Positions 1 through 34,185 of a DNA stretch of 34,185 bases are shown here, in pieces. The stretch is from a virus. Position numbers and translations under genes: made by a program. The notes under the pieces are model-generated. The model was not told the DNA's origin and did no database searches. It saw nothing but the letters and a program-made list of their open reading frames with translations. The DNA lies in IMG/VR virus record IMGVR_UViG_3300031951_000669, positions 1-34,185 of that record. The stretch is one strand, 5' to 3'. Each line of letters begins with the position of its first letter. Within the stretch, counting starts at the first letter, position 1.

Positions 1-127
1 CGTTACCGTTATGTCCGCGGTGTGTTCGTTTGTGCTGTTTTTGTAAACGGCAAACGTCGGATTTACACTTGGCGTTGCTGGCACAAACGATTGGTTTAGC
101 GTGTTAAATTTGATCCTTACTACACTA
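1..127. repeat. Terminal direct repeat, left copy (contig self-overlap)
   Basis: Identical to 34059-34185. A perfect 127-base end overlap is what an assembler leaves on a circular or circularly permuted molecule, so the unique genome is 34,058 bp. The repeat lies inside a coding gene that reads through the junction in frame, which argues against a biological terminal repeat. Confidence 0.95.
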
Positions 128-159
128 CCACGTCTGAAATTGCCGTATATTGTTTTCAT
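1..159 (-). CDS. 5' part of the junction-spanning 155-aa tail/baseplate-associated protein
   Basis: This is the first part of a gene whose remainder is at 33750-34058 on the circle. The ATG is at 159-157, 4 bases after the TAA of the upstream gene (164-166). Joining 159-1 to 34058-33750 gives 468 bases, an uninterrupted 155-aa frame beginning MKTIYGNFRRGSVVRIKFNT. On the right-hand copy alone one would be misled to a GTG start at 34142; the circular reading adds 25 residues that fit the family's usual opening (GSVVRIKFNT). The Shine-Dalgarno is weak (AAGATAAAG), so translation may be coupled to the upstream gene. See the entry at 33750 for function. Confidence 0.85.
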   Translation of the reverse strand, partial: MKTIYGNFRRGSVVRIKFNTLNQSFVPATPSVNPTFAVYKNSTNEHTADITVT

Positions 160-163
160 GGCT

Positions 164-826
164 TTATCTTATTAGTGGGTGTTGTAATGGGTGGAATGTG
201 CCGCCGCCCGCTGATTGTGTTGGTACTTCAAGCAACCCAAAAGTGACGCTACGCCAAGGAGCCGAATTCGCCACCGGTGCTGATTGATTAGTCCAAGCGG
301 TTGTTCGGGTTGCGTTCGTGTCATTTACAACTACTTGCCAAGTTGATCCATCGGTTGAGCTTGTGACGTTGCTAAGTCCCGTCCATGTTGCCGATTGTAG
401 GTTGTTCGATGAGTTCCGCATGGCAACCCAACCGCCGACCCAAAAATCATCTTGGTTCGTTGGGAATGTTCCCGTAGGCTGCCCATTTACGGCTGGACTC
501 GCGCTCGTAGAGCCTGCGTTGGCTCCTAAAAATACCGGAACGATGATTTTATCGGCCCCCGGTCGATAAACGATTGCATGGAGCGTGGTGGCATTAGTCC
601 AAGTTCCGCTTGTCTCAATGGCACTTGTTGCACGTTTCCAGCCTATTACTCCAGAAAATCCCCCCGACCCTAGCGTGTGCAAACCATACCAGCCAGCAGG
701 TAGCGTCGGAGCCGTAGCCGATCCGTCTCGATAAGCGAAAATCAACAGCGAGTCATTTTCGGCATGTGTGCCTATCGTGACCGTGTTGTTGTTCGCGGTT
801 GCCGAACTGATGCGCAAAATGGCCAT
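164..826 (-). CDS. Putative tail fibre / receptor-binding beta-rich protein (220 aa)
   Basis: A Thr/Ser/Asn/Trp-rich protein with no signal peptide or membrane segment. The N-terminal part (roughly residues 20-50) has the LLIFAYRDGS...PTLPAGW pattern that I associate with beta-sandwich modules in phage fibre proteins. It follows the collagen-like fibre and its 107-aa partner and directly precedes the junction-spanning gene, so a role in adsorption is likely. The gene starts one base after the preceding stop. Composition (many T, S, N and aromatic residues, almost no Lys) fits an extracellular beta-structured adhesin. No enzymatic motif is visible. The exact role is inferred from location and composition only. 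Confidence 0.55.
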   Translation of the reverse strand: MAILRISSATANNNTVTIGTHAENDSLLIFAYRDGSATAPTLPAGWYGLHTLGSGGFSGVIGWKRATSAIETSGTWTNATTLHAIVYRPGADKIIVPVFLGANAGSTSASPAVNGQPTGTFPTNQDDFWVGGWVAMRNSSNNLQSATWTGLSNVTSSTDGSTWQVVVNDTNATRTTAWTNQSAPVANSAPWRSVTFGLLEVPTQSAGGGTFHPLQHPLIR

Positions 827-1150
827 TTAAAAACTCGGTTCTGTTTCGGGGTTCCCGTCCCACACGGTTAAGGCTTCGCGGTACGCTTGCAACCTATCCT
901 GCAACTGGTCGATTTGTTGCCTACGATAATTTGCCAATTTGGTTTCCGCGTCAAGGTGTGCCATTTCCGCAACTATAGCAATAGCAATTTTTAGCACTGC
1001 CTCGACGTTTTCCTCGCCAAATTGATTGGCCAAAGCGTTTCCCGTATACAAAACCGCGTTCTCGTTGGTTTGTTCGCGTTGTAGTTGTTCAACGATTTGT
1101 TTAGCAGTTAAATCTCGCCAATTTTCGATTGCCGCTAGTGTGTTGCTCAT
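827..1150 (-). CDS. Helical protein of the fibre cluster (107 aa), function unknown
   Basis: A small, mostly alpha-helical, Gln/Glu/Ala-rich protein. Residues 65-95 ([20 protein letters not shown] and on) look coiled-coil-forming. Its start overlaps the end of the collagen-like fibre gene by four bases (1147-1150), a translationally coupled arrangement suggesting the two are made in stoichiometric amounts. It could be a fibre-assembly chaperone or attachment factor, as small helical proteins next to fibre genes often are. That is inference; I do not recognise a named family. Confidence 0.6.
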
Positions 1151-2115
1151 ATCAAGGTTTCCGTCACGCTGACCAATTGATTGTTTGAATAGGTAAAAAC
1201 TTTTCTCAGTGTGCGGGTTCCAACGGTGTATGCGGTTTGCGTTAAAAACCCATTTGTATAACTTAGGGTCGCGGTCGATCCGTCACCGTATTCAATCGAC
1301 GTTAAAACCCCATTGGTATATGTCAACGTTGGGTTTGATCCCCTCATTGCATTTGTTCGCAATTGGCGCATTTGCGAAATGGTCAACGCTTGCGGTGTAG
1401 TCAACGCAACACCCGAAACGGCCAACTGCCCGGCGCTGAACGTCAAACCGGCCCCAATAGTTGCCACGCTTACCGTGGATCCGTCACCGGCCAACAAACC
1501 GTTTAACGCTGTTGTTGTGGATCCCGAAACGCTGTTTGGACCGGCTGGCCCCTGTGGACCTGTGGCACCCGTCGCACCCGTCGGGCCAGTTTGGCCGGTT
1601 GCACCTTGTGGGCCCTGTGGACCTGTGGCACCTGTTGGGCCCTGTGGCCCAGTAGCCCCGGTATCCCCTCGGGGGATGGTGAACTCAAAAACCGCCGCGC
1701 TTGTGTTGCCCGAGTTTGTTACCGTCGCGGTAGATCCCGCGGCACCGGTTGTTGTGGATCCAACGTTAACGGTGGCCGCTGTACCGGCTGGCCCTTGTGG
1801 ACCTGTGGCACCTGTTGGCCCAGTTGGGCCGGTTGCACCCTGTGCTCCCTGTGGCCCTTGTAGACCTGTGGCACCCGCGGGGCCCTGTGGCCCGGTAGCC
1901 CCGGTATCACCGCGGGGGATTGTGAACGCCAAAACAACGGCCTGCGATGTACCTGTGTTGGTCACCTGCGCGTTGGATCCGGGGGCACCTGTGGTTGTGG
2001 ATCCAACGTTTACCGTTACGGTTCCACCGCCACCGCCACCATTTGGCACGCCATACCCTGCGGCAATTTCAACCACCAACGGGGCAGGGGGTGTTATGTC
2101 GATTTCCTCGGCCAT
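1147..2115 (-). CDS. Collagen-like tail fibre protein (322 aa)
   Basis: Two blocks of Gly-X-Y triplets dominate the protein (about residues 70-112 and 150-194, rich in GATGPQGP), expected to form collagen-type triple helices. Each block is preceded by a copy of the same roughly 40-residue beta module ([10 protein letters not shown]...FTIPRGDTG), so the protein is a tandem duplication of module plus collagen stalk. The C-terminal 85 residues carry YTNGVL...[16 protein letters not shown] repeats resembling YD/RHS-type strands and may form the receptor-contacting tip. The N-terminal glycine run (residues 26-31) is a flexible hinge. The start has a good RBS (GAGGGA, 6 bases before ATG). Fibre function follows from family knowledge of collagen-like phage proteins; the receptor is unknown. 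Confidence 0.75.
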
Positions 2116-2122
2116 GGTTCCC

Positions 2123-2479
2123 TCAGTTCAACACGTAAACAATGGCCTGCAAGTAACGCCGCGTTTTTCCGTTTGGATCGGTCCCGGCGATCCGCATTTC
2201 CCAACGTCCCGCCAAATCGTTTTGGTTTGCACCGCCCACCATGCCGGTGGTTTGTTGGTCGGTCAACTCAAACGTCACGGTACCGGCTTGCGCGTTTGTT
2301 GTTACTGCCATGGCCACGTCGGTTTGGCCCGTTTTTTTAAGTACGCCCGAGAATTGCCAATTGGTTAAATTAACGGCTTGGTTGTTGGATTTGAACGCCA
2401 ACAATAGGGCGTAGTCGTCCCCTCGGGCGATGGTCGCGGTTTTGGTCGCTGGTGGTTGGCCTATTTCGTTGCAATCCAT
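2123..2479 (-). CDS. Baseplate/fibre-associated Ig-like protein (118 aa)
   Basis: A single beta-rich domain of the type [13 protein letters not shown]...[15 protein letters not shown]...WEMRIAG, similar to N-terminal domains of baseplate upper/fibre-network proteins in siphophages. No membrane segment. It starts after a G-rich RBS (GGGGGG, about 5 bases before ATG) and ends 7 bases before the collagen-like fibre, so it is probably the structural adaptor on which the fibre sits. The assignment rests on sequence pattern and neighbourhood; catalytic motifs are absent. Confidence 0.5.
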
Positions 2480-2488
2480 TTGGCCCCC

Positions 2489-3010
2489 CTAGTATTCAAA
2501 CACCAATAACACGTCGTAGGCGTCCCCGTAGTCTAAAACGCTTTCGGGTGGTGTCCGACCCAAGAACGTTACCTCTACGCTTTTGAACGCTAGATACCCG
2601 GCGGTGTTGGCCATTTCTAGCAATCCGGGGGCGTTTGGCTCGGCGTTGCTTATGATCTTGCCCACCGCTGCGGCTGCCTGTTGCCAAACTTGTGTTGGTG
2701 TTTTGTCGGAGTCATACGCCCGAGATAAAACCGCCAAAATTTGCCCGTTTCCGCTGTAACAACTCGGCATGGCATCGCGTGCAAATCGGTAACCCCGTTG
2801 GTCCGGGTACAACAACACAAATGGCCGCAAATGTTGCAACGCGTCGGCCTGCATTGTTGCGGCGTCCCCGATGGGTGTAACGCCGTCGGTGTAGATCCGC
2901 CTGGCCGTATCGGTGGCGTTCCATGGTATCCCCAACCAATCGGCAAACGGGCGGCAATCGCCAAACATGCGGGCAAGCGCTGCCACCGGTTCGGTTAAAA
3001 CGTTTGCCAT
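2489..3010 (-). CDS. Neck / tail-completion protein candidate (173 aa)
   Basis: A soluble protein with a mixed helical N-terminal half and a beta-strand C-terminus ending in DAYDVLLVFEY. It is encoded between the head-closure-like gene and the fibre cluster, where tail-terminator or minor tail genes usually sit. The upstream stop and this start overlap as TAAATG, with a GGGGGG RBS just upstream. I do not recognise a specific family. The role as neck or tail-terminator protein is inferred from gene order. Confidence 0.45.
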   Translation of the reverse strand: MANVLTEPVAALARMFGDCRPFADWLGIPWNATDTARRIYTDGVTPIGDAATMQADALQHLRPFVLLYPDQRGYRFARDAMPSCYSGNGQILAVLSRAYDSDKTPTQVWQQAAAAVGKIISNAEPNAPGLLEMANTAGYLAFKSVEVTFLGRTPPESVLDYGDAYDVLLVFEY

Positions 3011-3382
3011 TTAGCCCCCCATTTCCCGCCGGTAACCTGGCCGTGTGATTTCCTGGACGCTCGAGCGCTGGCACGTTAAACCGTACCGCTGGCCCTTTTG
3101 TTTCGACTCCACAACCGTGTAGGTGTGTTTGCAATCGCCGGTTTGCAATTGGCTGTTTAACGGCACCTCCAACCCCTCAACGAAGACCACCCGTTCGATT
3201 ACCTTGGCCGTGGTTTGTGGGTTGCCTCTGCGGATCCACCGTTCAATTTCGCCGTGCACCACCGCGCCCGGTAGTGTTACCCACGCACAATTGGCGTTTG
3301 GCCGGTACCGCACGTTATCGCTACCAAACCAAATCGCGTGGTTTACACTTGCTGTTTGTGCGTTGGCTTGGTGGTATCCCAT
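3011..3382 (-). CDS. Head-tail connector / head-closure-like protein (123 aa)
   Basis: A small beta-rich protein with an internal pattern typical of neck proteins: AVVHGEIERWIRRGN followed by strands and a Cys-containing loop (TGDCKHTYTVVESKQKGQRY). It follows the 179-aa head protein gene, whose last codons (TTG GAG GAA TAA) supply a GGAGG Shine-Dalgarno right before this ATG, so the two are translationally coupled. Position directly after the capsid block and before tail genes favours a head-closure role. It could also be a minor capsid protein. Confidence 0.45.
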   Translation of the reverse strand: MGYHQANAQTASVNHAIWFGSDNVRYRPNANCAWVTLPGAVVHGEIERWIRRGNPQTTAKVIERVVFVEGLEVPLNSQLQTGDCKHTYTVVESKQKGQRYGLTCQRSSVQEITRPGYRREMGG

Positions 3383-3922
3383 TTATTCCTCCAACCATGC
3401 CACGATTTTGCGTTCGGCTGCTTTACCGATCCCCTCAACCTCTGCAAACCCTTGGTTGGTCGCGTAGAACTCGGCAACCGATTTGCGATCACGCAACCCG
3501 GCGTCGATCAATGCCCGGCCAATACGTTCGGGCAAACCGGCCAACGTGGTGGTGCCGGTTACCTCGTAGCGTTTGGCAACCTCGGCGGGCTCGGTGTCCG
3601 GCTCTGGATCCGGCATCGCGTTTAACGCGTCGGGGTCCAATTCGTCGTTTACCTCGGGCTGTTGTGGCTCGGGTTGTGGCTCGAGCGCTTCGGGCTGCGG
3701 CTGCGGTTGGCGATCCCGGCGAACCCGTTTGGTATCTGCGGGCACCGGCGGTTGGTCCAATAGCAATGCGGCGATCGCCTCGAATTTCAGGTCGCCAAAA
3801 TAGGCCGCTGAAATCACGTTGGAAATTTCAACCGGCGTGTGGATCGTTGCCACGGTTTCGCCTGGTTCAAAAACTCTACCGTCAACGGCCAATTTGTGTT
3901 TGGCCCGCAATTCAAATTTCAT
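3383..3922 (-). CDS. Head-completion-region protein with C-terminal helix-hairpin-helix domain (179 aa)
   Basis: The N-terminal 60 residues form a small beta/alpha domain (KHKLAVDGRVFEPGETVATI). A long acidic Pro/Gln/Glu linker follows (about 65-115, repeated PQPEP). The last 60 residues look like a helix-hairpin-helix/SAM-like domain (ALIDAGLRDRKSVAEFYAT...VEGIGKAAERKIVAWLEE), a fold used to hold nucleic acid or as a DNA polymerase/ligase-type minor-groove binder. In phages such proteins occur as head-tail connector (gp6-like) variants; DNA contact at the neck is a plausible job. It begins after the hairpin at 3950-3977. Confidence 0.5.
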   Translation of the reverse strand: MKFELRAKHKLAVDGRVFEPGETVATIHTPVEISNVISAAYFGDLKFEAIAALLLDQPPVPADTKRVRRDRQPQPQPEALEPQPEPQQPEVNDELDPDALNAMPDPEPDTEPAEVAKRYEVTGTTTLAGLPERIGRALIDAGLRDRKSVAEFYATNQGFAEVEGIGKAAERKIVAWLEE

Positions 3923-3949
3923 GGTTTGCCCCGTTGTGTGTTGAAACGA

Positions 3950-3977
3950 AAACGGCGGCGGTTGCCCGCCGCCGTTT
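3950..3977 (-). terminator. Stem-loop terminator or attenuator between the cement protein and the neck genes
   Basis: A perfect 12-bp inverted repeat (AAACGGCGGCGG / CCGCCGCCGTTT) with a 4-base loop. On the minus strand it is followed by TTTTCGTTTC. There is no new promoter evident after it, so it probably works as a partial terminator or 3' stabiliser that keeps capsid mRNA more abundant than neck/tail mRNA. Confidence 0.7.
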
Positions 3978-4018
3978 CACCCTTAACATGTCCCTCTCAT
4001 CCAATCGTTTGTTGGGTG

Positions 4019-4366
4019 TTAGTTCAATCGAACCAACACCGATGTTTCGTTTGCGACCTTGGCAACCTCGGCCTTACCAATTTGCGACGTGCCCGCCGTG
4101 CCGCTTGCAACGGCCAATTTGGTGGTCGTGTTGTAGTTAACCGCGGCACCTGCGGCAAACGTGGTAGCGGCTGCACTATCAACACGCACTAGCGCGTCGG
4201 TGCTCACGGCCACGGTTTCGCCTGCGGCAAAATCCGACGTATCACACACTAGCGCGGCCTTACCGGATCCGGTAAACACAATATCGCCGTTTGTCCCTGC
4301 GGCGGCTGCGGTGTATTCCTCGCGGCCTGCAAACCCGCCCAAATCCCTAACCAATTCGTTGGCCAT
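4019..4366 (-). CDS. Capsid cement/decoration protein, DUF2190-like (115 aa)
   Basis: A small beta-rich Ala/Thr/Val protein of the type seen directly downstream of capsid genes: G..GDIVFTGSGKAALVCDTSDFAAGETVAVSTDALVRVD...AAGAAVNYNTTTK. This alternation of short strands around an 'AGE.VAV' turn matches DUF2190 family capsid cement proteins. It is flanked by hairpins on both sides (4415-4459 upstream, 3950-3977 downstream), consistent with an independently tuned, highly expressed transcript. It would stabilise the mature shell by binding its outside surface. Confidence 0.6.
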   Translation of the reverse strand: MANELVRDLGGFAGREEYTAAAAGTNGDIVFTGSGKAALVCDTSDFAAGETVAVSTDALVRVDSAAATTFAAGAAVNYNTTTKLAVASGTAGTSQIGKAEVAKVANETSVLVRLN

Positions 4367-4414
4367 TTTTTAACTCGCTTATGTAAAAACTAACTCGTGT
4401 TTTATCCCCGCTGA

Positions 4415-4459
4415 AAATGCCGTGGTGGGCGGTATACGCCCCACCCGGCCACGGCATTT
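4415..4459 (-). terminator. Stem-loop between the capsid fusion gene and the cement protein
   Basis: An 11-bp perfect outer stem (AAATGCCGTGG / CCACGGCATTT) with an inner imperfect GC stem (TGGGCG / CGCCCCA). On the minus strand the stem ends in only four T residues (ATTTTCAG), so it is more likely an RNA-processing or stabilising structure, or a leaky terminator, than a full stop. Confidence 0.5.
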
Positions 4460-4472
4460 CACAACGGCTTCG

Positions 4473-6842
4473 TTACGCTGTGCAACGCACTAGCGCGGCG
4501 GGTTTGATAACACCAACACCAATGTCGTGCACAATATCCCAACCGATGCCAAATTGGCCTGGTTGAGTTAGGGGTCGCACACGAATTGACGGTGCCCGGC
4601 CTGTTCCTCGGCGGAAACCAACTTGGATAGCCTGTTGGCCGGATTCCTCGGCAATGTACCAAGTGCTGGCCGAACCGCTTAGTTTGGTTTCGTTTAATGG
4701 GTTTACAACACCGATGTCCAACCGAGCATCGCTGCGCAATTGGTACTCACCTTCAAACGGGTTTGCGTTACCCGCCTGGGTGGTGTTACCGCTAACAACA
4801 AGGCTAGAGGAAACAATTTGTTTTCCTAACGGCCTGAGTGCACGCGGCACAATCAAAAACCCTGCCATCATGTCTAATGGTCGGGCAACACCTGATTTGG
4901 TTTTAACCGTCTGCGCGGCCAGGGCGGCCTCGGCCTTTCCGAGATTGTCTAGGCTTAGTGGGTTGTTGCCAACAACGTTGCCACGGTTGGCATGAAACAA
5001 CGTGGTGCCGTCTTTTAACGCGGCGTTTGCCTGTAGCACGGCGTAAACCAAATCGGGCCGCAAACGGGCGGCCATGGCCCCCATTTGTGAGGGCATCGTT
5101 TGGTTTGCTCCGACGGTGTCGTCGATAATGTCCATTTCGTCCAAAATAAACCGCCCGTCGTAGCGCGTTACCGCGTATGGTTCGCCGTAGTCGTTAAAAT
5201 CTACGTCCTTGGCTTCGGTGCCCCGAGTGTGGCGCCGTAGTCCCTGGGTGGCATCCAAACCGATCGGTTGGTTTAGGCGGAAATCTGCCCAATCGGCATC
5301 ACCCGTCCAACCGATAGTTGAATCTTTAAATTCGATAAACCCTTTAACCAGTCCGACGGAAACCAACGCGCCGAAAACGCGTGGCAAATAGGGGGTAGAA
5401 AATGATCGCTGGACCATTTCCTCAACGTCCCCGCTATCGCGTTGGCCGTCAATTTCCAAGATACGCTCACACGTGCGGGCGGCGCTGTCGGCGGAAAACC
5501 GGCGGCCTACGTCAATGAACCGTTCCAAATCCGAAACGCCTTCGTTGCCAATTTCGGCGTTGAATTGGTACAACCAACCGCACCCACTGCGCTCGAGAAC
5601 AACGCGGGCGGTTTCCGTTCCAAACACCGGGTTTTGCAAACTGATACCGGCACGCAACAAAACGGCGGCTTGCAAGGCTTCCACGCCCGCGCGTCGCATG
5701 CTGTGAATTGCCGGGGCTCGGTTCAATCCGTCCCCGCTTTGGTTGGTGCTGTGGCCTGCGGATTGGCCCCGCAATCGTTCCAACACGGCTAAACCGAATT
5801 GCTCGGGGGTCAAACCGTCGTTGATTGCTCGGGTAACCAATTCGTCGCTTTGGCCCTGGCCTAGTTCGCGGATCCTGGCCACGCGTGCGCGTTCGTCGCG
5901 GCGTGCAGCTTCGATTTGTTCCGCGGTGGCGTTTTGTCCGGCACGCTCGGCGGCTCGGCGGTCGGCTTGCTCGAGCGCTTCGCGTGCACCCGGTCGGCTT
6001 GCTCGGGTTGTTTCAATTTCGCCGTCGTCGTTTGCGTCGGCGTCGGTGTCATCGTCGGGGCCCTCAATGTTTCTCGTTGCAATCACCGCTGCAACGGCTT
6101 GGCGTTTGGCTCGGCGCTGGTCGGGGACTTTGTTTGTGCGGTTGGTGGTGCGAGTCGCACCGGTAGATCGTTTCACGCGTGTTTTCATTTTGCCCTCGCT
6201 GGTTGAAATGGCCCCTGTGGCCGGTGTTTCGTCAAATTGTGCCGGGGTTGTTTTTGCTGTCCGAATTTGCGAACGAATTACGGCTCGTGGGTCGGCTCCA
6301 AAATCAACCACGCTGGTTTCCTGCGCGGCCCATTTTTCGACCACACGCATTGGCCGGTCGGTCGCTGTGTATTTGCGGCCACCAAATCGCCCAGTTTGGC
6401 CGGGTTGCAACGTGGTGGTGTCTTTCATGCGATACGTGGCCCCAACGCTTACCGCGTCCAAATGGCCCTCGGAGACTCTTTGATAAATTTCTTCAACGTC
6501 GGCGGCTGCGGAAAACCTCAACGTGGCGTTAACCTCGGTGTCTGTAATTTCAAAATCAAACACCCGGCCAATTACCGCACGGCTCGACCAAACGTTGTGG
6601 TCCAAACGCAACGGCATTTTTTGCGGCTCGATCATGCCCGACGGCAATAAAACCTCGTCGATGTATCCATACTCCCCGTTTCCTAAATCGTCCCAAATCG
6701 CCACGGGCGTGTCGGTGGCAATCGTTGCCCGAACGGTGCGGCCCTGGGCATCGAGCGTTTTCGGCGCCTTGCTTGGTGCGGCTTTCCGTTTGGTGGTTTT
6801 GGTCGATCGACTATTGCGGCGGTGTGTCGTTCTGATGGTCAT
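4473..6842 (-). CDS. Prohead protease - major capsid protein fusion (789 aa)
   Basis: One polypeptide combines three capsid functions. Residues about 45-190 look like an HK97-type prohead protease: a His in LRLDHN (H82), a candidate nucleophile Ser in DAVSVGA (S132) and the closing motif SVVDFGADP (176-184). Residues about 190-370 are charged, repetitive and coiled-coil-prone (Arg/Glu/Ala-rich, with runs of D and T), as expected of a scaffold (delta) segment. Residues about 370-789 resemble a Mu gpT-like major capsid protein (MAARLRPDLVYAVL...FLIVPRALRP). It follows the portal gene by 3 bases. The protease presumably cleaves the scaffold and releases the capsid domain. Family roles are established; the catalytic residues are my reading. 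The N-terminal 30 residues are very basic. Confidence 0.8.
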   Translation of the reverse strand: MTIRTTHRRNSRSTKTTKRKAAPSKAPKTLDAQGRTVRATIATDTPVAIWDDLGNGEYGYIDEVLLPSGMIEPQKMPLRLDHNVWSSRAVIGRVFDFEITDTEVNATLRFSAAADVEEIYQRVSEGHLDAVSVGATYRMKDTTTLQPGQTGRFGGRKYTATDRPMRVVEKWAAQETSVVDFGADPRAVIRSQIRTAKTTPAQFDETPATGAISTSEGKMKTRVKRSTGATRTTNRTNKVPDQRRAKRQAVAAVIATRNIEGPDDDTDADANDDGEIETTRASRPGAREALEQADRRAAERAGQNATAEQIEAARRDERARVARIRELGQGQSDELVTRAINDGLTPEQFGLAVLERLRGQSAGHSTNQSGDGLNRAPAIHSMRRAGVEALQAAVLLRAGISLQNPVFGTETARVVLERSGCGWLYQFNAEIGNEGVSDLERFIDVGRRFSADSAARTCERILEIDGQRDSGDVEEMVQRSFSTPYLPRVFGALVSVGLVKGFIEFKDSTIGWTGDADWADFRLNQPIGLDATQGLRRHTRGTEAKDVDFNDYGEPYAVTRYDGRFILDEMDIIDDTVGANQTMPSQMGAMAARLRPDLVYAVLQANAALKDGTTLFHANRGNVVGNNPLSLDNLGKAEAALAAQTVKTKSGVARPLDMMAGFLIVPRALRPLGKQIVSSSLVVSGNTTQAGNANPFEGEYQLRSDARLDIGVVNPLNETKLSGSASTWYIAEESGQQAIQVGFRRGTGRAPSIRVRPLTQPGQFGIGWDIVHDIGVGVIKPAALVRCTA

Positions 6843-6845
6843 TTG

Positions 6846-8348
6846 TTAGGGTTGCTCCAGCTCTGTTTCGGTGTCAATTGCGGGCGTGTTTGGTAGGGTG
6901 TCAATTGGTTCGGAAATCGCGTTAATCGCGGCGATTTGCTCGGGTGTAAACGACGTGGGCACGGATCCAAACAACACCGGCAACCCGAGTGTTTTTAGCG
7001 CTTCGTTATCCTTGGCCCTAATACGCAACGTTTCCTCGGGTCGGCGTCCGTCGGCGGCGATTGCTTCGGATAGTGCCAACGTTCCGTTTTCCATCTTGAT
7101 TCGTTCCGCCATTGCGTCCTTGAGATTATCCACCGGCGGGGGCTTGGGCCACGTCCACGAAATCGGCAAAACAATGTTTGGAAACTCAAACGCCAAACGT
7201 TCCCATTTGTTTTGCCTTGGGGTCGGTCCCAACACGCCTGAGTATTGGGCGATCCGAACCAACCGGCGAACAATCGGCGTTAAAAATCGGCGTTCTAGTT
7301 TTGCCTGTATTCGTTCCACCGCTTTGGCGTATCTCGAACCATCAAACCGCGCCGAACTCATGTTGTGATTGGACGCGTCTTTTCTCAAAATCATCCATGG
7401 CATTTCCAACGCGGTTGCCACGTCGGTTAGTTTTTCCTTGCGGTATTCGCGGTAGGTAACCGCCGGTTGGTGCGCTGCAATCCCCTTGGGTTCCCAACCT
7501 GGAGCAATGTATTTTTCCACCCGACGTTGCACCTTGCGGGTCAAATTCTGCGGCTCTGCAAATTCGGCGTCGGGGTGATTTGTGCAAAAATAAACCGCGT
7601 GGTCGGCTGCGGCTCGGGCCGCGTCCTGTACTTGGTCGTCGTAGTCCCGCAAATCTGCGGCGGGTTGCAATACGCTTGCGAAACCTGGAAAACCACGTCT
7701 CTGCATTGCGAACCGTCGGCGGTAGTAGTGCAACGCTAGGCTCGCGGGTAGCGTATCTTTGGCCGTTGGGTTCGCCGGATCGTAGATCCGATACCCAACC
7801 ACCTTGCCGTTTTCGTCCACTTCCACGCCACTGTGCACGCGTGGGGCCACCAACGTGGTGTCCAACGCTTCGGGGCCTAAATCCAAAATTTGATAGTCCG
7901 CCACGCTGCGGCCTATAATTTCGCGGGCGAAAATTTCGCCGTAAATCATCCATTGGGCAACCCAACCGTCTAACAAATCCACTAGCGCCAAACCCGCTTG
8001 GTATTCGCACGCCGTGGCCCACTGTGCAAACATGGCCTCCACTTCGTCGTTAAACGCGTTGTCCGGCGTTAACACCTGGAGCGCTGGCCCTCGAGCGCTC
8101 ACAACGTTGGTTTGTTGCGTCTCGATTGCTGAATCTAAAACCGGGTTGTTGATCGACTCGTGGCGCACGCGGCGGTGTAGTTCCACCAAATCGGTGCGCA
8201 AATCCAAGTTTGGATTATCGCTAGCGTGTTGCCAATGGGCGTAGTTTAACCGATCGGTTTGGGCTGCTTCCCAATGCCGATTGGTTCCCCGCTGTTTCGG
8301 GGCTGCGGCGATCACTTCCCAAACGCCCCACGGTAGTTGGTCGGCCAT
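6846..8348 (-). CDS. Portal protein, lambda gpB-like family (500 aa)
   Basis: Length and pattern fit the lambda-type portal family: an N-terminal RLNYAHWQHASDN motif, LVELHRRVRHESINNPVLDSAIETQQTNVV-type helices near residues 50-80, a central DPANPTAKDTLPASLALHYYRR segment, and a C-terminal helix-rich crown ending in acidic residues. The protein forms the dodecameric ring at one capsid vertex through which terminase packages DNA. The start has a good RBS (AGGGGA, about 5 bases before ATG). Gene order gpW-like - portal - protease/capsid matches lambda W-B-C/E, except that the terminase is missing upstream. Confidence 0.85.
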   Translation of the reverse strand: MADQLPWGVWEVIAAAPKQRGTNRHWEAAQTDRLNYAHWQHASDNPNLDLRTDLVELHRRVRHESINNPVLDSAIETQQTNVVSARGPALQVLTPDNAFNDEVEAMFAQWATACEYQAGLALVDLLDGWVAQWMIYGEIFAREIIGRSVADYQILDLGPEALDTTLVAPRVHSGVEVDENGKVVGYRIYDPANPTAKDTLPASLALHYYRRRFAMQRRGFPGFASVLQPAADLRDYDDQVQDAARAAADHAVYFCTNHPDAEFAEPQNLTRKVQRRVEKYIAPGWEPKGIAAHQPAVTYREYRKEKLTDVATALEMPWMILRKDASNHNMSSARFDGSRYAKAVERIQAKLERRFLTPIVRRLVRIAQYSGVLGPTPRQNKWERLAFEFPNIVLPISWTWPKPPPVDNLKDAMAERIKMENGTLALSEAIAADGRRPEETLRIRAKDNEALKTLGLPVLFGSVPTSFTPEQIAAINAISEPIDTLPNTPAIDTETELEQP

Positions 8349-8349
8349 G

Positions 8350-8622
8350 CTATCCCCTGCGGTATTCGATTGGACGCTCTAAAACTGGCCCATTGGCCAC
8401 GGCTCGGCGTTGGTTGCACGTGCGGACGATCGACTGCAACGCCATGGTTGCCCCTTGGCGGTCAAATCGTATTTGGTCCCCGCCGTCAAACTGCGTGTCG
8501 GGCGTGGTGGCTATAATTAGCAACGCGGATTGGGCCAACGTGCTGGCCGTGGCGTAGTTGCCCGACTCAAACGCGGCGATCGCCGCATCGGTTTTGGTTT
8601 GTAAATCTGCTAGCGTGGCCAT
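8350..8622 (-). CDS. gpW-like head-completion adaptor candidate (90 aa)
   Basis: A short helical protein whose C-terminal half (GGDQIRFDRQGATMALQSIV followed by an Arg-rich tail) resembles the layout of lambda gpW, where a small beta hairpin is followed by a helix and a basic tail. It sits directly upstream of the portal gene with a one-base gap, the same place gpW holds in lambda. RBS CGGGGGA precedes the ATG. The match is by pattern and position only, so this is a moderate call. Confidence 0.45.
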   Translation of the reverse strand: MATLADLQTKTDAAIAAFESGNYATASTLAQSALLIIATTPDTQFDGGDQIRFDRQGATMALQSIVRTCNQRRAVANGPVLERPIEYRRG

Positions 8623-8662
8623 GGTCCCCCGAGTTTATGGCCTTGGCCGTCGGTGTCCTAGC

Positions 8663-9919
8663 TTAGAACAAATCCAACTGGCGGCCACCTTGGGTAATGC
8701 GTCTGCGACTTTCTCGCACGCGTCGGCGTGCCTTGGCCATGTGTGCCCGGTCCAATTCGATACCGATAAACTTAAACCCGGCGGCCATTGCGGCAACGCC
8801 TGTGGTACCCGATCCGGCGAACGGATCCAATACCACGCCACCCGGTGGTGTGATTAAACGCACCAATTGCCGCATTACCTCAACGGGTTTAACCGTCGGG
8901 TGGTCGTTGGTATCGTCCAACCCTTTATCGCGTTCGGTGCGGGTCGGCTTGGGGCAATACAACACCCGCGCGGCTTCCTGCAACACTCGGCAAACCTCGG
9001 GGCTTTGATCGTGCCACACGTTGGTTGGCCAATTGCCCTGGGCATTGTTTGCAACACGCAATTGGTTTACGTGCAAACCGCCGGTGCCGTGCTGTAGCAC
9101 GTTTTCGGCCACGGTGCCGGTAAACGGTTTGCGGGCCAGTGTGATTGGCTCACACGCGGGTTTAATCGCGGTGTACCAACCGGCCCACGCTGCGGCCTGC
9201 GGTGTCAACGGCTCGGTTATCTCAATTTCTTTGTGCGTGGTAGTGCGTTTGTTTTGTGCGGCAATCGCCACGGGTCGGTCGGTTTTCAAATCGTGGGCTC
9301 GCCTGGTTCCTACGACCTTGCGGTTAGCTAGTTTTTTTGACTCAACGGAGCGTTTATCCGCTTCGGTTTCCACCCAATCGGGCACGTCGGCAAACAAATG
9401 GCGGCACAACTCTAAATGCTCTCGGGTCATTATCGCCGGTTGGCTTTTGGGGCTCACGTAGTGCCCGCCCATATTGGTGCCCGTGGCTCGGTCGATTTGG
9501 CTTGCTGTAACGCCCTGCGAACGCACCCACGCGGTAAACCGCAAACGGCGGGCACGCTGTGCGTGTTTTGCGTCCAACGCGTCGATCGCTTTGGAAATGT
9601 CTAGGGCTTTTGGAAAACCCGTAGCGTAAACCCACAAAATCAAATCGCGGATTTCAAACCCGGCATCCTCGATTGCTACGGCCATGCGGTGCTGCGTGCG
9701 GGTTCCTGCAAACGCAACCATGTGGCCCCCCGGTTTTAGAACGCGCAAACACTCGCGCCACACGTCCACGCCTGGCACGGCCTGGTCCCATTGTTTGCCC
9801 ATGAAACCCAACCCGTAGGGTGGATCCGTAACAATGGCGTCCACGCTGCCCGAGTCAAACCGTTTTAGTACCTGGGCACAATCGCCACGCAACAACCGAA
9901 ACGGTTTAGCGTTAAACAT
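8663..9919 (-). CDS. DNA methyltransferase, beta-class, N6-adenine or N4-cytosine (418 aa)
   Basis: Motif IV is DPPY (residues 32-35, within IVTDPPYGLGF) near the N-terminus, and the AdoMet-binding motif I, DPFAGSGTTG, is near residue 365. This IV-then-I order defines the beta class, and DPPY favours N6-adenine. The middle (about 110-270) would be the target-recognition region. No cognate restriction enzyme is visible nearby, so it is an orphan that could protect phage DNA or mark packaging/replication. The last five residues are QLDLF, a match to the bacterial sliding-clamp (DnaN) binding motif. I prefer the ATG at 9919, which overlaps the upstream stop by 8 bases, over a GTG at 9943 lacking an RBS. 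Confidence 0.85.
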   Translation of the reverse strand: MFNAKPFRLLRGDCAQVLKRFDSGSVDAIVTDPPYGLGFMGKQWDQAVPGVDVWRECLRVLKPGGHMVAFAGTRTQHRMAVAIEDAGFEIRDLILWVYATGFPKALDISKAIDALDAKHAQRARRLRFTAWVRSQGVTASQIDRATGTNMGGHYVSPKSQPAIMTREHLELCRHLFADVPDWVETEADKRSVESKKLANRKVVGTRRAHDLKTDRPVAIAAQNKRTTTHKEIEITEPLTPQAAAWAGWYTAIKPACEPITLARKPFTGTVAENVLQHGTGGLHVNQLRVANNAQGNWPTNVWHDQSPEVCRVLQEAARVLYCPKPTRTERDKGLDDTNDHPTVKPVEVMRQLVRLITPPGGVVLDPFAGSGTTGVAAMAAGFKFIGIELDRAHMAKARRRVRESRRRITQGGRQLDLF

Positions 9920-10187
9920 GGTCACCGACACGCCGCGCGGCACAAATCAAACACGCGGTGGTTTCGATTTTGTGCCCGCACCTGGGGCATTTAGTCGGCT
10001 GCTTGGTTCGTTTGACGTATGGCCCGCGTTTTGGTTTGTGTTTGGCTCGGCAATGCTTCACCGTGGCGAGGCTCACGTTGTACGTGTACGCCAATTGCTC
10101 TGCGGTCAAACTTGATTTGCCGATTACCTCGGCGGTTTTTTCGTCCACGCGTTTGGGGCTTAACTTAAACCGTTTTGTTTTAGGCAT
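9912..10187 (-). CDS. Small HTH - zinc-ribbon DNA-binding protein (91 aa)
   Basis: Residues 28-48 (LTAEQLAYTYNVSLATVKHC) form a helix-turn-helix. The C-terminus has a four-cysteine ribbon, CPRC (67-70) and CLIC (79-82), likely binding zinc, with a Lys/Arg-rich linker between. It overlaps the upstream coiled-coil gene by 8 bases and the downstream methyltransferase by 8 bases, so it is in the same operon. It may regulate late genes or guide another protein to DNA. A second protein at 25105-25392 has the same HTH-plus-ribbon design. Confidence 0.6.
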   Translation of the reverse strand: MPKTKRFKLSPKRVDEKTAEVIGKSSLTAEQLAYTYNVSLATVKHCRAKHKPKRGPYVKRTKQPTKCPRCGHKIETTACLICAARRVGDHV

Positions 10188-10905
10188 TGGGTTTAGTTCC
10201 TGTATCTAAAACACGTGCGAAACGAAAATACCAAGGCGGTGCGCTTTGGTTGTTTGTACGCGTGCAAACGTATGGGTTTGAATCGTCAATGATTTCCACT
10301 AAAAAATAGTCATACCAATTTTGGCCGTCTTTTGAGACTTCAACTGGAAATGGGCCTTGCATCAAATCTTCAACCGTTGGCGTGCGGTAGCTAATTCTCT
10401 CGGGTGGCGGTGCTGTTGGTTGCGGTTTTGCTTCGGTGTAGGAATCTATTTGGCCTAATTTGTTCAACTCGGCGCAAATTATCCGGCGTGCGTCTCTGTG
10501 CGCCTGCGTTTTATTGACCCACACTTCGCGGTCGCGTTCTAATTCCTGAACCGATGCCGTTAACCGCTGAACCTGTGCCGTTAAACGCAAACACTGGTCG
10601 TTTAATGTATTAGATTCGTCTATAAGTCGCGTTTTGTCCTTGTTTAACTCAACGTTCCAACTATCGGTTTTTTGCAACTCGGATATTTTCTCGGCTAGTT
10701 GTTTTTTTAGTTCTCTGTTTTCTGCGTAGAACGTTTCGTATCGGGTTCGCCAATGGATGGTGTTTTCGTTTGCAAGCAACGCCTGCTCACGTTGGCGGTT
10801 TATCTCGGCTTGTAATTCATCTATGTATTTACGCGTTTTGCCCTTGGGCCATAATGCTAAAACCTTTGCCCAAAACACACGGAACGCCAAAACCAAGTTT
10901 TTCAT
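10180..10905 (-). CDS. Membrane-associated coiled-coil protein (241 aa), function unknown
   Basis: The N-terminus (residues 3-20, LVLAFRVFWAKVLALW) is hydrophobic/amphipathic and probably membrane-associating. A long coiled coil runs from about 25 to 150 (ELKKQLAEKISELQK, heptad-like LTAQVQRLTASVQEL). A short globular domain closes the protein (about 165-241, GPFPVEVSKDGQNWYDYFLV, Trp/Tyr-rich). Its ATG overlaps the stop of the membrane-anchored HNH gene as ATGA, with GGAG about 8 bases upstream, which decides this start over a longer frame beginning at 10965. Coupling suggests it works with the HNH protein. I do not recognise the family. Confidence 0.65.
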   Translation of the reverse strand: MKNLVLAFRVFWAKVLALWPKGKTRKYIDELQAEINRQREQALLANENTIHWRTRYETFYAENRELKKQLAEKISELQKTDSWNVELNKDKTRLIDESNTLNDQCLRLTAQVQRLTASVQELERDREVWVNKTQAHRDARRIICAELNKLGQIDSYTEAKPQPTAPPPERISYRTPTVEDLMQGPFPVEVSKDGQNWYDYFLVEIIDDSNPYVCTRTNNQSAPPWYFRFARVLDTGTKPNA

Positions 10906-11336
10906 TTTTTTAACTCCAACAACATTTGGGCATCGCGGCGAACAAACGGGTTTGATTTTTTCCAATCGGGTTTTTGTGGTCCCCTCGGGCCGTCGGGGTC
11001 ATGCCCCACGAACCAATGGTGCCTTGCGCACAACGTTATGAAATTTGGCGGGTACAATTCCAACTCGGGGTGCGTGTGCACGGGTTTAATGTGGTGCACG
11101 TGTAGATCGGTCGCGGATCCGCACGCCGAACACGTCGGGTTATGTTTGACGAACTCGGCACGCACGGCGGGCCATTTACCGGACCTAGCACCAAAACCGC
11201 TATCGTCGGCCACGCTCTCGGCCTGTTGGTCGGCGGGCTTGGGTGGTATCGAATTGGCCCAGTGTTCAACGGCTGCGGCTGTGGCAAACACCACAAACAA
11301 CACCCCTACCAATTTCCATTCGCTGAATTTCGCCAT
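10902..11336 (-). CDS. HNH endonuclease with N-terminal membrane anchor (144 aa)
   Basis: Residues 9-24 (LVGVLFVVFATAAAVE) form one hydrophobic segment, either a signal anchor or a cleavable signal. After an acidic linker, residues 69-112 carry an HNH domain with zinc cysteines CSAC (69-72), the catalytic LHVHHIKP (H81/H82), N98 and LCARHH (C103, H106, H107). All key residues are present, so it should be an active metal-dependent nuclease. A membrane-tethered HNH enzyme is unusual for a phage, where HNH proteins normally act in the cytoplasm on cos DNA. RBS GAGGAA is in the upstream gene's end. Flanked by a 35-aa membrane peptide and a membrane coiled-coil protein. Confidence 0.8.
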   Translation of the reverse strand: MAKFSEWKLVGVLFVVFATAAAVEHWANSIPPKPADQQAESVADDSGFGARSGKWPAVRAEFVKHNPTCSACGSATDLHVHHIKPVHTHPELELYPPNFITLCARHHWFVGHDPDGPRGPQKPDWKKSNPFVRRDAQMLLELKK

Positions 11337-11338
11337 GG

Positions 11339-11446
11339 CTATTCCTCGATAGCTTCAACTAACCAACCGATTGCCAAAAAAACGCTCGTTGCAACTACCA
11401 CGCCCACAACGAACCCAACTACAACGCCACCAAAAAAACCGATCAT
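11339..11446 (-). CDS. Single-pass membrane micropeptide (35 aa)
   Basis: A 35-codon frame, ATG at 11446, TAG at 11341-11339. It reads MIGFFGGVVVGFVVGVVV and continues through ATSVFLAIGWLVE to an acidic end (EAIEE). Nearly the whole length is a glycine-zipper-like transmembrane helix. Its ATG overlaps the stop of the initiator gene (ATGA), and its last codons (GAGGAATAG) form the RBS of the HNH gene starting at 11336. This tight two-sided coupling makes it a real gene. Function unknown; it may partner with the HNH anchor. Confidence 0.65.
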   Translation of the reverse strand: MIGFFGGVVVGFVVGVVVATSVFLAIGWLVEAIEE

Positions 11447-12396
11447 GCTTGCACCTGTTCCTGACGTTCTAAAACTGCGTTGGCCATGGCGTCGGCCTGG
11501 CCGTCGGTAATTGTTTTCCCGCGTCGGCGGGCGTCCAAAACGATTTGGCCGCGTATGGCTTCAAACGCTTGTTGGCGTTTCATGCGATCCAACGCCACGG
11601 CTCGGCGTTGCTCGGTTTGTGGGTTGGGCAACTCAACGCACCACGCGCCGTTGCGGATCCGGTCAACCAATGCCCCTGCGCCGTCGAATAACGCACGGTG
11701 TTGGGTGAACTGCCCGAGTATGGCCAACACGTCGGCGGGGCTGTATCCGGCATCCTTGGCGGCCAAAATCGCCGCCTGGGTCCGAGTCACCCCGGCACCC
11801 TCGAGCGCTGCGGCTACTTCCCGCCATGGGTCCGGCTGTTGGTGTTGATTTTTTACAACTTCCACCGCCGCCTCTCGGGGTGGCGGATTTACGGATTTAA
11901 CGGATAAATCGGAAATATAGTATGGCCGTTTCGCGCCGGGTCCGGCGCCGGGGCAAGCGCCGGGGCCAACGTCGGGTCCGGCGCCGGGTCCGGCGCCGGG
12001 GGGGGTGGCCAGTGATTGAACCACCCGCATTTGTAGCTCCACCACCACGCCAACAACTGCCCCCCGATCATCGACCAACAGTTCCGTTTGCACCACGCCC
12101 GCCGTGCGCAACCGGCGAACGGCTCGGCCTACGCTTTCGGCGTTGCACCCGCAACGCTCGGCCAGTTCCGCCCACGTGCCACTCCAACGCAATCCCGTTA
12201 AACCCTTGGCGCGGTGGCTCGGGCTGTCCACAAACACCGCCAACGTACCGGCCACGCGGTGTAAAACCTCACCGGGCCGCGCACCGAGTTTGACGGCTGC
12301 GGCTTCACACGCTCGGGCACGCTCTGCCCTAATTCGCGTTTCGGCGGCCCGTTCGACCTCGGCGGATTCCCCCCAATCAAACCGCAATTGTTCCAT
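11443..12396 (-). CDS. Replication-initiator candidate with winged helix and intragenic origin (317 aa)
   Basis: Residues about 70-125 (SGTWAELAERCGCNAESVGR, RRLRTAGVVQTELLV) form a winged-helix DNA-binding domain. Residues 131-156 are a flexible Pro-Gly-Ala linker encoded by 12-bp tandem repeats, followed by a segment encoded by AT-rich 9-mers. The C-terminal half (185-317, YSPADVLAILGQF, LVDRIRNGAW) is helical and resembles helicase-loader-type domains of phage replication proteins. The layout parallels lambda gpO: initiator with origin repeats in the linker-coding part. Start chosen at 12396 because GGAGG lies 7 bases before this ATG; the longer open frame upstream overlaps another gene. 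The N-terminus QLRFDW may be a degenerate clamp-type motif. Confidence 0.6.
   Translation of the reverse strand: MEQLRFDWGESAEVERAAETRIRAERARACEAAAVKLGARPGEVLHRVAGTLAVFVDSPSHRAKGLTGLRWSGTWAELAERCGCNAESVGRAVRRLRTAGVVQTELLVDDRGAVVGVVVELQMRVVQSLATPPGAGPGAGPDVGPGACPGAGPGAKRPYYISDLSVKSVNPPPREAAVEVVKNQHQQPDPWREVAAALEGAGVTRTQAAILAAKDAGYSPADVLAILGQFTQHRALFDGAGALVDRIRNGAWCVELPNPQTEQRRAVALDRMKRQQAFEAIRGQIVLDARRRGKTITDGQADAMANAVLERQEQVQA
11884..12004. other. Candidate replication origin: AT-rich 9-mers next to 12-bp iterons
   Basis: Four near-identical 8-9 base units beginning CGGA (CGGATTTA, CGGATTTAA, CGGATAAAT, CGGAAATAT) occupy 11884-11918, the most AT-rich stretch in this gene. Fourteen bases on, six tandem 12-bp units of the type GCGCCGGGTCCG fill 11933-12004 (the fourth unit diverged). 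An easily melted repeat block beside initiator-binding iterons is the standard layout of an origin, and it lies inside the gene of the probable initiator. The alternative is that the repeats only encode a Pro-Gly linker. Confidence 0.5.
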
Positions 12397-12398
12397 GG

Positions 12399-12608
12399 CT
12401 ATTCCTCCACCCTCGAACAATAAACCAACACGAACCGTTGAAACCCTAATTGCTCCACGCGTTGGCGAACGCGTGCCTCGGCCATTGGCGTTGTTACCAC
12501 GTACCACGGCCCGTTGTCTTGGCGAACAAACCGCAACGGTGCCCCGTTGGTGTGTAGCCCCGTGGTTTGTTCCGGGTGCGTGTACTGGGTTTCCTTTATT
12601 TCGATCAT
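12399..12608 (-). CDS. Small early protein (69 aa), function unknown
   Basis: Begins MIEIKETQYTHPEQTTG. Beta-strand-rich with a central RFVRQDNGPWYVVTTPMAEA segment. The ATG at 12608 has GGAGGG upstream (its 3' end 4 bases before ATG); a possible earlier in-frame ATG at 12620 would place the start before this RBS and is rejected. The end (GAGGAATAG) provides the RBS for the initiator gene. No known family recognised; no cysteine cluster or membrane segment. Confidence 0.55.
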   Translation of the reverse strand: MIEIKETQYTHPEQTTGLHTNGAPLRFVRQDNGPWYVVTTPMAEARVRQRVEQLGFQRFVLVYCSRVEE

Positions 12609-12688
12609 GGCACCCTCCAACGGCCTGTCGTATTAAAACCACCGGGCAGGATTTCTACCTGCTTGCGTAAAACCGGGTGTTGAACCAT
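12605..12688 (-). CDS. Possible 27-aa micropeptide
   Basis: ATG at 12688, stop TGA overlapping the next gene's start as ATGA. The peptide (MVQHPVLRKQVEILPGGFNT and seven more residues) is hydrophilic. Coupled ATGA junctions are common in this genome, which is the main support. The RBS is poor. The rest of the space between 12609 and 12734 holds nothing else I can support. Confidence 0.3.
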   Translation of the reverse strand: MVQHPVLRKQVEILPGGFNTTGRWRVP

Positions 12689-12734
12689 TGCCACCCATTC
12701 GCGTGGTTACCGCCACGCCCGCCGGTTGTGTGTG

Positions 12735-13067
12735 TTATCGTTTTTCCATTTGCTTCAAATAATCGCCAACGGTGTTATTAACAACCTCGGGCATGTAAAC
12801 GCGCTCGATGGTCGCCACACAAATAAATTGATTTCCAACCAAAACGTATTTTTTAACGAAATCCAATAAATGCTCGGCGTTGTCCCATGTTTCCAAGCTG
12901 TATACACAACCCATGAATTTGCGACCCGGAAACGCTTCTCGTATTCGGTCGGCAATCCACGCCAACGCGGTGGCTCGATCGTTAAACCCATAGCAACCTT
13001 TAGCGGGCAAGTTTGGCCAGTTAAACAACTCCCAACACACAACCGCGGTGAATTTCATCTCGGGCAT
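12735..13067 (-). CDS. Early protein (110 aa), function unknown
   Basis: Begins MPEMKFTAVVCWELFNWPNL. Alpha/beta composition with aromatic residues and several cysteines that do not form a clear zinc motif. The start at 13067 follows AAGGA at a spacing of 8 and lies 2 bases after the TAA of the 57-aa gene; a longer in-frame reading to 13193 would run over that gene. No recognised domain. It is in the early operon between the DUF1064 nuclease and the initiator, so a role in replication or host takeover is possible but not shown. Confidence 0.55.
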   Translation of the reverse strand: MPEMKFTAVVCWELFNWPNLPAKGCYGFNDRATALAWIADRIREAFPGRKFMGCVYSLETWDNAEHLLDFVKKYVLVGNQFICVATIERVYMPEVVNNTVGDYLKQMEKR

Positions 13068-13069
13068 GT

Positions 13070-13243
13070 TTAGTTTCCTTCCGTGCGAAACTTCCGCGTT
13101 CCGTTTTCGTAGGTGGCCAAATCCGATTTGGGCACCCAAACACCATCGCGGGCCTGTGTGTACCCAAACAAATGGGCGTATTTTTCGATCCATCCCGCGT
13201 CAATTTCGACCCTGCGGCGCTCAAACGTCATGGCAACGGCCAT
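13070..13243 (-). CDS. Small early protein (57 aa)
   Basis: ATG at 13243, TAA at 13072-13070. It begins MAVAMTFERRRVEIDAGWIE and ends in a basic tail (GTRKFRTEGN). The start overlaps the preceding gene's stop by one base (TAATG), and the next gene begins two bases after this stop. The charge pattern and packing support a real gene even though it is short. It fills a stretch (13070-13243) that would otherwise look non-coding. Function unknown. Confidence 0.6.
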   Translation of the reverse strand: MAVAMTFERRRVEIDAGWIEKYAHLFGYTQARDGVWVPKSDLATYENGTRKFRTEGN

Positions 13244-13605
13244 TATCTGGTTTCCTTAATTTCGATTTGGTGTTGTGCGGACATCAATTTTTTCTTGGCC
13301 TTGTACTCGGGGGTCTTGTAGCCTTTAACATCCTCAACGATGGTTTGGCCGTTTTCTGTGTAAACGAAATCGGCCACGTAGTGCACCACCTGAACCAACC
13401 GATAACGCACCTGAGTTTGTAGCCCTTCGATTTTTCCGGCTTGCTCCAATAGCTTTAGTTCGCTGTAGCGGCGGGCTTCGCGCTTGCTTGCAAACCGTTT
13501 ACCGTCCACGGTGGTTGGCTTGGCCCCGTATTTGTGCCCCTTACCCGTTAGGGCCTTAACCAACGCCCGCGTGTTGGTCGTTGGTCGGCGTGCACGCTTG
13601 GCCAT
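13243..13605 (-). CDS. DUF1064-family putative nuclease (120 aa)
   Basis: The DUF1064 pattern is clear: KYGAKPTTVDGKRFASKREA at 24-43, a Tyr-rich strand (VHYVADFVYTENGQ) and IVEDVKGYKTPEYKAKKKLM. The spaced Asp (YVADF), Glu-Asp (VEDVK) and Lys fit a PD-(D/E)XK-type active site. Proteins of this family are predicted endonucleases common in phage early regions, possibly for recombination or junction resolution. The basic N-terminus (MAKRARRPTT) would bind DNA. The family's biochemical role is still predicted rather than proven. Confidence 0.75.
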   Translation of the reverse strand: MAKRARRPTTNTRALVKALTGKGHKYGAKPTTVDGKRFASKREARRYSELKLLEQAGKIEGLQTQVRYRLVQVVHYVADFVYTENGQTIVEDVKGYKTPEYKAKKKLMSAQHQIEIKETR

Positions 13606-13608
13606 GGC

Positions 13609-14151
13609 TTACTCCCCTCGTTCGCTGCGGTGTAGGCTTTCAAAATACAAACGCACCATTTCGTCGATGGTTACGTGGCTTTCTTCGTCACGGATAAACG
13701 CGGCGGCCATATCGCCAACGTCGGTTGGGTCCGCGGCACCCTCGAGCGCTACGGCAACCTCTTGGATTAACCGCCGTTGTTTGTCCCTCAATACCTGGGC
13801 CTCTTTGGCGATCTTGCGCAACCCCCGCCGCAAATTGCGGGCGCGTTCCTGCTTGGCCGGTTCGGCCAGTTGCTCGACGGGCCTGTATTGGCGATCCAAC
13901 CGCACAAACTGCAACAACCCGGCGGTTAAATTGGTGTAGCGTTGCACCTTACCGGTAAACACCGGCGCACAATCTCCACGCCCTTGGCTCGGGTCAACCT
14001 CGGCCAGTACCAACACGTCGCGGATTAGTTCGCGTACTTGCCAAACCGTCGCGCGGGTTTGGTCACCTGTAAGGTGCACGCCGTAAAATTGGCCAACCTG
14101 TAGCGGCTCGTCAAATTGGTCGACCATGTAGTTGCGCAAATTTCTACCCAC
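13609..14151 (-). CDS. Early protein with basic coiled-coil segment (180 aa), function unknown
   Basis: The GTG at 14151 is favoured over the ATG at 14127 because GGAGG lies 7 bases before it. The N-terminal half includes QFYGVHLTGDQTRATVWQVR. Residues about 100-135 are very basic and helical (AEPAKQERARNLRRGLRKIA and on), suggesting nucleic-acid binding or a coiled coil. The end is acidic-helical (IDEMVRLYFESLHRSERGE). It starts just downstream of the hairpin at 14181-14215, so its mRNA level may be attenuated. No known family recognised. Confidence 0.6.
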   Translation of the reverse strand: MGRNLRNYMVDQFDEPLQVGQFYGVHLTGDQTRATVWQVRELIRDVLVLAEVDPSQGRGDCAPVFTGKVQRYTNLTAGLLQFVRLDRQYRPVEQLAEPAKQERARNLRRGLRKIAKEAQVLRDKQRRLIQEVAVALEGAADPTDVGDMAAAFIRDEESHVTIDEMVRLYFESLHRSERGE

Positions 14152-14180
14152 AATAACGCCTCCAAATTGGGATAAACAAA

Positions 14181-14215
14181 CACGCCCCGGTTTGGAACAA
14201 CCGCGCCGGGGCGTG
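14181..14215 (-). terminator. GC-rich hairpin, probable early attenuator
   Basis: A perfect 10-bp stem (CACGCCCCGG / CCGGGGCGTG) with a 15-base loop. On the minus strand it is followed by TTTGTTTATC. It lies after the first two early genes and before the 180-aa gene, where an antitermination-controlled stop would separate immediate-early from delayed-early genes. A leaky terminator is the simplest reading. Confidence 0.55.
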
Positions 14216-14226
14216 CCCGTTGTGAA

Positions 14227-14523
14227 TCAAAACAACTCCAACTGCACCGGTTTGTCCCGGTGCTTCAAACAAACAACCGTGGCCGTTTTTCCGTGCGGGG
14301 TTTGCCGTGTTTCCTCCGTCGAAAACACCCAACCGTCGGCCTCTAATTCCTTCACACGCCCACAAACCGAACTCAATGGCATTGCCAACTCGGCGGCGAT
14401 TTCGTGCCGCGTGCACCCTTTAGCGTGGCGCTCGAGTAGTTCGCAAATTCGGCGTTTAACGGTTGGTAGATTTTCCAACGCGTAAAACGTTTCGTTTCGG
14501 TTTGTTTCGCTGTGGACGCTCAT
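14227..14523 (-). CDS. Winged-helix regulator with C-terminal clamp motif (98 aa)
   Basis: Residues about 20-75 (VKRRICELLERHAKGCTRHE, AAELAMPLSSVCGRVKELEA, DGWVF) form a MarR/ArsR-like winged helix with the wing at FSTEETRQTPHG. The final five residues are QLELF, a good match to the sliding-clamp binding motif, which is unexpected in a small regulator. It is second in the early operon (ATGA overlap with the first gene; G-rich RBS), so it could be an early regulator or a host-replication modulator. The start at 14523 is chosen from the RBS and overlap. It is one candidate for the factor acting at the TTGCAA palindrome, without direct evidence. Confidence 0.65.
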   Translation of the reverse strand: MSVHSETNRNETFYALENLPTVKRRICELLERHAKGCTRHEIAAELAMPLSSVCGRVKELEADGWVFSTEETRQTPHGKTATVVCLKHRDKPVQLELF

Positions 14524-14732
14524 GTTGCCCCCCTGGGCGTACTTGCAACACGGCCCGGTTTGCGTGGACGCCCTAGCGGTTTGCGTGCTGGCTTGCGTGG
14601 CAAACACAACCCGAGTTTTTCCGCGTCGGCCCACGTCATTTCACCGTCTAAAATTCGACGGCGTAAACGGTGGTAGTCGGCTGCGGTTAAACCGCGTGAA
14701 ATCGTTTGGTTGCGTTTGTTGTTGCGTGCCAT
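14520..14732 (-). CDS. First early gene, small basic protein (70 aa)
   Basis: Begins MARNNKRNQTISRGLTAADY; the C-terminal third is very basic with AT-hook-like PGRP-type repeats (LGRPRKPGRV). The middle (DYHRLRRRILDGEMTWADAE) is helical. It probably binds nucleic acid non-specifically. The ATG is about 9 bases after a -10 element, so the mRNA may be nearly leaderless; no RBS is visible. A second in-frame ATG at 14759 lies inside the operator/promoter and is rejected. It overlaps the next gene as ATGA. Confidence 0.55.
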   Translation of the reverse strand: MARNNKRNQTISRGLTAADYHRLRRRILDGEMTWADAEKLGLCLPRKPARKPLGRPRKPGRVASTPRGAT

Positions 14733-14740
14733 GATTACCA

Positions 14741-14770
14741 ATTTTACGCGTTTTTGCAAAAACGCAACAA
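14741..14770 (-). promoter_or_regulatory. Candidate early minus-strand promoter
   Basis: On the minus strand TTGTTG (14770-14765) and TAAAAT (14746-14741) are separated by 18 bases. The -10 is good (5/6), the -35 weak (3/6). Transcription would begin within a few bases of the ATG at 14732. The spacer is occupied by the palindrome at 14748-14765. Confidence 0.5.
14748..14765. promoter_or_regulatory. Operator-like perfect palindrome
   Basis: GCGTTTTTGCAAAAACGC is an 18-bp perfect palindrome centred in the early promoter spacer, where a bound dimeric repressor would block RNA polymerase. A 16/18 match lies at 17529-17546. The cognate repressor is not identified. Confidence 0.6.
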
Positions 14771-14853
14771 ACCGGTGGCGGTTTTGTTAAACCGTTCTAC
14801 TGTGCCGGTTTTCTAACCCGTTATTTGGTAAACGCTTACGGCTTGCAAAAATC

Positions 14854-14881
14854 TTGCAAAATTCTTTCGGGGTGTTACACT
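14854..14881 (+). promoter_or_regulatory. Candidate plus-strand (lysogeny) promoter with TTGCAAAA direct repeats
   Basis: TTGCAA (14854-14859) and TACACT (14876-14881) are spaced by 16 bases. TTGCAAAA occurs twice, at 14843 and 14854, 11 bases apart (one helical turn), and matches a half-site of the 14748 palindrome, so the same regulator may act on both promoters. TTGCAA is a frequent word in this genome, so the half-sites alone are weak evidence. Confidence 0.4.
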
Positions 14882-14901
14882 TTGCGACGGAGGGTTTGAT
14901 A

Positions 14902-15234
14902 ATGGCTAAGAAAAAACCGGCGGATCGGGCACACGTTTTCACCGTGGACGAAATCGCCGCTGTCGAACGGCAATTGAGTTTGGCGGCTGAAGTGTTTGGA
15001 GATTTTCGCAAACTCGCGGAAACCACCGAAACAAAAACCATGGCCGCGCACAATCGGTTAACGCTCGAACGCGCTTTGGCCAATTTGGAATCGTCGGTCG
15101 GGGCAATTCAAAAGGCTATTTGGCTACACCGGGCCGGTACTCCCTTAGAACCCGGCCAACTTAAACCGCGGTCCCCTTGGAGAAAAACAGATGGAAAACA
15201 ACCTAAGAAATCAAACGGAAACGCAAAATCCTAG
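14902..15234 (+). CDS. First gene of the plus-strand operon, helical basic protein (110 aa)
   Basis: Begins MAKKKPADRAHVFTVDEIAA. Largely alpha-helical to about residue 75 (EVFGDFRKLAETTET, LTLERALANLESSVGAIQKA), then a Lys/Pro/Ser-rich tail. GGAGGG lies 7 bases before the ATG, deciding against the upstream ATG at 14854. It could be the lysogeny regulator because it leads the operon facing the early promoter, but I see no clear helix-turn-helix. It overlaps the next gene by 44 bases. Confidence 0.55.
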   Translation: MAKKKPADRAHVFTVDEIAAVERQLSLAAEVFGDFRKLAETTETKTMAAHNRLTLERALANLESSVGAIQKAIWLHRAGTPLEPGQLKPRSPWRKTDGKQPKKSNGNAKS

Positions 15235-15391
15235 CGGCCTCGATTGGCTTTGGATCTTATGGGCCGTGCTGTATTCGGTAGGTTTTGCGTTTGCCTGCGT
15301 GTCGTTTGCGATCGAAAACGCGCCGGTTGTGTTTTTCGTCGGGCTGGTAGCTTTGGCCGCCCTAAAATACTTGATTCGGTTTCCTGGGTGA
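15191..15391 (+). CDS. Two-helix membrane protein in the lysogeny operon (66 aa)
   Basis: A polar N-terminus (MENNLRNQTETQNPSGLD) precedes two hydrophobic helices (LWILWAVLYSVGFAFACVSF and APVVFFVGLVALAALKYLI) joined by a short turn (IENAP). GGAG lies 8 bases before the ATG. Small two-helix membrane proteins expressed from a prophage are often superinfection-exclusion factors. A holin is less likely here because the gene is in the integrase operon rather than the late region. Its overlap with the previous gene is in another frame, which is unusual but the TM pattern is clear. Confidence 0.55.
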   Translation: MENNLRNQTETQNPSGLDWLWILWAVLYSVGFAFACVSFAIENAPVVFFVGLVALAALKYLIRFPG

Positions 15392-15440
15392 CTATGATGT
15401 TGGCGTGCTTGCAACACGGCCCCGACTCTACGGGGCAACG

Positions 15441-15689
15441 ATGGAAACCAACGAAACGACACAACCGGCCCTCGTGGCCCAGTTGGTGGCACGGGTGGCC
15501 GAACAACTCGAGCGCAACCGCAACACGCCACCGCGTGCGGCTTATCCACTTGCGGAAATCGCCATAATGATTGGCGTTTCCAAACGGGTTATTGAAACTC
15601 AAATAAACACCGGCCAGTTGCGGGCCAAACGCGTTGGGCGTGTTTTGGTGGTCACTCACCGGGAATTGGAACGGTGGCTCTATGGCTAG
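15441..15689 (+). CDS. Excisionase-like helix-turn-helix protein (82 aa)
   Basis: Residues about 35-80 (YPLAEIAIMIGVSKRVIETQ, QLRAKRVGRVLVVTHRELERWL) match the MerR-like/excisionase HTH fold used by recombination directionality factors. An N-terminal helical extension (LVAQLVARVAEQLERNRN) may dimerise. The gene overlaps the integrase start by 8 bases (ATGGCTAG), so the two are translationally coupled. The start at 15441 has only a weak GGGG signal; an in-frame ATG at 15405 is possible. The role would be to control the direction of integrase action at attP. Confidence 0.75.
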   Translation: METNETTQPALVAQLVARVAEQLERNRNTPPRAAYPLAEIAIMIGVSKRVIETQINTGQLRAKRVGRVLVVTHRELERWLYG

Positions 15690-16833
15690 CGTTTGGAAAC
15701 ACAAACGGGGCGGTTGGTACCTCGAAATCGCCATGCCCGTTGGCCCGTCTCGAAAAATCTACCTTGGCCGGATCCCCTCGAGCGCTGCGCACTCGGTGCG
15801 GCTGCGGGTCGAACAACTCGCGCGGCTGGCCCGAGTGGGCGAACCGCCAACGCCTGAATTGGCGGCGTGGCTCTCGGCGTGCGATCAAACGTTTTTGGCG
15901 GCTCTCGGTGCGGTGGGTTTGCTGCGGGCGTGGAAATCTGACGCAACGCCCCGGTTGGTCGATTGGTGGGCCCAGTATGTTTCACGGCGCACCGATTTTT
16001 CGGCGGCCACTATCAAGGGTTGGCAAACGGCGTTTGTGCACGTGTCGCAACGTTGGCCCCACCAAACGCTAAAAGATATAAACGCTTTGGACGCAAAAAC
16101 GTTTGCTAGGGATTTAGGCCTGGCCGTGTCGGAGTCTCACGCGGCCAAAATCGTTGGCCGGTGTGCCCAAGTGTTTCGGGCGGCGATGGACGCCAAACTG
16201 GTTACCGAAAACCCCTTCGATGGAATCAAACTCGGGCGGGCGATCGACAAAACCCGAAAACGGTATGTCGACGATGCCACGGCCCGGCGTGTGTTAGAGG
16301 GTTTCGCAACACTAGAGGGGCGGGCGTTGTTTGCTTTGGCTCGGTGGTGCGGGCTGCGGGTGGTTTGCGAAACGCTGCCACTCACGTGGGCCCACGTCGA
16401 TTTAGCGGAAAACCGGCTAACAATTCCAAACAACACGAAAACCGGTTTGCGCGTTGTTCCACTGTTTGAACCGGCCCGCACGGAATTGGCCGCGCTTTAC
16501 GATGCTGCGCCCGAAACCCCCTGGGTGTTCAATCGTTGCCGGGCGTCGGCTGGTACTCAATGGCGGACCTGGTTGTTAACCGCGTGCCGCACGGCGGGCG
16601 TTGAACCCTGGCCAAAACTGTGGCACAACTTGCGGGCCGCTTGCCGGACTGATTTGGAAGAACGTTTTCCATCTCACGTGTGCGATTGTTGGGTGGGTCA
16701 CTCAACGCGGGTGGCCAAGGACCACTACCTACGGGTCACGCCGGACCACTGGGCCGCGGCCTGTGGATCCGTGCTAACACCACCGAAACCCGACGAAACG
16801 CACGAAAACAACCGCGCACGGGTCGAACCGTAG
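15682..16833 (+). CDS. int: Tyrosine integrase (383 aa)
   Basis: The C-terminal catalytic domain (about 195-360) has all tyrosine-recombinase residues: R226 (GLRVVCETLPLTW), K253 (NTKTG), H315-x-x-R318 (HNLR), H340 (GHS) and Y349 (HYLRV). The core-binding domain (about 85-185) includes SESHAAKIVGRCAQVFRAAM. An N-terminal basic segment (SVWKHKRGGWYLEI) is the arm-type-site binding part. The HNLRAACRTDLEERFP pattern strongly recalls integrases from Planctomycetota. It is the last plus-strand gene; the probable attP region and a terminator follow. It would insert the phage into the host chromosome and, with the excisionase-like protein, remove it. Confidence 0.9.
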   Translation: MASVWKHKRGGWYLEIAMPVGPSRKIYLGRIPSSAAHSVRLRVEQLARLARVGEPPTPELAAWLSACDQTFLAALGAVGLLRAWKSDATPRLVDWWAQYVSRRTDFSAATIKGWQTAFVHVSQRWPHQTLKDINALDAKTFARDLGLAVSESHAAKIVGRCAQVFRAAMDAKLVTENPFDGIKLGRAIDKTRKRYVDDATARRVLEGFATLEGRALFALARWCGLRVVCETLPLTWAHVDLAENRLTIPNNTKTGLRVVPLFEPARTELAALYDAAPETPWVFNRCRASAGTQWRTWLLTACRTAGVEPWPKLWHNLRAACRTDLEERFPSHVCDCWVGHSTRVAKDHYLRVTPDHWAAACGSVLTPPKPDETHENNRARVEP

Positions 16834-17020
16834 CGCACGGGGCCGCGCACGGGTTCGACTGTGGCGGGCTGTGGTGTGCGGTGGTGTGATTCCATGAAAA
16901 AACGCGGCCAACGTGTTATTGGCCGCGTTTCGTTTTGTTGGGAAATGCCCCCGCAAGGGGTCGAATTTACCCGGTTTTTTCCACTGGTTTCGGGCTATTG
17001 TACGGGGCCGCGCACGGGTT
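16812..17020. repeat. Direct repeats flanking the terminator (candidate attP arm sites)
   Basis: CCGCGCACGGGT occurs at 16812-16823, 16843-16854 and 17008-17019. The second and third copies extend to a 19-bp identity, ACGGGGCCGCGCACGGGTT, at 16837-16855 and 17002-17020, 165 bases apart. The first copy lies in the integrase 3' end. They are placed like integrase arm sites around an attP core. Confidence 0.6.
16901..16929. terminator. Strong bidirectional terminator between converging transcripts
   Basis: An 11-bp perfect stem (AACGCGGCCAA / TTGGCCGCGTT) with a 7-base loop. On the plus strand it is followed by TCGTTTTG; on the minus strand by a longer T run (GCGTTTTTTC). It ends the integrase operon and the long late minus-strand transcript. 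A weaker plus-strand structure (GGGT/ACCC stem then six T) is at 16958-16980. Confidence 0.8.
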
Positions 17021-17056
17021 GCAATCGTACCGGTGGCGATTCGGTGGCCAAACAGT

Positions 17057-17140
17057 GGCCAATCAAATTCGGCGGATCCACCGCGGCCAATCAAATTCGG
17101 CGGATCAACCGCGGCCAATCAATTTCGGCGGATCAACCGC
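17057..17140. repeat. Three 28-bp tandem repeats
   Basis: Units at 17057-17084, 17085-17112 and 17113-17140, each beginning GGCCAATCAA and ending ACCGC, with one or two substitutions between them. The last unit contains the TGA of the 71-aa gene. Likely protein-binding iterons: integrase/Xis arm sites are favoured by the location; a terminase-binding (cosB-like) array is the alternative. Confidence 0.75.
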
Positions 17141-17348
17141 ACGGTCCAAAACCGAAATCATCCTCGCCACCCTCGGGTCGCGGCTTAGGTTTTCGGGTTG
17201 CCTGGTAGTTCCTGGCCCAACGGTCCAATTGTGCCAACCTGGTGCGCAAATCCACGTCGTCCACACGGTCCAACGTGTTTTGGTCTAACACCGCGGCAAC
17301 GTCCAACGCTGCGTCCACCAATCGGGTTGTTGCTAATGCGTAATCCAT
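17133..17348 (-). CDS. Small protein at the end of the late strand (71 aa), function unknown
   Basis: An acidic helical protein (MDYALATTRLVDAALDVAAV, VDLRTRLAQLDRWARNYQAT) with a basic, Gly/Asp-rich tail. AAGGGG lies 6 bases before the ATG, a good RBS. It is separated from the distal tail genes by 255 non-coding bases, so it may have its own promoter. The stop lies inside the 28-bp repeats. No family recognised; it could be an accessory (moron-type) gene. Confidence 0.5.
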   Translation of the reverse strand: MDYALATTRLVDAALDVAAVLDQNTLDRVDDVDLRTRLAQLDRWARNYQATRKPKPRPEGGEDDFGFGPCG

Positions 17349-17603
17349 GCGGAACCCCTTCGTTTAAACTTACTTACCTTCAAACTATCGGCGCGGCGTG
17401 CGCAAAAAAACCGTCCGAACATCGCACTACGTGCCGAACGCCACTGCCCCCCACGGGAGAACCTTTAGCACGGGGCATAGTGCCCCCCTATCCACCAACC
17501 GCCACCACGCAACCACCGCAAAAACCCAACGTTTTTGCATAAACGCCAACGCGGTTTTGGCCGTGTTTGCATCAAATACCCTGGGTTCCTGGGTGTCGTT
17601 TGG
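17349..17603. other. Non-coding gap with operator-like near-palindrome and hairpins
   Basis: No convincing gene. It holds: (1) an 18-bp site at 17529-17546 matching the early operator at 16 of 18 positions; (2) an overlapping inverted repeat GCAAAAAC (17518-17525) / GTTTTTGC (17531-17538); (3) a 6-bp stem GGGGCA/TGCCCC with a 3-base loop at 17472-17486; (4) a seven-base T run on the minus strand at 17410-17404. It could contain the late-operon terminator, a promoter for the 71-aa gene, a small RNA, or cos. Confidence 0.5.
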
Positions 17604-18434
17604 TCACACGTCGATGCCCGGCTCGTCGGGTGTAACCGAAATCGTGCCAATTTCGGCCAGTGTTTCGCCCGGTGGGCCAACCCGCACCACCCACCCCTCA
17701 ATGTTTTGGCTTGTGCCGCCTGCGGTCGCTTGGTCCGATTCTATTTCGTCCGGCTCGGCTGCGGATCCGGGCTGCGGCGGCGCGTCGCTGATTGGCGGGT
17801 TTAACGCTGCGTTGGGTACTTCCCTAAAACGTCTCGAGCGCAACACGAACGTTTGGCCCGGTGCCACGCTGGCCGTAAAAAACACCGGCTCGCAATTGCA
17901 CCAATACCAACGGGTCGGCCTGGTTGCGACATTACTTGCACCGAACCCCATGGGCACGGCTGCTGGGCCCTGGGCGGCAGGCTCAAAAAATGCGTTTTGG
18001 TACGAACGCAATGGCGCGCCATTGCTTATGTTTTGATACGCTCCAATCAATGCGTTTACCGGGTTGGCTACTGCGTCGGCGGAAAACTGGTCGTACCAAT
18101 CAAAATTGTCCCAACCAGCACCGTTCCAAACGCCGCCCTGGTACAACTGTCTTGGCCTCCACCAATTGCGTTGGATGTGCCGATGGCTAAACACAACCAC
18201 CCCGCCAACCTCAACGGTAAACAAATAACTGTTGGCCCAGTTGTTTGGGTTATCCGCCGGTTTGCTGTAGTCCCTTGCATTGGTTGCCCACACTCTGAAC
18301 GCGCCCCAATACAAACCCGGCAAATCCCCGGCGGGCTTTAAATCAATTGTGCCGGTAAACGACGTGGTTACGTCCCATTGGGTAAACCTAAAAACGTTTC
18401 CGTTGCCAATCACGGTATGCCCCCGGTTTGCCAA
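17604..18434 (-). CDS. Distal tail / receptor-region protein (276 aa)
   Basis: A Trp/Asn-rich beta protein with several aromatic clusters (HIQRNWWRPRQLYQG, GWDNFDWYDQF) and a Pro/Glu/Ala-rich segment near residues 215-245. It has no membrane segment. It is the last gene of the tail block and overlaps the upstream gene by 25 bases. Such terminal tail-tip genes often encode receptor-contacting proteins. No enzymatic motif is seen; the two genes upstream have similar composition, suggesting a multi-protein tip complex. Confidence 0.5.
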   Translation of the reverse strand: MANRGHTVIGNGNVFRFTQWDVTTSFTGTIDLKPAGDLPGLYWGAFRVWATNARDYSKPADNPNNWANSYLFTVEVGGVVVFSHRHIQRNWWRPRQLYQGGVWNGAGWDNFDWYDQFSADAVANPVNALIGAYQNISNGAPLRSYQNAFFEPAAQGPAAVPMGFGASNVATRPTRWYWCNCEPVFFTASVAPGQTFVLRSRRFREVPNAALNPPISDAPPQPGSAAEPDEIESDQATAGGTSQNIEGWVVRVGPPGETLAEIGTISVTPDEPGIDV

Positions 18435-18985
18435 ACGTGGTTGTGGTGCCCGAGTGCTAAAACTCGGATGGTCGATTTTGTGCCCGGCTGAACAAAATCC
18501 AACCTAATACCGAACGGATCGAACGCCCCCTGGCCCTCGGTTGTGGTGCGAAATTCAAACACGCCAAAATAGCGGTTGGCGATCGTCAATTGGGCGGTGC
18601 TGGTTGTGTAGTTGTTTTGATAGCCTCCCTGGCCCCACAACTGATTGTTGTTTATCCGATACTCCCTGACGGTAGCGCCAACGACGGTTTGTAGACTCTC
18701 GGGAAATGCCGTCGGGTAGTGGGTGGCCACAATGATTGGGTTGGTTCCCGGCCGTTTGCTTTCCTCAATTCTGAAATCGTTTTGGCACCAACACCACAAT
18801 TGGATTTGGGCGGCCCAATGCGGCACGTGCAACCAACGGCGGTACGCGTCGAACTGTATACGTGTTGCTTCCATGTTTCCGGCGCGAAACAAAAACTGTG
18901 GCCGCGTGGCGTGGTAGTTCCAATCGAATAACGCCCACCCCTGGCCCGCGTATTGGTCGGACGGTCGCTCGTTAATCGGTAACAT
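18410..18985 (-). CDS. Distal tail protein (191 aa)
   Basis: Begins MLPINERPSDQYAGQGWALF. Rich in Trp, Tyr, Gln and Asn (HVPHWAAQIQLWCWCQNDF), typical of beta-structured tail-tip proteins. It overlaps both neighbours (14 bases upstream, 25 downstream), so the three genes 17604-19892 form one translational unit. No catalytic motif. Likely part of the tail tip or fibres; function inferred from context. Confidence 0.5.
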   Translation of the reverse strand: MLPINERPSDQYAGQGWALFDWNYHATRPQFLFRAGNMEATRIQFDAYRRWLHVPHWAAQIQLWCWCQNDFRIEESKRPGTNPIIVATHYPTAFPESLQTVVGATVREYRINNNQLWGQGGYQNNYTTSTAQLTIANRYFGVFEFRTTTEGQGAFDPFGIRLDFVQPGTKSTIRVLALGHHNHVWQTGGIP

Positions 18986-19892
18986 TCAATTTGGCCCAAA
19001 TGTAGAATTTTGAACCGTTGCCCACTGATGCCCAAACCCTAGTTATTGCATCGCCTGGGGCACGCCTTGGAAACGTTGCCGTGTAGGTGGTTTCGTTTTG
19101 GTAGCTTGCCCCGATTTCGACAATTTGCTGCGTTTGCTGTGAATCTACGTACAATTTAAACCCAAGAAAATTCGCGTTACCTGGGGCTATTTTAACGGTC
19201 ACAACTAGCTCGTGGGCATAATCGTATAAACAATCCGGTTGCCAAAAGATTTCCCCGGCTGCGTTACATTCGACCAAATACCATTGGCGAAAAACTGGGT
19301 TGTACCACACGTTGGGCGTGGTTTCCGTCGGCGTGGCTTTAATGTTGGGCGTGCTTGTTTGTAACGGCACAAACAAACGGTCGGCATCCTGATTTTTTTG
19401 GATCCCCCCGGCGTAGTTAAACAATCGCCACGCGTAAACCGTGCCCGTGTGCTGCCCTTGAGTTTGTCCACTTGTCCAACGCCACCGAACCGGTTGGTTT
19501 CTTGCGGTCACTTCCACAACCCACGCCATGGAAACACGCTCGAAAGGCATCCATTGCCGTGTTAGGTTTTGCACAAATGGGTCGGCTAAACCGTTCGCTG
19601 CGGGCACCACTTGAATTGGCTGGACAATTCCCCCGACCTTCCAACGCCCTAACGTGTTGATTGCTAACGCGGTTTGTGTTTCCAGTTCAATTTCGGTTTC
19701 GTCGCGGCCTGTTTCGGTTTGCACAACCACCAAATAAAAACCCGGCTCGGCAAATGCCAATTGGGCACGTCCCGAACCCTCCGAGTAGGTGCCCTGGACG
19801 ATTTCGTTTTGGCCTGAAATCGCAACACGCCACCCAACCCCGGCAACGTTTTTGCGTTCAAATTTTGCCCACGCCAACGGTAAACCGTGCAC
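18972..19892 (-). CDS. Distal tail protein (306 aa)
   Basis: The GTG at 19892 is the likely start: it lies one base after the TAA of the 806-aa gene and is preceded by GGGGG at 5 bases. An upstream in-frame ATG at 19997 would overlap that gene by over 100 bases. The protein has repeated beta segments (AFAEPGFYLVVVQTETGRDE, NFLGFKLYVDSQQTQQIVEI) resembling Ig-like and carbohydrate-binding modules. It probably belongs to the tail tip. No known family recognised. Confidence 0.55.
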   Translation of the reverse strand: MHGLPLAWAKFERKNVAGVGWRVAISGQNEIVQGTYSEGSGRAQLAFAEPGFYLVVVQTETGRDETEIELETQTALAINTLGRWKVGGIVQPIQVVPAANGLADPFVQNLTRQWMPFERVSMAWVVEVTARNQPVRWRWTSGQTQGQHTGTVYAWRLFNYAGGIQKNQDADRLFVPLQTSTPNIKATPTETTPNVWYNPVFRQWYLVECNAAGEIFWQPDCLYDYAHELVVTVKIAPGNANFLGFKLYVDSQQTQQIVEIGASYQNETTYTATFPRRAPGDAITRVWASVGNGSKFYIWAKLNVTD

Positions 19893-19893
19893 G

Positions 19894-22314
19894 TTAACCC
19901 CCGGACAATTTTGGGAAAAACTGCAAAGGGTCCAATTCTCCAAACGACGTTTGCACCGTAAACGTTGGCGCGGTGTAGTTTCCATCAACACCCACACCCA
20001 TGGTTAACGCAACCTCGGAGATTTGCGCGTTGCATGTGGCCGCGTGCGTGGTGTTGGCGTTAACGGTGCCGATTATCTGCCCTGGCCATAGCTTGGCCGT
20101 CGCTCGGCGGCTCACCACCCGCACAATGGCCCGTGGCTGAAAATAGTAGTTGGCTGCGAACTCAGCAAACTGTGTAGCCAACGGCGTATCGTCCCTGAGT
20201 GTAAACCGGGCCGGTACGGTCACCGGTCCGGCATCGGTCGCGGCAACGATGGTGTCTTTCATCACAACGACGTTTTGGAAACGCTCACCCAACCGGATGG
20301 TTTTAACGCGGTCGGCGTCAATGTTTACGGTGCCGGGGGTTTGTCCGGCGGGTTGGGTTACTGTGGCCGGGTTGCGTTTGATTACCTGGGCCCGTTGGTC
20401 GGATTGTGCCGCCACCGTTATGCGCAACTCTGCGGGGTCGATTTTGGGAACGTGCGGGGCCACTCGGCCACCACCGGCGGCCAATGCGCCTTGGTAACCC
20501 CCGGTTACATCGAGTTCTAAACCCACGGCCATTTGGTTGGTTAGTTCTTTGGCCGTTATGCCGTAACTCGGGTCGTTTGGATCATACAACACGTCCCGCA
20601 CGGCCTTGGTGCTCCAACAAATCCATTTACCGGTTAACGTTGCGTCGGACTCGTGGGTTTTGGCGTACACCTCACAACGCCGCCATGGTGTGCGTGCCGC
20701 CTCGTGGGCGGTGCGAACGGCTGCGGTGTCGGCTGCGGCGTAGTCGATCCCCTCGCGCAACGGTAGATCGGATAGCAAACGCAATCGCAAACCAAACGGG
20801 TAATAATCGGTTTTCCCAAAATTGAACCCTGGGTCGGCGTTCGTTTCGGTGTATTGAAAAACGTTAACCGCGGGCGTTGAATCCTGCCAATTGTATGTGT
20901 GTTTTATCCGCCAATGGCGGCCTATGGGTTGGTAGCGGGGCAATTCTCGAATGTCCCGCATACGTTGCAATTGTCGCATTATCGCGGGGTTTAGTCCGGC
21001 GATCTCGGCGTTGTAGGCTTCCTCGAGCGCAAACGGCCATGCGGGTTCCAATTGGTTTGCCGTGTCGATCGTAAACACCACAATTTTGGGGGCACCTTCA
21101 ACAACCAGCGCGGTGTACTGTTGCGCGCCGTTGGTTTGCACGCTTATGGCCGTCGCTGAATCGTTGGCCGCCGTCAAATTAACCACGCGCAAATTGGCCG
21201 GAAACGTTTTTTGTGTGCCGGTTTCGTCCTGAATTGTGGCGGGCAACGTTATGGTCGTAAACGGTTCGACGTATAACCGGTTAGGTGTTGTGGTTTCGTC
21301 CACCCAAACCCAATACCCGTGTCCGTTTTGCGGTGCCAATAGTCGATCCAATGCCCCCTTGAGGGTTAAACCCTCGGCGTCGAACCGCGGTAAAAACCAA
21401 TCGGCAAATTGCGTGGTTGTGTTTGGCGGGTTCAAAACGTCGTGGTCGAAAATCCACACCGGCACGTATGCGGTTTTAAAATCGTCGGGGTCTTGAACGT
21501 CGGCCAACGGGGCAAAATCACTACCAACGCCAACCCGCGGCGCGTTCAACGCCACCAAGTTTTCCAAAACGTCCCCGAGTCTCCACGCGTCGGCGTTGGT
21601 CAATGTTGTCACCCCATACAAACCTGGGAAGCTGTGAACGTAAATGTTGCGGTCTTGGTTTTGGATGCCAAACCCGCGGGCAACCTCGGTGGTGTTGGTG
21701 CGTGTTTTGGCGATTTGAAATCCACCGAACCGGCTAACGTTTTCGAGGGCCTTGTTGTCCGATACGTTGAACTGCGGCGCTGACCATGCCACGCGGGTGG
21801 TGTTTCCGACAAACGCAAAATCCGCACCCACCCGGTGGTAGGTGCGCTCGATCGGTGCCCGATCCAATGCGGCGATCATGCCGACACAACTTAGCGTTTG
21901 CACGCCGTGGGCCTCGGCTGCGATCGTCGGCGGATCCCCCGGTATGGTTCGCGGTATCAACCCGCCCTGTTCGTCGGCTAGATCGTCAACGAACCCGTGC
22001 CACACTCGGTTGCCGTCGCTGCAAACGGCCAAAATTTTTACGTAGTGCCCCAACCACGTTTTTTTGGTTCGCGTCGTTTCAACCGTGGCCCCCTGTTCCA
22101 AGACGCGCCCGTAACGGTAACGAATGGTGGCCGTTGGTATGTTTGGGGCTGCGTTCCAACTCACTTGCAACAAATCCAACGTTGCATCGGCAACCCACGG
22201 GTCGGCCCAACGCTGTTTGGTGTAGATCGTCACCGACACGTCGTTGCCGATTGAATCGCCAAACGTTAACGCGTTGTTGGTCGGCTGCGGGTGCGGATAG
22301 GGAAACGCGCTCAC
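19894..22314 (-). CDS. Large baseplate/tail-hub protein candidate (806 aa)
   Basis: The largest distal tail protein. The N-terminal domain (SVTIYTKQRWADPW, DLLQVSWNAAPNIPTATIRY, WLGHYVKILAVCSDGNRVWH) has the barrel-like pattern of tail-hub proteins (gpD/gp27-like), including the GFVDDL segment expected before the first domain boundary. The middle carries AFVGNTTRVAW- and FADWFLPRFDAEG-type segments, and the C-terminus has FSFGELDPLQ-like strands. It follows the tape measure by two small genes, the normal hub position. It would form the central part of the tail tip. No peptidase or lysozyme motif is evident. Confidence 0.6.
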   Translation of the reverse strand: MSAFPYPHPQPTNNALTFGDSIGNDVSVTIYTKQRWADPWVADATLDLLQVSWNAAPNIPTATIRYRYGRVLEQGATVETTRTKKTWLGHYVKILAVCSDGNRVWHGFVDDLADEQGGLIPRTIPGDPPTIAAEAHGVQTLSCVGMIAALDRAPIERTYHRVGADFAFVGNTTRVAWSAPQFNVSDNKALENVSRFGGFQIAKTRTNTTEVARGFGIQNQDRNIYVHSFPGLYGVTTLTNADAWRLGDVLENLVALNAPRVGVGSDFAPLADVQDPDDFKTAYVPVWIFDHDVLNPPNTTTQFADWFLPRFDAEGLTLKGALDRLLAPQNGHGYWVWVDETTTPNRLYVEPFTTITLPATIQDETGTQKTFPANLRVVNLTAANDSATAISVQTNGAQQYTALVVEGAPKIVVFTIDTANQLEPAWPFALEEAYNAEIAGLNPAIMRQLQRMRDIRELPRYQPIGRHWRIKHTYNWQDSTPAVNVFQYTETNADPGFNFGKTDYYPFGLRLRLLSDLPLREGIDYAAADTAAVRTAHEAARTPWRRCEVYAKTHESDATLTGKWICWSTKAVRDVLYDPNDPSYGITAKELTNQMAVGLELDVTGGYQGALAAGGGRVAPHVPKIDPAELRITVAAQSDQRAQVIKRNPATVTQPAGQTPGTVNIDADRVKTIRLGERFQNVVVMKDTIVAATDAGPVTVPARFTLRDDTPLATQFAEFAANYYFQPRAIVRVVSRRATAKLWPGQIIGTVNANTTHAATCNAQISEVALTMGVGVDGNYTAPTFTVQTSFGELDPLQFFPKLSGG

Positions 22315-22316
22315 GG

Positions 22317-22718
22317 CTAAACCTCAACCGGTTGGATTTTAAACGTGGCCGACAAAACAAACGCGGGGCTAACGTTGGCTCGTGGGCATTGGTAAAACGG
22401 CATAGGCTTTATTTCGCTGGCCGACACTTCCAACACCACAAACGCCAACCCGGTATTGGTGAAATTAACGCCACCCAACGTTAGGTTTACCGTAGCGGCT
22501 GTAAACGTGTTGCGCCAAGTTTGTTCGGCGGTGCGGGCTAGCGCGTACGTCACAAACGCGTACTCCCCGGTTAACTCAAATATGTTGCCGCGTCGGCCTG
22601 TGTTAAACACGCTAACGCCGTCGTCCCCGCTTTTGTTTTCAACCTCGCGGCGCATTTGTGGCAAATCAATGTTGCCGTGCAAATTGTCGAACGTTATCGA
22701 ACCAATGGAATTGCTCAC
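22317..22718 (-). CDS. Distal tail-type protein (133 aa)
   Basis: Begins MSNSIGSITFDNLHGNIDLP; beta-rich with a Cys in FYQCPRANVSPAF. It overlaps the end of the tape measure gene as ATGA and precedes the hub by 2 bases, the place of the distal tail (Dit-like) protein in many siphophages, though it is shorter than typical Dit (about 250 aa). It may be the ring connecting tube and hub. Assignment is by position and composition. Confidence 0.5.
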   Translation of the reverse strand: MSNSIGSITFDNLHGNIDLPQMRREVENKSGDDGVSVFNTGRRGNIFELTGEYAFVTYALARTAEQTWRNTFTAATVNLTLGGVNFTNTGLAFVVLEVSASEIKPMPFYQCPRANVSPAFVLSATFKIQPVEV

Positions 22719-24859
22719 GGACTAGCCCCCGCGGTGTTTCCTGGGGCTAGCAACATGCCCCGCAAATTGTTGGCCACGCTTGGTTGTAACGGCTGGTTGT
22801 TGTTGCTTTGTAACAACCGGTTGGTTTCCTCGATTGCCTGCAGTTGGCGTTGCAAATAGTTGTTGGTGTTTTCGCCTGATTGCCTCAATTGCTCTAAACG
22901 CTCGGGCAACACCAACAAACGGTTTATTGCCTCAATGGCCGCTGCGGCGCTTTGGATTTGTTGCTCGGATCCGCCTTGATTTTGTAAATACTGGATCCGT
23001 TCCTGCAAAATCTGAATTTCGTTGGTACCGAACGCGCCTTGGTCGTCAAAATTGCGACTTAGGCCACCAACGGTTCGACTCATTACCGAACCCAACGCCG
23101 TGGTCATATCCACCGACGTGCCACCCATGGTATCGGCAAAAATTTGGCTTACGGCGGCCCGCACCTGGCCCTCGGTGTCGGTGGCTTGTTGAATGTTTCG
23201 GGCCACTTCTACTTGGTTAACGGCTGCAACCACACGTGCCTGCGGCGTTTCAACCGTCGATGCTGCCACGTCGGCAAACGCTTTAGCGTCGGTTGTTACG
23301 GTTGCGACGGCCTGGCCCAGTTCCTTGGACAGCTCGCTGTTTCCGTCCAACAACTGTTTAAACAACGGTTGGAATTTCGCCTCGCCGGTCATGGTTTCGG
23401 TTATCGCCGCGCGTAGCTCGGGCGTTTGGCGTACCGTTTGCAACCGATCCAAAAACGTTGTTGGGGCCTGCGTTGGTTGCTCGATTGCCGACACGTATGT
23501 TTTGGCGGCCAATTTTTGGAACTCCAAAACCAACGGGTCGCGTTCCAACGGGGTGCCCTTGGTTTCGGCTGCGGAAAAATGCGAAATTGCCGCCGGTTGG
23601 TCTGGAAACCTAACCATTATTTGCTCGCGCAATTGCGTTTTTCGTAAATCGTCGGCGGCCATTTCATCGCGTCGGCGGTTGCTTTCGGTTTGGTTTGCCG
23701 CGTCGGCCTGCTCGGGCGTCACACCCAAGGTTACGCGCTGCACAACCTCCAACCGTTTTAGTTCGTCGGCATCGCGTTGGGTTTTCAGTTCCGCTTGGGC
23801 CAAATCCTGTTGGGCCTTTTGGGCGTTTAACCTGGCCGTGCGGGCTTCGGGCGTTTGGTCGGTCGGCTGAAAAAACTTGGCGGTGCGTTGTGTTTCCTCG
23901 ATTTTGACGCGTGCGGCCTCAACGGCCAGTTGGTTATCGGTTTGCCCTAACCGTAAATTCTCAATGCGTTCGGTGCGTTCTTTAACCACCTTCGGGTCGG
24001 CAAACACCGCGGAAATCTGGCGCATAAAATCGGTGGTCGCGGTCGCTGCGCTTTGGCCTTGCGGGTCCACCTTGGTTAGTTTGGCATACAACGCCACGCC
24101 CTCGCGGGCCGCGTCGACCTTATCTTGGGCTGGCGCTTGGGCAATCGCTGCGTTAACGGCTGCGGCGGCACCCTGGGCCAGTTTGGCCAGTTCCTCGGGC
24201 CTGGCAACCGATCCGGTGGACGCCAACAACGCCAACGCCTGTTTGGCATCGTCCAACCCGGTTGCGGCCATAATGTCGGCGGTGGCCGTGGCGGTGGTTT
24301 GCAATTGGTCGGGTGTAAACCGAGTAATTCGGGCCGACTCGGTTACAACGCTTTTGGCCTTTTCTTCGCCAACGATACTGGCCGCGGATCCCAACGCGGT
24401 AGTTATTTTGGCCAAATCGTTAAATTGCGTCTCTCGGGCAATTTCCGGCACCGTTTTTTGTAGCGTTCGGCTAATTGCCTGCGGTGTGTTGCCTGCCAAA
24501 TTTTTGGCGGCTTCCTGTTGGGCTGCGGCTAGCTCTTTGGCCTTGGCTAACGCTTTGTCCTGATTGGTTAGCAGAATTTCGTGGGCCTGGGTTAACCCCG
24601 AAACGGCACCCTGGACGCTGACGTATGCGGCCACCAAACCGGTTACGGATCCAATGGCGCTGTCGACGTGTTTTTGTCGCTGTTTTTCCGCGTCGGCTTG
24701 CTCTTTGGCTGCGGCTTTGGCCGCGTCGGCGGCTTCCTTACTTGCCCCGCGGATTTTCTTGTAACCCGCATCGGTTTTGGCCTGTTGGTCCAAAATGCGT
24801 TGAAACGCTTTGTATAGCTCGGCGTCGTCCCCCGATAGGGTAACAATCGTTTGGGCCAT
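22715..24859 (-). CDS. Tape measure protein (714 aa)
   Basis: A long, Ala/Gln/Glu-rich helical protein with heptad-type segments from residue 25 to 130 (KEAADAAKAAAKEQADAEKQ) and again in the middle and C-terminus. One weakly hydrophobic stretch (VTGLVAAYVSVQGAVSGL, about 72-90) may enter the membrane during DNA delivery. Length and composition fit the ruler protein that fixes tail length; by the usual 1.5 angstrom per residue the tail would be about 105 nm. The opening pattern (IVTLSGDDAELYKAFQRI) recalls tape measures in planctomycete prophages. The ATG directly follows the upstream TAA. Confidence 0.85.
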   Translation of the reverse strand: MAQTIVTLSGDDAELYKAFQRILDQQAKTDAGYKKIRGASKEAADAAKAAAKEQADAEKQRQKHVDSAIGSVTGLVAAYVSVQGAVSGLTQAHEILLTNQDKALAKAKELAAAQQEAAKNLAGNTPQAISRTLQKTVPEIARETQFNDLAKITTALGSAASIVGEEKAKSVVTESARITRFTPDQLQTTATATADIMAATGLDDAKQALALLASTGSVARPEELAKLAQGAAAAVNAAIAQAPAQDKVDAAREGVALYAKLTKVDPQGQSAATATTDFMRQISAVFADPKVVKERTERIENLRLGQTDNQLAVEAARVKIEETQRTAKFFQPTDQTPEARTARLNAQKAQQDLAQAELKTQRDADELKRLEVVQRVTLGVTPEQADAANQTESNRRRDEMAADDLRKTQLREQIMVRFPDQPAAISHFSAAETKGTPLERDPLVLEFQKLAAKTYVSAIEQPTQAPTTFLDRLQTVRQTPELRAAITETMTGEAKFQPLFKQLLDGNSELSKELGQAVATVTTDAKAFADVAASTVETPQARVVAAVNQVEVARNIQQATDTEGQVRAAVSQIFADTMGGTSVDMTTALGSVMSRTVGGLSRNFDDQGAFGTNEIQILQERIQYLQNQGGSEQQIQSAAAAIEAINRLLVLPERLEQLRQSGENTNNYLQRQLQAIEETNRLLQSNNNQPLQPSVANNLRGMLLAPGNTAGASP

Positions 24860-25102
24860 TTACACACCCTCAATTTCTATTGGGTCGGCCACAACACCAA
24901 ACCGGCATGTTGCGCACCACACGCCGGGCACCCCGCCACCACCGCACGGTATCGGGCCGTTAATCTGAAATTCTGCGATTGCCGACGGCTGCAATTCCTC
25001 GCTCGGCAAAAACAACGACGGATCCCCGAAACACTTGGCCACCGTGGCCGTTTGTTTGCGTGGCTCTTTGGTTGTAAACGGCGTTTTTTTCGGCCTGGCC
25101 AT
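24860..25102 (-). CDS. Small cysteine-containing protein before the tape measure (80 aa)
   Basis: Begins MARPKKTPFTTKEPRKQTAT with a basic N-terminus. The C-terminal part has C53 in PIPCGGGGVPG and CATC (63-66), a possible metal site. The ATG at 25102 lies two bases after the upstream stop; a longer start at 25141 would overlap that gene. The position between the HTH gene and the tape measure is where tail-assembly chaperones sit in other phages, but this sequence does not look like one. Function unknown. Confidence 0.55.
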   Translation of the reverse strand: MARPKKTPFTTKEPRKQTATVAKCFGDPSLFLPSEELQPSAIAEFQINGPIPCGGGGVPGVWCATCRFGVVADPIEIEGV

Positions 25103-25104
25103 CG

Positions 25105-25392
25105 TTAACCCTGGGTTGAACTGCAAATAACGCACGGCCAAACGCTAACCAATCCGTGCTGCGGGCACCGTCGGGGTTTTGCCAACGGTACAAAATCAAT
25201 GGTAGGGCCTGGGTCGGGTTCGTCCGATTCCTGGGCCGTCCACGCGTCATACACCTTTTGCCGGTGGTAGTCCACGGTGGATTTGCCCACGCCTAGCTTG
25301 GCGGCAACGGTTCGCAACGAACCCTCGCACCGTTGAATGTACCCGATTTGCTGCGGTGTCAACCGTTTCGTTTTGGTTGGTCTGGTTGCCAT
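25105..25392 (-). CDS. Helix-turn-helix - zinc-ribbon protein (95 aa)
   Basis: Residues 25-50 (SLRTVAAKLGVGKSTVDYHR) form a helix-turn-helix of the sigma-region-4/terminase-small-subunit type. The C-terminus has CPQHG (76-80) and CVIC (87-90), a likely zinc ribbon. AGGAGG lies 5 bases before the ATG at 25392, the best RBS in the region, which rules out the longer frame to 25557 that would overlap the terminase. It has the same two-part design as the 91-aa protein at 9912-10187. It may regulate late tail genes. Confidence 0.65.
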   Translation of the reverse strand: MATRPTKTKRLTPQQIGYIQRCEGSLRTVAAKLGVGKSTVDYHRQKVYDAWTAQESDEPDPGPTIDFVPLAKPRRCPQHGLVSVWPCVICSSTQG

Positions 25393-25434
25393 GCTGCCCT
25401 CCTGATTGCAAACACGCAAAAACCCGTTCGCGTT

Positions 25435-25440
25435 ATTGTA
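25435..25440 (-). promoter_or_regulatory. Candidate internal promoter -10 element for the tape-measure operon
   Basis: TACAAT (5/6) on the minus strand about 43 bases before the ATG at 25392, following the terminator at 25468-25492. The -35 is poor. It is embedded between GCAAAAA (25416-25422) and TTTTTTGC (25442-25449), resembling half-sites of the early operator. Confidence 0.35.
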
Positions 25441-25467
25441 ATTTTTTGCAATCGCGGTGGAATTGGA

Positions 25468-25492
25468 TAAAAACGGCAACAAACCGTTTTTA
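25468..25492 (-). terminator. Hairpin overlapping the terminase stop codon
   Basis: A 9-bp perfect stem TAAAAACGG / CCGTTTTTA with a 7-base loop; the first arm on the minus strand begins with the TerL stop codon. The second arm supplies the T run. Probably a partial terminator separating terminase from tape-measure mRNA. Confidence 0.5.
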
Positions 25493-27514
25493 CCCCCATT
25501 TTTTACGCTGCTTGGGCTCGGCGTTTGTCGGCGTCCAACCCAACCGAGTAGCGGCACAAATCGCGTAGGCTAGCGCGTCCTTGTAATGGTTTGCACCTGT
25601 GCAAACCCAACGCGCCCGGGTCGGTTGGTCGGGCAATTCCTCGGTTACAAATTGCTCGTTGATTAGGTGCCGTATAAACGTTCGGTGCACGGATCCGGGG
25701 CCCGAAAATAGGGTTATTGCCCCTGGGTTACCTGCGGAAACTCGAAACCCGCCGTCGGCCAACCGTTTAAACGCGTCGGCGTCCAACGTCAATTGGTCCA
25801 CCCTGGCGCGGCGTACCTTCGACAAATGCCACCGCCCCTCGGGGTCGATTTTGCGGATTTGGTTACCGGTTTTTGTTGGTGCCGCGTACCGCCGTTTGGC
25901 CATTTGCGTTTCCCCCCGGCCCAAAACCGGTAACACAAAATCGGATCGGCCACACTTCACGTTGAACGCCTTGGCCGCTTCAAAAACCACCTCGGGCAGG
26001 TGCCCCGAGTCAACGTACACGGCACGGCACGCGTGACGGCCCCCTGCGACGGCCACGCCTGGTTCAATTAGGTCCCTAGCCACCCCAAATTCCAAGTGTG
26101 CGAACAAATCGGCCAACGTGCGGGCCAACCCGGTTTTTACGCCCTGCGCCCGATCGACTTCGACGGTGCCATAGTCGCACACGTGCAATTGGGCATTTGG
26201 GCGAACCACCAACAACACCCAATGGCAAACGCGCTCGCCAACGTCTACGCCTGCCACCACGTGCAACGCGTCGGCGTGTGCCACGGCTCGGGGCAACACG
26301 TCGCGGCGGGCGTCTACGTCGGTTTCCTCCAACACGTCCCCGGCTTCGGTCACTGGGGCCACGTAGGGCAACCCAAAAACGAATTGGCACAACTTACGCT
26401 CGGCTAAATCACGGCTGCGGGTGCCTGGTTCCAATTGGGCTGCGGCCCACAAATCAACGGCAATGTCGGCGGCGTTCAAAAATGCGTTGTGCCATGCCCC
26501 GTAACGGAAATACAACCGACGGGTCCGCGGTGGATCCCCTGCCACGCGTCCCCGTTTGTCGATCGTTTGCCCGGCGTGGATCAAAACCGCGTCGTTTAAG
26601 GCCTCGCGCCGTTCCTCGGGTGTGATTGCTTCGCCGCAATCGGGGCAAACCCACGTTGCCAATTCGCTGGCCTCCACTTCCGAGCGTGCCGATTCCCACC
26701 CGATCAAATTCTCGCGGCTCGGCCAAATCCACCCGCCACAATGAGGGCAGGGTGCCAAAATTCGGCTATCGGTCGAAACGGGCCGCAACGTCTCGGGCAA
26801 TTCCTGCGGCGTTGTGTTGGTGCCTTCAATGTACGTGGCCCGGTCGGCCCACTGGATCGAACGTTGGCGGGCTCTTAATTGCTCCAACGGGTCGGCCTCG
26901 GGCGATTTGCTCGAAATCCGGCTAAACGCTGCAGCTTCGGTTACCAAAATGGTTCGCAACGTGTACCCGGCCTTGGCCGCGTCACGTCCCCCGGCGGTTA
27001 GTATCTTGGCCACCGCACCGTTGGCAAACACCACCCGGTCGCGGATTGTTCCGCCTGCGGATCCTGGCCCGCTGCGTGGCAACAACCGTTTTAACCTGTG
27101 GCTCGCTTCCAAAACCGGTTTAATGTCGGCTTGCCATTTATCCCCGGCCATTTCTTCCATGGGCACGCCAAACCCCACCGATTCGCCCAACTCGGTCATG
27201 TGGTACAAAAACGGGCATACGTACCCCAAAAACGATTTACCGCTTTGGCTCGGGCCAGTGTAAACAAATTCGTTCCACGCCCCCGAGTCTATTTCTCGCG
27301 CCCATAGTCGGGCGATCGGTTGGTACTCGAAACGAAACCGGCGGCCCGAGTACGGCCCACCGTCGGCGGGCAAATAAACCTCGGTTTCTAACCACTGGGT
27401 GAACGTTCGCGGTGGCGATCCACGCCCGGCCCGGATTGCTGCAGCCATAATTGGGCCAAAATCGGCTGGCCGCAACAACACTAAACCGTCGGCGCTTTGT
27501 AGTTCCGTCGGCAT
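25490..27514 (-). CDS. terL: Terminase large subunit, GpA family (674 aa)
   Basis: Walker A is GPSQSGKS (residues 87-94). The Walker B-like strand TILVTEAAAF (188-197) has Thr192 where most terminases have Asp before the catalytic Glu193. A zinc-finger-like insertion CPHC (256-259) and CPDC (290-293) is typical of the GpA family. The nuclease domain begins near residue 400 with VVAGVDVGERVCHW and continues to the C-terminus. GpA terminases cut cos ends and drive packaging through the portal. RBS AGGTG precedes the ATG. It is 12 bases downstream of the small-subunit gene but about 17 kb around the circle from the portal. Confidence 0.9.
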   Translation of the reverse strand: MPTELQSADGLVLLRPADFGPIMAAAIRAGRGSPPRTFTQWLETEVYLPADGGPYSGRRFRFEYQPIARLWAREIDSGAWNEFVYTGPSQSGKSFLGYVCPFLYHMTELGESVGFGVPMEEMAGDKWQADIKPVLEASHRLKRLLPRSGPGSAGGTIRDRVVFANGAVAKILTAGGRDAAKAGYTLRTILVTEAAAFSRISSKSPEADPLEQLRARQRSIQWADRATYIEGTNTTPQELPETLRPVSTDSRILAPCPHCGGWIWPSRENLIGWESARSEVEASELATWVCPDCGEAITPEERREALNDAVLIHAGQTIDKRGRVAGDPPRTRRLYFRYGAWHNAFLNAADIAVDLWAAAQLEPGTRSRDLAERKLCQFVFGLPYVAPVTEAGDVLEETDVDARRDVLPRAVAHADALHVVAGVDVGERVCHWVLLVVRPNAQLHVCDYGTVEVDRAQGVKTGLARTLADLFAHLEFGVARDLIEPGVAVAGGRHACRAVYVDSGHLPEVVFEAAKAFNVKCGRSDFVLPVLGRGETQMAKRRYAAPTKTGNQIRKIDPEGRWHLSKVRRARVDQLTLDADAFKRLADGGFRVSAGNPGAITLFSGPGSVHRTFIRHLINEQFVTEELPDQPTRARWVCTGANHYKDALAYAICAATRLGWTPTNAEPKQRKKWG

Positions 27515-27526
27515 GGTTGCACCTGG

Positions 27527-28117
27527 TTAAAATCGCAACGCCCCGCCCTCGATTTCGGCGGCTAGCGCGTCCAAAAATTCGTTTACCGCGTCTACGCCTG
27601 GTTGGCCCACCACGCGGTGTAATTGCGTCCCCATGGCCCGCAACCGACTTGCCAACCAATCCAACCCGTTTTGTACGTCGGCTTTGGCTAACAACTTGTC
27701 CATGTGCCGGTCTAGTTCGATTTGTAGGGCCGCGGATTGGCGCTGCAACTTCCCAATTTCCTGCCTCAATTTTTCCTTGACCAATTCCTCCTCGTCGGCG
27801 TCCAAATTAGGGCGGGCGGCTGCGGCTAGTTCACTAACGCGCGTGTGTAGATCCTTTATCACGCTAAACAAATTGATTTGCGGCACGTCTACGGCAATGT
27901 CGTAGCGTTGCCCAAATTCGTCGACCACCTTTTGTTGGCGGCCTGCTAATTCGCAATAAACGCCCTTTGGCAATTCCCGCAACACTTGGCCGCGTAGCTC
28001 GGCGGCCAATTCCCGTTGCCATTTCGCTAACGCTGTGGTTTCGCGTGCGGTTAGCTTGTGGCCCTCGATTTGTTTTTTTCGGGCTGCGATCCCGGCTAAC
28101 TCGGTTTTTGGTTCCAC
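27527..28117 (-). CDS. Terminase small subunit candidate (196 aa)
   Basis: GTG start at 28117, 3 bases after the upstream TAG. A helical protein with an N-terminal basic part (ELAGIAARKKQIEGHKLTAR) and a segment KGVYCELAGRQQKVVDEFGQRYDI like DNA-recognition regions of Nu1-type small subunits, then a long coiled coil (EEELVKEKLRQEIGKLQRQS) for oligomerisation. It lies 12 bases upstream of the large subunit. The small subunit recognises the cos site and recruits TerL. No clear classical HTH is seen, so the call leans on position and overall pattern. Confidence 0.6.
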   Translation of the reverse strand: MEPKTELAGIAARKKQIEGHKLTARETTALAKWQRELAAELRGQVLRELPKGVYCELAGRQQKVVDEFGQRYDIAVDVPQINLFSVIKDLHTRVSELAAAARPNLDADEEELVKEKLRQEIGKLQRQSAALQIELDRHMDKLLAKADVQNGLDWLASRLRAMGTQLHRVVGQPGVDAVNEFLDALAAEIEGGALRF

Positions 28118-28120
28118 ACG

Positions 28121-28477
28121 CTAGGTTTGCCGCTGTGATTTGAGAATGTCCACGTCGCTGGCAATTTCAAGAGTGGTTTTTTCCAAGGCTACAACCGACG
28201 TGGCTATTTGCTTAATTTCGGATTGTTGCTGCGCTTGGTTGGCCAACACAATTTTAATCCCGTCGGTGGCCTGTTTTATCCCCTCGGTGGACGCGTCCAA
28301 ATAGCTCGTGTGCGCTTTGAGTAATGGCACCCCAAGGTTAACACCCGCCCAACGGATCCAACCGTAAATCGCCCAACCCAGTGCAATAACCACCAACACG
28401 GCAAACCCTTGGTTGAACCAATAAACCACGTGGTTTGTGCTTACGGTTTCCTGTGCCAACACCAAAAATTTGCCCAT
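28121..28477 (-). CDS. Membrane coiled-coil protein of the lysis-type cassette (118 aa)
   Basis: One transmembrane helix at about residues 25-45 (FAVLVVIALGWAIYGWIRW) and a long coiled coil to the end (about 60-118, QATDGIKIVLANQAQQQSEI). The layout, TM anchor plus extended coil, is that of an inner-membrane spanin or holin-associated protein. It is the gene before the terminase small subunit. Whether it serves in lysis is inferred from the neighbouring secreted and peptidase genes. Confidence 0.55.
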   Translation of the reverse strand: MGKFLVLAQETVSTNHVVYWFNQGFAVLVVIALGWAIYGWIRWAGVNLGVPLLKAHTSYLDASTEGIKQATDGIKIVLANQAQQQSEIKQIATSVVALEKTTLEIASDVDILKSQRQT

Positions 28478-28489
28478 TGGTCGCGCGTC

Positions 28490-28927
28490 CTATCTGCGAA
28501 AAATTCGCCGCAACGGCCCGGTTGCGTTGGTTGTTTGCGGTCGGCAAACGTCCCCGGTACAAACCGTTTCGGTTGTTTGAGTAATTGTAGTGGCGCTTTG
28601 GTATTGTCCAATCGTTTGCGGTTGGCTTGGGGCCAGTTCCACCACGGTTGGCGTTTGCCACGGCTCGGGGGCTGCAACGCTCGAGCGCACCGGCTCGGGG
28701 CTTGGCTTGCTTCCCTCGGTTTGGTTTTCAAGGGTTGCCACGCGTTGTTCCAATCGGGTAATGCGGGCTCGAAGCGCTGGCAACGTGGCATCGCTCGGGC
28801 TGGATACTTCCCAATGGTCCTGGTTTTCCTGCGATCCGGCCACGCCTGTGGGTGCGTTGGCAAACATAGCGGCGAACGCAACACCGACGGCACAAATCAC
28901 GGCGGCCAAAATGCGGTTGTTGTTCAT
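28490..28927 (-). CDS. Exported or membrane-anchored protein (145 aa)
   Basis: A hydrophobic N-terminus (NNNRILAAVICAVGVAFAAM) is a signal peptide or anchor; an Ala-x-Ala-type site (FANAPTG) follows near residue 25. The rest has a short coiled coil (LRARITRLEQRVATLENQ) and a Pro/Thr-rich, low-complexity tail ending in PLRRIFRR. Two cysteines (TVCTGDVCR) may form a disulphide if exported. It could span the periplasm in an envelope-lysis complex. No known family recognised. Confidence 0.55.
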   Translation of the reverse strand: MNNNRILAAVICAVGVAFAAMFANAPTGVAGSQENQDHWEVSSPSDATLPALRARITRLEQRVATLENQTEGSKPSPEPVRSSVAAPEPWQTPTVVELAPSQPQTIGQYQSATTITQTTETVCTGDVCRPQTTNATGPLRRIFRR

Positions 28928-28933
28928 AACGGT

Positions 28934-29254
28934 TCATTCCTCGGGTAAACTCGAACCACCGAACCCACCGCCCACGGCGGGCGTTTTGGCGTTCAATAGG
29001 TCCATGGCTTGCAACACGTGCCACAATGCCTTAGCGTTTCGGTCGGCGGCCTGTGGTGTTTTTTGGATTTGCGACAAACGGGCGGCGGTAGCCTCTAAAA
29101 CGTTTGCTACCGTTGCCCCTTCATAGGTCACGTTTGGCGATGTTGCCGCCGGTGCCCAACGGATTTTTGTATTCGGGCTGGCCTGCGATTCCCCGCCGTA
29201 GTCGTTGCCGTCGGCGGTTCGCAAAAACCGGTGTTTGTTTTCGTCGTTGCTCAT
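28934..29254 (-). CDS. Small soluble protein after the peptidase (106 aa)
   Basis: Begins MSNDENKHRFLRTADGNDYG. The middle (VLEATAARLSQIQKTPQAAD) is helical, with a Gly-rich end. The ATG overlaps the TGA of the peptidase gene (ATGA), fixing the start; a longer frame to 29446 would overlap the peptidase. The tight coupling suggests a partner or inhibitor of the peptidase. No recognised domain. Confidence 0.55.
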   Translation of the reverse strand: MSNDENKHRFLRTADGNDYGGESQASPNTKIRWAPAATSPNVTYEGATVANVLEATAARLSQIQKTPQAADRNAKALWHVLQAMDLLNAKTPAVGGGFGGSSLPEE

Positions 29255-30075
29255 GCTGCGGCCTCGGTGTGGTACTTGGTAACGGTGCGAATGGTAAACG
29301 CTTCGTGTGGCGTGGCCCTCGATTCGGTCAACACCGCGGTGCCCGCTGTTTCCCAATCTGGCCCCCACGAATTGCGGATCAACACGCCAAACTCGTTTCG
29401 GCCCAGTACCACAAAACGCGTGGCGTAAACCAAATGCCCCCACCATGCCAACCCGAGTGTTACCGGAAAACCCGATAACAACGCGGTGGCCACGGCATCG
29501 AACGATTGGCTCGGCAATTCCTCGAACTCTACGGCCTTGTGTAACGCGGCGTTTTGCCGTTGCTCGGGCGTGTCATACCGGCGATCCAAAACCGCTTCGG
29601 GCCAATACTCGGTGGTGCTTACCCCAAACCGCTGTATACCCTCGATTGCTTCACCGGCCCAACCGCCCACCTTCACGTAGTTTTTTATCTTGGCCGCTGC
29701 GCTCGTGGCCGATAGGTAACCAAACGGCAACCCGGCCTGTGCGGCTGCGGTCATCATTGCGCCCACTACCCCGTAGCACCAACAATAGGGCAATTGTTTT
29801 TGGTTTAGGATCGGCACGTTGTAAAATGTCGCTAAATGCTCGGGCGTGGCCTTGGCCGCGTCCAACGCTTGGGCACGCTCGGCCCATTCGTTGCGTGGTA
29901 TCAAATCTAACTCAAACGGTGCCGAATAGGCGCCGAACGGCTCCGCGTCGAAATCGCGAAGTTTGTACCCGGTCGATAAACCCGCCTTGTTGTTGGCCAC
30001 CGATTGGTCAACTAGCGCGTTTGCGGTCCGATCGTCAAACACGCGGGTGCCATATAGTCGGCTTTTGAATGTCAT
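29251..30075 (-). CDS. Papain-like (C1 family) cysteine peptidase (274 aa)
   Basis: The active-site layout is clear: Q92 six residues before C98-W99 (NQKQLPYCWCYG), exactly the papain Q19-C25 spacing; H214 (LAWWGHLVYATRFVVLGRNE); N235 in IRNSWG. A Tyr/Gly-rich middle (about 118-160) fits the substrate groove. There is no signal peptide, so export would need a holin. The first 90 residues look like a pro-region or N-terminal extension. It sits among membrane proteins in the place of an endolysin, with no lysozyme, amidase or transglycosylase elsewhere in the genome. It may open the envelope or process structural proteins. The ATG overlaps the upstream stop (ATGA). Confidence 0.8.
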   Translation of the reverse strand: MTFKSRLYGTRVFDDRTANALVDQSVANNKAGLSTGYKLRDFDAEPFGAYSAPFELDLIPRNEWAERAQALDAAKATPEHLATFYNVPILNQKQLPYCWCYGVVGAMMTAAAQAGLPFGYLSATSAAAKIKNYVKVGGWAGEAIEGIQRFGVSTTEYWPEAVLDRRYDTPEQRQNAALHKAVEFEELPSQSFDAVATALLSGFPVTLGLAWWGHLVYATRFVVLGRNEFGVLIRNSWGPDWETAGTAVLTESRATPHEAFTIRTVTKYHTEAAA

Positions 30076-30557
30076 TTGGTGAACCCCTCGAGCGCTTCTA
30101 AAAATTCTCGAACGTCGGCTGGCAATGGCATTTCCTTGGCCCGTTTTGGATTGGCAAACACAACCACCGGTGGGCGGCTGCGGATCCGCTGGCGCAACCG
30201 TCGCCACTCGGGGGCCAAATCGTCGGTGTTATCGTCGGCGTCCAAAAACAGTATTTCACCGTCTGCACGCTGGATTGCCTCGCGGATTTGCACCGAGTTA
30301 AAAATCGCCAATTGGTCGGCGTCCAAATCGCTGCGGTTGGCGCTTTCCTCGATTACCAACACACGCAACCCGGTTACCCCTGTAGGTTCGCTGTTGGGCG
30401 TGTTGTTGCGTGCGAGCATGTACAACACCACGGCCCCGAGTAGCACCCACGGCGCGAACCGCCAAACGGTTTCCCATGGGATTTGTGGGCCTTGGTTGTG
30501 CGGCTGTGGATCCACAACCACCGGCGCGTTTAACCAATCGCTGTTTGTTGTTGCCAT
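30072..30557 (-). CDS. Membrane-anchored thioredoxin-like protein candidate (161 aa)
   Basis: A proline-rich cytoplasmic start, one TM helix at about 34-49 (FAPWVLLGAVVLYMLA) and an alpha/beta domain (LRVLVIEESANRSDLDADQL, DGEILFLDADDN, RPPVVVFANP). The strand-helix order and the Pro before VVVFANP resemble a thioredoxin fold, but there is no CxxC, so it is not a redox enzyme. It precedes the peptidase with an ATGA overlap and may anchor or position it. The fold assignment is tentative. Confidence 0.5.
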   Translation of the reverse strand: MATTNSDWLNAPVVVDPQPHNQGPQIPWETVWRFAPWVLLGAVVLYMLARNNTPNSEPTGVTGLRVLVIEESANRSDLDADQLAIFNSVQIREAIQRADGEILFLDADDNTDDLAPEWRRLRQRIRSRPPVVVFANPKRAKEMPLPADVREFLEALEGFTK

Positions 30558-30560
30558 GGC

Positions 30561-31184
30561 TTAGTTCCCCTCGGTGGATCCGGCGGTAGGTTTGGAGGAT
30601 TCCGTTCCGCCGGATCCACGAGTTTGTAGTTCGGCCAGTAGTTCGTCGGCAATCCCTTGGCGTTTCACAATCTCGGCCAACGTGCCCTGAACCATGGCGG
30701 CAAATTTGGCTATCTCGGGGTTGGTAAACTCCAAGGTTCGCGCGGCACCTTGCACGGCTGCGGCGGTCGCTGTGGCTTGGCCTGCCTGGCCTGCGGCTGT
30801 TTGTGCCTGGGTCAACGCCTGGGCTACTCGAGCGCGTAGGGCCTGGCCGTTTCGCCAATTTGCGATCATCGAAAACGCACCGGCGGCCAAATCGCTAAAC
30901 ACACGCCACCCCATGGTTGCGGCAAATATGCCACCACCGCCTAGCGCCACCACGAAATCGACTAACAACGGAATTAACACGCCGGTTACGGTTGAAACCA
31001 TAGCGAACCCCTCGGGGGCTGCTTGCTGCGGGGCCACGGCGGAAAACACAAACCCGGCGATCAACCGACGGTTTACCCAAAACGCGTACAACATGGCCAA
31101 ACCCACCAAAAACCGTAGCCCTTTCGATGGTGGCTCTGCAATTACTACCGTGTGCGTTGTATTCAAATTTCCCGTTGTGTTCAT
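30561..31184 (-). CDS. Multi-pass membrane protein, holin candidate (207 aa)
   Basis: Two to three hydrophobic helices: about 23-38 (LRFLVGLAMLYAFWV), 41-52 (LIAGFVFSAVAP) and 61-93 (VSTVTGVLIPLLVDFVVALG). A long Ala/Gln/Thr-rich helical region (about 110-170) and a Ser/Gly tail follow. It is first in the membrane/peptidase cassette. Holins usually have two or three helices but shorter tails; the Ala/Gln coil could be an interaction arm. The holin role is inferred from position before the peptidase. Confidence 0.45.
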   Translation of the reverse strand: MNTTGNLNTTHTVVIAEPPSKGLRFLVGLAMLYAFWVNRRLIAGFVFSAVAPQQAAPEGFAMVSTVTGVLIPLLVDFVVALGGGGIFAATMGWRVFSDLAAGAFSMIANWRNGQALRARVAQALTQAQTAAGQAGQATATAAAVQGAARTLEFTNPEIAKFAAMVQGTLAEIVKRQGIADELLAELQTRGSGGTESSKPTAGSTEGN

Positions 31185-31234
31185 GCTTTCAACCTACGGC
31201 CTGAAAATTGCCTGTCCTAATTACCAACCCATTT

Positions 31235-31275
31235 GCCACGCGTAAAAATCGGCGTGGCTTCCTGTAACGCGTGGC
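31235..31275 (-). other. Competing inverted repeats in the 31185-31306 gap
   Basis: GCCACGCG at 31235-31242 can pair with either GCGTGGC at 31252-31258 or CGCGTGGC at 31268-31275. These mutually exclusive stems lie between the 248-aa gene and the membrane cassette and might act as an attenuator. No long T run follows, so the effect is uncertain. The rest of the gap shows no gene. Confidence 0.3.
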
Positions 31276-31306
31276 ACCTGGCCCAATTGCATAGCCGCCC
31301 GCCAAA

Positions 31307-32053
31307 CTACGTACCGGCCCCACCGGCGGCCAATTCTGTTTTTTTTTCCACCCACCGTTTGATCGTCGGGAAATCTAGCGCGCAATGCACCAACGCGTCG
31401 CGGGCCGTCACGTTGTAAATATCCTCAAATAACCCTAGTTCCGCGTGGCTTAGGCGGTAGTTTGCGGTCAATGCGGCAACTGCCAAATTGTCGATTTCCG
31501 CAAACGCAAACGTTTTGGCATCGGCGGCAACCGCTTGGGCGTGGGCGTCGGCATAACCGTGGGCCAGTTGCAAAAAATAGCGGTATTCGCGGGCCACCTT
31601 GGTTGGCAACCATTTACCCGTTTTGCCGTCATAGGCTAGGGTCTGCGGCAACGGGGTAAAGTATGTTTCATCCTCAACGTTAAACCCTCGGGCTATGGCT
31701 GCGGTCCAAACGGATCCGTCGGCTAGTGTAACGCTGTGGCCGTCAAGCAATCGCGGGCGCTCGAGTTTGGACGGATCCAACGTTTCATCGTTCCACCGGC
31801 CCACGTAACACCCCTGGGGGCCGTCGGGGTTAAAAACCGCTGCCCAATTTTGTTGCTCGGGCTCGATTTTTAGATCACGTTTCCAAACGTTCCGTTGGGT
31901 AGCGCACCGCCACAACCAACCCGGCCCGCTTCCATCGGGTCCGGCCAACACTTCCCGCGTTTGATAGGTAACACCCCGGTCGGTGGCGTAGTTTAAACAC
32001 TGTGGCAATTCAAACGCGGCACCGTCCACGCGGGGCACGTAGTAGAAAAACAT
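31307..32053 (-). CDS. Tail-region protein (248 aa), function unknown
   Basis: Begins MFFYYVPRVDGAAFELPQCL. Rich in aromatic residues with an Asp/Pro-containing middle (NPDGPQGCYVGRWNDETLDP) and a helical C-terminus (HGYADAHAQAVAADAKTFAF, RLSHAELGLFEDIYNVTARD). It follows the 75-aa gene downstream of the tail tube, the region where tail-assembly chaperones are found in many siphophages. It is in the same frame as that gene, separated by a stop and ten codons. The chaperone role is a guess; no enzymatic motif is visible. Confidence 0.5.
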   Translation of the reverse strand: MFFYYVPRVDGAAFELPQCLNYATDRGVTYQTREVLAGPDGSGPGWLWRCATQRNVWKRDLKIEPEQQNWAAVFNPDGPQGCYVGRWNDETLDPSKLERPRLLDGHSVTLADGSVWTAAIARGFNVEDETYFTPLPQTLAYDGKTGKWLPTKVAREYRYFLQLAHGYADAHAQAVAADAKTFAFAEIDNLAVAALTANYRLSHAELGLFEDIYNVTARDALVHCALDFPTIKRWVEKKTELAAGGAGT

Positions 32054-32083
32054 GGTTTTGGTTCCGTTGTGATTGTGCGGCGG

Positions 32084-32311
32084 TTAAACCGCTTTGTTTC
32101 GCGGGTTTAACAACTCGCGGATTTCGTCAATTCCACCCATTAACAACATATCGGTGGCCGCTTCCCAACTGTCGGCGGCCTCTAATTGGTCGGCGATGTA
32201 CCTGGGACCCATGCCCGTAGCGTCGGCGATTTCCTGGGCAACACGCGGGCGATTCTCGAGCGCGTGCGGGTCAAACTCTGGTTGGTCGGTCGGCTGCGGT
32301 GCGTTTGCCAT
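32084..32311 (-). CDS. Small acidic helical protein after the tail tube (75 aa)
   Basis: Begins MANAPQPTDQPEFDPHALEN; an acidic three-helix pattern (VAQEIADATGMGPRYIADQL, EAADSWEAATDMLL) resembling small helical bundles. Directly follows the tail tube gene with a 3-base gap, so it may be the short form of a tail-assembly chaperone. The next gene is in frame 30 bases after the TAA. No slippery heptamer for a -1 frameshift is seen at its end. Confidence 0.5.
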   Translation of the reverse strand: MANAPQPTDQPEFDPHALENRPRVAQEIADATGMGPRYIADQLEAADSWEAATDMLLMGGIDEIRELLNPRNKAV

Positions 32312-32314
32312 GGA

Positions 32315-33229
32315 TTAAAGCGCGGAGGCTGCGTTGATTAGTAACGGGGCGTTGGTTCCGTCAAAATTCGCGGTTAGTTCAAACTGCGTGGTTCCATCGT
32401 CGTTGTTGCTCGCCTGGAAGGGTTGCATCGGCACAACCAACCCGTCGGCGGTAATTGCGATGTGCTCGGCGGTAGCATCGGCCACAAACGTGCCGGTTTT
32501 GTTCACCCGTTTGCGTAGCTTGATCGACGTGTTGGCGTGCGTGGCGGCGATCCCCTGCAAATTGATTTTGCCCGCGGCGGATCCAACCAACTGCGTGTTT
32601 AACGTGGTTACCATAATTTTTGGCACCACTGATTGAACGCCCATACGCGTGTCGAAAATGTCCGATTTGCACCCCTCGGCGTTGATTTGTAACCCCGATT
32701 CGATTCGCAAATCGGTAACGCAACCCATGGCAATGCCTGCAAGGCTTACCGATGCGATCGTGTGGCGGGCATCGTCCACGGCTGCGGGTGCGGCCACTGA
32801 TTCGGTAAACACCGCCGGGTTTGTGGATCCGTCGGGCGATAGTCCGAACACTTCGATTTCGATTTGGGCGTCTTGGCGGTTGCTTACGCTAAGTGTTCGC
32901 CAAATCGCCCGGCCAGTAGAAAACGCAACTTTTCTATGGTTGGCACCCGCAACAATAAACCCGTCGTCGCCGTATTGGATTTCGTACAACTCGGCGGGCA
33001 CCTGGGCGGATAATGGAATCCCAAGAAAACCCAACACGGCTAAAGCGCTTGAAACGTTGTGGGCTGTGAACCGAAAACCGGCCTTTATTTCCTGGATTGA
33101 AGTTTGCAACGGGTAGATCGAACCGGCGGTGGGCGTGGTTTGCATTTGCGGGGCGTTGGTAAACGCCTGCGAAACAATCCCACCAATCCAATTGTTGCCT
33201 AATTTCAACGCGTGCGCTTTGTACGGCAT
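32315..33229 (-). CDS. Major tail (tube) protein candidate (304 aa)
   Basis: A beta-rich protein of the right size for a tail tube subunit. Features include LKLGNNWIGGIVSQAFTNAP at the start, paired strand regions with repeated turns (DARHTIASVSLAGIAMGCVT, SGLQINAEGCKSDIFDTRMG) and an Ig-like C-terminal stretch (LVVPMQPFQASNNDDGTTQF). It lies between the 164-aa neck-like gene and the small helical gene, the standard tube position. Two cysteines are scattered. It would polymerise into the tail tube around the tape measure. Confidence 0.6.
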   Translation of the reverse strand: MPYKAHALKLGNNWIGGIVSQAFTNAPQMQTTPTAGSIYPLQTSIQEIKAGFRFTAHNVSSALAVLGFLGIPLSAQVPAELYEIQYGDDGFIVAGANHRKVAFSTGRAIWRTLSVSNRQDAQIEIEVFGLSPDGSTNPAVFTESVAAPAAVDDARHTIASVSLAGIAMGCVTDLRIESGLQINAEGCKSDIFDTRMGVQSVVPKIMVTTLNTQLVGSAAGKINLQGIAATHANTSIKLRKRVNKTGTFVADATAEHIAITADGLVVPMQPFQASNNDDGTTQFELTANFDGTNAPLLINAASAL

Positions 33230-33245
33230 TTTCGGCCCCTAGCCC

Positions 33246-33740
33246 CTAAATAAATCGCATCCCTTGGTCCAAATCCCGGTCGAATAACCTAGCGTAAACG
33301 CTCTCCCAAGTTTGTCCCAACGTTTCGACCTCGGCGGGGGTTAGTCGCACAAACTCGTCACGCGTCCACGGGTTGTAATTTAGGGCGTTAACGCTGTACC
33401 GTAGTTGCCCGCGGTTGGTGGTAACCTGGATTGTGGCCATGCGTGCACGGTCCCGCGTTTGCCCACTCCAAACCAATGGCAACGCGTGGCCAAACTTACG
33501 CAACTTCCGCCCCGTGTACGATCCCCAAAACGCCTTGGTTCCAAACTGCAACTCCTCACCTTTACGTTGGCGGTACCCGGCGGCCTGTGCGTGCTGCTTG
33601 GTAAACCGCTTTGGCGTATTCTCGCGGTGGTGTTGTTCGGCAATCGCTTGGTAGGCTTCGCGGCTTGCTTGGCGATGCTGCTTGGCCATGCTGCGGGGCA
33701 CCGGGCCACGCTCACGGATTTTGATAGCTCGAATTTCCAA
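33246..33740 (-). CDS. Minor tail / connector protein candidate (164 aa)
   Basis: A very basic N-terminal half (KIRERGPVPRSMAKQHRQAS, Gln/His/Arg-rich helices) and a beta C-terminal half (LPLVWSGQTRDRARMATIQV, LRYSVNALNYNPWTRDEFVR). The pattern VWSG.TR followed by short strands recalls HK97 gp10-like tail-completion proteins. It lies directly upstream of the tail tube and downstream of the junction gene, in agreement. Moderate call. Confidence 0.5.
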   Translation of the reverse strand: MEIRAIKIRERGPVPRSMAKQHRQASREAYQAIAEQHHRENTPKRFTKQHAQAAGYRQRKGEELQFGTKAFWGSYTGRKLRKFGHALPLVWSGQTRDRARMATIQVTTNRGQLRYSVNALNYNPWTRDEFVRLTPAEVETLGQTWESVYARLFDRDLDQGMRFI

Positions 33741-33749
33741 TTTGCAACC

Positions 33750-34185
33750 CTAAAGCAATGCCGGAATGATGGCGGTTTGTTTTTTAATTTCGTCGGCTGT
33801 TGTTTCGCTTGCAATGTTTGCCGGGAAATTCACCGGTGCGTCTGCGTTAACCGCTTGGCCGTCCACCTTTGTGGTGTTGGTTTCGTCGAATCGATTCTCA
33901 ATTGCAAACGTGCCTAAAACAACTCGGGCTAGGTTTATCCCATCGACGGTTCCCGCCGTAAACACTATGTCGTAGTCTTCGCCCGGTGTGTAAAACGTGG
34001 TGTTTACCGATGTGTCTATCACCACTAAATGCAACCCGGCGCGCCCGTCATAATCAACCGTTACCGTTATGTCCGCGGTGTGTTCGTTTGTGCTGTTTTT
34101 GTAAACGGCAAACGTCGGATTTACACTTGGCGTTGCTGGCACAAACGATTGGTTTAGCGTGTTAAATTTGATCCTTACTACACTA
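33750..34185 (-). CDS. 3' part of the junction-spanning 155-aa tail/baseplate-associated protein
   Basis: Continues on the circle from 1-159. Single beta-rich domain (ADITVTVDYDGRAGLHLVVI, TPGEDYDIVFTAGTVDGINL, VLGTFAIENRF) followed by a helical C-terminal tail (SETTADEIKKQTAIIPALL). The 'DYDGRAGLHLVVIDTS...YTPGEDYDIVFTAGTVDG' pattern is one I recognise from small proteins next to phage fibre or baseplate genes. It stands between the fibre cluster and the connector/tube genes, so a structural role at the tail is likely. The truncation at 34185 is only the contig end. Confidence 0.6.
   Translation of the reverse strand, partial: SVVRIKFNTLNQSFVPATPSVNPTFAVYKNSTNEHTADITVTVDYDGRAGLHLVVIDTSVNTTFYTPGEDYDIVFTAGTVDGINLARVVLGTFAIENRFDETNTTKVDGQAVNADAPVNFPANIASETTADEIKKQTAIIPALL
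34059..34185. repeat. Terminal direct repeat, right copy
   Basis: Identical to 1-127; see that entry. One copy should be removed to obtain the 34,058-bp circle. Confidence 0.95.

Follow-up and report, generated by a model that had tools for sequence, protein, structure and literature searches.

The HIP sequences of cyanobacteria are over-represented DNA words for which lineages switch from one word to another, and alternate HIPs accompany a matching methyltransferase (PMC4390886). Known HIPs are full palindromes, and their extensions stay palindromic (PMC4390886). Chi is an exact short word over-represented in some lambdoid phage genomes (PMC3784561), and the stoperators of mycobacteriophages are 13-mers that lie in short gaps between genes, oriented according to transcription (PMC9283540). 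The original prediction had compared the 9-mer CTCGAGCGC to HIP1, and HIP sequences are indeed its closest known analogue; a literature search for CTCGAGCGC in phages found no report.

The window, by which we mean the whole stretch of DNA analysed here (34,185 bases), is a virus record encoding a lambda-type portal, a GpA-type terminase, a fused protease and capsid protein, and an integrase; its genes are nearly all on the minus strand and many are of unknown function. CTCGAGCGC occurs in it 17 times, 14 on the plus strand and 3 on the minus strand. The 16 copies counted originally are all present where they had been placed, and the copy at 5589-5597 (-) had been overlooked. CTCGAG also occurs exactly 17 times, with CGC on one side in 17/17 and none unextended, as had been claimed, and our recount agrees with the earlier figure of eight copies of CTCGAGCGC that extend to CTCGAGCGCT (CGCT). 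The copies of CTCGAGCGC are listed here with the related genomes (G numbers, introduced below) that share them.

3060..3068, plus strand: extends to CGCT; phase 2 of the gene at 3011-3382 (-)
3680..3688, plus strand: extends to CGCT; word in G008; in G003 CTCGAG is kept with a GCC flank
5589..5597, minus strand: word in G003, G005, G008, G004, G010 and G009
5970..5978, plus strand: extends to CGCT; word kept in all G003-like and G008-like relatives
8090..8098, plus strand: extends to CGCT; portal gene, phase 1; also in G009
11800..11808, plus strand: extends to CGCT; flank GCG in G008, G004, G009 and G013, GCC in G003, G005 and G012
13741..13749, plus strand: extends to CGCT
14428..14436, minus strand: private to the window
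15507..15515, plus strand: word also in G003, G012 and G013
15777..15785, plus strand: extends to CGCT; integrase gene; kept in all six genomes aligned
17833..17841, plus strand: word also in G012
21022..21030, plus strand: word in G012; CTCGAG with a TCG flank in G003 and G013
28680..28688, plus strand: G008 has the word in opposite orientation around the same CTCGAG
30087..30095, plus strand: extends to CGCT; word in G008 and G010; TCG flank in G003 and G006
30827..30835, plus strand: private to the window
31757..31765, minus strand: word in G008, G010, G012 and G013
32255..32263, plus strand: the sole intergenic copy

Called genes contain 16 of the 17 copies, which fall in all three frames and in both orientations on the coding strands, and a peptide repeat as the source of CTCGAGCGC was rejected on these grounds. 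The codon nulls described below agree, and the earlier view of a DNA-level feature with no single peptide repeat is upheld. Spacing of the copies along the genome is random, and even or clustered spacing was rejected. A Holliday-junction-resolvase-like gene (13243-13605) and a winged-helix gene (14227-14634) are located near the integrase.

The number of CTCGAGCGC copies expected was 0.08 from dinucleotide shuffles and 0.10-0.64 from Markov models of orders 0-4. In the codon null, codons were shuffled among identical amino acids with codon usage kept, and also with both neighbouring bases fixed; the coding sets were taken by homology to our ORF calls, not by a gene finder. The original prediction had named a codon-shuffled null reproducing about 16 copies as the outcome that would speak against it. 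Codon shuffles of window coding DNA gave 0.26 CTCGAGCGC and 2.0 CTCGAG, compared to 15 and 15 observed, and in the relative G008 12 CTCGAGCGC were observed against 0.29 expected. The codon-aware ranking of 9-mers that had also been proposed placed CTCGAGCGC at the top of all 9-mers in the window (15 vs 0.24) and again in G008 (12 vs 0.27). Its 27 one-mismatch neighbours together were at background (7 observed vs 6.7 expected), which fits an exact reader of CTCGAGCGC. When hexamer palindromes were compared in three strict genomes (defined below), a flank rule was found in CTCGAG only (35/35), with a typical best flank of ~20%. CTC accounts for 5% of Leu codons in the window genome, and the window's missing unextended CTCGAG is mainly a by-product, because CTC is rare and only ~2 CTCGAG are expected in coding DNA. 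The signal lies in the enrichment of the 9-mer CTCGAGCGC, not in the window's lack of unextended CTCGAG taken by itself.

Viral contigs searched for capsid, terminase, and portal relatives yielded ~17 records of the same phage clade. Counting the word in related phages, another check suggested at the outset, showed that strict relatives carry CGC on every CTCGAG: the window (17/17), G008 (13/13), G027 (9/9), G004 (8/8), G010 (7/7), G007 (5/5), G009 (5/5) and G011 (3/3), eight records that represent three lineages and not eight independent cases, one of the three (G009) being a 10-kb fragment. The relaxed records (G001, G002, G003, G005, G006, G012 and G013) hold 133 CTCGAG in mixed contexts, a total in which G002 and G003 overlap heavily; relaxed lineages contain 19 CTCGAG where 2.8 are expected and 26 where 5.75 are expected, without a CGC preference. 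Two more distant members have no CTCGAG excess, with 0 in the 34 kb of G025 and 1 in the 26 kb of G026. On a capsid-plus-portal tree, strictness requires two changes and does not form one clade, and at several sites a synonymous GCG/GCC flank is all that distinguishes strict genomes from relaxed ones. The top 9-mer of the relaxed G012 is CCCTCGAGG (10 vs 0.5 expected), a different extension of the CTCGAG core. The search for other phages carrying CTCGAGCGC was not exhaustive; a viral-contig pattern scan for paired words returned, among the matches listed, mostly GC-rich contigs and none with the low CT/AG signature described below.

To express enrichment relative to opportunity, we counted as a permitted site every place where the proteins allow CTCGAGCGC by synonymous choice. 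The three strict lineages fill 15/38, 12/25, and 4/8 of their permitted sites (31/71 in total) and 0/294 of the other permitted CTCGAG sites (p ~1e-25). No context effect was seen in relaxed G003 (6/32 word sites vs 13/123 others, p = 0.23) or relaxed G012 (5/21 vs 21/114, p = 0.55), and these fill rates indicate that relaxed lineages favour the hexamer CTCGAG and strict ones the 9-mer CTCGAGCGC. Strict-lineage saturation is ~40-50%. A filling near 45%, where codon usage alone predicts ~1% or less, suggests that each copy brings a moderate additive advantage, or is subject to a mutational drive, nearly wherever it lies. The sites are also retained: at conserved amino acids, CTC codons were kept in 8/9 cases inside CTCGAG and 6/18 elsewhere between the window and G008 (p = 0.013), and in 7/7 and 4/20 cases, respectively, between G008 and G003 (p = 0.0004). 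CTCGAG positions are conserved beyond protein constraint.

The enrichment of CTCGAGCGC points to a factor reading the phage's DNA. The word is best read as double-stranded and without polarity, favoured by selection regardless of its position. A temperate phage clade would gather the word, as a short double-stranded recognition word, through synonymous changes wherever its proteins allow, and the copies, numerous and each conferring a small benefit of about the same size, would be read by a sequence-specific DNA factor. The stringency of this reader would vary among lineages, at six bases (CTCGAG) in some and nine (CTCGAGCGC) in others. We tentatively propose that a phage-specific reader selects maximal copies and that the differences between sister lineages (CTCGAG vs CTCGAGCGC) are differences in its stringency, making the word HIP-like and virus-owned rather than host-owned. 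It is likewise possible, at a confidence well short of even, that CTCGAGCGC is a HIP-like recognition word gathered by the clade for DNA modification, the reader being the phage's PF01555 methyltransferase, which is of orphan type, or a partner of this enzyme. The gene concerned is the following.

8663..9943, minus strand: PF01555 N6/N4 DNA methyltransferase, the candidate reader; no restriction partner recognised

All three strict lineages carry the PF01555 methyltransferase, as does the relaxed G003 lineage, where it is 80% identical; it is absent from G012, G013, G025 and G026. Its presence in every strict lineage and its absence from the two members without CTCGAG excess were counted in favour of a modification reading. 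Relaxed G012 and G013 enrich CTCGAG without it; in its stead G025 has a Dam-like methyltransferase and G012 a D12-type enzyme, located elsewhere in the genome. Twenty-four unrelated phage contigs with 42-58% identical methyltransferases had no overall CTCGAG excess (84 vs 75) and a slight CTCGAGCGC excess (10 vs 4.3), and CTCGAG was still not in excess in unrelated methyltransferase phages in which a helix-turn-helix-like region is >70% identical. The enzyme as a general driver of the word was rejected on the basis of these contigs, with a helix-turn-helix-like region that does not track CTCGAG. The link is weak, because relaxed G003 has the enzyme and unrelated enzyme-bearing phages lack the word. 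Methyltransferases rarely read 9 bases. Among the window genes, the methyltransferase alone tracks word presence, imperfectly, and no other gene does so.

The copies could instead be binding sites, dispersed through the genome in the manner of stoperators, for a phage-encoded DNA-binding protein such as a repressor, a partition protein or a nucleoid protein, a reading that we consider doubtful. The word is phage-specific with positions conserved between lineages, a winged-helix gene lies at 14227-14634 near the integrase, and stringency differences among lineages would follow changes in the protein. However, the copies are found inside genes in any frame, randomly spaced and unoriented, unlike stoperators, and with 40-50% of permitted places filled, the benefit would seem not to depend on position. 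G025, which has no CTCGAG, carries the winged-helix gene too.

Orientation bears on whether CTCGAGCGC is a Chi-like word, read by a host recombination nuclease as Chi is by RecBCD or AddAB, whose copies would shield phage DNA against degradation or stimulate recombination. A polar function had been proposed from a 14:2 orientation bias. The ratio, 14:3 in the window, is not significant once the sites that the proteins permit in each orientation are taken into account: permitted sites filled by orientation were 4/16 vs 11/22 in the window (p = 0.18), 6/12 vs 6/13 in G008, and 12/33 vs 19/38 in the pooled strict lineages (p = 0.34). Site 28680 reads GCGCTCGAGCGT in the window and AGCCTCGAGCGC in G008, with the core kept and the extension on the other side. 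A polar mark was therefore rejected after correction for permitted sites; amino-acid opportunity explains the orientation, and one site is flipped in a relative. Chi is directional, and the lack of significant bias after correction, the flip at 28680, and the palindromic core make a Chi-like role unlikely, as do the sampled genomes of the candidate host family, which are not rich in CTCGAGCGC. A density-type additive benefit would fit such a role, as would the window's gene content, in which no phage recombinase was recognised and only a Holliday-junction-resolvase-like gene was found, given that lambdoid phages lacking recombinases over-represent Chi (PMC3784561).

Restriction pressure is a further alternative that we consider improbable. 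A CTCGAG-cutting enzyme would purge the site unless a CGC neighbour permits protective methylation of at least one strand, which would account for the constant presence of one CGC flank or more, for the disappearance of unflanked CTCGAG from strict lineages, and for the absence of CTCGAG from G025 (0/149 permitted sites, 3.8 expected). Yet avoidance predicts few sites, compared to the ~58-fold enrichment found, and CTCGAG is itself actively enriched in relaxed lineages. When the three strict lineages are pooled, the loss of unflanked CTCGAG (0 vs ~4 expected, the latter our downward adjustment of codon-usage figures) is only nominally significant (p ~0.017).

The remaining alternative of comparable, low probability is that amelioration has given the phage a signature of its host's genome, with a HIP1-like word in the host chromosome. 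The phage is temperate with an integrase, and related prophages occur in Planctomycetota. A portal relative (34% identity) was found in a Phycisphaerae contig of this phylum, and terminase relatives (31-43% identity) in planctomycete genomes, with identities up to 43% at prophage-like loci in larger genomes; a terminase scan of genome contigs and an integrase scan of viral contigs gave no match. A planctomycete host, as suggested in the original prediction, is plausible from these sequence relationships, the terminase relatives being a lead only, as other phyla were not sampled alike. The host-signature part of that prediction fared worse. In the Planctomycetota family to which the best prophage relatives belong, possibly not the host's own family, CTCGAGCGC density across 240 genomes was at most ~0.1 per kb, compared to 0.5 per kb in the phage. 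Counting paired patterns in 392 genomes from the phylum led mainly to very GC-rich genomes, and no host-wide signature was found in the genomes sampled; the planctomycetes read among those with many CTCGAGCGC copies were mostly very GC-rich. The related prophage regions in the genomes G893 and G895 carry no CTCGAGCGC.

The clade has a distinctive composition. The CT/AG dinucleotide is extremely depleted in the window (observed/expected 0.47) in all three codon phases, TT/AA is in excess (1.67), and 55% of the window's Leu codons are TTG. CT/AG depletion is common to the clade and the related planctomycete prophages (G893, contig C18, 105001-125000), with ratios of 0.53 and 0.59 in the G893 and G895 prophage regions, and is milder in host chromosome samples (0.74 and 0.78). 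A second 9-mer, CCGCAGCCG, is over-represented in window coding DNA (18 vs 1.75 expected) and also in G008 and G026, the latter being without CTCGAG excess. GGATCC is five-fold over-represented in window coding DNA (32 vs 6.2 expected), and likewise in G008.

That CTCGAGCGC arises as a side effect of composition, from the clade's codon bias and its strong avoidance of CT/AG, is very unlikely: the depletion is extreme and other CT-containing words, such as CCGCAGCCG, are over-represented too, but codon- and neighbour-preserving shuffles give 0.26 copies, one-mismatch neighbours are not enriched, and G025 and G026 share the dinucleotide bias without the word.

The function of HIP1-type iterated words is still open, and this phage clade, at 34 kb, reduces the hunt for a reader to a much smaller system, with members that are strict, relaxed, or word-free and with few variable genes to consider. 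Should the reader belong to the phage itself, synonymous change can write phage genomes near saturation for a DNA signal, and codon-usage and host-prediction methods would be biased.

Among the known systems, both stoperators and Chi resemble CTCGAGCGC in copy number. Like stoperators, of which there are >20 (PMC9283540), it is an asymmetric word scattered through the genome of a temperate phage. Stoperators lie between genes and follow the direction of transcription, whereas 16/17 copies of CTCGAGCGC are in genes and the copies are unoriented. Chi and CTCGAGCGC are both exact short words over-represented in phages, but CTCGAGCGC has a palindromic core and no orientation dependence and, unlike Chi, is not enriched in sampled relatives of the candidate host. 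HIPs are chromosomal while CTCGAGCGC belongs to a phage clade, and HIPs have reported associated methyltransferases where the phage's PF01555 enzyme, with its mixed correlation, is a candidate partner only. CTCGAGCGC as a whole is not a palindrome, because its CGC extension is one-sided and only the CTCGAG core is palindromic. It is over-represented beyond codon and composition nulls, as HIPs are, and has in common with HIP1 (GCGATCGC) and the alternate HIPs a short GC-rich sequence, a palindromic core, huge over-representation, and the switching of words between lineages.
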